A DNA stretch of 64,000 bases from positions 1 through 64,000 of the forward strand of contig JAUHXR010000001.1 in the NCBI GenBank assembly GCA_030426845.1, read 5' to 3'. The notes beneath the pieces are model-generated. The model did not search any database. It saw only the letters and a list, made by a program, of their open reading frames with translations, and was not told the origin of the DNA. Positions 1 through 64,000 of this stretch are shown one piece after another. Source of the DNA: Polyangia bacterium (lineage in GTDB: Bacteria > Myxococcota_A > Polyangia > Polyangiales > Sandaracinaceae). Position numbers and translations under genes: made by a program. How positions within the stretch are numbered: the stretch's first letter is position 1; each line of letters opens with the position of its first letter.

Positions 1-83
1 TCGCGCGCGGGATCGGCGAGCACCTCGAGCACGGGCTTGCGCCCGTAGACCGTCAGGAAGCGGTCGCGCGGGTGGTCGCTCAC
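1..83 (-). CDS. TrmH/SpoU-family RNA 2'-O-methyltransferase (N-terminal fragment)
   Basis: Only the first 27 codons lie in the window; the gene runs off the left edge. The reading from a GTG at 83 gives MSDHPRDRFLTVYGRKPVLE, and the YGRKPVLEVL segment is typical of the N-terminal substrate-binding domain of TrmH-like enzymes such as RlmB, which methylate a ribose in rRNA or tRNA using SAM. The GTG overlaps the TGA of the upstream carboxylase subunit by four bases (GTGA), so it is the last visible gene of the carboxylase operon and probably translationally coupled to it. The exact target RNA cannot be told from this fragment. Confidence 0.7.
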   Translation of the reverse strand, partial: MSDHPRDRFLTVYGRKPVLEVLADPAR

Positions 84-2143
84 GCCTCCTCGGCCCCCTC
101 CTCCGCGCTGCCCTCCGCGTTGCCCTCCGCGTTGCCCTCCGCGTTGCCCTCCGCGGCGCCTTCGGCCTTGATGACCGCGAGGACCGCGCCCTCGTCGACC
201 TGCTGGCCGACCTCGACCCGCAGCTCGGTCACCACCCCATCGTGGGGGGCGGCGATCGCGTGCTCCATCTTCATCGCCTCCATCACCAAGAGGGTCTCGC
301 CCGCGGTGACCGCGTCGCCGGCCGTGACGCGCACGTCGATCACCTTGCCGGGCATCGGCGCGAACGCGCCGTCCGCCGCGCTCTGGCCCGTGAGCCGCGG
401 GTGGCGCGGGACCTCCTCGAGGGCGATCGCGAGGCCATCGACGACGACGTGGTGAGTGACCGGATCTGCGGCGTCGCGCGTGACGTGGCCCGCCGCGCGG
501 TGCCCGTCGAGGGTCAGCCAGCCGCGCGCGCCGTCCGCCTCGAAGCGCGCCTCGCAGGGCTCCGCGTCGCCGACCCGCGCGCGGAACCGCCCGCCGCCGA
601 GGTCCGCGTAGCGGACGCGGATCGTCTCGCCGTTGCGCTCGAACAGGACCTCCTGATCGGCCGCGCGGTTGTTGCGATAGCCGGTGCGCATCGCAGGCAG
701 CAGCGCCCGGGCCGCCGCGCGCTCGGCCTGGGCCGCGAGGGCCGCGTGGATCGCCGCGCGCTCGACGAGCGCGGCCGGAGCCGGCGCCGGATCGGACAGG
801 TGCTCGTCGACGAAGTGCGTGTGCAGGTCTCCGTCGAGGAAAGCGGGGTGCTCGAGCACCCGCAGGAGGAAGTTCCGGTTCGTCGTGACGCCGGCCGCGA
901 CGAGGCGACGCAGCGCCCAGCGCATCCGCGCGATCGCGTCGGCGCGCGTCGGGCCCCAGGTGATCACCTTCGCCAGCATCGGGTCGTAGTGGATGCTCAC
1001 CTCCGAGCCGGCCTCGACCCCCGCGTCGATCCGCAGCCAGTCCTCCTCCGGCGCGCTCCACGCCTCGAGCGTCCCGGTCTGCGGCAGGAAGCCTGCGTCC
1101 GGGTCCTCGGCGTAGATGCGGCACTCGATCGCCGCGCCCTCCCGCAGCATCGCGACGTCGTCCTGGTCGAGCGGCAGCGGCTCGCCCCGCGCGACGCGGA
1201 TCTGCAGCTCGACGAGGTCGAGGTCCGTCACCGCCTCGGTCACCGGGTGCTCGACCTGGAGGCGCGTGTTGACCTCGAGGAAGTAGAACGCGCCCGACGC
1301 GTCGAGGATCATCTCGACCGTGCCCGCGTTCGTGTAGCCGATCGCCTGGGCGAGCGAGACCGCCGCCTCGCCCATCCGCTCGCGCGTCTCGTCGTCGAGC
1401 GCGACCGAGGGCGCCTCCTCGACGATCTTCTGGTGACGCCGCTGGATCGAGCACTCGCGCTCGTAGAGGTGGATGACGTCGCCGTGCGCGTCGCCGACGA
1501 TCTGGATCTCGATGTGGCGCGGCCGCTCGAGGTACTTCTCGAGGAGCATCGCGTCGTCGCCGAACCCGCCCATCGCCTCGCGCTTGGCCGCGGCCCACGC
1601 CTCGTCGAGCTCCTCCGGCGCGCGCACCACACGCATCCCCTTGCCGCCGCCGCCCGCGCTCGCCTTGAGGAGCACGGGGTAGCCGATGGCCTCCGCCTTC
1701 GCGCGGAACGTCTCGAGGTCCTGCGACTCGCCGTCGTAGCCCTCGATCACCGGGACCCCGGCGTCGCGCGCGATCGCCTTCGCGCGCTGCTTGCTGCCCA
1801 TGGCCTCGATCGCGTCCGGCGAGGGGCCGACGAACACGAGGCCCGCCTCGGCGACCGCGCGCGCGAAGGCCGCGTTCTCCGCGAGGAAGCCGAACCCGGG
1901 GTGGATCGCGTCGGCGCCGGTGCGCTTCGCCGCGTCGAGGACGCGCTCCACCGACAAGTAGCTCTCGCTCGAGGGGGCCGGCCCGAGCCGCACCGCCTCG
2001 TCGGCCTCGCGCACGAAGGGCGCCCCCGCGTCGGCGTCGCTGTAGACCGCCACCGTCTCGATGCCCATCTGACGGCAGGTCCGCATGATGCGCGAGGCGA
2101 TCTCGCCCCGGTTCGCGATCAGCAGCTTGTGGATCGGCTTCAT
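80..2143 (-). CDS. acyl-CoA carboxylase, biotin carboxylase + biotin carrier subunit (alpha)
   Basis: 687 aa. Carboxylates biotin with ATP and bicarbonate, then presents it to the carboxyltransferase encoded at 5489-7108. Residues 1 to about 445 are biotin carboxylase: KLLIANRGEIASRI start, ATP-grasp loop KASAGGGGKGMRVV, and EVNTRLQVEHPVTE. A middle linker follows, then a biotinyl domain with the acceptor Lys near 625 in EAMKMEH. The last about 30 residues are an EGNA tetrapeptide repeat and an acidic tail that the enzyme family does not need. The ATG at 2143 overlaps the TGA of the AsmA-like gene by one base. The fused architecture fits methylcrotonoyl-, geranyl-, propionyl- or acetyl-CoA carboxylases; the partner looks most like methylcrotonoyl-CoA carboxylase beta, so leucine/isovalerate breakdown is a reasonable guess. 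Confidence 0.93.
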   Translation of the reverse strand: MKPIHKLLIANRGEIASRIMRTCRQMGIETVAVYSDADAGAPFVREADEAVRLGPAPSSESYLSVERVLDAAKRTGADAIHPGFGFLAENAAFARAVAEAGLVFVGPSPDAIEAMGSKQRAKAIARDAGVPVIEGYDGESQDLETFRAKAEAIGYPVLLKASAGGGGKGMRVVRAPEELDEAWAAAKREAMGGFGDDAMLLEKYLERPRHIEIQIVGDAHGDVIHLYERECSIQRRHQKIVEEAPSVALDDETRERMGEAAVSLAQAIGYTNAGTVEMILDASGAFYFLEVNTRLQVEHPVTEAVTDLDLVELQIRVARGEPLPLDQDDVAMLREGAAIECRIYAEDPDAGFLPQTGTLEAWSAPEEDWLRIDAGVEAGSEVSIHYDPMLAKVITWGPTRADAIARMRWALRRLVAAGVTTNRNFLLRVLEHPAFLDGDLHTHFVDEHLSDPAPAPAALVERAAIHAALAAQAERAAARALLPAMRTGYRNNRAADQEVLFERNGETIRVRYADLGGGRFRARVGDAEPCEARFEADGARGWLTLDGHRAAGHVTRDAADPVTHHVVVDGLAIALEEVPRHPRLTGQSAADGAFAPMPGKVIDVRVTAGDAVTAGETLLVMEAMKMEHAIAAPHDGVVTELRVEVGQQVDEGAVLAVIKAEGAAEGNAEGNAEGNAEGSAEEGAEEA
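101..160 (-). repeat. 12-bp tandem repeat (5 copies) encoding EGNA repeats
   Basis: Five head-to-tail copies of a 12-bp unit (plus strand ctccgcgttgcc with small changes) lie in frame at the 3' end of the biotin carrier gene and encode the repeated AEGN/AEGS tail. The unit is a multiple of three, so copy-number change would lengthen or shorten the tail without a frameshift. Confidence 0.9.
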
Positions 2144-5100
2144 CAGTCCTCCCGCGCGCGTTCGATGCGCGTCGCGATCTCGTCGGGGCTCAGGCCCCGG
2201 TCGATGAGCACGTCGAGGTAGACGTCCTCGTCCGCGTCGCCGGCGGCGATGCGGTGGATCAGCGCCTCGGTGTCCAGGCTGGCCGCGTCGAGGCCGGCTC
2301 CGCCCGTGGCGTCGCCCTCCAGCCAGCGCCCGCCTGCGCCAAGGCGGTCCATCACGCGGTCGACCGCGCGGTGGATCGTGCGGCCGACGCGGGTCTTCGC
2401 GACGAGGTGATCGAACGCCGCGAGCACGTCCGCCTCGAAGTCGGGCTGCGCCGCGTGGCCGGTCACCGTCAGCGGGATCCGCACGTCCCCGAGCGCGGCC
2501 GCGGGCAGGTTGAGCAGCGTGCTCGTCCGCAGGTAGACCGCCTCGACGACGAGCTCGAGCCGGCCGAAGATCGTCCCGTCGCGGCGCAGCACGAGGTCGC
2601 CGTCGCAACGCGCGCCGTGGACCGCGCCGCTCAGGCCCTTCAGCAGCCAGCCCTCCGGCCCGCCGCGGAGCGCCACCATCAGCGGCTCGGTGCCGCGCGG
2701 CGACGGCGGCTCCAGCCCGACCTTCGCGAGGCCCTGGCGCGAGAGGCGGAGCATCGGGTAGCGCGGCTCGTCGATCCACGCGTCGCCCTTGCCGCTGAGC
2801 TTCGCGTCGCCCTTCTTCGTGATCGAGAGGCTCGCGTTCAGCCGACCGCCGAGGTGCTCGCCGAGCGCGCCGCCGCCGGGCTGCGGGAGCTGGCCCACCG
2901 CCACGTCGTCGACCTCGAGCTTCGCCTGGAAGCCGCGGAACCCGTCGCCCCAGCCGAAGAGGCCCTGGGATCGAACCTTGCCCTCGTAGCCGTGGAGGGT
3001 GAGCTCGCGCCAGACGACGCGGTCCATCGACACGTGCATCCGCGCGAGGGCACGGTCGAGTCGCACCTTGAGCCCCTTGAAGCCGGCCCCCGCCACGAGC
3101 AGGGTCAGCGCGTCCGCGTGGATCCCGAGCGCCGCGCTCGGCTCGCTGAACGGGCCCTCGAGCGCGGCGTCGACGTGGAGCGTGCCCTTGCCGACGAGGG
3201 TCGGCCCGCCGCGCGGGATGAGCTCGTAGAGATCGCCGAGCGCGAGCGCGCCGACCGCGTGGGTCCCGTCCACTTGGTTGTCGGGCGCGATCACGACCGA
3301 GACGTCGAGGGAGGAGCTCGGGGTGCGGAGGCGCAGCGGGCCGACGAGCGCGCCGGTGTCGTTCGACGCGAGCGCGAGATCGCCGCGCAGCCCCGCGAGC
3401 GGCCGGTCCGAGAAGATCCCGGCCGCGACCCACGCGCCGAGGCCCTGCGACGCGTCCTCCACCGTGACCTCGCCGGTCGGCGTGCGGCCGTCGTAGGTGA
3501 CGCGCAGATCCATGCGGCCGCGGCCGCCGAACACGTTGCCCTCGAGGCCGGTGAGGGTGAGCGCCTCGCCGTCCACCCGGAGGCCCGTCGCGGCCGCGCT
3601 GAGCACGATCGGCGGCAGGTCGGGCCGCGCGCGGAAGCACCAGCCGAGGCTCGCGGTGGTGACGCGCCCCTCGAGCGCGGCGTCGGCCCCGGCGCCGACG
3701 AGGCGCGCGTCGAGCTGGGCGGTGCCGGCGCGATCGACGTGGACCGGGCCAGGGAACAGGCCGACGTCGAGCGCGTCGGCGGCCGCGAGGGTGCCGGTGA
3801 GGGCGCTGCCGTCGAGGGCGCCGTCGGCGCGGGCCACGGCGAGCGGGGCGAGGTGGAGCCGCGAGCGCGGGGTGGCGAGCTCGACCGTCGCCTCGAAGCG
3901 CTCGGGCCCGAGCGCGCCGCGCAGCTCGACGAGGAGGTCGTCGGGGAGCGCGAAGAGCGTCTCGCGCGCGTCGTCGGACGCGAGGCGGAAGGACTCGCCC
4001 GCGCCGGCGAGCACGAGGAGCGACAGGGCGGCGGGCGCGTCGAGGTGCTGGACCTCGATCTGCGGGTCGGCCCCGCGCGCCAGCGTCACCGTCGCGACCC
4101 CCGCGCCGATCCGCGCTCGGACACGCGCGCCGTCCAGGCGGGCGGTCGCCTCCACCTCCTCGACCGTCGCCTCCGCGCCGGCCCGCGCGACGGTGAGGCG
4201 CGGCGCCGCGAGCGTCGCGCCGAGCGACGGCGCGCGGAGGGTGCCCGCGATCGCCCCGGAGAGGGCGATCGGCGCGCCGGCGAGCGTCACCTCCGGCCCC
4301 GCGATCGCCTGCGCGTCGATCGCGCCGCCCAGCGCGCCCGCGAGCGCGCCGTCCTCGTCCACCTCGAGCGCGGCCGTCCACTCGCCCGCGCCGTCGACCG
4401 CGAGGCGGGCGCGGGCCGTCGTCCTTCGGCCCAGCGCGACGTCGACACCGAGCGCGGCGGGGCGCGCGAGGAAGTCGGCCACGACCCGCGGGCTGTCGAG
4501 CCGGAGCGCGCCCTCGAGCGCGTCGAGCGCGCCGTGGGCGTGGCCCTCGAGCGTGAGCGGCGCGCTCTCGTCGAGATCGACCCGCGCGCGCGCCTCCTCC
4601 GGGAGCAGATCGGCCCAGGACACCACGCCCTCGACGCGCGCCTCGTCGATCACCGGGCCCTCGCGCTGACCGCGGGCCGAGACCGTCAACGAGGATCTCG
4701 GTGTACGCAGCTCGAGCTCCGCGCGGAGCGCCCCGTCCTCGAGCGCGAGCTCGCCGTCGACCTTGCCCGCCCACGGCAGCGGGACGTTGAGCCGCACCTC
4801 GCGCCCCGCGAGCGCGAAGAGCGCGTCGAGGTAGTGACCGACCCGCGCGTCGTCCGTCCGCAGCCGCGCCCGCTCCACCGCCCGCGCGTCGTCGTCGAGC
4901 CGACCCGCCGCGTCGATCCAGAGGGTCGCGTCGCCGGCCTTCGCCTCGCCGCCCTCGAGCGCCCAGTCGCTCGACGTGACCGACACGCGGATCGTCCCGT
5001 CGATCGGCGCCTGGGCGTCGCGCCCCATGCTCGCGGCCCACCGCGCGCCCTCGACGGTGACCCGGCCGTGCACCCACTCGAGGCCGGTCCGCGGCGGCTC

Positions 5101-5469
5101 GCCCTCGAAGGTGAGCGGCGCCTCGAAGCGCAGGCCGCCCGCCTCGTCGGGGACCGTGAGCCGCCCGCGCATCGACTCCATCCGCATCGGGGGCCGCCCC
5201 GCCGCGAGGTCGCCCGCGCTCGTCGCGAAGGTCGCGCGCTCGATCTCGAGCACCGCGGTGGGCCCGAGCGGGAGCCGCGCGTCGATCAGGTGCACGCGCG
5301 CGCCGTCGAGCTCCATCGACGCGATCGTCGCGCGCTCGCCGACCTTCTGCCGCAGCCACTCGCGGACGCTCGGCAGCGTCCTCGCGAGGACGGCGTTCGC
5401 GAACGTGTGGAACAGGCCGGCGATCGCGCCGCGCTCCATCGCCCGCTCGGGTTGCGAGCCCTCGGTCAC
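2143..5469 (-). CDS. AsmA/TamB-like large beta-repeat protein inside a carboxylase operon
   Basis: 1108 aa. The sequence is a long series of short beta-rich segments (LEGRVTTASL, LDARLVGAGAD, GLEGNVFGGRGRMDLR, VTGHAAQPDFEADV) of the kind seen in AsmA, TamB and DUF748 proteins, which form grooved beta-sheets that handle phospholipids or assemble outer-membrane proteins. The GLxG..F.G.. pattern near residue 630 is typical of the AsmA-like C-terminal region. There is no obvious N-terminal membrane anchor or signal peptide, which is unusual for the family. The chosen GTG at 5469 is 19 bases after the carboxyltransferase stop; an ATG ten codons downstream (MERGAIAG) is an alternative. The stop shares one base with the start of the biotin carboxylase gene, so the three genes are co-transcribed. 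A role in lipid transport is inferred from the fold only. Confidence 0.6.
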   Translation of the reverse strand: MTEGSQPERAMERGAIAGLFHTFANAVLARTLPSVREWLRQKVGERATIASMELDGARVHLIDARLPLGPTAVLEIERATFATSAGDLAAGRPPMRMESMRGRLTVPDEAGGLRFEAPLTFEGEPPRTGLEWVHGRVTVEGARWAASMGRDAQAPIDGTIRVSVTSSDWALEGGEAKAGDATLWIDAAGRLDDDARAVERARLRTDDARVGHYLDALFALAGREVRLNVPLPWAGKVDGELALEDGALRAELELRTPRSSLTVSARGQREGPVIDEARVEGVVSWADLLPEEARARVDLDESAPLTLEGHAHGALDALEGALRLDSPRVVADFLARPAALGVDVALGRRTTARARLAVDGAGEWTAALEVDEDGALAGALGGAIDAQAIAGPEVTLAGAPIALSGAIAGTLRAPSLGATLAAPRLTVARAGAEATVEEVEATARLDGARVRARIGAGVATVTLARGADPQIEVQHLDAPAALSLLVLAGAGESFRLASDDARETLFALPDDLLVELRGALGPERFEATVELATPRSRLHLAPLAVARADGALDGSALTGTLAAADALDVGLFPGPVHVDRAGTAQLDARLVGAGADAALEGRVTTASLGWCFRARPDLPPIVLSAAATGLRVDGEALTLTGLEGNVFGGRGRMDLRVTYDGRTPTGEVTVEDASQGLGAWVAAGIFSDRPLAGLRGDLALASNDTGALVGPLRLRTPSSSLDVSVVIAPDNQVDGTHAVGALALGDLYELIPRGGPTLVGKGTLHVDAALEGPFSEPSAALGIHADALTLLVAGAGFKGLKVRLDRALARMHVSMDRVVWRELTLHGYEGKVRSQGLFGWGDGFRGFQAKLEVDDVAVGQLPQPGGGALGEHLGGRLNASLSITKKGDAKLSGKGDAWIDEPRYPMLRLSRQGLAKVGLEPPSPRGTEPLMVALRGGPEGWLLKGLSGAVHGARCDGDLVLRRDGTIFGRLELVVEAVYLRTSTLLNLPAAALGDVRIPLTVTGHAAQPDFEADVLAAFDHLVAKTRVGRTIHRAVDRVMDRLGAGGRWLEGDATGGAGLDAASLDTEALIHRIAAGDADEDVYLDVLIDRGLSPDEIATRIERARED

Positions 5470-5488
5470 AAGCGCCCCCGCTCCGCCG

Positions 5489-7108
5489 TCAATGGCGGAA
5501 CACGCCCCAGCTGGTGCTGCCGCGCACGGGCGCGGTGTAGCTCGTCGACAGGCAGATGCCGACGACGTCGCGGGTGTCGCGCGGATCGATGACCCCGTCG
5601 TCCCAGAGCCGCGCGGTCGCGAACATCGCGCTCGACTCGTTGTCGATCTGCCCCTCGATCATCTGCTTGGCGACCGCGAGCTGCTGCTCGTCGACCTCCA
5701 CGCCCTTCTTGGCCGCGGACTGCCGCTTGATGATGTCGAGGACGCCCGCGAGCTGCTTGCCGCCCATCACCGCGATGCGGTGGTTGGGCCAGGTGAAGAG
5801 GAAGCGCGGCTGGTAGGCGCGCCCCGCCATGCCGTAGTTCCCCGCCCCGTAGCTCGCGCCCATCATGATCGTGATCGCGGGCACGGTGCTGTTGGACACC
5901 GCGTTGATCATCTTGGCGCCCGCCTTGATGATCCCCTCCTGCTCGACCTTGGTGCCCACCATGAAGCCGGTGATGTTCTGCAGGTAGAGCAGCGGCACGT
6001 CCGCCTGGTTGCAGAGCTGGATGAACTGCGCGCCCTTGTTCGCGCTGTCGGTGAACAGGATCCCGTTGTTCGCCAGGATCCCGACCGGGAAGCCGTGGAC
6101 GTGGGCCCAGCCGCACACGAGGCTGCTGCCGTAGAGCGGCTTGAACTCGCTGAAGCGCGAGCCGTCGACCACGCGCGCGATCACCTCGCGCGCGTCGAAC
6201 GGCACGCGGATGTCCGCGCTCGCGATCCCGAGCAGCTCGTCCGGATCGTGGGCCGGCGGCTCGATGGGCCGCGGGGTCGCGCGGCCCGCCTTGCGCCAGT
6301 CGAGGTGCGCGACGATCTCGCGGCCGATCCGGATCGCGTCGCGCTCGTCGGCCGCGAGGTAGTCGCTGACCCCGCTGACCCGGCTGTGCATCTCCGCGCC
6401 GCCGAGCTCCTCGTGGGTCGTCTCCTCGCCGATCGCCATCTTCACGAGCGGCGGGCCGCCGAGGTAGACCTGCGCCTGCTCCTTCACCATCACGACGTAG
6501 TCGCTCATCCCGGGCACGTAGGCGCCGCCCGCGGTGGAAGAGCCGAAGACGAGGCAGACCGTCGGGGCGCGCTGCTCCGAGCGCCGGGTCAGATCGCGGA
6601 AGCCGCGCCCGCCCGGGACGAAGATCTTCGATTGGTTCGGCAGGTCCGCGCCGGCCGACTCGATCAGGCTGATCGAGGGCAGCCCGTTCTGCTCGGCGAT
6701 CTCCGCGAGGCGGTGAGTCTTGACCACCCCGAGCTCGCTGATCGCGCCGCCCTTCACCGTGGCCTCGGACGCGCTGATCATGCACTCGACGCCGCTGACC
6801 ACGCCGACCCCGCCGACGATCGAGGCGCCCGGGGCGTGACCCCGCACCCCGTAGCCGGCGAGCGCGCCGACCTCGAGGAAGTGCGCGTCGCGGTCGACGA
6901 GGAGCTCCACGCGCTCGCGCGGCAGCAGCTTGCCCGCGTCGCGGTGCCGCTGGACGTACTTGTCGCCGCCTCCCTCGCGCGCCTTGGCGAGGGCGGCGTC
7001 GAGCTGCTCGAGGGAGGCGAGGTTGGCCTCCCGGTTCTGCGCGTAGGTCTCGCCGCCGCGATCGACCTGGGTCGCGAGGACCGGGTAGCGCTGCTCTTGC
7101 GGGTGCAT
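5489..7108 (-). CDS. acyl-CoA carboxylase, carboxyltransferase (beta) subunit
   Basis: 539 aa, normal length for the family. Transfers the carboxyl group from biotin to an acyl-CoA. Both halves of the carboxyltransferase fold are present: N-half with [38 protein letters not shown] and [16 protein letters not shown]-half with [24 protein letters not shown] and [17 protein letters not shown]. The [13 protein letters not shown] and [15 protein letters not shown] elements resemble methylcrotonoyl-CoA carboxylase beta more than propionyl-CoA carboxylase. First gene of the minus-strand operon; the ATG at 7108 sits eight bases after a TAAGCT -10 element with no Shine-Dalgarno sequence. Confidence 0.93.
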
Positions 7109-7116
7109 CGCGCGGG

Positions 7117-7122
7117 AGCTTA
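7117..7122 (-). promoter_or_regulatory. -10 element of the carboxylase operon (leaderless type)
   Basis: On the minus strand TAAGCT is followed by eight bases and then the ATG at 7108. No purine-rich ribosome-binding site fits between them, so the mRNA probably starts at or next to the ATG. Confidence 0.45.
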
Positions 7123-7183
7123 CCCGATCGTCGGGCCCGGTCGCGGCGAGAGGGTTCGGCTCGCGCGACCGGTCGGGGTGGAT

Positions 7184-7189
7184 TAACAT
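7184..7189 (+). promoter_or_regulatory. -10 element of the 7199 lipoprotein gene
   Basis: TAACAT is followed by nine bases and the ATG at 7199. It shares the 90-bp divergent region with the carboxylase operon promoter. Confidence 0.4.
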
Positions 7190-7198
7190 CGCCCTCCG

Positions 7199-8944
7199 AT
7201 GCTGTCTTACACCCGCCTGTCCGCGCTGCTGCTCACCGGCGGCCTCCTCCTCGCCACCGGCTGCGACTGCTCCGCCGCCCCCGGCCCCCGCGACGCCGGT
7301 CGCGGTCAGGACGCCGGCGACCGGCCGGGCTTCGACGCCGGCCCGCGCGCCGACGCGGGCGAGGTCGACGAGTGCTACACGGGCCTCGACGAGGACGGCG
7401 ACGGGATGATCGACGAGGAGTGCGAGTGCATGGCCGGCGAGGCCCAGCGCTGCTACCGCGGCGACCCGTCCCTCGCGGGGATCGGCGCCTGCCGCTGGGG
7501 CGAGATGCGCTGCATCTCCGACTTCGAGTTCAGCGGCTGGGACGTCTGCGAGGGCGACGGCATGCCGTCCGACGAGCTCTGCGACGGCGTCGACAACAAC
7601 TGCGACGGCGTGGTCGACGAGGGCTGCTCCTGCATCACGGGGGAGATGCGCAGCTGCTACTCCGGCCCCGCCGGGACCGAGGGCGTCGGCTCCTGCGTGC
7701 CCGGCACCGAGACCTGCGAGGAGACCGCGACGGGCGCCGACTGGGGCGGCTGCGTCGGCGAGACCGGCCCGAGCATGGAGCTGTGCAACGGCATGGGTGA
7801 CGAGGACTGCGACGGCCTCGTGGACGAGGGCTGCACCTGCGCGCTCGGCTCCACCCAGTCCTGCTACGGTGGCCCGGCCGGGACGGCGGGCACCGGCGAG
7901 TGCCGCGCGGGCACCCAGACCTGCGTGGGCATGGGGCCGTCGAGCCGCTGGGGGACCTGCACCGGCGAGACGCGCCCGGGGACCGAGGCGTGCACCGGCG
8001 GCCGCGACGAGGACTGCGACGGCGACATCGACTGCGCCGACAGCGACTGCGCGAGCAGCCCCGCCTGCTGCACGCCCTACGACGAGCGCCTCCCCGTCAT
8101 CCCGGCGGAGGGCGAGATCCTCTTCATCGTCGACCGCTCCGGGAGCATGGACTGGCCGGCGGTGGGGACCACCCGCACCCGCTGGCAGGAGCTCGACTCG
8201 GCGATGGCCACGGTGCTCCCGATGGTCGACCCGCTGCCCCTCGGGATGCTGATGTTCCCGCGGCTCACCGGCGGCTCCGAGTCGGGCAACTGCATGGTGA
8301 GCGCCAGCCCCGAGGTGCCCATCGCGCTCGGGACGCGCCCGACGATCCAGTCGGCCCTCGTCGCCAACGACCCGCGCGCGGGCGACACCCCGACGCCTCA
8401 GGCCTTCGGCGTCGCCCAGAGCTACCTGATGAGCACGCCGACGGGTCGCGAGCGCTTCGCGATCCTCCTCACCGACGGCCTGCCCGAGCCGAACTGCGGC
8501 TCGACGGTCCCGGCCACGGTGGCCGCGATCAACAACATCCGCACGACGCTCATGATGGACGTGTTCGTCATCGGCATCGTCGGCCCCGATCGCGACGGCG
8601 ACACGAGCGGCATCCCTGCGCTCCAGGACGCGCTCAACATGTTCGCGGTGGCGGGCGGACGCCCGCGCTCGGGCGCGGTGCGCTACTACGAGGCGACCGA
8701 CGGCGCCGCGCTCACCTCGGCCATGACCTCGGTCCTCGCGGCGGCCACCGACTGCCGCTTCCGGCTGCCGAGCGCGCCGCCCACGCCGAGCACCCTCCAG
8801 GTGCGTCAGGACGGGCTGCTCATCCCGCGCAGCAGCTTCAACGGCTACACGATCAGCGGCCGCGACCTCGAGTTCCACGGCGCGTTCTGCAGCGCGATCC
8901 AGGCGGGCCTCATCACGACGATCCGCGTGACCGACCCCTGCTGA
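7199..8944 (+). CDS. lipoprotein with MopE-like Cys-rich repeats and a VWA domain
   Basis: 581 aa. A signal peptide ends at a lipobox (LLLATGC, Cys22), followed by a DAG-rich linker. Residues 55-290 hold four Cys-rich repeats with the acidic motif CDGxxDNNCDGxxDEGC, the calcium-binding-like module of MopE proteins common in Myxococcota. Residues from about 300 form a von Willebrand factor A domain with an intact metal site ([10 protein letters not shown], Asp312/Ser314/Ser316, and [11 protein letters not shown]). It should be anchored in the outer membrane and bind a protein or matrix ligand; the ligand is unknown. The ATG at 7199 gives a perfect lipoprotein signal. The gene stands alone between a divergent operon and the 8973 gene. 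Confidence 0.8.
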
Positions 8945-8972
8945 GCCGCTCGGCGCGCGTGGTGGTCAGGCG

Positions 8973-9893
8973 GTGGATCGCTACGCACAGATCGCGATCG
9001 ACTCGACGGTCGGCTACGCGCGCTACCTCTGGCGCGACGTCACCCAGCCGAGCCTCCACAGCTACTTCTACCTGCTGATCGGCGTCTCGCTTCTGGTCTA
9101 CGCGCTCGAGCTCGCGCGGCCGTGGCGTGAGGCGCAGCCCCGCGTGCGCCGCGACTTCTGGCTCGACGCGTTCTACATGTTCTTCAACTTCTTCCTGTTC
9201 TCCCTCGTCGGCTACAACGCCGCCTCCGACGTGGTGGTCCAGCTCGTCAACGACGGCCTCGCGTCCGTCGGGGTCGAGAACCTCGTCGCGATACAGGTCG
9301 GCGCGCTGCCCACGTGGGCGCAGCTCGTCTTGCTCTTCGTGCTGCGTGACCTGATCCACTACTGGGTCCACCGCCTGCTGCACGCGGTCCCGTGGCTCTG
9401 GCGCGTCCACCAGGTCCATCACTCCGTGCGCGAGATGGGCTTCGCAGCGCACCTCCGGTTCCACCCCGGCGAGACGATCGTCTACCGCGCGATCGAGTAC
9501 CTGCCGCTCGCCGCGATCGGCTTCGGCATCGACGACTTCCTCCTCGTGCACGTCACCGCGCTCACGATCGGGCACCTCAACCACGCCAACCTGCGCGTCC
9601 CGATCGGCCCGCTGCGCTACCTGCTCAACTCGCCGCAGATGCACCTGTGGCACCACGTGAAGGCGCTGCCCGAGCCGCGCGGGGTGAACTTCGGCATCAG
9701 CCTGAGCCTCTGGGACTGGGTGTTCGGCACCGCCTACTGGCCGTACGACGACCCCGACCTCGAGCTCGGCTTCGAGGGAGTCGAGGCCTACCCGCGTGGC
9801 TTCTTCGGGCAGCTCCTCGCGCCGCTGACGTGGCGAGCCGCTAGTCGCCCGCGAGGGCCGTCCGGATCGCGAGCCGGAGCGCGGCCGGAGTGA
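8973..9893 (+). CDS. sterol desaturase / fatty acid hydroxylase superfamily membrane protein
   Basis: 306 aa polytopic protein with the His-box arrangement of the membrane di-iron hydroxylases: HYWVHRLLH, HQVHHS and HLWHH, plus further His residues (HLRFHPGE, GHLNHAN). These coordinate two irons and oxidise C-H bonds in lipids or sterols using oxygen. Hydrophobic spans precede the first box (FYLLIGVSLLVYALEL, FYMFFNFFLFSLVGY). The GTG at 8973 is the first plausible start, 28 bases after the preceding stop. Its last 17 codons overlap, on the opposite strand, the 3' end of the histidine kinase gene (9841-9893). The tail SRPRGPSGSRAG is low-complexity and may have arisen by loss of an earlier stop. 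Substrate unknown. Confidence 0.82.
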   Translation: MDRYAQIAIDSTVGYARYLWRDVTQPSLHSYFYLLIGVSLLVYALELARPWREAQPRVRRDFWLDAFYMFFNFFLFSLVGYNAASDVVVQLVNDGLASVGVENLVAIQVGALPTWAQLVLLFVLRDLIHYWVHRLLHAVPWLWRVHQVHHSVREMGFAAHLRFHPGETIVYRAIEYLPLAAIGFGIDDFLLVHVTALTIGHLNHANLRVPIGPLRYLLNSPQMHLWHHVKALPEPRGVNFGISLSLWDWVFGTAYWPYDDPDLELGFEGVEAYPRGFFGQLLAPLTWRAASRPRGPSGSRAGARPE

Positions 9894-11355
9894 ACGGCTT
9901 GGTCAGCATCGGGATGCGCACGGTGTCAGGCTCGCGATGGACGACCTCGGGCGCGTGGCCCGACATGAGCAGCGTGCGGACCGCGGGCGCGCGCTCGCGC
10001 AGCCGCTCGACGAGCTCGAAGCCGCCCATGCGCGGCATCACCACGTCGGAGAGGACGAGGTCGAGCGCGTCGCCGAGCGCCTCCGCCTTGGCGAGCGCCT
10101 CCTCGCCGTCAGCGGCCTCGAAGACGCGGTAGCCCGCGCGACGCAGCAGCCGCGCGACCGCACGCCGGACGTCGGGCTGATCGTCGACCACCATCACGCA
10201 GGCGCTCTCGGGCGCGGGACCGGGGGGGGTGGGAGCGCCGGCCCGTAGCGATCGCATCGCGCCGGCGGCGGGGAGATAGACCTCGAAGCAGGAGCCCGCG
10301 CCCGGCTTGCTGTAGACCCGGATCGCGCCGCCCGCGCGCCGCACGATGCCGTGGCAGGTCGCGAGGCCGAGGCCGCCACCGCGGCCCTCCTTGGTGGTGA
10401 AGAAGGGCTCGAACAGGCGCTCCTGCGTCGCCTCGTCCATTCCGACCCCCCGGTCGGACACGACGATGCAGACGTAGTCGCCGGGCGAGAGCGGCGCGCC
10501 GCGCGCGACCTCGAGAGGCTCGTCCTGGGTCACGGCGCGGCAGCGGATCGAGAGCTCGCCACCGTCGGGCATCGCGTCGCGCCCGTTGACCGCGAGGTTG
10601 ACCACGAGCTGCTCGAGCTGTCCCGGGACCAGGTCGACTGCGCCGACCGGGGGCTCGAGCTCGACGGTGAGCTTCACCTTCGGGCCGAGCGAGCGCGTGA
10701 GCAGGCGGCCGAGCCGGGAGACCGTCGTCTCGACGTCGACCCGCTCGGCGGGCTCGGGGGAGCTCTGCGCGAAGGCCAGGAGCTGGCGGCTGAGATCACC
10801 GGCGCGCTCCGCTCCTTCGAGCATCCGATCGACGTCGAGGAACGCGGGGTGCGACGGGCCGAGCTCCTCTTTGGCCAGCTCGCCGTGGGTGCGGATCACC
10901 GTCAGGAGGTTGTTGAGCTCGTGGGCCAGCCCACCCGCGAGCTGCTCGACCGCCGCGAGCCGCTCCTGCTGCGTCGCGCGGCGATCGAGGGCCTTGCGCT
11001 CGGTGATGTCGATCGAGAGGATCATCACCCCGGCCGGCACGCGCGCGATCCGCAGCTCGAACCAGCGCCGCTCCCCGCTCGGGAAGACGAACTCGTTCTC
11101 CATCCGGTGCTCGCCTCCGTCGCGCAGCACGTCCTGGAGGTGGCCGAACATCTCCGACTCGTCGATGCCGGGGTACGCCTCGACCATCCGCTGCCCGATG
11201 AGCTGCTCGGGGGTGCGCTGCCCGTGCGCGGCCGCGACGGGGTTGATGTAGAGGTACTCGAACTCGGGGCTGAGCACCTGCAGGCCGTCCGCGACGTGCG
11301 CGAACACGTCCGCGAGGCTTTCGGCGTCGAGCGCCAGAGCGCGGCGTCTACCCAT
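9841..11355 (-). CDS. PAS-domain hybrid sensor histidine kinase with C-terminal receiver
   Basis: 504 aa, no membrane span, so cytoplasmic. A PAS domain covers residues 12-120, ending in the PAC-like SIDITERKALDRR. The kinase dimerisation helix carries the phospho-accepting His145 in AGGLAHELNNLLT, and the ATPase domain shows the N, G1, F and G2 boxes (NLAVNGRDAM, DRGVGMDE, FEPFFTTK, GLGLATCHGIV). The C-terminal receiver has the acidic pair VVDDQ, phosphorylatable Asp437 in SDVVMPRMGG and LTKPF. Such hybrids usually pass phosphate to a separate phosphotransfer protein or regulator, none of which is adjacent. The ATG at 11355 has a distant upstream region rich in A/T shared with the divergent reductase promoter. 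Confidence 0.92.
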   Translation of the reverse strand: MGRRRALALDAESLADVFAHVADGLQVLSPEFEYLYINPVAAAHGQRTPEQLIGQRMVEAYPGIDESEMFGHLQDVLRDGGEHRMENEFVFPSGERRWFELRIARVPAGVMILSIDITERKALDRRATQQERLAAVEQLAGGLAHELNNLLTVIRTHGELAKEELGPSHPAFLDVDRMLEGAERAGDLSRQLLAFAQSSPEPAERVDVETTVSRLGRLLTRSLGPKVKLTVELEPPVGAVDLVPGQLEQLVVNLAVNGRDAMPDGGELSIRCRAVTQDEPLEVARGAPLSPGDYVCIVVSDRGVGMDEATQERLFEPFFTTKEGRGGGLGLATCHGIVRRAGGAIRVYSKPGAGSCFEVYLPAAGAMRSLRAGAPTPPGPAPESACVMVVDDQPDVRRAVARLLRRAGYRVFEAADGEEALAKAEALGDALDLVLSDVVMPRMGGFELVERLRERAPAVRTLLMSGHAPEVVHREPDTVRIPMLTKPFTPAALRLAIRTALAGD

Positions 11356-11421
11356 GGGTGGTCTCGCAGCACGAATTACCGGACGGCTCCGCGCTAGTTC
11401 AACGTCCCCAAATGGTGTTTA

Positions 11422-11442
11422 GTGTCTAGTGGCGCTTGACAC
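11422..11442 (+). promoter_or_regulatory. GTGTC-N11-GACAC dyad over the -35 of the reductase operon
   Basis: A perfect 5-bp dyad, GTGTC (11422-11426) and GACAC (11438-11442), overlaps the TTGACA -35 hexamer. It is a candidate operator for the MerR-family regulator encoded second in the same operon, or for another repressor. Confidence 0.35.
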
Positions 11443-11464
11443 AATACACGGGCACCCCTAGCCT
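11436..11464 (+). promoter_or_regulatory. sigma-70-type promoter, TTGACA-N17-TAGCCT, leaderless
   Basis: A consensus -35 TTGACA (11436-11441) is separated by exactly 17 bases from TAGCCT (11459-11464). The ATG of the reductase gene follows only six bases after the -10, so transcription should start on or next to the ATG. This is the best-matched promoter in the window. Confidence 0.75.
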
Positions 11465-11470
11465 CGAGGC

Positions 11471-12931
11471 ATGACGGTCGCGCGCCGATCCGGGCTGGCG
11501 GAGGGGCTTCCGATGGGATCGCCGACCGCGCACCGCGTCGCCGATGGCGCCGCGCGTCTGCCGAGCGAGCCCTCGGTCACCGCGGTCGACGTGGCCGCGA
11601 GCGCGCTCGCTCGCCTCACGCCGCGCCGGCATCGGGCCCGGCTCGAGCAGCTCCGCCACGACCTGAACGCGGTGCTCGGCGGCTTCGTCGGGCGGCGACC
11701 CCTGCCGTTCAGCGATCGGGCGCGCCCCCCGACGCGGCCGCGTCCGCTCGGCGACATCGACCCGGTCGAGCACCTGCTGCCCGGCCACGCGCTGCGGCGG
11801 CGCTGGGTCACCCTCCGCACCGACGTGAAGTGGATCGCGGGCGACCTCCGGGGCGAGGGGCGCCCCGCGACCGTGCCGCGCGGCCCGAGCCGCTACCGGC
11901 GCGCCGACCCGCTCGCGCCGCGCCCGCTGCGGGTGCGCGAGGTCACGCGCGAGACGGCCGACGCGGTCACGATCGCCCTCGAGGAGCCGAGCGGCGAGCC
12001 GCTGCGCTTCGAGGCCGGCCAGTTCCTCACCTTCCACCTCACGATCGGCGGGCGCGCCGTGCGGCGGGCCTACTCGCTGAGCAGCTCTCCGCTCGACGGG
12101 CCGGGCGCGCGCGTGACCGTCAAGCGGCTCCCCGGCGGGCTCGCCTCGGGGTGGATGCACCAGGTCCGTCCTGGGGACGTCCTGATGGCCCGCGGGCCGG
12201 CCGGGCGGTTCACCGCGCGTGACACGGGCGACGCGGAGCTCACGCTGATCGCGGGCGGCAGCGGGATCACCCCGATCGCCTCCATCGCGGAGACCGCGCT
12301 CCGGTCGAGCGACGCCCGCGTCCGGCTCCTCTACGGCAACCGCCGCCTCGAGGACGTGATCTTCGCCGATCGGCTCGACGCCCTCGCGCGGCGCTACCCC
12401 GATCGATTCACCCTCGCGCGCTCCCTCGACGAGCCGCCCGCCGGCTGGGGCGAGGGCCGCGGCCCGCTCGACGAGGCGCGCGTCGGCGCGTGGCTCGACG
12501 CCCTCGACGACGCCCCGCGCCGCTACTTCCTTTGCGGACCTTCGGGGATGCTCGCGGCGGCCCGGGCCGCGCTCGCCGCGCGCGGCGTCCCCGCGAGCCA
12601 CGTCCTCGAGGAGCGCTTCGGCTCGCCGGAGACCGCGCCGTCGGCCGCGCTCCCCGACGCGACGGTCACCGCACACCTCCGCGTCGCCGGCCGGGACTTC
12701 GTCGCCCGCGTCGCGCCCGGCTCCACGCTGCTCGAGGCGGGCCTCGCGGCGGGCGCGCCCATGCCGTTCTCCTGCGCGATGGGCGGCTGCGGCGCGTGCC
12801 GCGGCAAGCTGCGCGCGGGCCAGGTGCAGATGGACGAGCCGAGCTGCCTCACCGCCCGCGAGCGCGCCGAGGGCTTCGTGCTCCCCTGCTGCTCCCGCCC
12901 GCTCGGGGACGTTCAGCTGGAGGTCGACTGA
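11471..12931 (+). CDS. ferredoxin-NAD(P)H reductase-type oxidoreductase with C-terminal [2Fe-2S] domain
   Basis: 486 aa. An N-terminal extension of about 140 residues precedes a flavin-binding barrel with RRAYSLSSSP (FAD contact), a nucleotide-binding domain with IAGGSGITP, YGNR and CGPSGM, and a plant-type ferredoxin domain with Cys435, Cys440, Cys443 (CAMGGCGACRGK) and Cys473 or 474. Electrons therefore run NAD(P)H to FAD to the iron-sulfur cluster and out to a partner. The obvious partner is the di-iron protein two genes downstream. The ATG at 11471 is fixed by a strong promoter whose -10 ends six bases before it. The stop overlaps the MerR start (TGATG). The arrangement recalls the reductases that serve desaturases and alkane- or fatty-acid oxygenases. 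Confidence 0.88.
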   Translation: MTVARRSGLAEGLPMGSPTAHRVADGAARLPSEPSVTAVDVAASALARLTPRRHRARLEQLRHDLNAVLGGFVGRRPLPFSDRARPPTRPRPLGDIDPVEHLLPGHALRRRWVTLRTDVKWIAGDLRGEGRPATVPRGPSRYRRADPLAPRPLRVREVTRETADAVTIALEEPSGEPLRFEAGQFLTFHLTIGGRAVRRAYSLSSSPLDGPGARVTVKRLPGGLASGWMHQVRPGDVLMARGPAGRFTARDTGDAELTLIAGGSGITPIASIAETALRSSDARVRLLYGNRRLEDVIFADRLDALARRYPDRFTLARSLDEPPAGWGEGRGPLDEARVGAWLDALDDAPRRYFLCGPSGMLAAARAALAARGVPASHVLEERFGSPETAPSAALPDATVTAHLRVAGRDFVARVAPGSTLLEAGLAAGAPMPFSCAMGGCGACRGKLRAGQVQMDEPSCLTARERAEGFVLPCCSRPLGDVQLEVD

Positions 12932-13662
12932 TGCAGCCCGCGCCGACCGAGGCGAGTGACGCGCACCCCTACCGCATGAAGGACCTGTGCGAGCTGACCG
13001 GGCTCGGACGGCAGGCGATCCACTTCTACATCCAGCGCGGGCTTCTCCCGCCGGGCAAGAAGACCGGCCGCAACATGGCGTGGTACGGCGAGGAGCACCT
13101 CGAGCGGCTCACGCTGATCAAGCGCCTCCAGCACGAGCGGTTCCTCCCGCTCAAGGCGATCAAGGCGATCCTCGACGACCAGCAGAGCGCGTTCACGGAG
13201 AAGCAGCGCTCGCTCCTCATCGGCGTCAAGCAGCACCTCGCCCACGGGGTCGACGAGGGGACGGGCGAGGTCGCGCGCGTCGACGAGCTGCTCGCGCGGC
13301 ACGGCGTCGAGCGGATCGACTTCGACCGCATGGTGGAGCTCGAGCTGATCGGCGCGCGCGAGGACGACGAGGGGCACGAGGTCATCTCGCTCGACGACGC
13401 GTGGATGCTCGAGCTCTGGGCGGAGGTGAACCGCCTCGGCTTCGTGCGCGAGCTCGGCTTCACGGTGGACGACCTCCTGATCTACGACGAGATCGTCAAC
13501 CAGCTGTTCGTGCGCGAGGCGCAGCTCATCGCGTCGCGCATGCCCGACCTCGAGGCCGAGCGCGCCGCTCAGATGATCGAGCGCGTGCTCCCCGTGGTGC
13601 ACCGCCTGGTGGAGGGGATCCACCGCGCGAAGATTCGGAATTTCCTCGCCTCTATCGGGTGA
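12931..13662 (+). CDS. MerR-family transcriptional regulator
   Basis: 243 aa. Residues 14-80 are a MerR winged helix-turn-helix (YRMKDLCELTGLGRQAIHFY, then IQRGLLPPG, and LIKRLQHERFLPLKAIKAIL). The rest is an alpha-helical effector or dimer region of unknown ligand without the Cys pattern of metal sensors. The ATG shares one base with the reductase stop, and the di-iron gene begins 18 bases after its own stop, so the regulator is the middle gene of a three-gene operon. It probably controls this operon from the dyad at 11422-11442, responding to a substrate or redox cue of the oxygenase; that is inference. Confidence 0.88.
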   Translation: MQPAPTEASDAHPYRMKDLCELTGLGRQAIHFYIQRGLLPPGKKTGRNMAWYGEEHLERLTLIKRLQHERFLPLKAIKAILDDQQSAFTEKQRSLLIGVKQHLAHGVDEGTGEVARVDELLARHGVERIDFDRMVELELIGAREDDEGHEVISLDDAWMLELWAEVNRLGFVRELGFTVDDLLIYDEIVNQLFVREAQLIASRMPDLEAERAAQMIERVLPVVHRLVEGIHRAKIRNFLASIG

Positions 13663-13680
13663 GCAGCGTGTGAGGTCGGC

Positions 13681-14862
<1,182 letters not shown>

Positions 14863-14868
14863 GGCCGC

Positions 14869-15747
14869 TCACTCACAGTCGAGCGTCGGCTCGAGCCAGA
14901 GCGCCTTGCCGCCGCGGCCCTCGACCGGGGCCGCGTCGAGCGCCAGCCAGCGCGCGCCGCGCAGATCGAGGCGCACCGCGCGCGCGGGCTGCTCGGCGTG
15001 CATCGCGCCCGAGTCGAAGACCTCGCGCTGATCCACGAAGACGCGGAAGCGCCCCTCGCCGCCGTCGTCGTCGTCGAGGCCGACGCGCGCGTCGAGCCGC
15101 GCGCACCGGCCGCCGAGGTGAACCCAGATGCGCGACGGCGCGCGGGTGCGCAGGCCCGGCCGGACGACGCCGGCGACGTGGAGCGCGGGCACGATCTCGA
15201 TCGGGCGCGGGCCGCTCGAGCTCGCCCAGCCGTGCGCCTCGAGGCGCCGGGGACCAGGAGGCGGATCGCTCCCTCGCCGCGCGCCGTAGGAGTCGGGCGG
15301 GCGGTCGGGCAGATCGAAGGCCACCGGGTCGACGGGGCCGGGGCGTGAGTAGCGGCCGAGCCCACCCCAGCCGACGCGCCCTCCGCGGGCGATCAGGAAC
15401 AGCGCGCGGGGCGCCCGCGCGGCGAGGGTGAAGCGGAGGCGCGCGGTCGAACCGAGCGCCTCGTCGTGCGCGAGGACCACCGGTCCGTCGACCGCGCCGT
15501 CGCGGACCTCGACCGCCTCGAGCGCGAGCTCGTCGCAACTCGCCACCTCGGCCTCGACCGTGTGCAGGCCGCGGGGCAGGCGGACCTCGAGCGCCACGCC
15601 GTCCTCGCGGGTCACCCGCGCATCGCCCGCGCACGACGCCTCGACGGTCGACCCCACGATCGCGAGGGCCTCGGGCTCCACCGCCGGCGGAGGCTCGCAG
15701 CCGAGGCAGACGGCTGCCAAGCCGAGGAGCGCCACGCTCGATCGCAT
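14869..15747 (-). CDS. lipoprotein with NPCBM-like carbohydrate-binding module
   Basis: 292 aa. Signal peptide with lipobox LAAVCLGC (Cys17). The C-terminal about 120 residues (IWVHLGGRCARLDARVGLDD, FRVFVDQREVFDSG, ARWLALDAAPV, ALWLEPTLDC) match the NPCBM beta-sandwich pattern found at the ends of glycosidases and cell-surface sugar-binding proteins. The N-terminal half is unassigned and contains paired Cys residues. No catalytic domain is present, so it is likely a surface sugar-binding lipoprotein. It starts 24 bases from the divergent gene at 15772 and its stop is six bases from that of the di-iron gene. Confidence 0.68.
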   Translation of the reverse strand: MRSSVALLGLAAVCLGCEPPPAVEPEALAIVGSTVEASCAGDARVTREDGVALEVRLPRGLHTVEAEVASCDELALEAVEVRDGAVDGPVVLAHDEALGSTARLRFTLAARAPRALFLIARGGRVGWGGLGRYSRPGPVDPVAFDLPDRPPDSYGARRGSDPPPGPRRLEAHGWASSSGPRPIEIVPALHVAGVVRPGLRTRAPSRIWVHLGGRCARLDARVGLDDDDGGEGRFRVFVDQREVFDSGAMHAEQPARAVRLDLRGARWLALDAAPVEGRGGKALWLEPTLDCE

Positions 15748-15754
15748 CGCCGCC

Positions 15755-15764
15755 GGTGTACCAT
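15755..15764. promoter_or_regulatory. overlapping divergent leaderless -10 elements
   Basis: On the plus strand TACCAT (15759-15764) ends seven bases before the GTG at 15772. On the minus strand TACACC (15760-15755) ends seven bases before the ATG at 15747. The two hexamers overlap by two bases, so the polymerases would compete for one site. The minus element is weaker. Confidence 0.45.
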
Positions 15765-15771
15765 CCCTCGC

Positions 15772-16227
15772 GTGCAAGGCGGGGGCGCAGGCTGGTCGCG
15801 CGCGCGCGTCGCTCAGGCCGCAGCCTGGCTCGGCCTCTCGGCCCTCGGCTACGTCGCCCTCGCGACCTCGAGCGGCCTGCCGGCGGCCGACGCCGAGCCC
15901 GACTGCTCGGTGCGCCTCGCCGCGGAGCTCGCGCCGCTCGACGCGCTCCTTCCGCCGCGGGCGGTCGTCGAGCTCGCCGGCCCCCTCCGCGACGGCGACT
16001 GCGACCCTGGCATGGTCGCGCACCGGGTCCTCGCGCCCCGCTTCGTGATGCACGAAGCCCGCATGCCGCTCGGCCGGTGGGAGCGCGGCGGCCCTGTCCT
16101 CCTCGCGGAGCGCCCCGAGCTCGTGATCCTCCTCGGCGACCGGGGCCACGAGTGGCTGCGCGAGAACCCGGACGCCGACGTGCTCGCGCGGGTGTCGCCG
16201 CGGATCGCGCTCGCGAGGCGGCGGTGA
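15772..16227 (+). CDS. small membrane-anchored protein of unknown function
   Basis: 151 aa; not recognised. Residues 13-31 (AAAWLGLSALGYVALATS) form one membrane span or uncleaved signal, followed by an extracytoplasmic part of about 115 residues with two Cys and a PELVILLGDRGHEWL segment. The GTG start is supported by the TACCAT element seven bases upstream. The TGA is inside the GTG of the next gene (GTGA), so it is coupled to the membrane glycosyltransferase-like gene and is probably its accessory partner. Confidence 0.6.
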   Translation: MQGGGAGWSRARVAQAAAWLGLSALGYVALATSSGLPAADAEPDCSVRLAAELAPLDALLPPRAVVELAGPLRDGDCDPGMVAHRVLAPRFVMHEARMPLGRWERGGPVLLAERPELVILLGDRGHEWLRENPDADVLARVSPRIALARRR

Positions 16228-17621
16228 TCGATCCGCTCGCGGTGCTCGTCGCGCTCGCGCCGGCGGCCGCGCTCGGCTGGCTCGCCTGGACCGCGCTGGT
16301 CGGCCTCGCCGCGCCGCGCGAGGAGCTCGGCCTCAAGCTCCTCGCGAGCCCCGCCCTGGGCTTCGCGCTCCTCGGCGCGATCGAGCATGTCGCGCTGCGC
16401 CTGACCGACCGGCACCTCATCGGCGTGGAGCTCGCGGTGATGCTCGCGCTCGCCCTCGCGATCGCCCGCTGGCCGCGCCGCCTCGCGCCCGCGCCCGACG
16501 ACTCGGCGCCCCGCCCGCTCCGCCTCGCCGCCGGGGCGGCGGTGGCGGTCGGCCTCGCGCTCGCCGCGTACGCGATCGGGCGCGTCTTCATCCAGCTCCC
16601 GCTCGGGGCGTGGGACGCGTGGGACTTCTGGAACATGCGCGCCGACCTGCTCGTCTCGCTCGGCGAGGACTGGCGCGACGCGTACAGCCCGGCGCTCGTC
16701 TGGGCCCACCCGCGCTACCCGCCGCTCCACAGCGCGACGGTGGCGCGCGCGTGGGCGACCCTCGACGCGCGCCCCGAGGCCGCGCCGATGACCATCGCCG
16801 CGTGCTACGCGCTGGGCGCGCTCGCGGTCGTCGCGTGGGGCCTGACCCGCCTGCGCGGCGTCACCTTCGGCGCGCTCGCGGCCGCCGGGCTGCTCGGCGT
16901 CCCGCAGCTCGTCTTGCTCTCGGGCAGCCAGTATGCGGACGTGCCGCTCGCCTTCCTCCTCGCGGCGACGACCGCCTCGCTCGCGCTGTTCGGGCGAGAG
17001 GGGCGGCGGCGCTGGCTGGTCGCGGCCGGGCTCTTCGCGAGCCTCGCCGCGCTCACGAAGAACGAGGGCCTCCTCTTCGTCCTGTCGACCGCGGCGGGCG
17101 TCGCGGTCGTGAGCCTCCGGCGTCGCCCGCGCGCGTCCGAGGTCGGCGCCTGGCTGGCCGGGGCCGCGCCCGGGCTCGCGCTCCTCGCGTGGTTCCGCGC
17201 GAGCTGCGCGCCGCCCGGCATGAGCGAAGACTACCTCTCCCTCGGTGACCCGCGCCTCGTCGCGCACGTCAGCGAGCGCGCGGCCTGGGCCGACAACTGG
17301 CGCGAGCTCGCGGAGGGCGCGGGCCGGCTGCTCTGGATCTTCGACGGCGCCTTCGTCCCGCTCGTGATCGTGCTCCCGGTCCTCGCGGCGGCCGGCCGCT
17401 GGTCGGCCCGGCTGGCGCCGCGCGCGCTGGGCGGGGCGGCGATCGGCCTGCTCCTACACCTTTCGGCGGTGTGCCTCAGCTTCGTGCTGCTCTCGACCTG
17501 GAGCGTCGCGGACCACGTCGAGTCGCTCGATCGGCTCTTGCTGCAGCTCGTCCCCGCCGCCATGTTCCTCGTCTTCGCGGGCGTGTGGACGCGCCCGACC
17601 GAGCCGCGGGGGGCGACGTGA
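16224..17621 (+). CDS. polytopic glycosyltransferase-39/ArnT-like membrane protein
   Basis: 465 aa with roughly ten or more hydrophobic spans. Conserved features of the lipid-linked-sugar glycosyltransferase superfamily (GT-C fold) are visible: an acidic, aromatic first loop GAWDAWDFWNMRADLL, HPRYPPLHS before a span, and LTKNEGLLF. These enzymes move a sugar from a polyprenyl phosphate to a protein or glycan on the outer face of the inner membrane. The start GTG at 16224 overlaps the upstream stop (GTGA), and its own TGA overlaps the next GTG, so it is the middle gene of a tightly coupled trio. Donor and acceptor are unknown. Confidence 0.65.
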   Translation: MIDPLAVLVALAPAAALGWLAWTALVGLAAPREELGLKLLASPALGFALLGAIEHVALRLTDRHLIGVELAVMLALALAIARWPRRLAPAPDDSAPRPLRLAAGAAVAVGLALAAYAIGRVFIQLPLGAWDAWDFWNMRADLLVSLGEDWRDAYSPALVWAHPRYPPLHSATVARAWATLDARPEAAPMTIAACYALGALAVVAWGLTRLRGVTFGALAAAGLLGVPQLVLLSGSQYADVPLAFLLAATTASLALFGREGRRRWLVAAGLFASLAALTKNEGLLFVLSTAAGVAVVSLRRRPRASEVGAWLAGAAPGLALLAWFRASCAPPGMSEDYLSLGDPRLVAHVSERAAWADNWRELAEGAGRLLWIFDGAFVPLVIVLPVLAAAGRWSARLAPRALGGAAIGLLLHLSAVCLSFVLLSTWSVADHVESLDRLLLQLVPAAMFLVFAGVWTRPTEPRGAT

Positions 17622-18304
17622 GCCGGCGACCGACCATCCTCTTGTTCGACATCGACGGCACGCTCATCACGTGCGGCGGGGCGGGCCGCGACGCGATGGA
17701 GCGCGCCTACGCGGAGCGGCTCGGCGCGGGCCCCGCCCCCCGGTTCCGCTTCGCGGGCGGGACGGACCTCGCGATCGCGCGCCGCTTCCTCGAGGAGGCG
17801 GGCGCCGAGCCCACGGACGAGGCCGTCGACGGGTTCCTCGCCGCGTACCTGCGCCACCTGCCCGACGCGCTGGCCGCCTCGCGCGCGTTCCGGGTGTTCG
17901 ACGGGGTGACCGCGCTGCTCGATCGGCTCGCCGCCCTCCCCGACATCGCCATCGGGCTCGGCACGGGCAACCTCGAGGCCGGCGCCTACGCCAAGCTCCG
18001 CCGCGGCGGGCTCGACGCGCGCTTCGCGTTCGGCGGCTTCGGCTCCGACCACGTCGAGCGCGCCCGCCTCCTCGCGCGCGGCGCCGAGCGCGGCGCGGCC
18101 CAGCTCGGCCGCCTCCTCGACGCCTGCGAGGTGGTGGTGCTCGGCGACACCGAGCGCGACGTCGCGGCGGCCCACGCGATCGGCGCGCGCTGCGTCGGGG
18201 TCGCGACCGGTCCGCTGAGCGTCGAGGAGCTCCGCGACGCCGGCGCGCACCACGTGGTGGACGGCCTCGGCGCGCCGGGCCTCTACGAGCACCTCGTCGG
18301 CTGA
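17618..18304 (+). CDS. HAD-superfamily hydrolase (phosphoglycolate phosphatase-like)
   Basis: 228 aa with the four HAD motifs: nucleophile motif FDIDGTLIT (Asp11, Asp13), LGTGN as motif II, a Lys in the YAKLRRGGL region and VVLGDTERDV as motif IV. A helical cap lies between motifs I and II, as in Gph-like phosphatases that hydrolyse small sugar or acid phosphates. The GTG overlaps the preceding stop by four bases. Co-transcription with the membrane glycosyltransferase suggests it could remove phosphate from a sugar precursor, but housekeeping removal of 2-phosphoglycolate is equally possible. Confidence 0.85.
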   Translation: MSRRPTILLFDIDGTLITCGGAGRDAMERAYAERLGAGPAPRFRFAGGTDLAIARRFLEEAGAEPTDEAVDGFLAAYLRHLPDALAASRAFRVFDGVTALLDRLAALPDIAIGLGTGNLEAGAYAKLRRGGLDARFAFGGFGSDHVERARLLARGAERGAAQLGRLLDACEVVVLGDTERDVAAAHAIGARCVGVATGPLSVEELRDAGAHHVVDGLGAPGLYEHLVG

Positions 18305-18324
18305 GCGGGCGGCCGACCGGAAAC

Positions 18325-18353
18325 TTGCTGGCGACCCGGCGCCTGCCCACCCT
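18325..18353 (+). promoter_or_regulatory. promoter TTGCTG-N17-CACCCT, leaderless
   Basis: TTGCTG (18325-18330), a 17-base spacer, and CACCCT (18348-18353) ending six bases before the GTG at 18360. The same TTGCTGGCG/17-base geometry is found before the miaE gene at 33583, which supports both. Confidence 0.5.
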
Positions 18354-18359
18354 GAGCGG

Positions 18360-19445
18360 GTGGCTCGTCTCGCCGCGCTCCTGCCGCTCGCTCTCTTGCT
18401 CGGATGCTCCGGAGCGACGTCCCGAGCGACACCGCCCGAAGCGCAAGCGGACCGCGAGGTGGCGCCCGCCGCGCCGGACCCGGACCCGGACCCGGACCCG
18501 GACCCGGACCCGGACCCGGAGCCGGACCCGGAGCCGGAGCCGGACCCCGTCGCCGTCCTCCTCGCGATGGACGGGCGCGAGACGACCTCGATCGGCGGGC
18601 CGCGCGACGGGCGGCTCGAGGGCGAGGTGACCCTGCCGGCGGAGGGTCCGGGCTTCCGCAGCAACCCGCGCCGCCCGAACCCGACCGCGATCCACGGCAC
18701 GGTGGAGCTCCTCCAGGCGCTCGCCCGCGCGGCCCGCGTGGTGCAAGAGGAGCTGCCGGGCGGAGAGCTCGTGGTCAACGACGTCGGCCTCCCCGGCGGA
18801 GGCCCGATCCCGCACCACGGGAGCCACCGCGCGGGGCGCGACGTGGACGTCCTCTTCTACCTGATCGACTCCGAGGGGGAGCCGATGCCGTCGGTCGGCG
18901 CCTTCCTCGATCCCCGCGGCCGGGGCTACGACTTCCGCGACCTCGCCGACCCGAGCGACGACGTGCTCGTGCGGATGGACGTCCCGCGGTCGTGGCGCTT
19001 CGTGCAGGCGCTCCTCGAGGGTCCGCACGCGGACGAAGTGCAGCGCATCTTCGTGGCCGAGCACCTGCGGACGCTCTTGTTGCGGCACGCCGAGCGCGCG
19101 CGCGCTCCCCGCGCGGTCCGCGATCGGTTCGCCGAGATCACCTGCCAGCCCGGCTACCCACACGACGACCACTTCCACATCCGGTTCCACTGCACCCTCG
19201 AGGACATGGACGCCGGCTGCGAGGACAGCCCGCCCGTCTACGCGTGGCGCCGGGCCGCGCTGCGGGCCGTCGATCGCCGGCCCGCGATCAACCGGCCGCG
19301 GCGCGATCGCCCGAGGAGCCCGACCACGACCGCGGACGAGGCGCGCGCCGCCGCGGGTCCGATGCACGCGCGGGTGGAGGAGTGGCTCGAGCGGCGCGAG
19401 GCGTGGGCCGCGCAGCCGCACCCGGGGCGCACCTACTGCCGGTGA
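18360..19445 (+). CDS. penicillin-insensitive murein endopeptidase-like lipoprotein (MepA family)
   Basis: 361 aa. Lipobox ALLLGC (Cys16), then a long DPDPDP/EPEP linker, then an M74/MepA-like zinc peptidase. The metal ligands of MepA are matched by HGSHRAGRDVD (His156, Asp163) and by HDDHFHIRFHC (His268-His273). MepA cleaves D-Ala-meso-DAP crosslinks of peptidoglycan. A lipoprotein form with a proline-acidic spacer could reach the wall from a membrane. The GTG at 18360 gives the signal peptide directly and has its own promoter. A basic C-terminal region of about 80 residues after the catalytic domain is not part of the family core. Confidence 0.82.
   Translation: MARLAALLPLALLLGCSGATSRATPPEAQADREVAPAAPDPDPDPDPDPDPDPEPDPEPEPDPVAVLLAMDGRETTSIGGPRDGRLEGEVTLPAEGPGFRSNPRRPNPTAIHGTVELLQALARAARVVQEELPGGELVVNDVGLPGGGPIPHHGSHRAGRDVDVLFYLIDSEGEPMPSVGAFLDPRGRGYDFRDLADPSDDVLVRMDVPRSWRFVQALLEGPHADEVQRIFVAEHLRTLLLRHAERARAPRAVRDRFAEITCQPGYPHDDHFHIRFHCTLEDMDAGCEDSPPVYAWRRAALRAVDRRPAINRPRRDRPRSPTTTADEARAAAGPMHARVEEWLERREAWAAQPHPGRTYCR
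18474..18547 (+). repeat. hexanucleotide repeat (about 12 copies) encoding DP/EP linker
   Basis: A run of ggaccc units, the last ones changed to ggagcc, encodes the Asp-Pro/Glu-Pro spacer of the MepA-like lipoprotein. The unit is six bases, so changes in copy number keep the frame and alter only spacer length. Confidence 0.9.
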
Positions 19446-19482
19446 CCGGAGCCGGCCGCTCGCACCGCGGAACGGGACGCGA

Positions 19483-19488
19483 TAGGTT
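19483..19488 (+). promoter_or_regulatory. -10 element TAGGTT before the 19496 gene
   Basis: TAGGTT is followed by seven bases and the GTG at 19496. It decides the start: the ORF is open far upstream, but only this GTG has both a -10 element at leaderless distance and an immediate lipoprotein signal. Confidence 0.45.
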
Positions 19489-19495
19489 GAGTGCC

Positions 19496-20590
19496 GTGGG
19501 GAACCTCCGCTTGGTCGCGCTGGCCGCGCTGCTCGTCCTGGGCTGCGGCTCCAAGACGGGCCTCCTCGTCCCCGACGTCGAGCGCGACGCGGGCTTCGAC
19601 GCCGGCACCGACGCGGGCGAGCTCCAGTGCGAGGACCGGCGCATCGCGCTGCTGCGGCGCCGCGCCGAGGCGTACTTCGCGATCGACTCCTCCGGCTCGA
19701 TGCTCGAGACGTTCGACGGGATGGACGCGCCGATGGTCGAGGAGAGCCGCTGGTACCTCCTGCGCGAGGCGCTCGAGGGCGCGCTGCGGACGGCCAACGA
19801 CGACCTCAGCGCGGGCGCGCTGTTCTTCCCCGACGCGGTCCCGATGGGGGAGGACGGCTGCCTCCTCGAGCCGGGCCTCGACGTGCCCGTCCGGCCGCGC
19901 AACGCCGACGCGGTGCTCGCGGAGTTCGATCGGCGCGAGGTCCCGTTCGGCGGCACCCCCACCGCGGCCGCGCTCCTCGCGATCCGCGACGCGCTCGTCG
20001 CCGCGGGGCCGAGCGAGGTGAGCCGCTTCGTGGTCCTCGCGACCGACGGCGCGCCCAACTGCAACCCGGATCCGCCGATCCCGCCGCCGATGTGCTTCTG
20101 CACGCACCCGAACCCCGACGTCTGCGCCCGCGCCCGCCCGCAGAACTGCCTCGACGACGAGGCCGCGATCGGGGCGGTGAGCGAGCTGGTGAGCCTCGGC
20201 GTGCCGGTCTACGTGCTCGGCCTCACCGATCCGGTGAGCGACCCGCTGCTCGCGGAGGTGCTCGACCGCATGGCGATCGCCGGCGGCCGCCCCCGCCCGG
20301 ACACGGAGCGCCGCTTCTACGACATCCGGACCGGCGCCGAGCTCGCCACGACCCTCGCCGAGATCACCGACAGCGTGGCGCGCTGCACTCTCTACGTGGC
20401 GCCCGGCTCGGACGAGCTCCGCGACGACGACGTGCTCCGCGTCGCGGGCGCGACGGTGCCGCGCGACCCGACCCGCACCAACGGCTGGGACCTCACCGAC
20501 GAGGCCGCGGGCGAGGTCACGCTGTTCGGGCCCGCGTGCGACCTGCTCGCCGACGGCGCGGTGCTCGAGGCCTGCGTGTTCCCCGAGTGA
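19496..20590 (+). CDS. VWA-domain lipoprotein
   Basis: 364 aa. Signal peptide LVALAALLVLGC with a lipobox Cys, then a DAG-type linker (DAGFDAGTDAGE). A von Willebrand A domain follows with the metal site DSSGSM and ATDGAPNC, and an insertion rich in Pro and Cys (PPIPPPMCFCTHP, CARARPQNC). A short beta-rich C-terminal part holds further Cys. It is a paralogue in design of the protein at 7199, without the MopE repeats, and is probably exposed on the cell surface. Ligand unknown. It sits between the MepA-like lipoprotein and the pseudoprotease on the same strand. Confidence 0.75.
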   Translation: MGNLRLVALAALLVLGCGSKTGLLVPDVERDAGFDAGTDAGELQCEDRRIALLRRRAEAYFAIDSSGSMLETFDGMDAPMVEESRWYLLREALEGALRTANDDLSAGALFFPDAVPMGEDGCLLEPGLDVPVRPRNADAVLAEFDRREVPFGGTPTAAALLAIRDALVAAGPSEVSRFVVLATDGAPNCNPDPPIPPPMCFCTHPNPDVCARARPQNCLDDEAAIGAVSELVSLGVPVYVLGLTDPVSDPLLAEVLDRMAIAGGRPRPDTERRFYDIRTGAELATTLAEITDSVARCTLYVAPGSDELRDDDVLRVAGATVPRDPTRTNGWDLTDEAAGEVTLFGPACDLLADGAVLEACVFPE

Positions 20591-20620
20591 CCCCCGGATG
20601 ACCCCCGAATGACCCTCGAA
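20588..20620 (+). repeat. 11-bp tandem repeat bridging a stop codon and the next start
   Basis: Three copies of tgacccccgga-like units begin on the TGA of the VWA gene and end on the A of the next ATG. Each unit supplies an in-phase or out-of-phase TGA/ATGA, so the spacing between the two genes is set by repeat number. The unit is not a multiple of three. Confidence 0.8.
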
Positions 20621-21537
20621 TGACGACGCCCCGCCTCCTCGTCCTCGCCGCCCTCCTGCTGGGTGTCGGGGGCTGCACGCCGGAGCTCGGCGCCCACCGC
20701 GCCGCGATCGTCGGGGGCTCCCCCTCGGGCGAGACGTCGGTCGTCTACACGATCCAGACCGGCTCCACCGTCCTCTGCGCCGGCGCGGTGGTCGGCCCAC
20801 GCGACGTCCTGACGGTCCAGCGCTGCGTGACGCCAGCGGGGAGCGACACCCCGATCCCTGCGGCCGCGATCAACGTCGGCATCGGCAGCACGACCGACGC
20901 GACGACCCGCACGGTGGCGGTCGAGGAGATCTTCATCGCCCCGCCGGGTCCGGCCGAGCGGCTCGCGCTGATCCGCACCCGCGAGGAGCTCGAGCTGCCG
21001 GTGCTCACCCGAGCGAGCGCCGCGCCGACCGTAGGGACGGACGTGGTGATCGTGGGCTACGGGCGCACGGACGCCGCGATGCCCGGCGCGAAGCACGAGG
21101 GCGACGCGCGCGTCGTGAGCGTCGACGGCGCCACCTTCGACACGGCGGGCATCGCCTTCGCGTGCGGCGAGGGCGACGACGGCGGCCCCGCGCTCGGCCT
21201 CGACGGCAGCCTCCTCGGCGTCGGCGGGCTCGCGGTCGGCGGCGGCTGCCCGCCCACCGCGAACACCTACGCGAGCGTGGCCTCTGGCGCCGCGTTCATC
21301 GACGCGAACCTCGCGCCGCCGCTCCCCGACGCGGGCCCCGCCCCCGACGCGGGCGGCCCCGGCGACGGCGGCCCGGACGTCGACGCGGGCGACGGCCGGC
21401 GGCTCCCCGATCGCGGCGGCTGCGCGGTCGGCGCGCCGAGGTCCTCGGACGCGGCGCCCTGGGCGCTGTGGCTCCTGATCGCGCTGACCTGGGCCGCACG
21501 GCGCCGCCCCCGCGGACGACCTACCCGCGCTCGCTGA
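20620..21537 (+). CDS. trypsin-fold pseudoprotease with MYXO-CTERM-like tail
   Basis: 305 aa. Lipobox-like signal LLGVGGC, then IVGG as in chymotrypsin-family mature N-termini. All three catalytic positions are changed: the LTAAHC His position reads LTVQRC (Arg68), the DIALL Asp position reads RLALIRT (Arg114), and GDSGGP reads GDDGGP (Asp187). The fold-defining segments VGYGRT and GEGDDGGPAL are otherwise kept, so the protein probably keeps the fold for binding rather than cleavage. The C-terminus has a DAG-rich linker, GGCAV, one hydrophobic span and an Arg-rich end, as in MYXO-CTERM surface-sorted proteins. Its 3' end overlaps the convergent matrixin gene by 17 bases. Confidence 0.75.
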   Translation: MTTPRLLVLAALLLGVGGCTPELGAHRAAIVGGSPSGETSVVYTIQTGSTVLCAGAVVGPRDVLTVQRCVTPAGSDTPIPAAAINVGIGSTTDATTRTVAVEEIFIAPPGPAERLALIRTREELELPVLTRASAAPTVGTDVVIVGYGRTDAAMPGAKHEGDARVVSVDGATFDTAGIAFACGEGDDGGPALGLDGSLLGVGGLAVGGGCPPTANTYASVASGAAFIDANLAPPLPDAGPAPDAGGPGDGGPDVDAGDGRRLPDRGGCAVGAPRSSDAAPWALWLLIALTWAARRRPRGRPTRAR

Positions 21538-22342
21538 GCGCCGCGCGACGGCGCGCGAGGAGCAGGAGCAGCCCGGCCAGCACGAGCCAGGCCGCGCCCG
21601 ACGCCGGCGACGTGGACACCGCGCAGCCTCCGCGCAGGCCCTGCGTCGGCGTCAGCGGCGCGTCCGGGGTGACGAGGCCGGCCGGATAGACGAAGCAGAG
21701 CCCGTCGATGTCGTCCGCGGCGAGCGAGCGGAAGTGCGTCTCTCCGGTGGTGAGCGCCTCGAACATCGTCGACTCGGGGTCGGGGGTGTGGCCGAGCCCG
21801 ATGAGGTGACCGACCTCGTGGGTGATCGCCGACTCGAGGTCCATCGCGCCCGGCTCGCCCGTGGTCGAGAAGCGGATCTCGACCGCGTTGATGTCGATGT
21901 CCGCGTCGCGCAGCTCGCCGGTGCGCGGGTGGTAGCGCGTGGTCGTGAGCGCGATCTGGCAGCGGTCGCCGAGGCAGGGATCGCCGACCCAGCTCTCGGT
22001 GCGAAAGACCACGCGCCGGTGATCGTCCGAGCCCCCGGTGGAGCGCACCGTCCCCGTCTCGAAGGTCTCCTCCCCGAGGAGGAGCTGGAGGTCGCTGCAG
22101 CCGGAGCCCGCGTCGTTCCAGGCGGCCATCGCGTTGAACAGCGCGTCGTGCTGCGCGGTCATCGGCACGCCAGGGAGCGGCGCGTAGGACGGCTCGAGGA
22201 TCACGCTGCGGTGACGCCAGAACAGCGGGGCGAAGGGCGCGGCGACGGTGGTGGAGCGGGTGAACGCGGCCGCCCGCGCCGGCCCGAGGGCGAGCCCCGC
22301 CCCGACGAGGAGCGCGAGCAGGGCGGCGCGGCGAGAGGCCAT
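21521..22342 (-). CDS. matrixin-family zinc metalloprotease with MYXO-CTERM-like tail
   Basis: 273 aa. An N-terminal signal ([19 protein letters not shown]) precedes a metzincin catalytic domain with [11 protein letters not shown] (His175, Glu176, His179, His185) and a Met-turn STM at 191-193. Asp-rich strands before it ([13 protein letters not shown]) fit the matrixin calcium-binding region. The C-terminus [12 protein letters not shown] plus a hydrophobic span and RRR resembles MYXO-CTERM, so it should be sorted to the surface. The ATG at 22342 starts directly at the signal peptide. Likely a secreted endopeptidase used against prey or matrix protein. Confidence 0.85.
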
Positions 22343-22413
22343 CACCCGGGGCTGTGCAACTCGCGTGCGAGGCGCCGCGGCCGCCCTCAGGCCCCGTTCT
22401 TGCCCTCTCGGGT

Positions 22414-22450
22414 GGGGACGCGGGGCCCCGTCGGGGAGACGGCCGTCCCC
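22414..22450 (-). terminator. probable factor-independent-like hairpin after the acyl-CoA synthetase gene
   Basis: GGGGACG (22414-22420) pairs perfectly with CGTCCCC (22444-22450), and the loop contains a second palindrome CGGGGCCCCG. It lies just beyond the stop of the minus-strand acyl-CoA synthetase gene. No T-run follows, so termination is only a suggestion. Confidence 0.35.
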
Positions 22451-22458
22451 GGAGCGGC

Positions 22459-24612
22459 TCAATGGGCCGCGGCGGGCGCGTCCCCGACGATCACGCGCGC
22501 GTCGATCGCGGTGAGGCCGCGCGCGGTGATCACCAGCGGGTTCAGGTCGAGCTCCTGGATGTCGGGGCAGGCCTCGACGAGCGCGCTGATCCGCACGCAG
22601 AGCTCCGCGAGCTCGGCCCGGTCCAGGACCGGCCGCTTGCGCGCGCCGTCGAGGAGCGGCTGGGCGCGGATCTCGTCGATCATCTCGAGCGCGTCACGGC
22701 GCGTCATCGGCACGAGCCGGAACGCGACGTCCTTGTAGACCTCGACGAAGATCCCGCCCATCCCGACCATCAGCATCGGGCCGAAGCCGGGGTCGCGGCT
22801 CATGCCGACGATCACCTCGGTGCCCTTGACCTGCTCCTCGACGGTGAAGCCGTCGATCGTCGCGCCGGGCTGGTGCTTGGCGACGTTCTCGCGGATGGAT
22901 GCGCAGGCCTCGCGCACGCCGTCCGCGTCGACGATGTCGAGGACGACCCCGCCGACGTCCGACTTGTGGATGACGTCGTTGGAGATGAGCTTCACCACCA
23001 CCGGGTAGCCGATCGACTCGGCGGCCTCGACCGCGCCCTGGATGTCGGGCGAGGTGGCGGAGCGGTTGTAGTAGATGCCCGCCTTCTCGAGGATGCGGCG
23101 CGCGAGCGCGAGGTCGGTGTTGGAGACGCCCTTGGCCTTGGCCTCGGCGACGAGCGCTTTGGCGCCGTCGAGATCGGGCGCGGGGTGCCGCGTGAGCTGC
23201 GCGGGCGCGGCGTCCCCCCGGGCCAGCCAGGCGCCGCGGCGCGCGAGGGCGCCCATCGCGCTCACCGCGAGCTCGGGCATGTTGAACTCGGGGATGCCAG
23301 CCGCGTCGAGGGCGCTGCCGACCTCGGTGCCGATCAGGCCGATGAAGCTGGCGAGGAGCGGCTTGTCCCACCCGTCGGCGTCGTGCGCGGCCACGATCGC
23401 GCGCGCGGTCTCTTCGGGATCGGTCATCGCCTGGACGGTCATGATGAGCACGACGCCGTCGACCTCGTCCGCCTCGCCGAGGATGCGGAGCGCGTCCCGG
23501 TAGCGCTCGGGCGTGGCGTCGCCGATCACGTCGACCGGGTTGTTGCGCGACCACACCGCCGGGAGGACCTCGTCGAGCGCGGCCATCGTCTCGGCGCTCA
23601 GCGTCGCGAGCTCGAGCCCGTGGCGCGCGCAGGCGTCCGCCGCGAGCACGCCGGGGCCGCCCGCGTTGGTGACGATCGCGACGCGCCGGCCGCGCGCGGG
23701 CGGCTGGTGCGCGAGCGCGCGGGACCACGCGGCGAAGGACCCGAGGCTGTTCGCCTGGAGCACGCCGGCCTGGGCGAAGGCCGCGGTGTAGGCCGCGGAC
23801 GCGCCCGCGAGGCTCCCCGTGTGGCTCGACGCGGCCTTGGCGCCGGCGGCGGTGGTGCCGCCCTTGATCGCGACGATCGGCGTGCCGCGGCTCACCTCGC
23901 GCGCGACCTCGAGGAAGCGCGGCGGATCGTGGAGCGCCTCGACGTAGAGCGCGATCGCCTTGGTGCGCGGGTCGGCGTCGAACCATCGCAAGATGTCTTG
24001 ATCATCGACGTCGCTCTTGGCGCCGAGCGAGACCGCCGCGCTCATCCCGAACTTCTCGCGCTGCGCGTAGCTGATCATCCCGGTCACGAGCGCGCCCGAC
24101 TGGCTGAGCAGGCCGATGTGTCCGTCCGGCGGCGCGCTCGCGCCGAAGCTCGCGTTGAGGCGCTGACCGGGCCGGATCACCCCCAGGCAGTTGGGGCCGA
24201 TGACGCGCATCCCGTGGGCGCGCGCGACCGCGACCATCTCGTCCTGGAGCGCCTTGCCGTCCGCGCCCATCTCCGCGAAGCCCGCGGTGATGACGATCGC
24301 AGCCTTGGTCCCGAGCCCGCCAGCCTCTTCGATCACGCCCTTGACGTACTTGGGCGGGATCGCGATGAGGACGAGGTCCACCGGGGCGCCGATCGCGGTG
24401 AGCGACTCGTACACCGGCTGCCCGAGCAGCTCGCCGCCCTTGCGGTTGACCGCGTAGACCTCCCCGCGGAAGCCCTCGCTCCGCTGATCGCCCCGCATCG
24501 CGCCGAAGAGCAGGTTCTTGAGGAGGGCGTGGCCGACCGCCTCGGGGCGGCTGCTCGCGCCCACCACCGCGACCGAGCGGGGGGCGAAGAAGGGGCTCAG
24601 ATCGTCGCTCAT
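22459..24612 (-). CDS. NDP-forming acyl-CoA synthetase (acetate-CoA ligase, ADP-forming type), fused subunits
   Basis: 717 aa. CoA-binding Rossmann domain ([11 protein letters not shown]), succinyl-CoA-ligase-like domains with the phosphorylatable His264 in SSHTGSLAG, and a C-terminal ATP-grasp domain ([42 protein letters not shown]). The alpha and beta parts are fused in one chain, as in bacterial ADP-forming acetyl-CoA synthetases and their acyltransferase relatives; no GNAT domain is present. It interconverts acyl-CoA and free acid with formation or use of a nucleoside triphosphate. The ATG at 24612 has AAAGGA seven bases upstream. It is divergent from the pyrophosphatase gene. Confidence 0.9.
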
Positions 24613-24619
24613 GACTCAG

Positions 24620-24663
24620 TCCTTTGGTCCCGGGGAGCCGGGATGCTAACAGAGGGCGAGGAG
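24620..24663. promoter_or_regulatory. paired Shine-Dalgarno sites and divergent promoter region
   Basis: On the minus strand AAAGGA (24625-24620) lies seven bases before the ATG of the acyl-CoA synthetase. On the plus strand GAGGAG (24658-24663) lies six bases before the ATG of pyrophosphatase. TAACAG/TAGCAT-like -10 elements sit between them near 24644-24652. These two genes therefore have leaders, unlike most genes in the window. Confidence 0.55.
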
Positions 24664-24669
24664 TCCACG

Positions 24670-25221
24670 ATGGTTCATCCCTGGCACGATCTCCCGAACC
24701 CCATCGCCGGCGCCGACGAGGGGTTCAACGTCGTCATCGAGATCCCCAAGGGGTCGAAGGTGAAGTACGAGCTCGACAAGCCGAGCGGCCTGCTCCGGGT
24801 CGACCGCGTGCTGTACAGCTCGGTGCACTACCCCGCGAACTACGGGTTCCTCCCGCGGAGCTACTGCGGCGACAAGGACCCGCTCGACGTGCTCGTGCTG
24901 AGCAACGAGCCGGTGCACCCGCTGTCGATGATGCGCGCGCGCGCGATCGGCGCGATGCGGATGCTCGACGAGGGCGAGCAGGACGACAAGATCATCGCGG
25001 TCCACGTCCACGATCCGGCGTTCGAGGAGTACACCGACATCGATCAGCTCCCGTCGCACACCATGCGCGAGATCAAGCGGTTCTTTCAGGACTACAAGAC
25101 CCTCGAGCGCAAGGACGTGCAGATCGACGAGCTGATGGGCCGCACCGACGCGGTGCGAGTGGTCCGCGAGTCGCTCGAGCTGTATCAGGCCGAAGAGAAC
25201 CAGCTCCGCGGCTGGCGCTGA
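24670..25221 (+). CDS. ppa: inorganic pyrophosphatase (family I)
   Basis: 183 aa, normal for soluble family I enzymes. [14 protein letters not shown] at the start, the substrate loop with [22 protein letters not shown] (Asp ligands in D-x-DPLD), and HVHDP followed by YTDIDQLP and [12 protein letters not shown]. It hydrolyses pyrophosphate released by CoA ligases, polymerases and tRNA synthetases with Mg2+. The ATG at 24670 has a strong ribosome-binding site. The next gene begins two bases after its stop, an odd pairing of a housekeeping enzyme with a surface protein. Confidence 0.96.
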
Positions 25222-25223
25222 TC

Positions 25224-26984
25224 ATGGCCCGCCGCGCGCTCGCCCTCGCGCTCGCCCTCGCGCTCGCCCTCGGCATCGCGGGCTGCGCGCCGTCTGCGTC
25301 CGATGTCGGCGAGTCCCGCGCCGCCCTCACGAGCCCGCTCTGGGGCATGAGGGGCGAGGCCTTCGTCCCCGACGGCCGACTCATGGACTGGTCCTACGCC
25401 GGCTACCACGCGGGCGAGGACGCGATCCCCGACGTGCCTCCGGTCGCCGACGTGGCCGACTTCGGAGCCGTCGCCGACGGCGCGACCGACGACGGCGAGG
25501 CGTTCGAGCGTGCGATCGCGGCGGCCGAGGCGGCGGGCGGCGGCGCGGTGGTCATCGGCGCCGGGCGCTACCTCCTGCGGCGGCGCCTCGAGATCCCGGG
25601 CGGCGTGGTCGTGCGCGGGGCGGGCCGCGACCAGACCACCCTCTACTTCCCCGAGCCGCTCGAGGCGCTCTACCCCGGCGCGCAGAACTGGTCGTTCGGG
25701 GGAGGCTTCCTGTACTCGCGCGGCTCGAGCGCGCTCCCGATGCGCACCACGGTGAGCGCCGACGCGGCCCGCGGCGACACCGTGATCGAGGTCGCCGACG
25801 CGGCCGACCTCGCGGTCGGCGACTGGATCGTGATCACCCAGACGGACGTCGACGGCACGCTCATGCGCCGGCTCCACGCCGACTTCGTCGACGGCGGCGC
25901 GGACAACGTGGGCGACGAGGGCCTCCGCTTCCCGACGCGGATCACCGCGATCGACGGCGCCACGGTGACCCTCGAGCGCGCCCTCCCGCTCGACCTCGAG
26001 GGGCGCTGGTCGCCGACCGTGCTCGCGCTCGAGCCCCGGCGCGCGGAGGTCGGCGTGGAGGGGCTGACGATCGAGTTCCCGGTGACGACCTACCCCGGCC
26101 ACTTCAACGAGGAGGGGTACAACGGCGTCCACTTCGCCAACGTCTGGCACTCCTGGGTCCGCGACGTGACGGTGCTCAACGCGGACTACGGCGTGAGCTT
26201 CACCGGCTCGTTCTTCTGCACCGCGACTGGCGTGCACCTCGGCACGACCGGGGACCGCGGCGATCCCGTGGGCCACCACGGGTTGAACAACGGCCACGGC
26301 GGCGACAACCTCTTTGTCGACTTCGACATCCGGGCGCGCTTCATCCACGACCTCACGAACGAGTGGTACGCGCACGGGGTGGTGTTCACGCGGGGGCGCG
26401 GCGACGACCTCTGCATGGACCACCACAGGGCCGCGCCCTACTCCACCCTCTGGACCGAGCTCGACCTCGGCGCGGGGACGCGCCCCTGGGCCAGCGGGGG
26501 GCGCTCCGACCGCGGACCGCACACGGCGGCCTACGACACCCTGTGGAACGTCTCGGCCGCGCGGACGCTGAGCCTCCCGGCCGCGAGCTACGGGCCGCGG
26601 ATGACCTTCGTCGGCTTCGACACCGACGACACGATCCCCGGCGGCGCCGACGACTGGTACCTCGAGGCGGTGCGCTCGGACGACATCGAGCCGCCGAACC
26701 TCTGGGCCGCGATGCGGGAGCGGCGCCTCGGCGGGCCCGCGCCCGACGACGGCGGACCTCCGGACGCCGACGCGGGCGCGCGCGTCGACGGCGGCGGGGA
26801 GCTCGACGACGCGGGCCGGACGCGCCCTGGCGACGACGCCGGCCCGGGCGCGTCCGACGACGGAGGCTGCGGGTGCCGAGCGGCGACCGGGACGCCCGGC
26901 GGCGCCCCCGTCGGACTCGCCCTCCTCATGCTCGCCGCGCTGGCGCGGGCCCGTCGCACGCGGGACCGCCGCCGGCGGAGCTGA
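25224..26984 (+). CDS. surface right-handed beta-helix protein (pectate-lyase-3-like) with MYXO-CTERM
   Basis: 586 aa. Signal peptide with LALALAL repeats and lipobox-like GIAGC. Residues 60-110 begin with ADVADFGAVADGATDDGEAF, the hallmark of the pectate-lyase-3 family, and are followed by beta-helix coils (RYLLRRRLEIPGGVVVRGAG, GVHFANVWHSWVRDVTVLN, HHGLNNGHGGDNLFVDFDI). The C-terminus has a DAG/DDG linker, then GCGC, a hydrophobic span and RRTRDRRRRS, a canonical MYXO-CTERM signal. Probably a polysaccharide-binding or -cleaving surface protein; catalytic residues were not identified. It follows the pyrophosphatase by two bases and may be read through from it. Confidence 0.75.
   Translation: MARRALALALALALALGIAGCAPSASDVGESRAALTSPLWGMRGEAFVPDGRLMDWSYAGYHAGEDAIPDVPPVADVADFGAVADGATDDGEAFERAIAAAEAAGGGAVVIGAGRYLLRRRLEIPGGVVVRGAGRDQTTLYFPEPLEALYPGAQNWSFGGGFLYSRGSSALPMRTTVSADAARGDTVIEVADAADLAVGDWIVITQTDVDGTLMRRLHADFVDGGADNVGDEGLRFPTRITAIDGATVTLERALPLDLEGRWSPTVLALEPRRAEVGVEGLTIEFPVTTYPGHFNEEGYNGVHFANVWHSWVRDVTVLNADYGVSFTGSFFCTATGVHLGTTGDRGDPVGHHGLNNGHGGDNLFVDFDIRARFIHDLTNEWYAHGVVFTRGRGDDLCMDHHRAAPYSTLWTELDLGAGTRPWASGGRSDRGPHTAAYDTLWNVSAARTLSLPAASYGPRMTFVGFDTDDTIPGGADDWYLEAVRSDDIEPPNLWAAMRERRLGGPAPDDGGPPDADAGARVDGGGELDDAGRTRPGDDAGPGASDDGGCGCRAATGTPGGAPVGLALLMLAALARARRTRDRRRRS
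25236..25271 (+). repeat. 12-bp tandem repeat (3 copies) in a signal-peptide core
   Basis: Three exact copies of gcgctcgccctc encode the alternating Ala-Leu core of the beta-helix protein signal peptide. In-frame copy changes would alter the hydrophobic length. Confidence 0.9.
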
Positions 26985-27055
26985 CGCGCGACCGTCGCCC
27001 CTCGTGACGCGTCGGTCTTCGTGCCGCGCCCCGAACGTCTGCCGGCGCATCACGC

Positions 27056-27952
27056 TCAGATGAACGGCGTGCAGTGCTCCTCGCCCACCAGCTCGCTCAC
27101 CGCCGCGCCCATGTCGAGCGCGCCCGATCGAACCCCGAGAAGGTCGAACGCGCGCCCGCCGGTGGCGGCGGGGATGGGGGGCATGCCGAGGTAGGGCGCG
27201 TGGTAGCCGACCCCGACCTCCACCGGCTCACCGCAGAACGCGCTGGTGCCGGGGACCGCGAAGGCGCCGACGCGCACCTCGGCCGCGCGCAGCGCCTCGA
27301 CGGTCTGCGCGTAGGTGTGGCCCACCGCGATCCCGCCGCCGCCGTACTCGTCGGTCGCGAGCACGGTCGGGGCTTGCGCGAAGGTGTCGTCGGTCACGTG
27401 GACGACCAGGCGGGTCGCGCCGTCGCGCCAGGGGCACTGGGTGGCCGCGACGTGGAGCGCGTCGAGCGCGTTCTCCGCGCAGTCGACGTTCTCGTAGGGC
27501 GAGCCGGCCGGCTGCGGGTTCGCGTCGTTCCGCGTGAAGTCGCGCCACCGCGCGAGCTCGGCCTGGAGCGCCTCGAGGCTCGCGAAGGGCGCGCAGCCCT
27601 GCACGGGGAGGACGTCGTCGCCGAACACCACCAGGCCGATCTGCGCCCCCGGCCGGAGCGCGTTCGCGGTCCGCCACACTTGCTCCATTCCGAGCCGAGC
27701 CGCCTCGATGTCGTCGGCCATGGAGGTGGTCACGTCGAGGACGAACACGACGTCGATCGGCGCCTCGCAGACCCCCGAGCTCGGCGGGGGCGTCGACGGA
27801 GGGGGCGTCGACGGCGGGGGCGTCGAGGGAGCGCCGGCGTCGTCGACCGGGGTCGGCTCTCCGTTCGGCGCGGGCGGCGCGCCGGGAGCGCACGCGGCGA
27901 GCGCGAGCGACGCGAGGGCAGAGAGCGAGGCGAGGACGGCGCGGTGGGTCAT
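27056..27952 (-). CDS. VWA-domain lipoprotein with Pro-rich linker
   Basis: 298 aa. Signal peptide with lipobox SLALAAC (Cys21), then a linker ending in STPPPSTPPPSTPPPSS. The VWA domain has VVFVLDVTTSMADDI, in which the first MIDAS motif is D-V-T-T-S rather than D-x-S-x-S, and VTDDTFAQ for the later Asp. The change of the first Ser to Thr may keep metal binding. Cys residues near the end (EEHC) could form disulfides. It is the third VWA lipoprotein in the window. The ATG at 27952 lies ten bases from the left arm of the inverted-repeat element at 27962, so that element may contain or disrupt its promoter. Confidence 0.75.
   Translation of the reverse strand: MTHRAVLASLSALASLALAACAPGAPPAPNGEPTPVDDAGAPSTPPPSTPPPSTPPPSSGVCEAPIDVVFVLDVTTSMADDIEAARLGMEQVWRTANALRPGAQIGLVVFGDDVLPVQGCAPFASLEALQAELARWRDFTRNDANPQPAGSPYENVDCAENALDALHVAATQCPWRDGATRLVVHVTDDTFAQAPTVLATDEYGGGGIAVGHTYAQTVEALRAAEVRVGAFAVPGTSAFCGEPVEVGVGYHAPYLGMPPIPAATGGRAFDLLGVRSGALDMGAAVSELVGEEHCTPFI
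27786..27830 (-). repeat. 15-bp tandem repeat (3 copies) encoding STPPP linker
   Basis: Three copies of gggggcgtcgacgga (plus-strand sense, last copy with changes) encode the STPPP pentapeptide linker of the VWA lipoprotein. Confidence 0.9.
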
Positions 27953-27961
27953 GCGCGGCTA

Positions 27962-28120
27962 GTCACCCGGAACAGCAGTGAATGGCAAATCCCGGCGAGC
28001 CATCGCCGTGCGAATCAAGGAACGACGACGAGGAATGCCGAGGGCATTTCGAGGAGGAGTGACGCCGAGTCGCGCGGCGAGGGCCGGTGGGATTTGTCAT
28101 GAATCGCTGTTCCGGGTGAC
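27962..28120. mobile_element. MITE-like 159-bp element with 32-bp terminal inverted repeats
   Basis: The left arm (27962-27993) and right arm (28089-28120) match in 27 of 32 positions when one is reverse-complemented; the outermost 15 bases (GTCACCCGGAACAGC) are identical. The interior codes for nothing convincing and is less GC-rich than the flanks, with an internal AATGCC-GAG-GGCATT hairpin (28034-28048). No clear target-site duplication is visible. This fits a non-autonomous transposable element. The other reading is a pair of identical outward-facing promoters or operators for the genes at 27952 and 28253. The whole 300-bp gene-free stretch 27953-28252 holds only this element and the promoter at 28241. 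Confidence 0.5.
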
Positions 28121-28240
28121 CAACAATCCAAGATGCAGGCCAGACGGGCGGCGCCCTCGCCGGCGCGCGATCGTCGGGCGCGCGGCGCCACCTCGGGTCA
28201 CCCGGCCCCACCGACGCGCCGCGAACGGCCGCGCGCCCCG

Positions 28241-28246
28241 TATACT
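28241..28246 (+). promoter_or_regulatory. -10 element TATACT before the 28253 gene
   Basis: TATACT, five of six matches to TATAAT, stands out in GC-rich surroundings and ends six bases before the ATG at 28253. No Shine-Dalgarno sequence is present. A recognisable -35 is not seen. Confidence 0.6.
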
Positions 28247-28252
28247 CGGCCG

Positions 28253-28825
28253 ATGGCGAGCTTGTTCGAGCGCGTGGTCTTCTGGCTGCGGACCCGACGC
28301 GGGCCGGCCCGGCACCCGCCGCTCTGGAGCGTGCTGCGCGATCGAGGCGCGAGCCGTGAGCTGGTGCGCTTCGTCGATCCGTTCGGCGCGGACCTCGCGA
28401 GCGCCTGGAGCGAGTGCCCGCGCGCGGAGTGGACGATCGAGCTGGCGGCTCTCGCGCCGATCACCGCCGAGCGCCTCGTCGACGCGGTGGCCCACCTCAC
28501 GCCCGAGGCCTCGGCCGACGCGCTGGCCGCGAGCCGCGCGCGCGCCGTGGCGGTGGCCCGCGCGCACGCGGCCGGAGAGGCCGACGTGGAGGCGCTGGTG
28601 GTGGCCACCCACGCGCTCTGCTGCGCGATCATCGAGCGCGAGACCGAGGAGGTCGCGTCGATCCCCGCGCCGCGCGATCCCGAGCGCGCGTGGACCCTCC
28701 AGGGCCAGTTCGATGCGCTCTACGCCGAGGCCCAGGCCCGCCTCGCCGAGCGCGTCCGCGAGGTGATCGCCCTCGCCGAGGTCCGCGTCGCCTACGAGGG
28801 CCTCGAGGCGCACCCGTACCGGTAG
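28253..28825 (+). CDS. hypothetical alpha-helical protein
   Basis: 190 aa; not recognised. No signal peptide or membrane span. The sequence is Ala/Glu/Arg-rich and predicted mainly helical, with a conserved-looking LWSVLRDRGASRELVRFVDP near the start. The ATG is fixed by the TATACT element six bases upstream. It has no operon partner: the MITE-like element lies upstream and a convergent gene downstream, with both stop codons only eight bases apart. Confidence 0.6.
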   Translation: MASLFERVVFWLRTRRGPARHPPLWSVLRDRGASRELVRFVDPFGADLASAWSECPRAEWTIELAALAPITAERLVDAVAHLTPEASADALAASRARAVAVARAHAAGEADVEALVVATHALCCAIIERETEEVASIPAPRDPERAWTLQGQFDALYAEAQARLAERVREVIALAEVRVAYEGLEAHPYR

Positions 28826-28833
28826 GCGAGGCG

Positions 28834-29562
28834 CTACTCCTCCTCTTCGGGCGCGCCCGCCGCCGCGACGGGCTCCTCGAGCTCGGCGATCTGCTCGACC
28901 GCGCGGCCGTCACGAAAGACCCAGCTGTAGCGGACCTCGCCCTCGCGCGCGTCGGGCCGCCACGAAGCCGGATCGCAGAGGCGGGCCCGCTCGATCGAGA
29001 CGAGGCGGTCGGCCTCGTGGATGTCGCCGACGCCGACCTCCGTACGGAACCCCGTCTCCTCGCGGAGCTCGCGGGCGAACCGCTCCCAGCGCGGGCCGAG
29101 GCGCTTCTCGAGGCGCTCGAGCTCGCGGCGCTCGTCGGTGGCCTGCCAGCGCCGCTGCGCCTCGGCCTCCGCCTTCGCCTTGCGGGCTCGGGTCAGCACG
29201 CCGACCGCGACCCCGAGCACCGCGAGGCTGCCGGTCGCGGGCAGCACCACGTCGGGGAGGTAGTCGAGCAGCGCGCCCACGCTGAGCCCGCCCCCGACGG
29301 TGAGCAGCACCCCGGCCGGCTCGTAGCGCGTCATCCAGCCGCCGGAGACCTCGGCCGCAGCGCGCGCCTCGTGGAGCGCCTCGAGCCGCGCGAGCGTCGC
29401 CTCGGACACGCCGACCTCGACGACCTTCGCCTCGAGGTAGGGGCTCTCCGCCGACAGCTCGGTGCCGGGCGTACGCACGTCCCCCGGCTCGAGGCGACGC
29501 CACACGACGAGCCTCCGGACCACCTGGGGCTCGCCCGAGCCGTCGATCGCGATGGGCGCCAC
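28834..29562 (-). CDS. hypothetical membrane protein
   Basis: 242 aa; not recognised. Two adjacent hydrophobic segments (AGVLLTVGGGLSVGALLDYL and VVLPATGSLAVLGVAVGVLT) form a hairpin in the membrane, with a basic, helical, possibly coiled-coil cytoplasmic part after them (ARKAKAEAEAQRRWQ, ERRELERLEKRLG) and an acidic end. The GTG start follows a TAGGCT element by six bases, so it likely has its own promoter although it lies 12 bases after the NUDIX gene. Confidence 0.6.
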   Translation of the reverse strand: MAPIAIDGSGEPQVVRRLVVWRRLEPGDVRTPGTELSAESPYLEAKVVEVGVSEATLARLEALHEARAAAEVSGGWMTRYEPAGVLLTVGGGLSVGALLDYLPDVVLPATGSLAVLGVAVGVLTRARKAKAEAEAQRRWQATDERRELERLEKRLGPRWERFARELREETGFRTEVGVGDIHEADRLVSIERARLCDPASWRPDAREGEVRYSWVFRDGRAVEQIAELEEPVAAAGAPEEEE

Positions 29563-29568
29563 GAGGCG

Positions 29569-29574
29569 AGCCTA
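29569..29574 (-). promoter_or_regulatory. -10 element TAGGCT before the 29562 gene
   Basis: On the minus strand TAGGCT is followed by six bases and the GTG at 29562. It begins directly at the upstream NUDIX stop codon, giving an internal promoter in the nadA-NUDIX cluster. Confidence 0.5.
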
Positions 29575-30135
29575 TCAGCCGCGCAGCGCCTCGAAGAGGA
29601 TCTGCAGCATCCGGTAGGTCAGGCCCCAGACCACGCGCTCGCCTACCGCGTAGCCCGGGAACCGCATGGCCTGGCCCTTCCAGACGAGCGGGTACTCCGT
29701 GTCGCGCGCGCCGCTCAGGAGCGACGGCAGGTCTACCCAGAAGACGTCGGCGACCTCGTAGTTCGGCTGCAGCTCGGGGAGCGTGTCGACCGCGTAGACG
29801 AAGGGCCGCACCACCAGCCCGGTCGTGTGGGTCGGCACGTCGTCGAGCTGGCCGAGGGGCTCGCCGTAGGCCGTCAGGTCGAGGCCGAGCTCCTCGCGCG
29901 TCTCGCGCTCGGCGGTGAACCGCAGGTTGGGATCGGTCGCGTCGTGCCGGCCGCCAGGGAACGCGAGGTGCCCCGACCAGGGATCGCCCGGGTGCTCGGC
30001 GCGCTGGATGAAGAGGATCTCCGGCTGCTCGCGCTGGCGCAGCACCGCGGCGACCGCGGCTCGCGGCTCTCCGCTGGGCCGCGGGGTGACGCGCGCGATG
30101 CGCGAGCGGACGAGGCTCAGGTCGATCGCGCTCAC
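29575..30135 (-). CDS. NUDIX hydrolase, CoA-pyrophosphatase type
   Basis: 186 aa. The Nudix box is GGRHDATDPNLRFTAERETREELGL, the longer spacing used by the NudL/CoA diphosphatase group (quoted here only by its ends: GGRHD and RETREELGL, about residues 61-85). An upstream segment ILFIQRAEHPGDPWSGHLAF matches the UPF0035-type motif of that group. It probably cleaves CoA or acyl-CoA to phosphopantetheine and 3',5'-ADP. The GTG overlaps the nadA stop by four bases, so the two cofactor-related genes are coupled. Confidence 0.85.
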   Translation of the reverse strand: MSAIDLSLVRSRIARVTPRPSGEPRAAVAAVLRQREQPEILFIQRAEHPGDPWSGHLAFPGGRHDATDPNLRFTAERETREELGLDLTAYGEPLGQLDDVPTHTTGLVVRPFVYAVDTLPELQPNYEVADVFWVDLPSLLSGARDTEYPLVWKGQAMRFPGYAVGERVVWGLTYRMLQILFEALRG

Positions 30136-31619
30136 GAGCCCGCGCGTTCCTCCCCCGGCTCCGCCGCCTCGCTCGTCAACAGGGCGTGCCTCGTCTGCAC
30201 GTCGGTCACGAGGGCCGCGGGGAGTCGGCCGAGCCGCTGGAACGCCCGCATGTGGAGGATCGGCTCGCCGCCGATGTCGGCGGCGGTGCGCCCCGCGACG
30301 AGCTCGGTGTAGGTGTGCGGGTGGAACCGCGACAGGTCGTCGTCGGCCGCGCCGATCGCGCGGACCACGCCGAGGAGCGCGTCGAGGCTGTTCATCTTCA
30401 TGTAGGGGCAGGTCGCGCAGCCGCCCGCCGTGGTGCAGCCCTCGCCGCCGCTGACCCCCGGCAGGATCTGGAGCTCGCTCTCAGGCGCCTGGGACACCGC
30501 CTCGGCCGCGACCGGGAAGACGATCTCGACCTCGACCCCGCTGCCCGCGTGGGCCTCGAGGTGGCGCCGCACCGCGTTGACGATCGAGGTGATCATCCCC
30601 GCCTCGGTGCCGAGCACGAAGCGCAGGCGGCCCGCCTCGCCGGTCGCGATCTGCGCCTCCACCTTGCGCTCGATGAACGCGAGGATGTTGCTCGTCGAGC
30701 CCGCGACCCCGGCGTCGGCCGCGCGCTGGCGCTCGAGCGCGACCTCGAACATCTCGCCGGGCACCTCGAGGTGTGCGCTCACGAAGGCGTCGGCGTAGTC
30801 CTCGCGCACCTGCTGCGCGACCTGGTCGCCGAACATGTGGTGCACGACGCAGACGCCCTGCTCGAAGAAGTGGAAGCGCTCGAGCAGCGCGCGCACCGAG
30901 GCGGCGTCGTGCTCCGGGTGGATCGCCTTGATCTGCGCGTCGTCGAGGTCCGCGAGCGTCGTGAAGAGCCGCTGGAGATTGCGGCCCATGTAGGTGTCCG
31001 GACCGAAGAAGATCTCGACGCCCTCGACCTGCGCGGCCGCGGTGAGCACCGTCTTGACCACGTTGCTGCTCGTGCACGTGATGGTCGGAACGAGCGCGTG
31101 GGCCTTGGCCTTCGTGCGGAGGCTCGTGTTGATGTAGACGACGTGGAGCGCGTTCGGGGTGCGCGACGCCTCGGTGAGGTAGGCGCCGTAGGCCTTCGCC
31201 TCGGCGCTCTCGGCGAGCGAGCAGCCGATCGGATCGGCGGCCACGCGGTAGACCGGCACGCCCGAGTGCCCGCCGGCGTCGAGCATCGCGCGCGCGTTCT
31301 CGCTCATGAAGTCGACCCCGAGCACGATGATGTGCTCGCAGCCGCCCTCGACCATCGCGGTCGCGGCGTCGGCCATGGCGAGCGAGTCGCTGATGTGCAC
31401 GTGCGGGTGCTCGCAGGCGCTCAGCACGCCCTGCAGCTCGGGGTCCATGTAGAAGTGCGCGACCACCCCGATGCGCTTCTCGGAGAGCAGCGCGTCGAGC
31501 TCCTCCACGACCTTGGGCTGCGGTCGCAGGAACTCGGCCTGGGCCTCGGCGAACGCGCCCTGGGGCACGAAGGCGTCCTCGGTGATCAGCAGCGACGGAA
31601 ACGGCGGTCGAGAGGTCAT
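30132..31619 (-). CDS. nadA: quinolinate synthase, long form
   Basis: 495 aa, much longer than the about 350 aa enzyme of Escherichia coli. It condenses iminoaspartate with dihydroxyacetone phosphate in NAD synthesis. The three cluster ligands known from E. coli map to Cys133 (IGCSLAES), Cys257 (GVCVVHHMF) and Cys404 (CATCPYMKMN), with extra Cys at 395 and 401. VAHFYMDPE, HISDSLAMAD, NTSLRTKAKAH and GSTSNI are all conserved. Length is gained at the N-terminus, in insertions and in a C-terminal tail. No nadB or nadC is nearby. The ATG at 31619 follows a TAGGAT element by seven bases. Confidence 0.95.
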   Translation of the reverse strand: MTSRPPFPSLLITEDAFVPQGAFAEAQAEFLRPQPKVVEELDALLSEKRIGVVAHFYMDPELQGVLSACEHPHVHISDSLAMADAATAMVEGGCEHIIVLGVDFMSENARAMLDAGGHSGVPVYRVAADPIGCSLAESAEAKAYGAYLTEASRTPNALHVVYINTSLRTKAKAHALVPTITCTSSNVVKTVLTAAAQVEGVEIFFGPDTYMGRNLQRLFTTLADLDDAQIKAIHPEHDAASVRALLERFHFFEQGVCVVHHMFGDQVAQQVREDYADAFVSAHLEVPGEMFEVALERQRAADAGVAGSTSNILAFIERKVEAQIATGEAGRLRFVLGTEAGMITSIVNAVRRHLEAHAGSGVEVEIVFPVAAEAVSQAPESELQILPGVSGGEGCTTAGGCATCPYMKMNSLDALLGVVRAIGAADDDLSRFHPHTYTELVAGRTAADIGGEPILHMRAFQRLGRLPAALVTDVQTRHALLTSEAAEPGEERAGS

Positions 31620-31626
31620 GGGTCGG

Positions 31627-31632
31627 ATCCTA
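31627..31632 (-). promoter_or_regulatory. -10 element TAGGAT of the nadA operon
   Basis: On the minus strand TAGGAT ends seven bases before the nadA ATG. CCGACC lies 17 bases further upstream and could serve as a -35. No Shine-Dalgarno sequence. Confidence 0.5.
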
Positions 31633-31677
31633 AGGCCAACGAGGGCGCGGGTCGGGGGGAGATCGCGAGGGGGCCGG

Positions 31678-31884
31678 TCAGCTCCGGGCCTGGCGCTTGA
31701 GGAAGGTGACGAGGATGGCCACGAGCACCAGCGTGATCGGCCCGCCCCACGTCGTGAAGAGCAGGCGCTGGGTCACGTCGCCGTCGAGACCGGTGAAGTC
31801 GAACATGGCGGTGAACACCGCCGCGCCGAGCAGGCCCAGGCCCGCGAGCGTCCAGTAGAGCCAGAGCGGCAGGCGCAGGCTCAC
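31678..31884 (-). CDS. small two-span membrane protein
   Basis: 68 aa; not recognised. Two hydrophobic helices (LWLYWTLAGLGLLGAAVFTA and ITLVLVAILVTFL) are joined by a short acidic loop, ending in KRQARS. The GTG at 31884 overlaps the stop of the aldo-keto reductase by four bases (GTGA), which fixes the start and makes it the last gene of the peroxiredoxin operon. Short proteins of this kind are often missed; the overlap is the main support. Confidence 0.6.
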   Translation of the reverse strand: MSLRLPLWLYWTLAGLGLLGAAVFTAMFDFTGLDGDVTQRLLFTTWGGPITLVLVAILVTFLKRQARS

Positions 31885-32891
31885 CCGCGCCCCCCGGGGC
31901 GCCGCAGGACGGTCGCGTAGTCCGCGCCGCTCCCCTCCTCGTTGCGGTCGGTCGCGGGCGGCGGCGGCGCGCTGAGCGCGGTGATCTCGGCGTAGAGCGC
32001 GTCGTCGAGCTCGAGCTCGGCCGCGGCGAGGGCGGGCTCGAGCTGCGCGACGGAGCGGCCGCCGATCAGCGGGCAGGTGACGGCCGGGTGCCGCGCGACC
32101 CAGGCCACCGCGAGGGTCACTGGGTGCACGCCGCGGGCCTGCGCGAGAGCGGTGAACCGGCCGGCGAGATCGAAGTGATCGCCGTAGCGCGTCGCGTACA
32201 TGTCGTTGTCGACGATGCGTCCGGCGCCGGGGCGCGCCTCGCGGGTGTACTTGCCGCTGAGGAGGCCGCCGCCGAGGGGGCTGTACGGCGTGACGGCGAC
32301 GCCCTCGGAGGCGGCCATCGGGAGCAGCTCGATCTCGGCGGTCCGCTTGGCGAGGTTGTACATCGGCTGGATCGCGGCGATGCGCGCCCAGCCCCGCGCC
32401 GCCTGGACGCCGAGCGCCTTGGCGACCTGCCACGCCGCGAAATTGCTCGCGGCGGGGTAGAGGATCTTGCCGGCGAGGACGAGGCGCTCGAGGGCGCGCA
32501 GGCTCTCCTCGAGCGGGGTCGCGTCGTCGAAGCGGTGCAGGAAGAAGACGTCGACGCGGTCGGTCCCGAGGCGCCGCAGGCTCGCCTCCACCGCGCGCTC
32601 GAGGTGGTAGCGCGAGCTGCCGCGATCGTTGGGCCCGTCGCCCATCGGGAAGTACGCCTTGGTCGCGATCACGACCTCGTCGCGGTGCTCGCGGGTGAGC
32701 GCGCCGAGGATCCGCTCGCTCTCGCCGCGGTTGTAGACGTCCGCGGTGTCGAAGAGGACGACGCCGGCGTCGCGGGCGCGCGCGTAGATGCGGGCCGCCT
32801 CGTCGCGATCGGCCTCGCCGCCGAACGACATCGTGCCGAGCGCGAGGCTCGAGACCTTGAGGCCGGTCGCGCCGAAGGGGACGACGCGCAT
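31881..32891 (-). CDS. aldo/keto reductase
   Basis: 336 aa, standard (beta/alpha)8 length. The catalytic tetrad can be placed: Asp in FDTADVYN with its Tyr, Lys in VIATKAY, and His in FFLHRFDD. NADPH-binding elements GGRSVAQLE and VTPYSPLGGGLLSGKY are present. Group closest to general potassium-channel-beta/YakC-like oxidoreductases acting on aldehydes. The ATG shares one base with the peroxiredoxin stop. The pair with an exported peroxiredoxin suggests a role in handling peroxide- or lipid-derived aldehydes. Confidence 0.9.
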   Translation of the reverse strand: MRVVPFGATGLKVSSLALGTMSFGGEADRDEAARIYARARDAGVVLFDTADVYNRGESERILGALTREHRDEVVIATKAYFPMGDGPNDRGSSRYHLERAVEASLRRLGTDRVDVFFLHRFDDATPLEESLRALERLVLAGKILYPAASNFAAWQVAKALGVQAARGWARIAAIQPMYNLAKRTAEIELLPMAASEGVAVTPYSPLGGGLLSGKYTREARPGAGRIVDNDMYATRYGDHFDLAGRFTALAQARGVHPVTLAVAWVARHPAVTCPLIGGRSVAQLEPALAAAELELDDALYAEITALSAPPPPATDRNEEGSGADYATVLRRPGGRG

Positions 32892-33502
32892 CAGTGCACC
32901 AGATCGGCGATCGCGCGCAGCACCTCGTCGGCGTGCACCGCGGGATCGACCAGGTCGAAGACCTGATGGACCGTGCCGTCCTCGGTGATGAGGAAGGTGA
33001 CTCGCCGCGCGTGGCCGCCCTCGGTGTCGACGCCGTAGGCGCGCGCGAGCGACCCGTCGACGTCGGCGAGGAGCGGGAACGGCAGCTCGTGCTCCTCCGC
33101 GAACGCGCGGTGCGACTCCACGTCGTCCATCGACACGCCGTAGACGCGCGCCCCCGCCTCCTCGTAACGGTTCCACGAGTCGCGGAACGCGCAGGCCTCG
33201 GTCGTGCAGCCCGGCGTCGCGTCGCGCGGGTAGAAGTAGAGCACCACGGGGTGCCCGGCCTCCGCCGCGAGGGTGCGCAGGGCGCCCGTCTGGTCGGGCA
33301 GCGAGAAGTCCGGCGCGCGCGTGCCCGCCGTGATCAAGCGGGTGACCGCCGGATCGATCTCCTCGTCCTCGATGTCCTCGCGGGCCGCCGGCGCGGCCTC
33401 GTCGCCCTCCGCCGCGGTCGTCTCCGTCGTCGCGCTCGGCTCGCTCGTCCCGCCGCCGCAGGCCGCGAGCACGAGCGCCAGGCTCATCCAGCTCCAACGC
33501 AT
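32891..33502 (-). CDS. exported lipoprotein peroxiredoxin (BCP/PrxQ type)
   Basis: 203 aa. The first 15 residues form a signal with lipobox LVLAAC, followed by an acidic, Thr-rich linker, then a complete peroxiredoxin domain: APDFSLPDQ, YFYPRDATPGCTTEACAFRD with the peroxidatic Cys and a resolving Cys five residues later, as in the PrxQ/BCP group. It reduces hydroperoxides with a thiol donor. BCP proteins are normally cytoplasmic, so a lipoprotein form points to defence in the periplasm or at the outer membrane. First gene of an overlapping three-gene operon. Confidence 0.88.
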   Translation of the reverse strand: MRWSWMSLALVLAACGGGTSEPSATTETTAAEGDEAAPAAREDIEDEEIDPAVTRLITAGTRAPDFSLPDQTGALRTLAAEAGHPVVLYFYPRDATPGCTTEACAFRDSWNRYEEAGARVYGVSMDDVESHRAFAEEHELPFPLLADVDGSLARAYGVDTEGGHARRVTFLITEDGTVHQVFDLVDPAVHADEVLRAIADLVH

Positions 33503-33547
33503 GGTTCGGCTATGGCGCCGCCGGCTGCCGAGCGCCAGCCGGCGCGG

Positions 33548-33576
33548 TTGCTGGCGCGCGGCGCGCGAGGTAATCC
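33548..33576 (+). promoter_or_regulatory. promoter TTGCTG-N17-TAATCC of miaE, leaderless
   Basis: TTGCTG (33548-33553), 17 bases, TAATCC (33571-33576), then six bases to the GTG at 33583. Same geometry and same -35 hexamer as the promoter at 18325. Confidence 0.55.
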
Positions 33577-33582
33577 GCCCCC

Positions 33583-34158
33583 GTGCTCAAGCTGCGCTAC
33601 GCGACCCCGGCGGCCTGGGTGGACGTCGTCGAGGCCGACCTCGTGGGCTTCCTCCAGGACCACGCGGCCAACGAGCACCGCGTGTCCCGCTCCGCCCTCA
33701 GCCTCGCGCTCCAGTTCCCCGAGCGCCGTGAGCTGGTCGACGCGATGGTCGACGTCTCGATGGAGGAGCTCGAGCACTTCAAGCTCGTCTACGAGCTGCT
33801 CAAGGCGCGCGGCGCGAGCCTCGGCCAGGAGCACCCGGACCCCTACATGCGCCAGCTGCGCAAGCGGTTGGCGGACCCGGACCGCGAGGTCTGGCTCCTC
33901 CACCGGCTGGTGCTCTTCGCGATCGTGGAGCGTCGCGGCTACGAGCGCTTCGCGATGCTCGGCGACGGCCTGTCCGATCCGTCGCTGCGGGACACCTACC
34001 AGGAGCTCGCGCGCAGCGAGGCCCGCCACCACGCGCTCTACCTGCGGCTCGCGCGGCAGTACTTCGACGCCGCCCTCGTCGACGAGCGGCTCGAGCGCTT
34101 CCTCGACATCGAGGCCGAGGTGATGCGCGGCCAGCCGCTGGGGCCGTCGCTCCACTGA
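33583..34158 (+). CDS. miaE: tRNA-(ms2io6A) hydroxylase
   Basis: 191 aa. Ferritin-like di-iron enzyme that hydroxylates the isopentenyl side chain of ms2i6A37 in tRNA. Iron ligands are visible as Glu/His pairs in DHAANEHRVSR, SMEELEHFKLVYE, AIVERRGYERF and ARSEARHHALYL. The family signature DHANCE/KKAA at the start is varied here as DHAANEHRVSRSAL. The GTG is fixed by a promoter ending six bases upstream. It stands alone, opposite the peroxiredoxin operon. Confidence 0.88.
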   Translation: MLKLRYATPAAWVDVVEADLVGFLQDHAANEHRVSRSALSLALQFPERRELVDAMVDVSMEELEHFKLVYELLKARGASLGQEHPDPYMRQLRKRLADPDREVWLLHRLVLFAIVERRGYERFAMLGDGLSDPSLRDTYQELARSEARHHALYLRLARQYFDAALVDERLERFLDIEAEVMRGQPLGPSLH

Positions 34159-34166
34159 GCGGCTCA

Positions 34167-34179
34167 GGCCCGAAGGGCC
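34167..34179 (+). terminator. small GGCCC-GAA-GGGCC hairpin after miaE
   Basis: A perfect 5-bp stem with a GAA loop lies eight bases after the miaE stop. A G-run rather than a T-run follows, so its role in termination is uncertain. Confidence 0.3.
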
Positions 34180-34290
34180 GCTTGGGGGGTTCGCGCCCGA
34201 GGAGTCGCCGCCGTATCCCGGGGGCCAGGCCGCGAACCCGTTCCCGCAAGGGCGGGCGCCGGGTTAACCTCGCGGTCCACTCAGCGAGAT

Positions 34291-34295
34291 GGAGG
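34291..34295 (+). promoter_or_regulatory. Shine-Dalgarno GGAGG deciding the 34300 start
   Basis: GGAGG precedes overlapping GTG (34297) and ATG (34300) codons. The spacing is one base to the GTG and four to the ATG, so the ATG is preferred. A TAACCT -10-like element lies at 34265-34270. Confidence 0.55.
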
Positions 34296-34299
34296 CGTG

Positions 34300-34839
34300 A
34301 TGACGAAGAAGACCGGATGGATGTTGGCCGGAGCCGCTCTGCTCAGTGCGCTGATGGTGCTCGTCGGGCAGTCGCCCTCCACCGCCCAGGGGCGCCTCCT
34401 CATCGGCGGCTCGCGCTCGAACTTCGGCACGAACGGGCTCCGCGGCGGCTTCATGCCCGACCCCTTCAACGTCAACATCCGTTCCGGCGGCAACATCGAC
34501 GTCAGCCGCATGAGCCTCTCGCCCGGCTGCCGCGGCTACGTCACCGCGCAGCCCGACTACATCCTGAACTACAGCCAGGCGGCGTCCTTCGTCCGCTTCT
34601 ACTTCACGTCCAACGACCAGCGCGCGCCCCGCAACCAGCGCGACACGACGCTCGTGATCAACGACGCGCGCGGCAACTGGCACTGCGACGACGACGGCGG
34701 CGGCAACTTCAACCCGATGGTCGACATCGACAACCCGCCGAGCGGTCAGTACGACATCTGGGTCGGCACCTACGACGGCAGCGGGCAGTACGTCGACGGC
34801 GTCCTGCACGTCACCGAGCTGCGCGCGAACCGCCCCTAG
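34300..34839 (+). CDS. secreted beta-sandwich (PPC-like) protein
   Basis: 179 aa. Signal peptide (MLAGAALLSALMVLVGQSPSTAQ) with probable cleavage after TAQ. The mature part starts with an Asn/Gly-rich segment and then has a pattern typical of pre-peptidase C-terminal-like beta-sandwiches: YFTSNDQRAPRNQ, TTLVINDARGNWHCDDDGG, GQYDIWVGTYDG. Such modules occur at the ends of secreted peptidases; here it is free-standing. Two Cys could form a disulfide. A strong ribosome-binding site and a leader suggest high expression. Confidence 0.65.
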   Translation: MTKKTGWMLAGAALLSALMVLVGQSPSTAQGRLLIGGSRSNFGTNGLRGGFMPDPFNVNIRSGGNIDVSRMSLSPGCRGYVTAQPDYILNYSQAASFVRFYFTSNDQRAPRNQRDTTLVINDARGNWHCDDDGGGNFNPMVDIDNPPSGQYDIWVGTYDGSGQYVDGVLHVTELRANRP

Positions 34840-34857
34840 TCACGGGAACCCGCGTCC

Positions 34858-35628
34858 GTGCCTGGCCTCGCGGTCGTCGTCGCGCACCCCGACGACGAGA
34901 CCTTCGGCTTCGCGGGCACCGTCCGCGCGTGGACCCTCGCCGGGGGCGACGCCGCCATCCTCGCGCTCACCCGCGGTGAGGCGGGCGTCGATCGGCGAGG
35001 CGGACGGCGGGGGGAGACCCTCGGTGAGGCGCGCGCCCGGGAGCTCGGGCGGAGCGCCTCCGTCCTCGGGGCGAGCGCGGAGGCGTTCGGGTTCCCGGAC
35101 GGCGCGCTGCGCGCGGACGACGCGCTCGTCTCCGCGATCGCGGTCTGGCTCGGCGATCGGCGACCGCAGGTCGTCCTCACCTTTGGCCCGGACGGCGCCT
35201 ACGGCCACCGCGACCACCTCGCGTGCACCCGCGCGCTCGACCGCGCGCTCGACCGCGCGCTCGACCGTGCGAACGATGCTTCGGCGGGGGTGACGGTCCT
35301 CCACGCGGCGTTCGCGCCCGGGGTCTTCGCCGCGGTGCACCGCGCGATGCGGCGCCACGCGCCGGCGCTCCTCGCGATCGACGACCCGGCCCGCCTCGGG
35401 CGCGCCGGCGCCGACTACGCGGTCGACGTGCGGCCGCATCGGGAGGCGAAGCGGGCCTCGGTCGCCGCGCACGAGACCCAGCTCGCGGGCGGCGATCCCG
35501 GCTCGTTCCTCGGGCGTGGCTTCCTCGAGGCGCACCTCGACGAGGAGCGCTTCGTCCACCACCGCGGGCCGCCCCTCGAGCACCCCTTCTGGCGAGCGGC
35601 GAGGCTCCGGTGCGCGTCCTCCACCTGA
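34858..35628 (+). CDS. PIG-L/LmbE-family deacetylase
   Basis: 256 aa. Zinc motif AHPDDE (His10, Asp12, Asp13) and the second motif DGAYGHRDH carry the metal ligands of the GlcNAc-deacetylase family, which removes acetyl from N-acetylglucosamine linked to a lipid, inositol or malate. The GTG start is 18 bases after the previous stop. Its last 19 bases overlap the start of a GT4 glycosyltransferase, so the two act together, probably on one glycoconjugate. The repeat ALDRALDRALDR in the middle comes from a 12-bp DNA repeat. Confidence 0.85.
   Translation: MPGLAVVVAHPDDETFGFAGTVRAWTLAGGDAAILALTRGEAGVDRRGGRRGETLGEARARELGRSASVLGASAEAFGFPDGALRADDALVSAIAVWLGDRRPQVVLTFGPDGAYGHRDHLACTRALDRALDRALDRANDASAGVTVLHAAFAPGVFAAVHRAMRRHAPALLAIDDPARLGRAGADYAVDVRPHREAKRASVAAHETQLAGGDPGSFLGRGFLEAHLDEERFVHHRGPPLEHPFWRAARLRCASST
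35231..35266 (+). repeat. 12-bp tandem repeat (3 copies) inside the deacetylase gene
   Basis: Three exact copies of gcgcgctcgacc encode RALD repeats directly after the catalytic GHRDH motif. Expansion would lengthen a surface helix in frame. Confidence 0.9.
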
Positions 35629-36710
35629 CGCGAGACTACCCGCCCCGGAGCAACGGCGGGCTCTCGGTAGCCGTCCCCGCGCTGGTGGCGGCGGGACGGG
35701 AGCGCGGCGTGGAGGCGCGGATCGCCTCGTTCGACGCGTGGCGTCCGCGAGGCGGGCACCGCACCGTGCCCTCGATCGCCGACACGCCGGCCGTCGTCCG
35801 GCTGCGCGCCCCCGACGACCTGCCGCGTCTCCACGCGCGGGCGCGCGCGTTCGAACCCGACGTCGTCCATGTGCACGACGCGTTGCTCTTCGAGGAGGCG
35901 CGGCGGCTCGCCCGACCGGTCGTCTTCCACGCCCACGTCCTCCAGGGCGCGCTGCGCCGGCTGCGCGGCCTCGACGCGCCGACGCGGAGCGAGGAGGCGG
36001 AGGCCGTCGCGATCCGCGAGGCCACGGTCGTCCTCGCCCCGACCGAGGCCGCCGCCTCCGCCGTCGCGCGCGAGGACGTCCGCGTCGTTCCCTTCGCGGT
36101 GGCGCTCCCCCCTCCGCTCCCCGAAGGCGCGCGCCTGGCGGAGGGACCGATCCTGTTCGTCGGCCGCTTCGCCGACGTCAAGGGCGTAGCCGAGCTGTTC
36201 GCCGCGATCGGCCTCGTCACGCGCGCCCGCCCCGGCGCGCGCTTCGTCGTCGCCGGCGGGCTCCCCGACAACCCGCGGGCCGAGCGACGCTGGCGCGAGC
36301 GCTTCCTGCGCGAGGCCGGCCCCAACGGCGAGGCGGCCACTCGCTTCGCCGGGTGGTGCGACCGCGCGGCGCTCGATGCGCTGTACCGCGACGCGGCGCT
36401 GCTCGTCGCCCCGAGCTGGACGGAGACCTTCGGCCTGGCGGTCGCGGAGGCGATGGCCCACGGGGTGCCGATCGTCGCGAGCGACGTGCCCGCGCTCCGC
36501 GAGCGGGTGCCGCCCGACGCCGGGCGGCTCGTCCCCCCGCGCGACCCGACCGCGCTCGCGGACGCGATCCTCGAGCTGCTCGCGGCCCCTCCCGAGCGCG
36601 CGCGGCTCGGCGCCGGCGCCCGCGCCGCGGCGGCCGGCTGGGCTGGCTCGGTCGCGGCGCCGCTCCACGCGGCCTACCTCGCGGCGGCCGCCGGGGGCGC
36701 CCCCCGGTAG
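35610..36710 (+). CDS. GT4-family glycosyltransferase
   Basis: 366 aa. GT-B fold: N-terminal acceptor domain starting RVLHLTRDYPPRSNGGLSVA with the glycine loop, DVVHVHD, and HAHVLQG. The C-terminal donor domain has FVGRFADVKGV, VVAGG and APSWTETFGLAVAEAMAHG, in which the E-x7-E motif binds the nucleotide-sugar. It transfers a sugar with retention. The GTG at 35610 lies within the 3' end of the deacetylase gene. A glycosyltransferase/deacetylase pair makes a glucosamine-containing product likely; no third gene of a thiol pathway is present. Confidence 0.88.
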   Translation: MRVLHLTRDYPPRSNGGLSVAVPALVAAGRERGVEARIASFDAWRPRGGHRTVPSIADTPAVVRLRAPDDLPRLHARARAFEPDVVHVHDALLFEEARRLARPVVFHAHVLQGALRRLRGLDAPTRSEEAEAVAIREATVVLAPTEAAASAVAREDVRVVPFAVALPPPLPEGARLAEGPILFVGRFADVKGVAELFAAIGLVTRARPGARFVVAGGLPDNPRAERRWRERFLREAGPNGEAATRFAGWCDRAALDALYRDAALLVAPSWTETFGLAVAEAMAHGVPIVASDVPALRERVPPDAGRLVPPRDPTALADAILELLAAPPERARLGAGARAAAAGWAGSVAAPLHAAYLAAAAGGAPR

Positions 36711-36752
36711 ACGCAGGAGGCCAGCTCGACGACCGATCGCGGCCGGACGGCG

Positions 36753-36810
36753 AGCAGGTTGCTGCCACACCTCGCGGCGGCCGCTCGAAAGCCATTTGCG
36801 GCAACCTGCT
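36753..36810 (+). promoter_or_regulatory. 13-bp inverted repeat upstream of the LamG lipoprotein gene
   Basis: AGCAGGTTGCTGC (36753-36765) is mirrored by GCGGCAACCTGCT (36798-36810), 12 of 13 pairs, with 32 bases between. The right arm overlaps the T of a TAGAGT -10-like element (36810-36815) five bases before the GTG at 36821. It is either an operator pair or a transcript hairpin. Confidence 0.45.
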
Positions 36811-36820
36811 AGAGTGCGGC

Positions 36821-38128
36821 GTGCCTCGCGTCGCTCTCGCGTCTCTCCTCTTGCTCCTCGTCGGCTGCGACGACGCGCACCGCGTGACGGTGGTGGTGCG
36901 CACCGACCTGCTCGCGGGCTTCGAGTTCACGCGGGTCCGCGTCACCGCGGAGGAGCTCCCGGCGCAGACCCACGACGTCGACCCGGCGCTGAGCTACGCC
37001 GACGGCGTGCCGGTCGCCGAGCTCGTCCTGCCGACGGGCGTCCACGAGCTCGGCGTCGAGCTGATCGATCGGGACGGCGCGCGGGTGCTCGCGCGGCCGG
37101 TCGGGATCGACGCGCGCGGCGAGGCCACCGTGACCGTGCTCTTCACGCGCGACTGCGCGAGCGTCTCCTGCCCGCGCGACGGTGAGGCGGCCAACGCGCG
37201 CGCGTGCCTCGGCGGCGGCTGCGTCGACCCGTTTTGCACGCTCGAGACGCCGGAGTACTGCGACGTCAACGAGTGCGTGGCCGACGCCGACTGCGCCGAC
37301 CCGAGCGGGCCCGCGTGCCTGCGACCGCGCTGCCTGACCGGCGCCTGCCTCGCGGTCGGCGCGGCCTTCCTCTGCTCGGCCGAGGAGAGCTGCCACCCCG
37401 AGCGCGGCTGCCGGCCGACCGACGACCCGCTCCGCTGCGGCCCGCCGGACGACGACGCGGTGCTGCTGCTGCCCTTCGACGACGGCACCGCGGCGGACGC
37501 GCTCGGCCGCAACCCCGGCCGCCTCGAGGGCGAGGCCGGGGCGGTGGACGGCCCGCTCGGGTGCGGCCGCGCGCTCGCCATCCCCGAGGGCGCCACGGCC
37601 TACGCGGTCGTCTCCGACTCCGAGGACTTCTACCTGGCCGAGGGCGCGATCGATCTCTGGTTCCGCCGCGATCCCGGGCCGTCGGCCACCGCCGGCCTGA
37701 TGTCGCGCGACGCGGCCGGCGCGGGCAACGGGCACTTCAGCCTGTGGCTCGACCAGGACGACGAGGTCGTGGTGCGCTTCCAGAACGCGGCCGAGGACGA
37801 GATCGTCGCGTGCTCCGAGCCGCTGACCCGCGGCGAGTGGCACCACGTCGGCGTCAACTTCGGGCCGCCCGGGCTCGAGCTCTGGATCGACGGCGTACAG
37901 ACCACGCGGACGGGGCCCGTGACCGTCGTGGAGGGCGAGACGTCGGAGCTCCTCACCTGCGGCGGCGGCGGCACCCTGAGCCTGCGGCCCGCGGACGTCA
38001 TCGACTGGGCCATCGGCGCGAGCGGCGCCCAGGCGACGAGCCCCGGCGAGGTGTCGAGCCCCCTGACCGGCGGCGCGATCGACCACGTCCGGATCAGCCG
38101 CGCGCGACGCGACTTCCGCGCGCCCTGA
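36821..38128 (+). CDS. lipoprotein with Cys-rich region and LamG-like domain
   Basis: 435 aa. Lipobox LLLLLVGC (Cys15) after a GTG start. Residues 18-110 form a beta-sandwich-like region, followed by a Cys-rich stretch of about 90 residues (CLGGGCVDPFCTLETPEYC, CVADADCADPSGPAC). From about residue 215 a concanavalin-like/LamG jelly roll begins with VLLLPFDDGTAADALGRN and includes EGAIDLWFRRD, HHVGVNFGPPGLELWIDGV and IDHVRISRARRDF. These domains bind carbohydrate or protein ligands at the surface. Confidence 0.75.
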   Translation: MPRVALASLLLLLVGCDDAHRVTVVVRTDLLAGFEFTRVRVTAEELPAQTHDVDPALSYADGVPVAELVLPTGVHELGVELIDRDGARVLARPVGIDARGEATVTVLFTRDCASVSCPRDGEAANARACLGGGCVDPFCTLETPEYCDVNECVADADCADPSGPACLRPRCLTGACLAVGAAFLCSAEESCHPERGCRPTDDPLRCGPPDDDAVLLLPFDDGTAADALGRNPGRLEGEAGAVDGPLGCGRALAIPEGATAYAVVSDSEDFYLAEGAIDLWFRRDPGPSATAGLMSRDAAGAGNGHFSLWLDQDDEVVVRFQNAAEDEIVACSEPLTRGEWHHVGVNFGPPGLELWIDGVQTTRTGPVTVVEGETSELLTCGGGGTLSLRPADVIDWAIGASGAQATSPGEVSSPLTGGAIDHVRISRARRDFRAP

Positions 38129-38175
38129 CCTGCTCTCGACACGCCGCGGCCCGGTGCTAGACCGTCCCGTCCATC

Positions 38176-39888
38176 ATGCGTTACTCGCGAGCCTTCATCC
38201 CCACCGTCAAGGAAGCCCCCAAGGACGCGACGAGCCCGTCGCACGTCCTGCTCCTGCGCGGCGGCTTCATCCGCATGGTCGGCGCCGGCATCTACGAGAT
38301 GCTGCCGATGGGCCTGCGCGTGATGAACAAGATCGGCGCGATCGTCCGCGAGGAGATGGACCGCGCGGGCGCGCACGAGCTGCTGATGCCGGCGATGCTG
38401 CCGCGCGAGTACTTCGAGGAGAGCGGCCGCTGGGACTCGTTCGGCTCGACGCTGCTCCGGCTGTCGGATCGCAAGGGCGGCGACTACCACCTCGGCCCGA
38501 CCCACGAGGAGATCATCACCGATCTCGTCCGGCGCGAGGTGAAGAGCTACCGGCAGATGCCGCTGAACCTCTACCAGGTCCAGATGAAGTACCGCGACGA
38601 GCCGCGCCCGCGCGCCGGGCTGCTGCGCTGCCGCGAGTTCCTCATGAAGGACGCCTACTCCTTCGACGTCGACGAGGCGGCCGCGACGCAGAGCTACGAG
38701 CAGATGCGCGACGCCTACCACCGCATCTTCACGCGGCTCGGGCTCGAGTACCGGGTCGTCAGCGCGGACAGCGGCGCGATGGGCGGGAGCACGAGCGCCG
38801 AGTTCCAGGTCCTCGCGAGCACCGGCGAGGACGCGATCGTCGCCTGCTCGAGCTGCGACTACGCGGCCAACGTCGAGGTCGCCGAGACGAAGGAGCCCGA
38901 GGGCGCCGCGTCGAGCGCGGAGGCGCCGGCGCGTGAGCGGGTGTCCACCCCCGGCGCGAAGACGATCGACGAGGTCGTGGCGTTCCTCGGGGACGGCCTG
39001 ACCTCCGCCCGGATGCTCAAGAGCCTCCTCTACGTGGCCGGCGAGGAGGTCGTGATGGCGGTCGTCCGCGGCGACCGCGAGCTGAACGAGATCAAGCTCG
39101 CGCGCGCGCTCGGCGTACCCGAGGTGTTCCTCGCGAGCGACGCGGACGTCCGCAAGGCGACCGGGGCGGAGCCCGGCTTCGCGGGGCCGGTGGGCTTCGG
39201 CGGCCGCGTGATCGTGGACCCCGAGGCGGCCCAGGTCGCCGACGGCGTCACCGGCGCGAACGAGACCGACGCGCACCTCGTCCACGTGGCCTACGGGCGC
39301 GACTTCGAGGGCGAGGTCCGGGCGATCCGCGCGGTCGGCGAGGGCGACCCCTGCCCGCGCTGCGCGAGCCCGCTCCGCGCCTACCGCGGCATCGAGGGCG
39401 GCCACATCTTCATCCTCGGCACGCACTACAGCGCCAAGATGGGCGCGACCTTCCTCGACGAGGACGGCCAGAGCCACCCCGTCGTGATGGGCTGCTACGG
39501 CATCGGCGTCTCGCGTCTGGTGGCGACCGCGGTCGAGCAGAACCACGACGACAACGGCATCCGCTGGCCGATGGCGATCGCGCCCTACCACGTGATGCTC
39601 ACGCCGATCGGCAAGGACGACGAGCCGCGCGAGGTCGCCGAGCGCCTGCACGACGAGCTGGCCGCGCTCGGGGTCGAGGTGCTCCTCGACGACCGCAACG
39701 AGCGCCCCGGGGTGAAGTTCAAGGACGCCGATCTCATCGGCATCCCGCTCCGCGTCACGGTCGGCAAGCGCGGCCTGACGAACGGCGAGCTCGAGCTCAA
39801 GGCCCGCGACGCCGACGACAACGAGATGATCCCGCTCGAGGGCGCGGCCGAGGCGATCGCGGCGCGGGTGCGCGAGGCGCTGGCGTGA
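38176..39888 (+). CDS. proS: prolyl-tRNA synthetase, bacterial type with editing domain
   Basis: 570 aa. Class II synthetase motifs: motif 1 region GLRVMNKIGAIVREEM, motif 2 MKYRDEPRPRAGLLRCREF, motif 3 GCYGIGVSRLVATAVEQ. The inserted editing domain between motifs 2 and 3 (about residues 225-400) is present, as in bacterial ProRS, and removes Ala-tRNA(Pro). The C-terminal anticodon-binding domain is KDDEPREVAERLHDEL onward. The ATG at 38176 has TAGACC 12 bases upstream. A small membrane protein gene overlaps its stop. Confidence 0.97.
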   Translation: MRYSRAFIPTVKEAPKDATSPSHVLLLRGGFIRMVGAGIYEMLPMGLRVMNKIGAIVREEMDRAGAHELLMPAMLPREYFEESGRWDSFGSTLLRLSDRKGGDYHLGPTHEEIITDLVRREVKSYRQMPLNLYQVQMKYRDEPRPRAGLLRCREFLMKDAYSFDVDEAAATQSYEQMRDAYHRIFTRLGLEYRVVSADSGAMGGSTSAEFQVLASTGEDAIVACSSCDYAANVEVAETKEPEGAASSAEAPARERVSTPGAKTIDEVVAFLGDGLTSARMLKSLLYVAGEEVVMAVVRGDRELNEIKLARALGVPEVFLASDADVRKATGAEPGFAGPVGFGGRVIVDPEAAQVADGVTGANETDAHLVHVAYGRDFEGEVRAIRAVGEGDPCPRCASPLRAYRGIEGGHIFILGTHYSAKMGATFLDEDGQSHPVVMGCYGIGVSRLVATAVEQNHDDNGIRWPMAIAPYHVMLTPIGKDDEPREVAERLHDELAALGVEVLLDDRNERPGVKFKDADLIGIPLRVTVGKRGLTNGELELKARDADDNEMIPLEGAAEAIAARVREALA

Positions 39889-40100
39889 GCGAGCCGGCCG
39901 AGCGCCGGAGCTCCCCGCTCGTCGTCCAGATCACGCTCTTCGCGCTCTTCCTCGCGGTGACCGCCGCCGGCGTGGCCACCGTCCTCGTCCCCGAGCTCAG
40001 CGACGACGCGGGCGAGGAGACCGATGGCGAGGGCGCGCCGGACGACGCGCCCGCCGACGACGCGCGCGCGGACGACGCGCCAGCCGAAGACGCCCCCTGA
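39885..40100 (+). CDS. small membrane protein with acidic tail
   Basis: 71 aa; not recognised. One membrane span (LVVQITLFALFLAVTAAGVATVLV) is followed by an acidic tail of repeated DDAPAD/DDARAD units. The GTG overlaps the proS stop (GTGA), which supports translation by coupling. Its TGA lies within a perfect 20-bp palindrome shared with the stop of the convergent gene. Confidence 0.55.
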   Translation: MSEPAERRSSPLVVQITLFALFLAVTAAGVATVLVPELSDDAGEETDGEGAPDDAPADDARADDAPAEDAP

Positions 40101-40113
40101 GGCGCCTCAGGGG
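40094..40113. terminator. perfect 20-bp palindrome containing both convergent stop codons
   Basis: CCCCTGAGGC followed by its exact reverse complement. The TGA of the plus-strand gene (40098-40100) and the TGA of the minus-strand gene (40109-40107) are symmetric halves of it. The RNA on either strand would form an 8-bp GC-rich stem with a GCGC loop, a compact bidirectional terminator or translation-end structure. Confidence 0.55.
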
Positions 40114-43100
40114 ATGCAGCCGTAGGCCGCGATCTCGCCGTTGGGAGTCATGGATGGGCTCCATCCCGCGGTGATGTAGCGGAAGTTCCCGATGCCCACG
40201 GCTCGGATCGACGATCCCTGGCCGAAGCCCATCCCGTTGATCTGGGTGCGCGGGGTGAGGGTCGTGAGGTCCTGCCGCCGGATGTCGTCGAACTGGAGGA
40301 TCGCCATCATCTGCTCGGACGGCGACAGATCCATCGCCCCCGTGAGGGTGCCGCGGTTGAACGTGTTGCCCGCTACCACGGTCCCGTTCCCGTTGAGGAG
40401 ACGCGTCACGAACTGGTTCGTCCCCGCCGAGTTCTGCGAGTGGAACATGTAGCCGATCCGGTCCTGGGGCGCGCTCGGCCCGGGGAGGATCGAGAGGTAG
40501 GTCGAGCGCTCGTGGACGTGGAGCGCGGTGTGCCCGCTCGGGAGCATGTTGAACGGGCCGGCGGCGACGCTGCCACCGGGGGCGACGAGGCGGAACTCGG
40601 CCCGGGCGCCGCCGGTCTCCACCCACGCGATCCCGAAGTCGCCCCGCACCGGGACGATCGCGATGTCGTCGAGGGGCGCGCCCGGTCCGGGGCTGACGCC
40701 CTGGATCGACCCCTGGGCGCCCGGCTCCACCCAGGTGAGGCGCACCGCGTTGGCGCCCATGAGCCCGTAGGTGATCCAGACGCGGTTCAACGTCGGGTCG
40801 GGGGTCACGTCGTAGACCCGCGAGTTGCTCGACCGCACCTGCCAGCTCACCGTCGCGGCCCCCGGGGGGAAGAACGCGTAGGTCAGCTGGCCGCTGGACA
40901 CGTTGTAGTAAGAGACGAAGTACTCGCCGCTCGAGGTTACGAGGATCCGGGGGTTCACCTTGGTGTTGCCCGGGCCGCCGAGGTTCGCGGAGCCGAGGAA
41001 GGTGAGGTCCTCCCGGTAGCGCTGGACCACGATGTCGTCCTGGCTCGCCGGCCGGTCGAGGAACACCACCCCGATCTCCACGTTCGGCCGGTTGTGGGCG
41101 AGATCCATCTGCTCCTGGGCCGCGGCGATCGAGAACGTGCGCCGCTGGAGCTGGCTGAGCAGCCCCTCGTCCACGTCGCCGTCGCAGTCGTCATCGATCG
41201 AGTTGCACGCCTCCGGCGGAGGCGTGCAGGCGCCCCAGGCGCAGGTCGCGTTGCAGACCTGCGTGCCGACGCTCCCGCACGGCGTCGTGCAGGTGCGGGT
41301 CGCGCCGAGCGCGCAGGCGAAGGTGTCGTCGGCCCCCCCGACGCAGTCGTCGTCGAAGCCGTTGCAGATCTCAGCGGGGTAGGCGCAGCTGCTCATGGTG
41401 GCCGTGTCGCAGCCGACGGTGCCGGCCGCGGCTCCCGCCTCGCACCGGCAGGTGGTGCCTACGCCGTAGCTCTCGTCCGAGTCCCCGTCACAGTCGTTGT
41501 CAACTGCGGGCTCATCGCAGAGCGGCGGCGCAGAGGGGTACGAGTCCATGTCGAAGTCACGGCAGTCCATGTCCCTCGTCACCCACCCCGCCGGAGCGGC
41601 GCCCAGACAGAAGGCCATCGCCATCGTGGGGTCGCCGTATGTGTCCATGTCCATGTCGGCGTAGTAGGTGGTCAGCAGCTCCTCGCAGCCGTCCGCGAAC
41701 ACGCTGTTGCAGTCATCGAAGCCCGGCAGGCAGCCCGCGATCGTGCACGTCGAGCCAGAGCACCCGGGCACCCCGTTGGCGACGGTGCACGCGTTGGTGC
41801 AGCTTCCGCAGCGCATCGGGGTCGTGATGTCGGCCTCGCAGCCGTCGCCCGGCATCGTGTTGCAGTCCCCGTAGCCCGTGCTGCAACTCGCGATCGCGCA
41901 GGTGCCGGTGGCGCACGTCCCCGTAGCGTTCATGGGCGCACAGGCCACGCCGCAGCCGCCGCAATCGGTCGCGGTGCGGATGTTCCGCTCGCAGCCGTCG
42001 CCGGGGAGCCCGTTGCAGTCTGCCCAGCCCGGATCGCAGGCGAACCCGCAGCCGCCCGTGGCCGAGCAGGTCGGGCTCGCGTTGGCCGGGTCGGGACACA
42101 CGTTGCCGCAGCTCCCGCAGTTCTGCGGGTCGGTGTCGGTGTTGGTGCAGGTCATCCCGCAGCGCGTCGGGGTCGGCGCCATGCAGCCGCTCACGCAGGT
42201 CCCGCCGCTGCACAGCGGGGTCGCGCCGCTGCACGCGTTGGTGCAGCTCCCGCACGTGGTGTCGGACGCGAGGTCCGCCTCGCAGCCGTCGGCCGCCATC
42301 GTGTTGCAGTCGTCCCAGCCCATGTCGCAGGTGAAGCCGCAGCTCGTCCCGTCGCACGTCGAGCTCGCGTGGGCCGGGGCGGTGCAGGCCGTACCGCAGG
42401 CCCCGCAGGTCGACACGCTCGCGAGGTCCGCCTCGCAGCCGTTGTCCACCATGCCGTCGCAGTCGTCGTAGCCCGCCTGGCACGCGGCGAGCGAGCAGGT
42501 CGTCCCGTCGCAGGCCGGCGTCCCGTTGGAGTAGCTGCAGACGTTGTCGCACGCGCCGCAGTCGGTGACCTGCGAGAGATCGGTCTCGCAGCCGTTGTTC
42601 GGATCGCCGTCGCAGTCGTCCCAGCCCGAATCGCATACGAAGTCGCACGCGCCGGCCGCGCAGACCTCGGTCGCGTTGGCCCGCGCCGGGCACGGGTTGC
42701 TGCACATGCCGCAGTGCAGGAGGCTCGTCGTCGTGTCGACGCAGGAGCGCCCGCAGACCTCTTCGGTGCCGGGGCAAGTGCTCACGCAGCCCATCGACGC
42801 GGAGCACACGGTGCCCGCGGCGCAGACGGTGTCGCACGCGCCGCAGGTGTCCGGGTCGGTGAGGTCGGTCTCGCAGCCCGTCGCGTAGGCGCCGTCGCAG
42901 TCGCCCCAGCCGGTGTCGCACGCCGGCTCGCACTCGCCGCCGCTGCAGTCCGGCGAGCCGTTGTCCACCGGGTCGCAGGCGTTGGCGCACCGGCCACAGT
43001 TCTGGACGTCGGTCTGGAAGTTGAAGTCCTCGTCGGTGTTGCCGTCGCAGTCGTCGTCGCGCTCGTTGCAGAGCTCGTCGACCGGCGCGGTGCAGTCGCC

Positions 43101-43226
43101 GCCGTCGGGCGAGCCGCCCCCATCGGGGCCGCCGTCGCCCCCGCTGAAGCGGTCGAAGTTCGTCACCACCGAGCACCCCCCGAGGAGGAGCATCACGGAA
43201 AGCCCAAGTTGCAGCGCGCGCGTCAC
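40107..43226 (-). CDS. giant Cys-rich repeat lipoprotein (MopE-like), C-terminal propeller-like region
   Basis: 1039 aa from a GTG at 43226, which gives a clean signal and lipobox (QLGLSVMLLLGGC) and follows a TACCAT element by seven bases; an ATG at 43253 would add nine residues. A GGDGGPDGGGSPDGG linker leads into about nine repeats of roughly 45 residues, each with the pattern GxxDCDG...GCE.DL....CG.C...C, then three classic MopE units (ERDDDCDG, GFDDDCVGG, SIDDDCDGDVDEG). From about residue 690 Cys disappears and a beta-rich region of repeated strands resembles a propeller. Probably a calcium-binding surface adhesin. The gene is transcribed away from the TPR protein gene. Confidence 0.75.
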   Translation of the reverse strand: MTRALQLGLSVMLLLGGCSVVTNFDRFSGGDGGPDGGGSPDGGDCTAPVDELCNERDDDCDGNTDEDFNFQTDVQNCGRCANACDPVDNGSPDCSGGECEPACDTGWGDCDGAYATGCETDLTDPDTCGACDTVCAAGTVCSASMGCVSTCPGTEEVCGRSCVDTTTSLLHCGMCSNPCPARANATEVCAAGACDFVCDSGWDDCDGDPNNGCETDLSQVTDCGACDNVCSYSNGTPACDGTTCSLAACQAGYDDCDGMVDNGCEADLASVSTCGACGTACTAPAHASSTCDGTSCGFTCDMGWDDCNTMAADGCEADLASDTTCGSCTNACSGATPLCSGGTCVSGCMAPTPTRCGMTCTNTDTDPQNCGSCGNVCPDPANASPTCSATGGCGFACDPGWADCNGLPGDGCERNIRTATDCGGCGVACAPMNATGTCATGTCAIASCSTGYGDCNTMPGDGCEADITTPMRCGSCTNACTVANGVPGCSGSTCTIAGCLPGFDDCNSVFADGCEELLTTYYADMDMDTYGDPTMAMAFCLGAAPAGWVTRDMDCRDFDMDSYPSAPPLCDEPAVDNDCDGDSDESYGVGTTCRCEAGAAAGTVGCDTATMSSCAYPAEICNGFDDDCVGGADDTFACALGATRTCTTPCGSVGTQVCNATCAWGACTPPPEACNSIDDDCDGDVDEGLLSQLQRRTFSIAAAQEQMDLAHNRPNVEIGVVFLDRPASQDDIVVQRYREDLTFLGSANLGGPGNTKVNPRILVTSSGEYFVSYYNVSSGQLTYAFFPPGAATVSWQVRSSNSRVYDVTPDPTLNRVWITYGLMGANAVRLTWVEPGAQGSIQGVSPGPGAPLDDIAIVPVRGDFGIAWVETGGARAEFRLVAPGGSVAAGPFNMLPSGHTALHVHERSTYLSILPGPSAPQDRIGYMFHSQNSAGTNQFVTRLLNGNGTVVAGNTFNRGTLTGAMDLSPSEQMMAILQFDDIRRQDLTTLTPRTQINGMGFGQGSSIRAVGIGNFRYITAGWSPSMTPNGEIAAYGCIP

Positions 43227-43233
43227 GTTTGCG

Positions 43234-43239
43234 ATGGTA
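43234..43239 (-). promoter_or_regulatory. -10 element TACCAT deciding the start of the giant lipoprotein
   Basis: On the minus strand TACCAT is followed by seven bases and the GTG at 43226. It lies downstream of the alternative ATG at 43253, so if it is used the protein must begin at the GTG. Confidence 0.45.
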
Positions 43240-43290
43240 CCGCAACCTGACATGGCGTCACCGTCGGTGTGCGATGTACTCTCTTTGGCG

Positions 43291-44091
43291 ATGCGTCCGC
43301 TCCTGCTCGCCCTGGCCTTCGCCTTCGCCGCCTCCCCCGCCTTCGCCCAGGAGGCGCAGCCCGCCGGCGAGGCCGACGCTCGGCACCACTTCCGCGTCGG
43401 GCAGGCGCACTACGAGAGCGGTCACTTCGTGGACGCGGCCCACGAGTTCGAGGAGTCCTACCGCCTCTCGAGCCGCCCCGCGCTGCTGCACAACATCTAC
43501 GTCGCCTACCGGGACGCCGGCATGGCGCGCGAGGCGGCCGACGCCCTGCGGCGCTACCTCGCCGAGGCGGAGAACATCGAGAACCGGCCGCTGCTCGAGC
43601 GCCGGCTCGCCAACCTCGAGCGGATGGCGGCCAACCAGGGGAGCGACGACGCTCCGCCGTCGGACGACCCGCCCGACACGAGCGACCCGCCCCCCCCCGC
43701 GTCCACCGGCGATCCGGCCCCGGCGACGGGCCCGTCCGAAGGCGGCGGCGGCGGCGGGCTCTCGCCCGTGGGCTTCATCGTGGCTGGCGTGGGCGCGGCC
43801 GCCCTGATCGGCGCCGCGGTCACCGGCCCCCTCGCGCTCGTGGCGGAGAGCGACCTGGCCAGCATGTGCCCGAACGACGTCTGCCCGTCCAACGTGGACT
43901 ACGAGGCGCGCGCCTCCGACGGCCGCGCCCTCGCGATCACCACCGACGTGCTCCTCGGGGTCGGAGTCGCGGCGCTCGCGACCGGCGTGGTCCTGATCTT
44001 CGTCCTTCAGGAGGGCGGCGACGAGGACACCCAGGTGGCGGCGGCCTGCGCGGCCGACGGCTGCTACGCGGCGGCGCGCACCCGCTTCTGA
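43291..44091 (+). CDS. periplasmic TPR protein with two C-terminal membrane spans
   Basis: 266 aa. Signal peptide LLLALAFAFAASPAFAQ. Residues 28-115 carry tetratricopeptide-like helices (HHFRVGQAHYESGHFVDAAH, LLHNIYVAYRDAGMAREAAD). A Pro/Asp-rich linker follows, then two hydrophobic spans (VGFIVAGVGAAALIGAAVTG and ALAITTDVLLGVGVAALATG) with two Cys between them and two in the end. This layout recurs in Myxococcota proteins found near transport or PEGA-type genes. It probably scaffolds a complex in the inner membrane, facing the periplasm. TACTCT lies eight bases before the ATG. Confidence 0.7.
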   Translation: MRPLLLALAFAFAASPAFAQEAQPAGEADARHHFRVGQAHYESGHFVDAAHEFEESYRLSSRPALLHNIYVAYRDAGMAREAADALRRYLAEAENIENRPLLERRLANLERMAANQGSDDAPPSDDPPDTSDPPPPASTGDPAPATGPSEGGGGGGLSPVGFIVAGVGAAALIGAAVTGPLALVAESDLASMCPNDVCPSNVDYEARASDGRALAITTDVLLGVGVAALATGVVLIFVLQEGGDEDTQVAAACAADGCYAAARTRF

Positions 44092-44171
44092 TCCCCGCCA
44101 TCGCGACCTCCCGCGGGCGTCGCCCCGGGGCACGCTCGAATGCGCGGGCCCCCGCGTGCGTCTGACGGATC

Positions 44172-44229
44172 GTGCGAGGGATCACGGAGAACGTCCCCCG
44201 ATGAGGACCGGATCGCACGTGATCCGCAC
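44172..44229 (+). promoter_or_regulatory. long inverted repeat in the leader region before the transglycosylase gene
   Basis: GTGCGAGGGATCACG (44172-44186) can pair with CGTGATCCGCAC (44218-44229) through 12 bases with a three-base bulge. It lies in the 210-bp gap 44092-44301, which otherwise holds an A/T-rich stretch (44253-44259, seven T or near) and the ribosome-binding-site hairpin. Confidence 0.35.
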
Positions 44230-44275
44230 CTCGTATCACCGGGTAACCGCTCGTTTTTTGCACAGCGGGCGCAAA

Positions 44276-44296
44276 CCCCTCATCCTGATCGAGGGG
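44276..44296 (+). promoter_or_regulatory. hairpin that would hide the ribosome-binding site of the transglycosylase gene
   Basis: CCCCTC (44276-44281) pairs perfectly with GAGGGG (44291-44296) across a nine-base loop. GAGGGG is the Shine-Dalgarno sequence for the GTG at 44302, five bases further on. Folding would block ribosome binding. Confidence 0.5.
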
Positions 44297-44301
44297 ACGC
44301 A

Positions 44302-46887
44302 GTGAAGATTTTTCCCTTTCGCACCTGGATCGCTTCCTTTATCGTCGCGGGTTTTCTCGCGCCTGGCGCGGCGCTGGCCTATGACCCGCCCGCCCTCTGC
44401 GCCTACCCGGCGAGCCCGTGGCCCGACTTCGTCGGCCCGATCTGGTACGGCCCCTCCCCCGACGCCCGGATGGGCGAGGGGACGCGCCTCATGTGCGAGG
44501 TCGCCGACAGCGCGCCCGAGCCGGGCGCTACCGAGACCCTCGGCCTCGACGACGGACGCGCGGCCCTCGCGGAGGCGCGCCGCCTCGCCGCGGCTGGCCG
44601 CCACGATCAGGCCGTGCTCCAGCTCCGGCAGCTCGCGGCCGCGATCCCCGCGCTCGCGGATCGGACGGCCCTCGAAGAGGCCGACGCGCGCATGGCCGCC
44701 GGCCCGAGCGAGGCCGCGTGCGAGGCCTACGCCCGCGCCGAGGAGAGCCCGCACCGCGCGGTGGCGCTCCGGGCGCGGATCGGCCGGGTCCGCTGCCTGC
44801 TCGCGATCGACGACCCCGACGGCCCGGAGGCGTTCGAGGAGCTCGCGCGTCGCTACCCCGAGCTGCCGCAGCAGCCCGAGCTCGAGCTCGCCCTCGCCGA
44901 CGGGGTGGCCCGACGGGGCGACCGCGAGGAGGCGGGCACGATCTACCGGCGCATCGACCTGATGAGCCCCGGCAGCCCGGTCGCCCGCCTCGCGCGGGAG
45001 CGGCTCGAGGCGCTCGCGGCCGTCGGCGTCGAGGTCCGCGCCCTCACCGCCACGCAGGAGGTCGACCGCGTCGAGCGCCTGGTGCGCAGCGGCCCGATGG
45101 GGTTTGCGCGCGAGGAGCTCGCGCGGGTGGGCGAGATCGAGCTGCCGGCGGTGCTCCGGCAGCAGCTCGCGCGCTCGGCGGCGCGCGTCGCGCGGGTGGA
45201 GGGTCGCTGGGAGGACGCGAGCGCCCTGCTCCGGGAGGCGCGAGGCCTGCCCGAGCTCGACGAGGACGAGCGCGCCGCGATGGACGATCGCATCGAGGAC
45301 CTCGAGCGGGCGGCCGAGTCGCGCGAGGTCGAGGAGGTGCGCCGCCGCCTGCGCGGGATGAGCCGCGGCCCGGGCTACCAGCGCACGGGGACCGCGCGCC
45401 TCTTCGCGATCCTCCGCCTCGCCGCGCGGACCGAGCAGGTCGACATCGTGGACGAGGTCCTCGCGGAGATCCGCGATCGCGACCGCATCCCGCCGGGGCT
45501 CCGCTTCGACGCGGCGATCCTCGCGACGGGGACGGGCAGCGACGAGCACGTGGCCGCGCTCTTCGGCAGCGCGGTCAATCACCCGACCTACGGCACCGCG
45601 GCGCGCTACCACCACGCGCGCGCCCTCGAGCGGCTCGGGCGGCGGGACGAGGCGATCGCGGAGTACGCGCAGGTCGTCACCCTCGACTCGGACACCCTGC
45701 CCTACTACGCGATGTGGTCGCGCCAGCGCCTGCGCGCGCTCCGGCCGCCGACGACGACCGAGACGCGCGTCCCGGTGGCCTCCGCGGCCTGCCAGGGCGG
45801 CCCCTTCTGCGCGGACCCGGACGCCGAGGCGAAGACCGGTGAACGCGCCCGGCTCCCGCTCAGCGCGCCGGCCGCGCCCCCGCCGAACCCGTTCGCCGAC
45901 GACGACGCCGGGAGCGCCCCTGACGCCGACGCCGCGGAGGACGAGGATCTCGAGGCGGGCCTCGCGGAGGCGCCCGACGGCGTGCTCCCCGACACCACGA
46001 TGAGCCCCGAGGAGACGATCGCGACCCTCGAGCCGGTGCGCGAGCGCTACGGCGAGGCGTTCCCCTGGATCGCGCGGGCCCAGGCGCTGATCGCGCTCGG
46101 CGAGGAGCGAGCCGCGGCCGACGAGCTGCACGAGACCTACACCGCCTGGCGAGACGCGAGCGGGCAAGGGAGCTTGCGTGCAGGCCTCGAGGGCGTCCTG
46201 CGCGGCGCCGCGCCGCCCCGCCACCGCGTCTCCACCCAGACCTGGCGGGCCCGGCGCGTCCTCGACCCGGAGTCGCGGCGCGCCCTCGCGCGGGCGTCGG
46301 CCGCGCTCGGCGACCCGGGCCTCGCCATCCGCTTCGCGCGGAGCTTCGACATCACCGGCGCCCGCCCCTTCGCCTTCGAGGAGCTGGTGACCGCGGCCGC
46401 GCGCCGCCACGGCGTCGAGCCCGAGCTGCTCCACGCGGTGATGCGGGTCGAGAGCGTCTACAACCCGCGCATCATCAGCTACGCGGGGGCGATCGGCCTC
46501 ATGCAGATCATGCCTCGCACCGGCCGGCTCATCGCGGCCGAGATGGGCCGTGACGACTTCACCGTCGACCAGCTGCTCGAGCCCGAGGTGAACATCGAGC
46601 TCGCGGCCTGGTACCTCAGCTCGCTGATCGAGCGTTTCGACGGCCGGCTCCCGCTCGCGATCGCGAGCTACAACGGCGGCCCGCACAACGTGCGGCGCTG
46701 GATGCGCGACTACTCGCCCGACATGCCGGTCGACGCGTTCCTCGAGCAGATCCCGTTCTCACAGACCCACCGCTACGTCCGGCGCGTGCTCACCCACTAC
46801 GAGGCGTACCGGCGCCAGCGCGATCTGCAGCCTCAGGCGCTCCACGTCGCCCTCCCCGAGCCCACGACCGACACGGTCGCGTTCTGA
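44302..46887 (+). CDS. lytic transglycosylase with TPR-like superhelix (Slt70-like)
   Basis: 861 aa. Signal peptide (IASFIVAGFLAPGAALA) after a GTG with Shine-Dalgarno GAGGGG. Residues 60-560 are helical repeats of the TPR/Slt U-domain type; residues 520-580 form a Pro/Asp-rich spacer. The C-terminal SLT domain has the catalytic Glu in MRVESVYNPRIISYAGAIGL, then MQIMPRTG, NIELAAWYLSSL and IASYNGGPHNVRRW, matching family 1 lytic transglycosylases, which cleave peptidoglycan with formation of anhydro-muramic acid. Likely periplasmic, in wall turnover or cell-division remodelling. Longer than Slt70 of E. coli. Confidence 0.92.
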   Translation: MKIFPFRTWIASFIVAGFLAPGAALAYDPPALCAYPASPWPDFVGPIWYGPSPDARMGEGTRLMCEVADSAPEPGATETLGLDDGRAALAEARRLAAAGRHDQAVLQLRQLAAAIPALADRTALEEADARMAAGPSEAACEAYARAEESPHRAVALRARIGRVRCLLAIDDPDGPEAFEELARRYPELPQQPELELALADGVARRGDREEAGTIYRRIDLMSPGSPVARLARERLEALAAVGVEVRALTATQEVDRVERLVRSGPMGFAREELARVGEIELPAVLRQQLARSAARVARVEGRWEDASALLREARGLPELDEDERAAMDDRIEDLERAAESREVEEVRRRLRGMSRGPGYQRTGTARLFAILRLAARTEQVDIVDEVLAEIRDRDRIPPGLRFDAAILATGTGSDEHVAALFGSAVNHPTYGTAARYHHARALERLGRRDEAIAEYAQVVTLDSDTLPYYAMWSRQRLRALRPPTTTETRVPVASAACQGGPFCADPDAEAKTGERARLPLSAPAAPPPNPFADDDAGSAPDADAAEDEDLEAGLAEAPDGVLPDTTMSPEETIATLEPVRERYGEAFPWIARAQALIALGEERAAADELHETYTAWRDASGQGSLRAGLEGVLRGAAPPRHRVSTQTWRARRVLDPESRRALARASAALGDPGLAIRFARSFDITGARPFAFEELVTAAARRHGVEPELLHAVMRVESVYNPRIISYAGAIGLMQIMPRTGRLIAAEMGRDDFTVDQLLEPEVNIELAAWYLSSLIERFDGRLPLAIASYNGGPHNVRRWMRDYSPDMPVDAFLEQIPFSQTHRYVRRVLTHYEAYRRQRDLQPQALHVALPEPTTDTVAF

Positions 46888-46950
46888 CAGCCGCGCTCGG
46901 ACAGCCGCAGCCGCGTTCGGACAGCCGCGTTCGGACAGCCGCGTCCTGAC
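46886..46950 (+). repeat. 14-bp tandem repeat after the transglycosylase gene
   Basis: About four copies of gacagccgcgttcg, with one unit partly duplicated, begin on the stop codon of the transglycosylase gene and fill most of the gap before the next promoter. Confidence 0.85.
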
Positions 46951-46979
46951 GATCGCCGGTGCGTGGAGTGGTCAGCGGC

Positions 46980-46985
46980 TATGCT
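46980..46985 (+). promoter_or_regulatory. -10 element TATGCT before the 46992 gene
   Basis: TATGCT ends six bases before the GTG at 46992. It favours that start over an upstream GTG at 46959 and an internal ATG at 47031. Confidence 0.45.
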
Positions 46986-46991
46986 CCGCTC

Positions 46992-47438
46992 GTGCCTCGC
47001 CCGTCGCTCGACCCGCGCCTTCAGGCCGCGATGGCCACGCCCGCCGATCTGCGGGCCCGCGCCGCCCGCCCCCAGGGCGTCGACGTCGGGGTGGTCGGCG
47101 GCTCGATGCGCCCGACGGTGAGCGCGGGCCAGCGGGTGACGGTGCGCGCCTGCCCGTACCTCTGGCCGGGTGACGTCGTGCTCTTCGAGACCGAGGACGG
47201 CTGCATGCTCCACCGCGCGCTCTTCGAGGTGCCCGGGCTCGGGTGGATCGCGCAGGTCGGTGACGCCGGCGGCCCGGTCGGGATCATCCACCGCTCCCGG
47301 GTGATCGGCCGCGGCGAGCTCCCGCGGCGGCTCCCTCCTCCGCGGGCCTACGCGTCGGCCGCGCGCGCGCTCGCCGGCGCGGCCCTGCGCGTCGCGCGCC
47401 GTGGTGACTGGTCCCGGCCGTTCCGCGCGAGGCGCTGA
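46992..47438 (+). CDS. soluble S24/S26-type (SipW-like) serine peptidase-fold protein
   Basis: 148 aa. Motifs of the signal-peptidase/LexA fold are present: GGSMRPTVSAGQRVTV with nucleophile Ser38, WPGDVVLF, and MLHRALFEV. The last offers His instead of the Lys of bacterial signal peptidase I, as in SipW and ER signal peptidases with a Ser-His dyad, and is followed by VGDAGGP (GDxxxxxD in the family). No membrane span is evident, so it is unlikely to be a housekeeping signal peptidase. The sulfotransferase gene starts one base after its stop. A role in trimming a modified peptide or protein is possible. Confidence 0.65.
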   Translation: MPRPSLDPRLQAAMATPADLRARAARPQGVDVGVVGGSMRPTVSAGQRVTVRACPYLWPGDVVLFETEDGCMLHRALFEVPGLGWIAQVGDAGGPVGIIHRSRVIGRGELPRRLPPPRAYASAARALAGAALRVARRGDWSRPFRARR

Positions 47439-47439
47439 C

Positions 47440-48336
47440 GTGCGGTCTCTGGACGAGCCTACCCGGGTGATCGGCGTCGGCCCGATGCGGAGCGGCAACG
47501 TGCTGTTCGAGCGGTTGATCACCGCGCACCCCGACGTCGGCGCCACGCAGCCGCTCGACGCGATGATGCGGGAGGCGGGCGCCATCGGCGCGGGCTGGGA
47601 CGCGCCGCTGTCGCCAGAGACGCGCCGGCGCCTCGCCGCCGCCGGGGCGCGCGCGCTGAGCGGGCCGCGCGCCCCCGAGATCCCGGACCTGAGCGCGTGC
47701 CGGACCGTGCGCGCGCTCCACCTGGCGCTGCTCCGCGCGTGGGCTCCCGACGCCGACGTTCTCTACGCGCGCACTCACCGGCTCGAGCTCCTCGACGCGC
47801 TCGCGCGCGATCCGTCGGTCCGCCTGATCGCGGTGCTGCGCGACCCACGCGACGTGGTCCTCTCGCGCCTCGGCCGCGGCGACCGCCCGGCGGAGGCCTT
47901 CGCGCTCGACTGGGACCGATTCGCGCGCGCAGCGGCGAGGCTCGAGGACGAGGGGCGCATGCTGGCCGTGCGCTTCGAGGACGTGCTCACCCGTCCGGCG
48001 GCGGTCGAGGACGCGCTCGAGGGGTGGCTCGGCCTACGCGTCGATCTGAGCGGCTCGCCGCACCTGCGTTGGCCCCAGCACTCGTCCTTCGGCACGCTCC
48101 CCGCCGCGGTCGACCCGTCGGTGGCGGGGCGGTGGCGCGACCGGGCGACGGACCCGATCGTGCGCTTCGTCAGCCACGTCTGCGCGGCGCCGATCCGGCG
48201 CTGGGGGTACCCGGCGGGCCCCTCCCTCGGCGCGACCGAGCGCGCGCGCTACACGGCCCGCGCCGCGCCCCGCCGCGCGCTCGCTGCGCTGCGTCGCCTC
48301 GAGCGTCGGATCCCTGCGCGACTCAAGCCGCGCTGA
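47440..48336 (+). CDS. sulfotransferase-family protein
   Basis: 298 aa. The PAPS-binding 5'-phosphosulfate loop reads GVGPMRSGNVLFERLI (GxxRSGTTL in the family) and the 3'-phosphate strand reads LIAVLRDPRDVVLSRL with its Arg and Ser. It should transfer sulfate from PAPS to a hydroxyl of a sugar, lipid or tyrosine. The GTG is one base after the stop of the SipW-like gene, so they are translated together. It is one of two sulfotransferase-fold genes in the window (the other at 60330). No PAPS synthesis genes are nearby. Confidence 0.8.
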   Translation: MRSLDEPTRVIGVGPMRSGNVLFERLITAHPDVGATQPLDAMMREAGAIGAGWDAPLSPETRRRLAAAGARALSGPRAPEIPDLSACRTVRALHLALLRAWAPDADVLYARTHRLELLDALARDPSVRLIAVLRDPRDVVLSRLGRGDRPAEAFALDWDRFARAAARLEDEGRMLAVRFEDVLTRPAAVEDALEGWLGLRVDLSGSPHLRWPQHSSFGTLPAAVDPSVAGRWRDRATDPIVRFVSHVCAAPIRRWGYPAGPSLGATERARYTARAAPRRALAALRRLERRIPARLKPR

Positions 48337-48363
48337 CGTCTCGTCGCGGCGACCGAGCGGAGC

Positions 48364-48391
48364 GCGCGGCGCCGGGCGGGACGCGCCGCGC
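48364..48391. terminator. GC-rich hairpin between convergent genes
   Basis: GCGCGGCGC (48364-48372) pairs perfectly with GCGCCGCGC (48383-48391), nine base pairs, loop of ten. It lies between the sulfotransferase stop and the convergent gene ending at 48416 and can serve both directions. No T-run. Confidence 0.4.
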
Positions 48392-48415
48392 CTCGCCGTC
48401 GCTCTGCGCGAGGCT

Positions 48416-49486
48416 TCAGTCGTCGCTCGCGTCGAAGCGGCGCGGGACCTCGCCGTCGAGCACCGAGACGCCTTCGGCGCCGACGTAGCGACCGCGCTGC
48501 GCCATCAGGTCGCGCACGAACATCCGCGAGTGGCGGTAGCCGTTCTCCTGGATGCGCGCGCGCATGTCCGCGATCGGCTGGACCATGTAGTGCCAGCGCT
48601 CTCCCTCGGGGTAGGCCACCCCCGCCTCACGGAAGGTGCGCAGCACGACGGTCTGCGCGTCGCTCGGGAGCGTGTCGAGGTTCTCCCGAAAGTCGGGCCC
48701 GTACGGGAAGAACTGCTCGGCGTTCGAGAAGTAGAGGACCCTCACCGGCACCCCGAGCTCACGCGCGGCGCGGCCCACCGCGCGCAGCGCGCCGTCGGCC
48801 GTCACGTCGCCGTTGCGCGCGACCACCCGACCCGCGCGGTGCAGCGCCCGGACGCGCGCGTAGAGCGCCGGGTCCGAGAGCCAGCTCGCGCTCACCCCGC
48901 CGCGCCGGTTCCGGAGCACCCGCCGCAGGTAGCGGTGCATTCGGTCGCGGTTGCGCCGGTAGGTCGACACGATCCGATCCGCCTGCGGATCCCCCTCGAG
49001 CGCCTGCTGCAACATCTCTTGCGTCGCCCGCGCGGCGCCCGACTCGAAGCGCGCGACGAGGGCCTCCGGCGTCTCCGACGCGGGCACGAGCACGGAGTAG
49101 ATGCGGTGGACGAGCGGCACGAGCGGGTCGAAGTCGACCACCCAGATCATCGACGCGTCCTGGACCGCCGCCAGGGTGTAGCACTGGTCGGTGCCGACCC
49201 CGACGAACGCGCCGCCGAGATCGCGCACGTGCTCGAACCACAGGTCGTGGCGGAACTCGTTGCTGATCGGGTAGTGCTCGCCCGGGTCGGGCGTGCCCTC
49301 GTCCGGGACGGCGTTGGCGATCCGGGCCGCGCGCTCGGAGAGCGGCGTGGATCGGTCGCGCGGCACGGCCGTAGGGACGGCCTGGTCGAGGCGCAGCCAC
49401 GAGGGCTGGGCGGCGACGACGCCGGGCGCGAGCAGGGACGGCGCGAGCGTGGCCGAGACGAGCGCGAGCGGGAGCCAGGTCTTCAC
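48416..49486 (-). CDS. exported protein of the LIC_10091-like family, function unknown
   Basis: 356 aa. Signal peptide VKTWLPLALVSATLAPSLLA ending near VAAQ. The body contains SNEFRHDLWFEHVRDLGGAFVGVGTDQCYTLAA and IWVVDFDPLVPLVHRIYSVL, a pattern I associate with a family of secreted proteins known from Leptospira and Myxococcota whose structure is Rossmann-like but whose activity is not defined. The GTG at 49486 follows TATCGT by seven bases and gives the signal peptide. Divergent from the chaC-like gene with a mirrored TATCGT on the other strand. Confidence 0.5.
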   Translation of the reverse strand: MKTWLPLALVSATLAPSLLAPGVVAAQPSWLRLDQAVPTAVPRDRSTPLSERAARIANAVPDEGTPDPGEHYPISNEFRHDLWFEHVRDLGGAFVGVGTDQCYTLAAVQDASMIWVVDFDPLVPLVHRIYSVLVPASETPEALVARFESGAARATQEMLQQALEGDPQADRIVSTYRRNRDRMHRYLRRVLRNRRGGVSASWLSDPALYARVRALHRAGRVVARNGDVTADGALRAVGRAARELGVPVRVLYFSNAEQFFPYGPDFRENLDTLPSDAQTVVLRTFREAGVAYPEGERWHYMVQPIADMRARIQENGYRHSRMFVRDLMAQRGRYVGAEGVSVLDGEVPRRFDASDD

Positions 49487-49493
49487 GGGCCGG

Positions 49494-49499
49494 ACGATA
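49494..49499 (-). promoter_or_regulatory. -10 element TATCGT before the 49486 gene
   Basis: On the minus strand TATCGT ends seven bases before the GTG at 49486, with GTGACC 17 bases further upstream as a possible -35. Confidence 0.5.
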
Positions 49500-49529
49500 G
49501 CGGGCGGATCGCGAAGGGTCACGTTCCCA

Positions 49530-49550
49530 CCCCGCGCTATCGTCGCGGGG
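49530..49550 (+). promoter_or_regulatory. 7-bp inverted repeat around the -10 of the chaC-like gene
   Basis: CCCCGCG (49530-49536) and CGCGGGG (49544-49550) flank TATCGT (49538-49543), the -10 element for the ATG at 49552. A protein bound to the dyad would occlude the promoter, or the RNA start would be embedded in a hairpin arm. Confidence 0.5.
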
Positions 49551-49551
49551 C

Positions 49552-50103
49552 ATGTGGATCTTCGGCTACGGCTCACTCGTCTGGCGGCCGGGCTTCGCGT
49601 TCCTCGAGGCGCACCCCGCGCGGCTCGACGGGTTCGTGCGGCGCTTCTATCAGGGCTCGCCGGACCACCGCGGCACCGAGGCGAGCCCCGGGCGCGTCGT
49701 GACCCTCCTCCGCGAGCCAGGCGGGAGCTGCGTCGGCCGCGCGTTCCGCCTCAGCCCCGAGGAGCACGCGCGGAGCTTCGCGCCGCTCGCCCACCGCGAG
49801 CAGGCCGGCTACGCGCGCCACGCGGTGGAGCTGACCCTGCTGCCCGACGGCCGCCGCGTCCCGGCCGAGATCTTCGTCGCCGGGCCGGACAACCCGCACT
49901 TCCTCGGCCCGGCCTCACTCGACGCGATGGCGCGGCACATCTTCGACTCGACCGGCCCGAGCGGTCGCAACGATCATTACCTCCTCGAGCTCGCCCGCTG
50001 GCTCGAGGCGCACGGCGTCCACGACCCGCACGTCGGCGCGCTCGCCGACGCGGTGAGCTCACTCGCCGCGGGGCGGGACGTCGACCAGGGTGACGCGCCC
50101 TGA
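49552..50103 (+). CDS. glutathione-specific gamma-glutamylcyclotransferase (ChaC family)
   Basis: 183 aa. Begins MWIFGYGSLVWRPGF, the substrate-binding YGSL loop, followed by YQGSPDHRGTEASPGRVVTLL, both strongly conserved in ChaC proteins, which split glutathione into 5-oxoproline and Cys-Gly. The catalytic Glu is expected in the YARHAVELTLL region or nearby, but I could not place it with certainty. The 3' end overlaps the convergent phosphoesterase gene by 45 bases. Confidence 0.88.
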   Translation: MWIFGYGSLVWRPGFAFLEAHPARLDGFVRRFYQGSPDHRGTEASPGRVVTLLREPGGSCVGRAFRLSPEEHARSFAPLAHREQAGYARHAVELTLLPDGRRVPAEIFVAGPDNPHFLGPASLDAMARHIFDSTGPSGRNDHYLLELARWLEAHGVHDPHVGALADAVSSLAAGRDVDQGDAP

Positions 50104-50724
50104 GGCGGGATCGAGATCGATCACGGTCGGCCGCCGCTCGCACTCCCACGTCGTTACGTTCACCGAGACGAGCCCGCCGTCCTCCCAGGCGCCACCGTCC
50201 TGGTGGATGTGCCCGAAGAGGTGGAGGCGGGGCCGGACGACGTCGACGCGCGCGCGCAGATCGTCACAGCCGTAGCGCTGCGCGACCGGCCCCCGGTCCC
50301 CGCGGCCGCGCGGCGGGCCGTGCGTGATCAGGACGTCGGTGTCGGCGGGGATCTGCGCCCAGCGCTCGGCGAGCGGCGCCCCGCGAGGCAGGTTGAACGC
50401 CCAGTCGTGGTAGGCGGGCTGCCACGGGCTCCCCCAGAACCGCAGCCCGTCGATCACGCAGCCGGCGTCCTCCAGGTAGGTCACGCCCGGGCCCAGCAAC
50501 GCGAGCGCGGCGCCACGGCGCTCCGCGAAGCAGCCGTCGTGGTTGCCCGCGACGACGATCGTGTGACGGTGCGGGAGCGCCGCGAGCCAGGCCGCGACGG
50601 GCGCGAGCTCGTCGAGCGTGCCGCCGCGGAGCATGTCGCCCGCGTGGACGAAGACGTCACCGTCGGGGACCCGACCGAGGTCCGCCTCGAACGTGTGGGT
50701 GTCGGCGACCGCGACGATCCGCAT
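50059..50724 (-). CDS. calcineurin-like metallophosphoesterase (UPF0046/MPPED type)
   Basis: 221 aa. Metal motifs: VAVADTHTF (D-x-H), VHAGDML (GD), VAGNHDGCF (GNHD), ITHGPPRG and LFGHIHQDGG (GHxH). The order and spacing match the MPPED1/MPPED2-like group of cyclic-nucleotide or phosphodiester phosphatases. It is the third gene of the SDR operon, three bases after the stop of the sulfatase-modifying-factor-like gene. Substrate unknown. Confidence 0.85.
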   Translation of the reverse strand: MRIVAVADTHTFEADLGRVPDGDVFVHAGDMLRGGTLDELAPVAAWLAALPHRHTIVVAGNHDGCFAERRGAALALLGPGVTYLEDAGCVIDGLRFWGSPWQPAYHDWAFNLPRGAPLAERWAQIPADTDVLITHGPPRGRGDRGPVAQRYGCDDLRARVDVVRPRLHLFGHIHQDGGAWEDGGLVSVNVTTWECERRPTVIDLDPASGRVTLVDVPPRGE

Positions 50725-50727
50725 GGC

Positions 50728-51780
50728 TCAGCGCGCCGCGTCCGGGAGGCTCATCGCGCAGCGGAACCCGAAGCGGTGCGGGTTCGGGTTGTCGCCCGGG
50801 ATGCCGCGCCGCGCGGTGGTCGTCGACCGATCCATGAAGTACCACCACGAGCCGCCGCGGACGGTGCGGTGCCCGAGCGCCTCGGGGCACTCGGCGTGCG
50901 GATCCCCGCAGCGGCCCTGAGGGTCGGTGCCCGCGCAGGCGTCGCCGCACTCGCGAGCGCATCCGCGGAAGCACCAGGCGTAGTGGTCCGCGACCCACTC
51001 CCAGACGTTGCCCGCCATGTCGTAGAGCCCGTACGGCCCGGGCGGGCGGCTCCCCGGCGCGAAGGTCACCCCCGTGCCGCAGCCGCGCCCCTCGCGCGTG
51101 CGGACGATCGCGTGCTCGCACGGGCCGCCCTCGTCGTCGCCCCACCAATAGCGCGTCGTCGTGTCGCCGCGCGCCGCGCGCTCCCACTCGGCCTCCGACG
51201 GCAGGCGCTTGCCTCGCCAGCGGCAGTAGGCGTCCGCGTCGACCCAGCGCATGCCCACGGCCGGCTGCGCGTCGCCCATGTACCCGGGGAATCGCACGAG
51301 GCGTTGACACTCACCGGCCTCGACGCACTCGGCGTAGCGCGCGTTGATCACCTCGTGGGTGTCGAGGAGGAACGTCGAGACGGTCACCTCCTCGGCCGGG
51401 CGCTCGTTGTCCGGTCCGTCGTCGGACCCGCGGACGTAGCTCCCGCCGGGCACGCAGGCCATCGCCTCGGGGAGCTCGTTCGGGCACGCGCGGAACGGGG
51501 ACGCGGGCGGCTCCGCTACCGGCTCCGCTACCGGCGCGGGATCCAGCTCGGACACCCGCTGTGACTCGGACGCCGGCGGTGCCTCGGGCTCGGCCACGGG
51601 CGCGGCCGGCGGCGGCGCGTCGTGAGCCTCCTCGCGGGTCTCCGTCGCCGCGCCCGCGCAGCCGATCGCGAGCCCCAGGCTGACGAGCCCCAGGCTGACG
51701 AGCACCGGGCTGACGGGCCCCAGGCTGATGGGCCCCAGGCTGACGAGCGCGCGGAGGTCGCGACGGCCGAGCGCGCTCAC
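50728..51780 (-). CDS. lipoprotein with sulfatase-modifying-factor (FGE) fold, catalytic Cys absent
   Basis: 350 aa. A repeat-built signal (SLGPVSPVLVSLGLVSLGLA) ends at a lipobox Cys (IGC), followed by an AP/EP-rich linker. Residues 100-350 are a formylglycine-generating-enzyme-like domain (VPGGSYVRGSDDG, RWRGKRLPSEAEWERAARG, YDMAGNVWEWVADHY, VRGGSWWYFMDRSTTT, FGFRCAM). The Cys pair that oxidises the sulfatase in true FGE is missing at GGSWWYFMDRSTTT, so it is probably a binding protein. An extra Cys-rich insert (CFRGCARECGDAC) is present. The GTG overlaps the SDR stop (GTGA). Confidence 0.8.
   Translation of the reverse strand: MSALGRRDLRALVSLGPISLGPVSPVLVSLGLVSLGLAIGCAGAATETREEAHDAPPPAAPVAEPEAPPASESQRVSELDPAPVAEPVAEPPASPFRACPNELPEAMACVPGGSYVRGSDDGPDNERPAEEVTVSTFLLDTHEVINARYAECVEAGECQRLVRFPGYMGDAQPAVGMRWVDADAYCRWRGKRLPSEAEWERAARGDTTTRYWWGDDEGGPCEHAIVRTREGRGCGTGVTFAPGSRPPGPYGLYDMAGNVWEWVADHYAWCFRGCARECGDACAGTDPQGRCGDPHAECPEALGHRTVRGGSWWYFMDRSTTTARRGIPGDNPNPHRFGFRCAMSLPDAAR
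51670..51744 (-). repeat. 15-bp tandem repeat (5 copies) forming a signal-peptide core
   Basis: Five copies of gagccccaggctgac-like units encode repeated SLGLV/SLGPV pentapeptides that make up the hydrophobic core of the lipoprotein signal. Copy-number change would alter signal length in frame. Confidence 0.9.
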
Positions 51781-52571
51781 TGCGCGAGGGCCGCGCCGAA
51801 CCCGGGGAGCCACGCGCCGCCGTCGACGACGAAGATCTCGCCGGTGACGTAGCTCGCCGCGTCCGACGCGAGGAAGAGGGCCGCGTTCGCGATGTCCTCG
51901 ACCGTGCCGAAGCGGCGCAGCGGCACCGCCTTCTCGAGCGCCTCCTTCATGTCGGGCGGCGCGAGCTTGGCCATCCCCTCGGTGTCGTCGATCGGGCCGG
52001 GCGCGATCGCGTTCACCCGGATCCCGAGCGAGCCCCACTCGAGGGCGCAGCTCTTGGTCAGCGAGTCGATCGCCGCCTTCGCCGCAGACGCGTGCGCCTG
52101 CAGCGGGGTGGCTGCGTAGTGGAGGGTCGCCGAGATGTTCAGCACGAGCCCGCCGTTGGCGCGGAGGCTCCGCTCGAAGGCGGCGCGCGTCACGTTCCAA
52201 GTGCCGATCGTGTCGATCTCGAGGACCGTCCGGAACGCGTTGTAGGACATGGTCGCGGCCGGGCAGAGGAAGTTCCCCGCCGCGCCGTTCACCACGATGT
52301 CGACCTTGCCGAAGCGGTCGATCGCCGCGTCGAGCGCGGCCTCGACCCTCGGCGGCTCGCGCACGTCGGCCGGCGTCGCGAGGCACTGCCTCCCCGTCGC
52401 GTCCGACAGCTCCTTCGCCGCCGCCTCGAGGCGCTCGGCGTTGCGACCCACGATCACCGCGTCGGCGCCGTGGGCCATGAAGGCGCGGGTGATGCCCTTG
52501 CAGATCCCGGAGCCGCCGCCGGTGACGAACGCGACCTTGCCCGCGAGGATGTCGTCTCGAAACACGCTCAT
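51777..52571 (-). CDS. short-chain dehydrogenase, 2,4-dienoyl-CoA reductase-like
   Basis: 264 aa. NADP(H) loop VTGGGSGICKGI, NGAAGNFLCPA and the segment AFRTVLEIDTIGTWNVTRA match the peroxisomal-type 2,4-dienoyl-CoA reductases (DECR2/SPS19), which reduce dienoyl-CoA from unsaturated fatty acids during beta-oxidation. As in that group the usual YxxxK catalytic Tyr is replaced: the position reads HASAAKAAID. The ATG at 52571 faces the L-2-hydroxyglutarate oxidase gene with only 20 bases between starts. Confidence 0.86.
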   Translation of the reverse strand: MSVFRDDILAGKVAFVTGGGSGICKGITRAFMAHGADAVIVGRNAERLEAAAKELSDATGRQCLATPADVREPPRVEAALDAAIDRFGKVDIVVNGAAGNFLCPAATMSYNAFRTVLEIDTIGTWNVTRAAFERSLRANGGLVLNISATLHYAATPLQAHASAAKAAIDSLTKSCALEWGSLGIRVNAIAPGPIDDTEGMAKLAPPDMKEALEKAVPLRRFGTVEDIANAALFLASDAASYVTGEIFVVDGGAWLPGFGAALAQ

Positions 52572-52578
52572 GGCGTGC

Positions 52579-52585
52579 GACCCTA
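52579..52585. promoter_or_regulatory. overlapping divergent -10 elements between 52571 and 52592
   Basis: On the minus strand TAGGGT (52585-52580) ends eight bases before the SDR ATG. On the plus strand GACCCT (52579-52584) ends seven bases before the GTG at 52592. Nearly the same base pairs serve both directions, so the two genes may compete. Confidence 0.4.
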
Positions 52586-52591
52586 CTTCCG

Positions 52592-53719
52592 GTGCGGCCC
52601 GAGGTCGACATCGCCGTGATCGGCGCCGGCGTGGTGGGCCTCGCCTGCGCGGCCGGCCTCGCGCGCGCCGGCCGGCGGGTCGTGGTCCTCGAGCGACACG
52701 ACGGCCCGGGCCGCGAGACCTCGAGCCGCAACAGCGGCGTCGTCCACGCGGGCCTCTACTACCCGGCGGGCTCCCTCAAGGCCGAGGCCTGCGTCGAGGG
52801 CCGGCGGCGGCTCTACGCGCGCTGCGCGCGGCTCGGGATCGCGCACCGCAAGACGGGCAAGCTGATCGTCGCCACCACCGACGAGGAGCGCGCGGGGCTC
52901 GAGGTGCTCCTCGCGCGCGGCCGGGCCAACGGGGTGGAGGGCCTGAGCCTCGTCGACGGACCCGAGGTCGCGCGGCTCGAACCCCAGGTGCGCGCGACGG
53001 CGGGCCTGCGCTCCGAGGAGTCCGGGATCGTCGACGCCCACGCGCTCGTCGCGAGCTACGCTCGGGAGGCCGAGGGCCACGGCGCGGACCTCGTCTATCG
53101 GGTCACCCTCGAGGGCGCAGGGCGCGACGCCGGCGGCGGCTGGGCCCTCGCGACCCGCGGACACGACGGCGAGCGGTTCACCCTCCGCGCGGCCGTCGCC
53201 CTGAACGCGGCGGGCTTGCAGGCCGACGCGGTCGCGGCCCACCTGGGCGTCGACGTCGACGCGCGCGGATGGCGCCTTCGGTGGTGCAAGGGAGATTACT
53301 TCGGGCTCGCCCCTCGCCTGCGCGGCCTCTGCCGCGGGCTGGTCTACCCGATGCCCGCCCACGCCGGCCTCGGAGTGCACGTGACGCTCGATCTGGCGGG
53401 CGGCCTGCGCGCGGGGCCCGACGCGACGTACGTCGACGCGCTCGGCTCCTCCTTCGACTCCCCCGCCGTCTATCGCGTCGACGAGTCCAAGAGGCCGGCC
53501 TTCGGGGAGGCTCTGCGACGCTACCTACCGGCGGTGCGCGACGAAGACCTGACCCCCGACTACGCGGGCATCCGGCCCAAGCTCTACGGTCCGGACGAGC
53601 CGCCGCGCGACTTCGTGCTCGCGGAGACCGAGGGCGCGCTCCACCTGATCGGCATCGAGTCGCCCGGCCTCACCGCGGCCGAGGCGCTCGCTCGGCGGGT
53701 GGTCAGCGCTCTCGCGTGA
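52592..53719 (+). CDS. lhgO: FAD-dependent L-2-hydroxyglutarate oxidase/dehydrogenase
   Basis: 375 aa. FAD-binding VIGAGVVGLACAAGLAR at the N-terminus, followed by ETSSRNSGVVHAGLYYPAGSLKA, a segment strongly conserved in L2HGDH/LhgO, and GIVDAHALV, WCKGDYF, LVYPMP and DYAGIRPKL. It oxidises L-2-hydroxyglutarate to 2-oxoglutarate, passing electrons to oxygen or quinone. GTG start 20 bases from the divergent SDR gene. Convergent with the metallophosphoesterase at 53726. Confidence 0.9.
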   Translation: MRPEVDIAVIGAGVVGLACAAGLARAGRRVVVLERHDGPGRETSSRNSGVVHAGLYYPAGSLKAEACVEGRRRLYARCARLGIAHRKTGKLIVATTDEERAGLEVLLARGRANGVEGLSLVDGPEVARLEPQVRATAGLRSEESGIVDAHALVASYAREAEGHGADLVYRVTLEGAGRDAGGGWALATRGHDGERFTLRAAVALNAAGLQADAVAAHLGVDVDARGWRLRWCKGDYFGLAPRLRGLCRGLVYPMPAHAGLGVHVTLDLAGGLRAGPDATYVDALGSSFDSPAVYRVDESKRPAFGEALRRYLPAVRDEDLTPDYAGIRPKLYGPDEPPRDFVLAETEGALHLIGIESPGLTAAEALARRVVSALA

Positions 53720-53725
53720 GGCCCA

Positions 53726-54751
53726 TCAACCGCGCGGCTTGTCGCGCTCGCGCAAGCGCTGCTTGGCGAGCTTGCGGCGGCGCTTCTTCGCCTTGAGCTC
53801 CACGGCCTGCTTGCGCTTGGCCACGAGCTCCGGCGGCGGCTTGCGACCCGGCAGCGGAGGCTGCTCACCGTGGTGCTCGTCGACCGCGCCGAGCTCCACG
53901 CCGAGCTCGAACATCGTGACCTCGCGCCGGCCGCGATCGCCGAAGCGGAACGGCAGCACCGCCGCGCCGATCCCTGCGCCGACGTAGACCGCGCCCTTGG
54001 GCAGGCGCTCCCGGTGACGCGAGCCGTAGAGCCCGTGCACGTACTTGTGACCCGCGAGCTTGCCGATCGCGAGCTCGTGGAGGCGCGCGAGGGTGACCTG
54101 GCCGGCGTGCGTGTGCCCCGCGAGCACGAGCGGCACCCCGTGGTGCCAGAGGTAGTCCGCCTCCTCGGCGATGTGGCTGAGCCCGATCGTCGGCAGGTCC
54201 GGGCGCAGCCCCTTGAGCGCCGCGTCGCGGTCGACGTGCCCCGTGTAGGCGTCGTCGAGGCCGACGATCTGCAGGCGCTCGCCCCCGAAGGTCATGGTGG
54301 TGTGGCGGTTCTGCAGGACCTCGACGCCCGCCTTGCGCAGCGCGCGGCGGACCTCGCGGTGCCCCGACCAGTAGTCGTGGTTGCCCAGCACTCCAACGGT
54401 CGGCGCCTCGAGCTCGCCCAGCACGTCGACGAGCTGGTCGAGCCACATCTGGCTGTGGCAGACGAAGTCCCCGGTGATGACCACCAGGTCTGGCTTCTCC
54501 GCGTTGGTGAGGCGGACCGCCTCGCGCTGCACGCGCTCGGGCGTGACCCGCCCGAAGTGGAGGTCGGTCAGATGGGCGACGCGGACGTGGTCGAGGCGCT
54601 CGACCAGCTCCTCGGGCCCCGCGAAGCGGCGCAGCTCGATGGGCTGTCGGCGAAACCGCGCGAGGAGCGCCTCGCGGCTCCCCTTCAGCGCGGCGCGTTT
54701 CTCCTCGGCGTACTCGACCGCGTCGTCGACGCTTGGCGGTGCCTCGGACAC
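53726..54751 (-). CDS. calcineurin-like metallophosphoesterase (YaeI-like)
   Basis: 341 aa. An N-terminal helical region of about 55 residues precedes the phosphoesterase core: VAHLTDLHFGR, VITGDFV, LGNHDYW, GLSHI and LAGHTHAGQ hold the metal ligands. Relatives with this GHTHAGQ motif hydrolyse UDP-diacylglucosamine-like or phospholipid substrates (YaeI group). The C-terminal 50 residues are highly basic (KRKQAVELKAKKRRRKLAK), perhaps for membrane or nucleic-acid binding. The GTG at 54751 follows TAGACT by six bases. Confidence 0.85.
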   Translation of the reverse strand: MSEAPPSVDDAVEYAEEKRAALKGSREALLARFRRQPIELRRFAGPEELVERLDHVRVAHLTDLHFGRVTPERVQREAVRLTNAEKPDLVVITGDFVCHSQMWLDQLVDVLGELEAPTVGVLGNHDYWSGHREVRRALRKAGVEVLQNRHTTMTFGGERLQIVGLDDAYTGHVDRDAALKGLRPDLPTIGLSHIAEEADYLWHHGVPLVLAGHTHAGQVTLARLHELAIGKLAGHKYVHGLYGSRHRERLPKGAVYVGAGIGAAVLPFRFGDRGRREVTMFELGVELGAVDEHHGEQPPLPGRKPPPELVAKRKQAVELKAKKRRRKLAKQRLRERDKPRG

Positions 54752-54757
54752 AGCGCG

Positions 54758-54776
54758 AGTCTAACCCCTCGAGGGG
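54758..54776. promoter_or_regulatory. TAGACT -10 next to a perfect CCCCTCGAGGGG palindrome
   Basis: On the minus strand TAGACT (54763-54758) ends six bases before the GTG at 54751. The 12-bp palindrome CCCCTCGAGGGG (54765-54776) begins one base further upstream, between the -10 and any -35, where a repressor would block the promoter. Confidence 0.5.
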
Positions 54777-54822
54777 CGCCCTGCATACGCGGCCTGCATG
54801 CGCGATCCGGCCCCAAAGTGGG

Positions 54823-54828
54823 TAGACT
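54823..54828 (+). promoter_or_regulatory. -10 element TAGACT before the 54836 gene
   Basis: TAGACT, identical to the divergent element at 54758-54763, ends seven bases before the ATG at 54836. The two phosphoesterase genes may be controlled together. Confidence 0.5.
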
Positions 54829-54835
54829 GCGGACC

Positions 54836-56527
54836 ATGCTGAGCTTCAGCACCGATCCCGCGGTCGCCGAGCGCCAGATGGAGGCGCTGATCTTCTCGTT
54901 GACGACCTTCGGGTACATCGACGGCGACTTCGACGAGGCCGAGCGCGATCTGATCCGCGAGACCATACGCGGCCTCGTCGCCCACCGCGTCGCGACCGGC
55001 ATGCCCGACGCGACGCCCGAGGTCGCCGACGACCTGGTGCGCCGGTTCAGCACGCACTTCGTCGAGAAGTTCGAGCAGATCGACGCGCACGTCTCGGAGC
55101 TGTTCCACGAGCCGGTCGCGAAGGACGAGGACCGCGACACCTTCGTCCACGCCAAGCTCAAGCAGCGCTGCTTCGAGCTGTTCGAGGGCTTCGACACCGC
55201 CAACCAGGAGGCGCTCCTCGAGGCGGTGGACGAGCTCATCCGGGCGGACGGCCACCTCCACCCGGCCGAGCTGAAGTTCCGGGCCGAGCTCGCCGCGCTC
55301 CTCGAGTCGCACGTGGACGTCGATCTCCTCGAGGAGCACACCGACTCGCCGCGCGCCCGCTTCGCCCCGGCCGCGTCGATCCCGGCCGGCGAGGACCACC
55401 CGTTCTTCCGCAACCTCGAGCACCACTACTCGGCCGACCCCGACACGATCCAGCGGCAGATCGACGCCGACCTCGAGCTCGCCGAGCAGATGATCGCCAC
55501 CCTCGACCGCCGCCGCGCGGAGGGCGCAGGCAAGCTCGACGGCGTCTCGACCGTCCGCGACCTGCCGGTCGGCGCGCGCTTCCTCGACGGACACACCCAC
55601 GTCCTGATGCCGCGCGAGGGGCGCGCCTACGACCTCACGATCCTCGGTGACCTCCACGGCTGCTACAGCTGCCTCAAGGGCGCGGTCAGCCAGACGCGCT
55701 TCTTCGACAAGGTCGCCGCCTACCGCGCCGCGCCGGACACCGCGCCCTTCCCGCTCCTCGTGTTCCTGGGCGACTACATCGACCGCGGCATCTTCAGCCT
55801 CAACGGCGTGCTCCGCACGGTCATGCAGATCGCCACGCGCGCGCCCGACCACGTCGTCGCGCTGCGCGGGAACCACGAGTACTACGTCGAGTACAAGGGC
55901 CAGGTCTTCGGCGGGGTGAGGCCGGCCGAGGCGATCAACTCCCTCAAGCCGCACCTGCCGGTCGAGGTGTTCCGCCAGTACATGCGGCTCTTCGAGGCAC
56001 TGCCGAACGTCCTCCTCTTCGACCGCACGATGTTCGTCCACGCGGGCATCCCGCGCGATCGACTGATCAAGGAACGTTGGCGAGACCTGTCGACCCTCAA
56101 CGACCCGGACGCCCGCTTCCAGATGATGTGGAGCGACCCGAGCGCGGCGAGCGTCATCCCCGCCGCCCTCCAGGAGCAGACCGCCCGCTTCCCGTTCGGC
56201 CGCCTGCAGTTCGCGTCCTTCATGCAGCGCATCGGCTGCCGCGCGCTCGTGCGCGGGCACGAGAAGGTCACCGAGGGCTTCGCGACGATCTACGACGACG
56301 AGCACGGCCAGCTCATGACCGTGTTCTCCGCCGGCGGAGCCACCAACGAGGACCTCCCGCCGCGCTCCAGCTACCGCAAGGTCACGCCGATGGCGCTCCG
56401 CCTGACCCGATCCGAGGACGGGGAAACCACCTTCACGCCGTTCGCGATCGACTGGGAGAGCTTCAACGCCCCGGAACGCAACGCGTTTCGGGAGCGCCCG
56501 CCGGAGATCGAGCACCGGCTCGAGTGA
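54836..56527 (+). CDS. PPP-family serine/threonine-type phosphatase with TerB-like N-terminal domain
   Basis: 563 aa. Residues 10-160 contain two TerB-like helical segments (GYIDGDFDEAERDLIRE; ELIRADGHLHPAELKF) with their acidic metal-binding pattern. The catalytic domain from about residue 255 has ILGDLHGCYS, FLGDYIDRGIF, LRGNHEYY, HAGIPRD and LVRGHEKVTEG, all the metal and phosphate ligands of PPP phosphatases. It should remove phosphate from Ser/Thr residues or a related substrate. TerB domains tie enzymes to membranes or to stress systems. The pseudo-receiver gene follows 94 bases later. Confidence 0.85.
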   Translation: MLSFSTDPAVAERQMEALIFSLTTFGYIDGDFDEAERDLIRETIRGLVAHRVATGMPDATPEVADDLVRRFSTHFVEKFEQIDAHVSELFHEPVAKDEDRDTFVHAKLKQRCFELFEGFDTANQEALLEAVDELIRADGHLHPAELKFRAELAALLESHVDVDLLEEHTDSPRARFAPAASIPAGEDHPFFRNLEHHYSADPDTIQRQIDADLELAEQMIATLDRRRAEGAGKLDGVSTVRDLPVGARFLDGHTHVLMPREGRAYDLTILGDLHGCYSCLKGAVSQTRFFDKVAAYRAAPDTAPFPLLVFLGDYIDRGIFSLNGVLRTVMQIATRAPDHVVALRGNHEYYVEYKGQVFGGVRPAEAINSLKPHLPVEVFRQYMRLFEALPNVLLFDRTMFVHAGIPRDRLIKERWRDLSTLNDPDARFQMMWSDPSAASVIPAALQEQTARFPFGRLQFASFMQRIGCRALVRGHEKVTEGFATIYDDEHGQLMTVFSAGGATNEDLPPRSSYRKVTPMALRLTRSEDGETTFTPFAIDWESFNAPERNAFRERPPEIEHRLE

Positions 56528-56621
56528 CCCGGGCGTCTCATCTCGAGACGAAACCCCACAATTGCGCGCGGCCCGCTAAAGGCTGGCCCACCGAGGTCGT
56601 TTCGGTCCGGGTGAGGAACCC

Positions 56622-57404
56622 GTGGGCGCAGCACGCAAGAAAAACACCGAGGACTTCGCCGCCGTCATGCGGCTCGACGCCTACGCGGGCGGCGAGCTAG
56701 GGCCGCGCACGAGGCTGATCCAGGAGGCGCTCGACCAGGTGCTCACCCCGATGGTGCGCGACCAGGTCATGGCCCGCGCGGGGTGGGACGACACGTCCGA
56801 CGCGCCGGCCGATCGGCGCCTCGACTACAAGGCGTGGGTGGACACGAAGCTGTTCCCGCGCCTCGTGGACAAGACGACGCTCACGAGCGCGGACGAGCTG
56901 CGACGCAGCGTGCGCCAGCTCCTCGAGCGGACCGATCCGCCGCCCGCGCCGGAGGAGCCCGAGGCGGCCGCCGGGCGCTCGGGCCTGCGCCTGCGCCGGC
57001 CGACCCCGCCGCCGCAGACGGTCATCCCCCGGCCGTCGGGCTCGACGATCCTGCTCTGGACTCGCAACAGCGACACCTTCCAGAAGCTGCAGCGGGCGTT
57101 CGGGACGCGCGCGGAGCTCGTGCTGGTCTCGGACGCGCTGGAGATGCTCTCGACGATGCAGGTGCTGGACGGGCGCGTGTCGCTCGTGGTGGTGGACGAC
57201 CGTGAAGACCTCGACCAGGGCCTGAGGCTCCTGACCCCCGAGGACCTCCGCGGACACCAGATCGTCGTCTGGGGCCCCGAGAGCCTCACGACCCCGACCT
57301 GGGGGCGGCTCCTCGGCGAGGCCGACCGAGCGGTCGGGTGCACCGGCGAGGCCTCGCTCGGGGACGTCGCGGACCTCTGCACGGCGATCCTCGGGGTCGG
57401 GTGA
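56622..57404 (+). CDS. pseudo-receiver-like protein
   Basis: 260 aa; not assigned to a named family. Basic N-terminus (MGAARKKNTED), a helical region to residue 110, a Pro-rich linker (EEPEAAAGRSGLRLRRPTPP), then an alpha/beta domain resembling a response-regulator receiver (STILLWTRNSDTFQKL, VSLVVVDDREDLDQG, GHQIVVWGPESL). The usual acidic pair after strand 1 is absent; the Asp pair at VVDDRED is at the position of the phospho-acceptor. GTG start with TGAGGA five bases upstream. It may sense or scaffold rather than transfer phosphate. Confidence 0.6.
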   Translation: MGAARKKNTEDFAAVMRLDAYAGGELGPRTRLIQEALDQVLTPMVRDQVMARAGWDDTSDAPADRRLDYKAWVDTKLFPRLVDKTTLTSADELRRSVRQLLERTDPPPAPEEPEAAAGRSGLRLRRPTPPPQTVIPRPSGSTILLWTRNSDTFQKLQRAFGTRAELVLVSDALEMLSTMQVLDGRVSLVVVDDREDLDQGLRLLTPEDLRGHQIVVWGPESLTTPTWGRLLGEADRAVGCTGEASLGDVADLCTAILGVG

Positions 57405-57439
57405 GGCCGGCGGCGGTGACGCCGGCCGCCGGCAGCCGC

Positions 57440-57445
57440 TACCCT
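57440..57445 (+). promoter_or_regulatory. -10 element TACCCT of the P450 gene
   Basis: TACCCT ends seven bases before the ATG at 57453; GTGACG lies 18 bases upstream of it and may act as -35. Confidence 0.5.
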
Positions 57446-57452
57446 CCAGCTC

Positions 57453-58841
57453 ATGCTCGAGCACCTCGCGGAACGCGCGGCGGGCGCGGTGCGCGCGCGG
57501 AGCCGGTACCCCCGGCTGCCGGCCGGGCCGCCCGAGCCCGCGGCCCTGCAGACCGCCCAGTGGATCGCGCGCCCGACCCGCTTCCTGGAGCGCTGCCGCG
57601 CGCGCTACGGCCGCGTGTTCACGATGCGCCTCATCGCGCAGGAGCCGTTCGTGTCGTTCAGCGACCCGGACGCGATCAAGGAGATCTTCACCGGCTCGCC
57701 CGACGCGCTCCACGCCGGCGAGGCCAACGTGGTGCTCGAGCCGATCCTGGGCGAGCACTCGGTCCTCCTGCTCGACGGCCCGCGTCACCTGCGCCAGCGC
57801 CGCCTCCTCCTGCCGCCGTTCCACGGCCAGCGCATGCGCGCGTACGGCGAGACGATCCGCGAGGCGACGCTCCGCTCGATGGCCGGCTGGCCGCGCGGCC
57901 GCCCGTTCCGCGCCCACGACCGCACCCAGGCGATCACCCTCGAGGTGATCCAGCGCGCGGTGTTCGGCATCGAGCGCGACGACGAGATCGAGACCTTCGG
58001 CCGCGCGCTCGCGAGCCTCCTCGACACGATCGCGAACCCGCTGCTGCTCATCCCCGCTGTGCAGACCGACCTCGGTCCTTGGTCGCCGGGCGCGATCCTC
58101 GCGCGGCGCCTCGCGGAGCTCGACGCGCTGCTCTTCGCGCAGATCCGCGCCCGCCAACGGGAGGGCCGCGCCGGGCGCGAGGACATCCTCTCGATGCTCG
58201 TGGAGGCGGTCGACGAGGACGGCGCGCGGATGACGGAGCAGGAGCTGCGCGATGAGCTGATGACCCTGCTGGTCGCCGGCCACGAGACCACCGCCACCTC
58301 GCTCGCGTGGACCTTCCACCGCCTCCTCGAGCACCCCGAGGCCCTCGCCCGCGCCTACGAGGAGGTCGACGCGGTCTTCGGAGGCGGCCCGATCGACCCC
58401 GATCGGGTCCACGAGCTGCGGTGGATCGACGCCGTCGCGCGCGAGACGCTCCGCCTCAACCCGGTCCTGCCGGCGGTCGGGCGGCGCCTCCAGACCGATC
58501 TGCGCATCGGCGGGGTGGATCTGCCGCGCGGCGTCGTCGCGCTCCCCAACATCTACCTCACCCACCGGGATCCGCGCGCCTGGCCGGAGCCGGAGCGGTT
58601 CGACCCGTCGCGCTTCCTCGACGGCAAGCCGTCGCCCTACGCGTTCTTCCCCTTCGGCGGCGGCATCCGGCGGTGCATCGGCATGGCGTTCGCGCTCTAC
58701 GAGATGCAGGTGGCGCTCGCGACCATCCTGTCGCGGCTGACGCTCCTGCCCGCGCCCGGCGCGCGCGTGCGGCTCACCCGCCGCGCGATCACCTTCGCGC
58801 CCTCGGAGGGCATGCCCCTCGTGGTCCGCGATCGGCGCTGA
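57453..58841 (+). CDS. cytochrome P450
   Basis: 462 aa. All P450 landmarks are present: I-helix oxygen-binding LLVAGHETTATSLAW, K-helix ETLR, PERF-type EPERFDPSRF, and the haem loop FPFGGGIRRCIGMAFA with the axial Cys408. The sequence style, with an N-terminal proline-rich RYPRLPAGPP and no membrane anchor, resembles the bacterial CYP110-like or fatty-acid/terpenoid hydroxylase clades. It needs an external ferredoxin and reductase; none is adjacent, though the reductase at 11471 could serve. The radical SAM gene follows by 98 bases on the same strand. Confidence 0.94.
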   Translation: MLEHLAERAAGAVRARSRYPRLPAGPPEPAALQTAQWIARPTRFLERCRARYGRVFTMRLIAQEPFVSFSDPDAIKEIFTGSPDALHAGEANVVLEPILGEHSVLLLDGPRHLRQRRLLLPPFHGQRMRAYGETIREATLRSMAGWPRGRPFRAHDRTQAITLEVIQRAVFGIERDDEIETFGRALASLLDTIANPLLLIPAVQTDLGPWSPGAILARRLAELDALLFAQIRARQREGRAGREDILSMLVEAVDEDGARMTEQELRDELMTLLVAGHETTATSLAWTFHRLLEHPEALARAYEEVDAVFGGGPIDPDRVHELRWIDAVARETLRLNPVLPAVGRRLQTDLRIGGVDLPRGVVALPNIYLTHRDPRAWPEPERFDPSRFLDGKPSPYAFFPFGGGIRRCIGMAFALYEMQVALATILSRLTLLPAPGARVRLTRRAITFAPSEGMPLVVRDRR

Positions 58842-58890
58842 GCCGCCGGCCCCGCGCGCCCCACCGGGCCGTTCGAGAAAATCGCGCCGA

Positions 58891-58904
58891 GATCACCCGT
58901 GATC
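58891..58904 (+). promoter_or_regulatory. GATCAC-CC-GTGATC dyad upstream of the radical SAM gene
   Basis: A perfect 6-bp inverted repeat with a two-base centre lies 35 bases before the ATG at 58940, in an A/T-richer patch. It looks like a dimer-binding operator. No convincing -10 at leaderless distance is seen here. Confidence 0.4.
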
Positions 58905-58939
58905 AAAGCCTCGCGCCGCCTCGCGCGTCTCACCGCCTC

Positions 58940-60310
58940 ATGGACGTCGCGCTCATCCTGACTCACCGGTGCAACCTCGCCTGCGGCTACTGCTACGCGG
59001 GCGAGCACCACAAGACCGACATGTCCCCCGCGGTGCTGGAGCGAGCCGTCCGGCTGCTCTTCTCGGACGGCGCCCCCCGGGCCCAGCTCAGCTTCTTCGG
59101 CGGCGAGCCCTTCCTCGCGTTCGACACGATGAAGCGCGCGGTCGCCCTCGCGCGCGGCCAGGCCCAGGCCCTCGGCCGCGAGCTCGTCCTGCAGTGCACG
59201 TGCAACGGCTCGGTCCTCACCGACGAGCACGTCCGCTTCATCCGGGACAACGACATGAAGGTGACCGTCTCCATCGACGGCGTCCGCGAAGCCCACGACC
59301 TCAACCGCCCCTGCGCGGGCGGCAAGCCGAGCTTCGACCAGGTCCACCGCGGCCTGCGGCGCCTGCTCGACGCGGGCGCCCGCTGCGACGCGCTCATGGT
59401 CATCACGCCCGAGACCGCCCCCTACGCCTACGCGTCGGCGAACTTCCTCTGGAGCGAGGGCGTCGAGACGATCCGGGCCAACCTCGCGCTCGGCGAGGAC
59501 TGGACCGAGGCCCGCGTCGGGCTGCGCGAGGAGCTGGTGTCGATCGGCTGGGAGCTGCTCGCGCGCCGGATGAAGGGCGAGGCCGTCTCGTTCAAGCCGT
59601 TCGAGCGCGGGCTCCGCAGCCTCGATCCGCTCCCCGCCGCGGCCGGCCCTCGCCGCGACAAGGTCGTCGTCGGCACCTCCGGCCACCTCTACCCGTGCGC
59701 CCCGATGGTGGGCGAGGATCGCGACGACGGCCCGGAGGCCCGGCTGCGCCTCGGCCACCTGGACGACGGCCCCGAGGCGGTCGCGCGGCAGGTCCGCGCG
59801 CAGGGCGTCGGGTGCGACCGCGGCGGCAAGTGCGAGTGCGCGGCCTACCTCGAGACCGGCGACCGCTACACCGCCGGGAAGATGGGCCGCTGGTACGGCC
59901 GGGTGAGCTACGAGATCGGTCAGGCGGTGGCCGAGGCGCTCGCCCGGCAGCCGGCGCCGCCGCCGAGCCCGCGCCGCCGCCGGGTGATGATGGGCCTCAC
60001 CGCGATCGTCGGCGCCGCGGTCGGCGCGCCCCTCCTCGCGAGCTTCCTCGCGGACGACCCGGAGGCGCCGCGCCCTTGCCGCCTGCGCACGCGCAAGGAC
60101 GTCGCGCCCTACCCCGACGACGTCCCGATCCCCGGCGAGATGTCCGCGCCCCTGGACGAGCCCGAGATCACGCCCGACGGAGCGATGGAATTCGGGCCGC
60201 CGGAGCCGCCGCCGGAGCCGATGATCGAGGGCGAGCTGGTGTTCGAGCCCGAGCCTCCTCCGCCGCCGGAGGGGGAGGTCGTGGACGGCGACTTCGGCGA
60301 GGCCCTCTGA
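58940..60310 (+). CDS. radical SAM/SPASM-like protein with C-terminal membrane span and acidic proline-rich tail
   Basis: 456 aa. The cluster motif CNLACGYC (Cys11, Cys15, Cys18) starts almost at the N-terminus, followed by SFFGGEPFL and TVSIDGVREAHD of the radical SAM barrel. A Cys-rich C-terminal part (TSGHLYPCAPMVG; GCDRGGKCECAAYLETGD) resembles SPASM auxiliary-cluster domains of peptide-modifying enzymes. After RRRR a hydrophobic span (about 350-370) leads to an 85-residue tail rich in Pro, Glu and Asp. A membrane-tethered radical SAM enzyme with a free tail is unusual. No small precursor gene is evident beside it. Possible targets are peptides, or its own tail. Confidence 0.8.
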   Translation: MDVALILTHRCNLACGYCYAGEHHKTDMSPAVLERAVRLLFSDGAPRAQLSFFGGEPFLAFDTMKRAVALARGQAQALGRELVLQCTCNGSVLTDEHVRFIRDNDMKVTVSIDGVREAHDLNRPCAGGKPSFDQVHRGLRRLLDAGARCDALMVITPETAPYAYASANFLWSEGVETIRANLALGEDWTEARVGLREELVSIGWELLARRMKGEAVSFKPFERGLRSLDPLPAAAGPRRDKVVVGTSGHLYPCAPMVGEDRDDGPEARLRLGHLDDGPEAVARQVRAQGVGCDRGGKCECAAYLETGDRYTAGKMGRWYGRVSYEIGQAVAEALARQPAPPPSPRRRRVMMGLTAIVGAAVGAPLLASFLADDPEAPRPCRLRTRKDVAPYPDDVPIPGEMSAPLDEPEITPDGAMEFGPPEPPPEPMIEGELVFEPEPPPPPEGEVVDGDFGEAL

Positions 60311-60329
60311 CGGACCTCGGCGCGGTCGC

Positions 60330-61025
60330 TCACCCGCCGAAGCGGTAGCCGTAGCGCGCGACGATCGACGCGTCGGCACGCGCGACCTCCTCGGCGAGGG
60401 CCGCGTCGTACTCGCCTACGTAAGGCCCGCGCTCGCTCGCGTTGATCGGCGCGCGGGCCTCGAGGTCGGCGCGCATCGCGGGGGTGACCTCGACCCCCGC
60501 CCCCTCGACGCCACGCACGAGGTCCTCGCGCAGCGCCTCGAAGCGCCCGACGAAGGCGGGCGCGGGCCCGAGCATCCGCGCGACGAGCCACGAGAAGTAG
60601 CCCTCTCGGCCCATGGTCGAGAGGTCGGCGCGGACCAGCCCGGGACCGCGGTGCCCGGACGGCGCCGCCTCGGGCAGGCGCGCCTGGATCAGCCCGCGCA
60701 GCGCGGCGAAGTAGGGGTCGTCCGTACCCAGCAAGAGGAGCTGCCGGATCGTCTCTGCGAAGCCGAGCCGCCCGCGGTCGGACACGTAGGTGAAGATCGG
60801 GTTGCGGGGGCGGGGCGCGTTGTAGCGGTACCAGGACACGTACCAGTCCCAGGGGTCGCGCACGAAGCCGATCACCGGCCGTCCCGCGAGCGCGGCCGGC
60901 CGGTCGCGGAGCGGGGCGTGGTAGCCGACCTCGGTCACGTCGAGGTGGGCCCGGAGCCACGCGCTCGCGAACTGACCGCCCGTCCGATGCACATGGACGA
61001 ACACGAACTTGTCGTGGACGAGCAT
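60330..61025 (-). CDS. sulfotransferase-family protein
   Basis: 231 aa. PAPS-binding motifs: FVFVHVHRTGGQFASAWL (5'-phosphosulfate loop, with Gln where Thr or Ser is common) and VIGFVRDPWDWYVSWY (3'-phosphate strand). Short for the family, close to the tyrosyl/carbohydrate-type bacterial sulfotransferases. The ATG shares one base with the stop of the hydroxylase-like gene upstream, so the two are coupled. The substitution in the loop makes activity less certain. Convergent with the radical SAM gene, stops 20 bases apart. Confidence 0.75.
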   Translation of the reverse strand: MLVHDKFVFVHVHRTGGQFASAWLRAHLDVTEVGYHAPLRDRPAALAGRPVIGFVRDPWDWYVSWYRYNAPRPRNPIFTYVSDRGRLGFAETIRQLLLLGTDDPYFAALRGLIQARLPEAAPSGHRGPGLVRADLSTMGREGYFSWLVARMLGPAPAFVGRFEALREDLVRGVEGAGVEVTPAMRADLEARAPINASERGPYVGEYDAALAEEVARADASIVARYGYRFGG

Positions 61026-61609
61026 CAGCCCGAGAGGATGTCGCGCGCGAGCAGCGACGCGGCGCGGCGCCGCGCGAGGTCCGGCGTCACGTAGTCGAGG
61101 ATCAGGTGCACCCGCGGCGCGTCGCCCGCGTTGACGACCGAGTGCGGGCGCAGGTTGTTGATCTCCCACAGCTCACCGACGCGGAGCGCGCGCCGGGTCT
61201 CGCCCACCGTGAAGCGCACCTCGTCCGACGTGAGCAGCGGCGCGTGCACCCGGTGCGCGAACGGGAGCGAGAGGCCGCCGTCGGCGTGCCGTGGGATCGA
61301 GGCGCGCGGCGCGAGCCGCGTGAGGATCACGCGCAGGAAGTAGCCCTCGCCCAGCCCCGCCCGCACCGCGTCGAGCACCGGCTCGAGCGCCGCCTCGAAG
61401 CGCGGCCACGCCTCGCGCCGCGTCGGGTCCTCGTGGCGGAAGTCCTCGTCGTAGACGAGCGGCACCACCTCGGTGTGGGCGTGGGTCTTGAACGTCTCCT
61501 GACGCCATCGCTCCCGCGCCCACTCCGCGTCGCCGATCGCGGCCGCGAGCGCGCTCAGCGCCGAGACGTCGAGCTCCGCGAGGAGCCGCATGTCGCCGCC
61601 GAAGTCCAC
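61025..61609 (-). CDS. aspartyl/asparaginyl beta-hydroxylase-fold (Fe/2-oxoglutarate) protein
   Basis: 194 aa. The double-stranded beta-helix motif H-x-D is IPRHADGG (His108, Asp110), the distal iron His is His156 in LRPHSVVN, and Arg166 in PRVHLILDYV is the 2-oxoglutarate or sulfate anchor. ELWEINNLRPHS is the family signature. Members hydroxylate Asp, Asn, Pro or free amino acids. The GTG at 61609, fixed by TACCGT six bases upstream, is preferred over the ATG at 61591. First gene of a two-gene operon with a sulfotransferase: hydroxylation could create the hydroxyl that is then sulfated. Confidence 0.85.
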   Translation of the reverse strand: MDFGGDMRLLAELDVSALSALAAAIGDAEWARERWRQETFKTHAHTEVVPLVYDEDFRHEDPTRREAWPRFEAALEPVLDAVRAGLGEGYFLRVILTRLAPRASIPRHADGGLSLPFAHRVHAPLLTSDEVRFTVGETRRALRVGELWEINNLRPHSVVNAGDAPRVHLILDYVTPDLARRRAASLLARDILSG

Positions 61610-61615
61610 TCGCGA

Positions 61616-61621
61616 ACGGTA
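61616..61621 (-). promoter_or_regulatory. -10 element TACCGT of the hydroxylase/sulfotransferase operon
   Basis: On the minus strand TACCGT ends six bases before the GTG at 61609. It lies just after the stop of the preceding gene and makes the pair an independent transcription unit. Confidence 0.5.
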
Positions 61622-61644
61622 GCAGGCCGCGCGCGCTGCGACCG

Positions 61645-63165
61645 CTACTCGACGGGGGATGGAGCCGGCGCGGGGTCGGCCCGCCCGCCCGCGAGGAGCG
61701 CCGCGGCGACCACCGCGAGCCCGCCGCCCGCGGCCCCGGCGATCAGGAGCGGGAGGTAGCGCTCGAGGGGACCGAGCGGCCACGGGCCGAGCGCGAAGCC
61801 GACGTAGGCGCCGGCCGCGAGCGCGGACGCGGCGGCGCTCCAGCCCACGCAGGCCGCGGCGCGGCGCAGGCGCAGACCGCGCGGGCCCGTCCCGAGCGCG
61901 AAGCCCAGGGCGACGACGATCAGCGCCGCGGTCGCCCCCAGCGCGAGCACCCGCAGCGCGTGCGGGAGGCGTCCGTCGATCGCGGACAGGCTCAGCGGTC
62001 GGCCCAGCGTGAGGTGGAGCGCCATCACGACGCCCGGCCAGAGCGCCAGCGCGGCGGGCACCGAGCGGTCGAAGCCGAAGGCGCGCTTGATCGGCCCGAG
62101 CGTCATGACCAGCCACACGACCGCGAGCAGCGCGGTCCACCGGCGGCGGACGGAGAGCCGCATCCGCGACGCGCGACGCCCCGCCTCGACCAGCGACGAC
62201 GCGCGCTCGTGGTCCGGCCCCGCCGCCTCGCCGACCGCGGGCTCGCTCCCGTGACGCGGCTCGGCCACGCCGAGCGCCCGCGCGAGGGTCGGGGCGACGC
62301 GGTTCGGCGACACGGCGTCCGAGAACGCGCCGACGCCGGGCGCGCGCGCGAGGATCGGGGCGCGCGCCACCTCGGGCTCCGGGCCGCCGTGCCCGCCGGC
62401 GTCCCGGTGCCCGTGATCGGACAGAACGAAGAGCGCCGTCCCCGCCGCCGCGACTCGCGCGATGACCTCGTCCGCCCGCGCGAGCGCGTCGCGGTGCGCG
62501 TCGCTGTGCACGCCCCCCGCGTGGGCGGTCCCGTCGACCGACACCGGGTGCACCACGAGGAGGGCCGGCGGCGCCGCGGCCGAGAAGGCCGCGAGGGCCT
62601 CGTCGAGCGGCGCGCCGAGGGCGTCCTCCGCGTCGCTCCCGCCGTCCTGAGGGCGGCCGTGCATCCGGCGGATCCAGTCGAGGCCCTCGCCGACGATGAA
62701 CACCTGGCCCCCCGCGTCCCGCACCTCGTCCATCACCGAGGCGTGGCGCGCCCGCGCGACGAAGCGGTTGGACCGGACGCCCGAGGCGTGGCTCGGGACG
62801 CCGGTGAACGCGACGTGCTGGAAGGGCCGCGAGAGCGTCGGCGTCTCGAGCGCGAGCGCGCCGGTCTGGGCGGTCGCCGCGAGGGCGCGCCAGCTCGGGA
62901 GCGCGCGCGCCTCGTCGACCCGGAGGCCGTCCACCAGGACCACCGCGACGCGTGCCGGCGGCGTGCGCGGGGGCCGCGGTGCGCTGAGCAGCGCGCGGAG
63001 CATCGGGCCTCCGTCCGGCTCGAGGTCGGCGGTGGCGAGGAGGCGCTCGACGAGGCCCGCCGCGAGGGCGGCGAGGACGAGCGCCACCGCGGCCATCACG
63101 CGCGCGACGCGGACCTGGTCCACCGGCCGATCGGCGAGCCCGGCGACGCCGGGGAGCGGCCCCAT
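61645..63165 (-). CDS. membrane-bound alkaline-phosphatase-superfamily phosphodiesterase
   Basis: 506 aa. An N-terminal span (VMAAVALVLAALAAGLV) leads to a periplasmic alkaline-phosphatase/nucleotide-pyrophosphatase-type domain: VAVVLVDGLRVDEA (first metal Asp), the nucleophile Thr in LETPTLSRP, and VLSDHGHRDAGGHGG (Asp-His-His metal site). The C-terminal third has three or more membrane spans (LLAVVWLVMTLG, VLALGATAALIVVALGFAL, YLPLLIAGAAGGGLAVVAAALL). The design resembles GPI-ethanolamine-phosphate transferase/PIG-N-like enzymes. It starts five bases after the OYE stop, so it is in that operon. Substrate probably a lipid head group or phosphodiester. Confidence 0.8.
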   Translation of the reverse strand: MGPLPGVAGLADRPVDQVRVARVMAAVALVLAALAAGLVERLLATADLEPDGGPMLRALLSAPRPPRTPPARVAVVLVDGLRVDEARALPSWRALAATAQTGALALETPTLSRPFQHVAFTGVPSHASGVRSNRFVARARHASVMDEVRDAGGQVFIVGEGLDWIRRMHGRPQDGGSDAEDALGAPLDEALAAFSAAAPPALLVVHPVSVDGTAHAGGVHSDAHRDALARADEVIARVAAAGTALFVLSDHGHRDAGGHGGPEPEVARAPILARAPGVGAFSDAVSPNRVAPTLARALGVAEPRHGSEPAVGEAAGPDHERASSLVEAGRRASRMRLSVRRRWTALLAVVWLVMTLGPIKRAFGFDRSVPAALALWPGVVMALHLTLGRPLSLSAIDGRLPHALRVLALGATAALIVVALGFALGTGPRGLRLRRAAACVGWSAAASALAAGAYVGFALGPWPLGPLERYLPLLIAGAAGGGLAVVAAALLAGGRADPAPAPSPVE

Positions 63166-63170
63166 CGCGC

Positions 63171-64000
63171 TCAGTTCCGCGGGCGCACGGCGATGTACTG
63201 GGGAGGATAGTCGACGGGCTGCCCCAGCTCGGCGGCGGCGTGCAACGTGAAGTGCGGGTTCGAGAGGTGCGGCCGCGCGAGCGCGCAGAGATCGGCGCGC
63301 CCCGCGAGGATGATCGTGTTGATCTGGTCGGCGCTCGTGATGTTGCCGACGGTGAGCGTCGGGATGCCGACCTCGTTGCGGATCCGGTCGGCGAAGGGCG
63401 TCTGGTAGCAGCGCCCGTAGACCGGCCGGGCGCGCGGCGAGGTCTGGCCGGTGGACACGTCGACGATGTCGCAGCCGTGCTCCTTGAGCGCGCGCGCGAC
63501 CACCACCGCGTCGTCGCCGTCGAAGCCGCCCTCGACCCAGTCGGTGGCGCTGATGCGCACGCTGAGCGGCCGATCCGACGGCCAGGCCGCGCGCACCGCG
63601 TCGAGCACCTCGAGCGGGTAGCGCATGCGGTTCTCGAGCGAGCCGCCGTACTCGTCGTCGCGCTGGTTGCTCAGCGGCGTCAGGAAGCTCGAGAGCAGGT
63701 AGCCGTGCGCGCAGTGGAGCTCGATCAGGTCGAAGCCCGCCTCGAGGGCCAGCTCGGTCGACCGGACGAACTGCGCCTTCACCCGATCCATGTCCTCGCG
63801 CGTCATCGCGCGCGGGACCTGCATGCCGTCCTTGTAGGGGATCGGCGACGGCCCGATGACCTCCCAGCCGCCCTCCTCGAGCGGGGTGTCCATGCCCTCC
63901 CAGAGCACCTTGGTCGAGCCCTTGCGCCCAGCGTGACCAATCTGGATGCCGATCTTGGCGCTCGAACGCGCGTGGACGAAGTCGACGACCCGCTTCCACG
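63171..64000 (-). CDS. Old Yellow Enzyme-like flavin oxidoreductase domain (5' end outside window)
   Basis: 276 codons are visible; the gene continues beyond the right edge. The FMN barrel segments [46 protein letters not shown] and [11 protein letters not shown] are clear. The end reads [20 protein letters not shown] and [12 protein letters not shown], the closing pattern I associate with the OYE half of bifunctional salicylyl-CoA 5-hydroxylase and anthraniloyl-CoA monooxygenase rather than with stand-alone NADPH dehydrogenases. Which form it is depends on the missing N-terminal part. The phosphodiesterase gene follows after five bases. Confidence 0.85.

What the first reader, a model, noticed from the sequence alone, without database searches (positions are those of the whole stretch)
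7117..61621. Window-wide leaderless promoter signature: -10 hexamer 6-9 bases before the start codon
About twenty genes have TAnnnT or a near match ending 6-9 bases before ATG or GTG, with no Shine-Dalgarno sequence: TAGCCT/11471, TACCAT/15772, CACCCT/18360, TAGGTT/19496, TATACT/28253, TAGGCT/29562, TAGGAT/31619, TAATCC/33583, TACCAT/43226, TATGCT/46992, TATCGT/49486 and 49552, TAGGGT/52571, TAGACT/54751 and 54836, TACCCT/57453, TACCGT/61609, TAAGCT/7108, TAACAT/7199. Three also have a -35 (TTGACA or TTGCTG) at exactly 17 bases. In DNA this GC-rich such hexamers are rare by chance. Leaderless mRNA is well known in Deinococcus and actinobacteria; I know of no description as a dominant mode in this group.
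Basis: partly seen in the sequence, partly recalled or inferred. Interest (0 to 1): 0.75.

Follow-up and report, generated by a model that had tools for sequence, protein, structure and literature searches.

The report
Leaderless-gene promoters in a Sandaracinaceae genome
In this myxobacterial relative a sizeable minority of genes seem to be read from messages that begin right at the start codon, a mode of gene expression already known in other bacteria, so this extends a known list and is not a new mechanism.

Summary
In 634 kb of the same genome, TANNNT begins 12-15 bases before the start in 64 of 484 ab initio starts, about 4 expected, with an abrupt edge: 26 at -12, none at -11. The peak appears without any gene model, not at out-of-frame start codons, and is no stop-codon artefact. 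TGn and TTGAC at 17 bp mark a sigma-70 promoter. It sits at heads of transcription units; tight downstream genes carry Shine-Dalgarno (SD) sites. TTG starts are nearly absent. Some orthologues keep the box, others have SD or neither. Best reading: leaderless or near-leaderless transcripts. 'Dominant' is too strong: 12-22% of genes, 18-33% of divergent first genes. 'Undescribed' is too strong: Zheng et al. 2011 reported this signature in 8 of 33 delta-Proteobacteria genomes. Added here: it recurs across the class and is weak or absent in four sampled genomes of other classes. No 5' ends were mapped.

The parts
7117..7122 (-). -10-like TAAGCT, gap 8 to ATG 7108 (carboxyltransferase gene 5489-7108)
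   Evidence: finder's start was 7189, same frame
7184..7189 (+). -10-like TAACAT, gap 9 to ATG 7199 (VWA-domain protein); divergent to 7108
11436..11464 (+). TTGACA, 17 bp, TAGCCT; gap 6 to ATG 11471 (FAD/NAD/2Fe-2S oxidoreductase)
   Evidence: finder's start was 11513
15759..15764 (+). TACCAT before GTG 15772: doubtful, frame overlaps a better-supported minus-strand gene
18325..18353 (+). TTGCTG, 17 bp, CACCCT (not strict TANNNT); gap 6 to GTG 18360 (peptidase M74)
   Evidence: finder's start was 18459
19483..19488 (+). TAGGTT, gap 7 to GTG 19496
28241..28246 (+). TATACT, gap 6 to ATG 28253
29569..29574 (-). TAGGCT, gap 6 to GTG 29562
31627..31632 (-). TAGGAT, gap 7 to ATG 31619 (NadA)
   Evidence: strict box at gap 6 in 2 of 6 family orthologues
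33548..33576 (+). TTGCTG, 17 bp, TAATCC (not strict); gap 6 to GTG 33583 (MiaE)
   Evidence: family orthologues
43234..43239 (-). TACCAT, gap 7 to GTG 43226
   Evidence: finder's start was 43196
43277..43282 (+).
46980..46985 (+). TATGCT, gap 6 to GTG 46992
   Evidence: finder's start was 46968
49494..49499 (-). TATCGT, gap 7 to GTG 49486 (DUF7790)
49538..49543 (+). TATCGT, gap 8 to ATG 49552 (ChaC); divergent to 49486
52580..52585 (-). TAGGGT, gap 8 to ATG 52571 (SDR)
   Evidence: 3 of 8 family orthologues have a box, 5 of 8 an SD site
54758..54763 (-). TAGACT, gap 6 to GTG 54751 (metallophosphoesterase)
   Evidence: not called by the finder
54823..54828 (+). TAGACT, gap 7 to ATG 54836 (metallophosphoesterase); divergent to 54751
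   Evidence: finder's start was 53870, which would overlap the 54751 gene
57440..57445 (+). TACCCT, gap 7 to ATG 57453 (P450)
61616..61621 (-). TACCGT, gap 6 to GTG 61609 (aspartyl/asparaginyl hydroxylase domain)
38155..38163 (+). TGCTAGACC, extended -10-like, gap 12 to ATG 38176 (proS): short-leader relative of the proS box seen in other genomes of the class

Best explanation
The hexamers are -10 elements of housekeeping (sigma-70-type) promoters placed so that transcription starts on, or within about 0-3 bases of, the first base of the start codon. The messages of these genes therefore have no leader, or next to none, and no SD site, and the ribosome would have to start on the 5'-terminal AUG or GUG. 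The mode is used for a minority (about one gene in seven or eight by strict counts, up to one in five with looser matrices), mostly first genes of transcription units; genes inside operons use SD sites. Shown here: position, edge, promoter-like context, operon position, start-codon bias, recurrence in relatives. Inferred: that RNA polymerase uses the box, the exact 5' end, and translation of leaderless messages.
For: Peak at -15..-12: 64 of 484 starts, background 4.2; -11 has 0. Gene-free count in 634 kb: ATG at gaps 5/6/7/8/9 = 2/24/21/14/8, mean of gaps 10-30 4.5; GTG 2/25/16/7/10, mean 7.7. In-frame candidates 85 against 10.5, out-of-frame control 6 against 8.6. Before the box T 41% and G 62% at the TGn places; at least 4 of 6 of TTGACA at spacer 17 in 9 of 64; pooled over 13 samples of the class (the 38%-GC sample G068 left out), at least 4 of 5 of TTGAC at 17 bp in 10 of 163, 5 at 16 bp, 0-3 at the other spacings listed. 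Divergent first genes 31 of 146 with box, tight downstream genes 5 of 137; SD 67 of 137 in the latter; both signals in 3 of 456 genes. TTG starts 2 of 163 with box, 133 of 1385 without, P 5e-5. TAC/TAT boxes alone, which are no stop codons, give 14/17/24/31 at -15..-12 and 1 at -11. proS: 20 of 22 class-like loci have TA at gap 6-10, 15 of them TGnTA, where TA occurs in about 5 of 484 starts per upstream position. Positive control Deinococcus radiodurans MP1 9 of 72 against 1.2; E. coli 0 of 38.
Against: No mapped 5' end. None of those 20 proS boxes has the sixth-position T, so they are TA- or TGnTA-type and not TANNNT. MiaE relatives in two genera have the box at gap 10-12, so some leaders of 3-5 bases are likely. 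Orthologues are mixed: strict boxes at gap 6-9 in 2 of 6 NadA, 3 of 8 DUF7790, 3 of 8 SDR and 1 of 7 MiaE relatives. A second positive control, Streptomyces avermitilis plasmid SAP1, showed no peak (1 of 41 against 0.7). Per-gap window shuffles are only modest. A free-motif mixture model found nearly as much 'motif' in shuffled as in real sequence of the window's genome, so no fraction is taken from it.
Confidence: 0.88

Rival explanations
1. Short-leader rather than leaderless: the box is a true -10 but transcription usually starts 1-5 bases before the start codon, and an SD-free short leader is translated.
For: Gaps of 8-9 are common (33 and 27 of 163); MiaE in genera g2 and g3 has gap 10-12 with TTGACC at 17 bp; window proS gap 12.
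Against: The mode is gap 6 (57 of 163) and the lower edge is where the 5' end would cut into the start codon.
Confidence: 0.25
2. The box is a translational, AT-rich signal near the start codon, not a promoter.
For: Its place, -15 to -7, is also that of ribosome-binding signals.
Against: Fixed T, A and T, TGn and TTGAC at 17 bp, rarity in tight downstream genes (5 of 137). In D. radiodurans the same motif was shown by mutation to be a -10 region and not replaceable by an RBS (PMC12340547, Discussion read).
Confidence: 0.03
3. Chance or gene-calling artefact: TAA/TAG hexamers are simply the stop codon that bounds the open frame, or starts were chosen to fit.
Against: Starts here were chosen from codon usage alone; TAC/TAT boxes and the out-of-frame offsets -13 and -14 peak too; gene-free count.
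Confidence: 0.01
4. True promoters, but the real start codon is further downstream and the message has an ordinary leader.
For: For 11471 and 18360 the first 30 codons score poorly (-0.04 and -0.38 per codon), and the finder preferred a start further downstream for 11471, 18360 and 43226.
Against: 17 of the 19 listed starts have a positive score in their first 30 codons, and ATG/GTG is enriched 6-8 bases after the box without any gene model (GTG at gap 8 is not).
Confidence: 0.04

Closest known systems
TA-led (leaderless) bacterial genes of Zheng et al. 2011 (PMC3160421; parts 1-3 of 7 read)
   Same: TANNNT about 12 bp before the start, no SD, weak middle bases in high-GC genomes; delta-Proteobacteria 8 of 33 genomes, mean 15.8% (5.7-20.6).
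   Different: No hit for four myxobacterial name terms in their main text; here operon position, orthologues and a class-level sample are added.
-10-motif of Deinococcus-Thermus (PMC12340547; abstract, passages, sections 11 and 12 read)
   Same: TANNNT next to the open frame, short or no 5'-UTR, -35 optional, about a third of genes in D. radiodurans.
   Different: There shown by experiment; here 12-22% of genes and sequence evidence only; TGn is visible here.
Leaderless transcriptome of Mycobacterium tuberculosis (PMC3898074, search listing only)
   Same: By title, an extensive leaderless transcriptome; the listing shows that the paper uses the word TANNNT.
   Different: Start sites are mapped there, not here.
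Bacterial species with leaderless transcription in GeneMarkS-2 (as cited in PMC9581028, passages read)
   Different: The original paper was not held, so whether Myxococcota are among them was not seen.

Membership tests
TA-led / leaderless bacterial genes | TANNNT with a sharp positional peak near -12 | tested here: met
TA-led / leaderless bacterial genes | no SD site in the same genes | tested here: met
   both signals in 3 of 456 genes; SD tetramer between box and start in 5 of 163
TA-led / leaderless bacterial genes | first genes of transcription units, not internal ones | tested here: met
   31 of 146 divergent, 5 of 137 tight
TA-led / leaderless bacterial genes | start codon ATG or GTG, not TTG (rule recalled) | tested here: met
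   TTG 2 of 163 vs 133 of 1385
TA-led / leaderless bacterial genes | box acts as the sigma-70 -10 element | tested here: inconclusive
   TGn and 17-bp TTGAC enrichment only; no transcription data
TA-led / leaderless bacterial genes | RNA 5' end at the start codon | not testable with these tools
   needs 5'-end sequencing
TA-led / leaderless bacterial genes | leaderless message is translated | not testable with these tools
   needs reporters or ribosome profiling
Dominant leaderless genome (as claimed) | majority of genes or of first genes | tested here: not met
   12-22% of genes, 18-33% of divergent first genes

The most novel reading that the evidence does not exclude
A class-wide leaderless programme in one class of Myxococcota (Polyangia-like by record names: Sandaracinaceae, Polyangiaceae, Labilithrix), old enough that a TGnTA box before proS recurs across its families, largely missing from other classes of the phylum, with single genes switching between leaderless and SD control between genera (the SDR gene). 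That would make a Gram-negative clade with cultured members in which gain, loss and switching of leaderless expression can be followed gene by gene.
Probability: 0.5. Interest if true: 0.45.

Novelty: new member of a known kind. Interest (0 to 1): 0.3.

Why it matters
If right, start-codon annotation in this group is likely wrong for some first genes, promoters can be read directly from gene starts, and antibiotics that inhibit initiation on leadered but not leaderless messages (a contrast cited in PMC9581028, passage read) would spare a defined share of messages. It extends a known mode to a Gram-negative group known for predation and natural products (recalled), and shows candidate switches between the two modes at single orthologous genes.

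Tried and rejected
Mixture model with freely learned motifs: the 'TA' class took 25% in dinucleotide shuffles against 29% in real sequence for the window's genome; rejected as an estimator and replaced by a frozen matrix trained on other genomes.

Whole-genome pattern counts: TANNNT-6-ATG gives 290 against 70 for the reversed control, and 58 at gap 5, in the window's genome; but both controls are distorted by codon periodicity (G001: 153 against 164 reversed and 28 at gap 5, although its starts show a clear peak). Used as a rough check only: see the full report for the tally.

16S rRNA was sought to read the anti-SD tail: none found in this assembly; the same search rang in 9 of its 14 control genomes, so it is not proof of absence. 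Pooled named loci with one shared codon model gave weaker peaks (Polyangia-like 16 of 234 against 3.1; Geobacter/Desulfo group 11 of 138 against 5.6, a mild unexplained excess; Bacillota 3 of 178 against 11.7). One low-GC genome of the same class (G068, 38% GC) showed no peak (6 of 70 against 5.9); G037 had 3 of 75 against 1.1, with six genes at gap 10.

In the proS count I printed 38 loci in the main list. Of the Polyangia-like ones L003 and L009 (same upstream sequence as L002), L008 (same as L013), L006 and L007 (printed apart, both with the box; L007 has L012's sequence) and L024 (match does not begin at a start codon; printed apart) were left out of the 22. The 16 distant loci are a part of those fetched; L032, L042, L043 and L049-L088 were not looked at.
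Full report
What the window is. The window is bases 1-64000 of an 85,492-base contig of a 9.4-Mb assembly in 538 contigs, 72-77% GC. Its prolyl-tRNA synthetase is 80% identical to that of a record named Sandaracinaceae (L009); further, more distant relatives are named Sandaracinus, Polyangiaceae, Labilithrix, Myxococcales and others. It is therefore taken as a Sandaracinaceae-type member of the Myxococcota. G001, in the same family by the tool's kinship column, is one contig of 10,327,335 bases; the abstract shown for PMC5010890 gives 10.33 Mb for Sandaracinus amylolyticus, so G001 is probably that species (inference).

The observation. All 19 hexamers are at the stated starts with gaps of 6-9. 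My gene finder uses codon usage only, no upstream signal. It puts TANNNT at -15..-12 in 11 of 54 window starts, with 0 or 1 at each other position from -60 to +30. Extended to 41 stretches (634,195 bases, 484 starts with enough upstream sequence out of 511 genes) the counts at -15, -14, -13, -12, -11 are 8, 12, 18, 26, 0; other positions have 0-4; peak 64 against a background of 4.2. With in-frame alternative starts allowed the sum over gaps 6-9 is 85 against 10.5, while out-of-frame start codons in the same places give 6 against 8.6. Without any gene model, the count of ATG after TANNNT rises from 2 at gap 5 to 24 at gap 6 and averages 4.5 over gaps 10-30. Window-only shuffles are weaker per gap. 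A stop-codon artefact is excluded: boxes that begin TAC or TAT give the same peak and edge.

What it is. Aligned on the box, the window's genome shows TGn before it and TTGACA-like hexamers with a 17-bp spacer in 9 of 64; pooled over 13 samples of the class, 10 of 163 at 17 bp, 5 at 16, 3 at 18 and 0-3 at the other spacings listed. That points to a sigma-70-type promoter and not a ribosome signal. The lower edge lies where the transcript would begin on the first base of the start codon. The box (-16..-12) is found at 31 of 146 divergent first genes and 5 of 137 genes within 20 bases of a codirectional neighbour; SD tetramers do the reverse, 37 of 146 and 67 of 137; 3 of 456 genes have both. 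Genes with the box almost never start with TTG (2 of 163 against 133 of 1385), as expected if the start codon itself must be recognised at a 5' end (the rule is recalled).

How much. Strict TANNNT: 13.2% of starts. A matrix trained on other genomes gives an excess of 12-22% of all starts, 18-33% of divergent first genes and 2-5% of tight genes as the threshold is varied. SD tetramers: 29% of starts, 11% in a control position. So leaderless is a major mode, about level with SD at first genes, and not dominant overall.

Relatives, sampled starts. Peak against background in the family: G001 27 of 317 (3.3), G006 9 of 88 (0.3), G005 7 of 74 (0.8), G003 3 of 51 (0.6). Same order: G012 6 of 80 (2.3), G114 8 of 68 (0.7), G010 7 of 78 (2.2), G037 3 of 75 (1.1), G022 7 of 64 (0.6). 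Same class: G054 7 of 56 (0.3), G067 11 of 65 (0.4), G057 4 of 55 (1.3), G068 at 38% GC 6 of 70 (5.9). Other classes of the phylum: G078 3 of 61 (1.8), G076 2 of 63 (1.1), G111 0 of 64 (1.5), G104 2 of 70 (1.4). E. coli 0 of 38 (2.8) (all). With refined starts the excess is 15.4% in the window's genome, 2.5 to 25.2% in 12 of 13 other class genomes and -7.6% in G068; the four other-class genomes have 1.4, -1.3, -3.1 and -2.9%.

Relatives, whole genomes. TANNNT-6-ATG exceeds 1.5 times its reversed control in the window's genome (290 against 70), in 27 of 74 other genomes of the class (together, each genome counted once) and in 3 of 45 genomes of other classes (G075 339 vs 147, G092 144 vs 87, G109 142 vs 83). 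The tally is mine. The control is imperfect: G001 and G006 fail it although their starts show the peak, and 47 of the 74 class genomes do not pass. So the mode is commoner in this class than outside it, not universal in it by this measure, and the class boundary is a working idea.

Orthologues. proS: 20 of 22 Polyangia-like loci have TA 6-10 bases before the start, 15 of them TGnTA; none of the 20 has the sixth-position T. Several of the 22 are near relatives with similar upstream sequence (L010 and L012-L015; L011 and L021; L026 and L028), so independent cases are fewer; an SD tetramer occurs in 4 of 22, overlapping the box. Of 16 more distant loci that I printed, 4 have TA in that range and 11 an SD tetramer (the counts are mine from its listing). 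Family orthologues, read: NadA, strict box at gap 6 in 2 of 6, near match in 2, none in 2; DUF7790, strict box at gap 6-9 in 3 of 8, gap 10 in 1, none in 4 (start codons uncertain, paralogues included); SDR, strict box at gap 7-8 in 3 of 8 (two of them from one genus and nearly identical), and a GGAG-type SD site before ATGAAG in the other 5, which are of genera g2 and g3; MiaE, strict box at gap 6 in 1 of 7, TGcTACGAG at gap 7 in 1, TTGACC-17-TAGCGT at gap 10-12 in 5. The SDR gene thus seems to have changed between leaderless and SD-led within one family.

Known or new. Zheng et al. 2011 defined the same signature, read it as leaderless, and listed delta-Proteobacteria with 8 of 33 genomes, mean 15.8%. 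GeneMarkS-2, as cited in PMC9581028, predicts leaderless transcription in 21.6% of bacterial species. In Deinococcus the motif was shown by mutation and transcript data to be a -10 region giving leaderless messages. Searches in whose listings I saw no paper on leaderless genes in myxobacteria: 'leaderless' with Myxococcus (20 of 20 listed), 'leaderless genes' with Shine-Dalgarno and Sorangium (none), with myxobacteria (15 of 16 listed), with any of several genus names (5 of 293 listed), with Myxococcota (4 of 4), and start-site mapping with Myxococcus xanthus (10 of 118 listed). These are listings of titles and abstract starts; most subscription papers are not held.

Verdict. It is a known kind of feature in a group for which it had been counted, at coarse level, in 2011; it is a substantial minority mode and not the dominant one.

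Noticed in passing
   Followed up: yes
window 54752-54835, 49487-49551, 7109-7198: Three divergent gene pairs with a leaderless-type box on both sides of an intergenic stretch of 65-90 bases.
   Followed up: partly
window 24613-24669: Divergent intergenic stretch with a TTAGCAT-type element and a GC-rich dyad shared by the genes starting at 24612 (minus) and 24670 (plus, with an AGGAG SD site); seen in the strings.
   Followed up: no
L249-L257 (SDR orthologues): Same gene has a leaderless-type box in genera g1, g4, g6 and an SD site in genera g2, g3 of one family.
   Followed up: partly
L261-L265 upstream of MiaE: TTGACC-17-TAGCGT in five genomes with gap 10-12 to the start: probably leaders of 3-5 bases.
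   Followed up: partly
G062, G070, G054 (whole genomes): Three genomes of family f23 of the same class have high TANNNT-6-ATG counts against the reversed control (552 vs 100, 478 vs 109, 453 vs 122).
   Followed up: no
G075, G092, G109 (whole genomes): Other-class genomes with more TANNNT-6-ATG than the reversed control; may also use leaderless promoters.
   Followed up: no
Geobacter/Desulfo pooled loci: Mild excess of the box at -15..-12 (11 of 138 against 5.6), unexplained.
   Followed up: no
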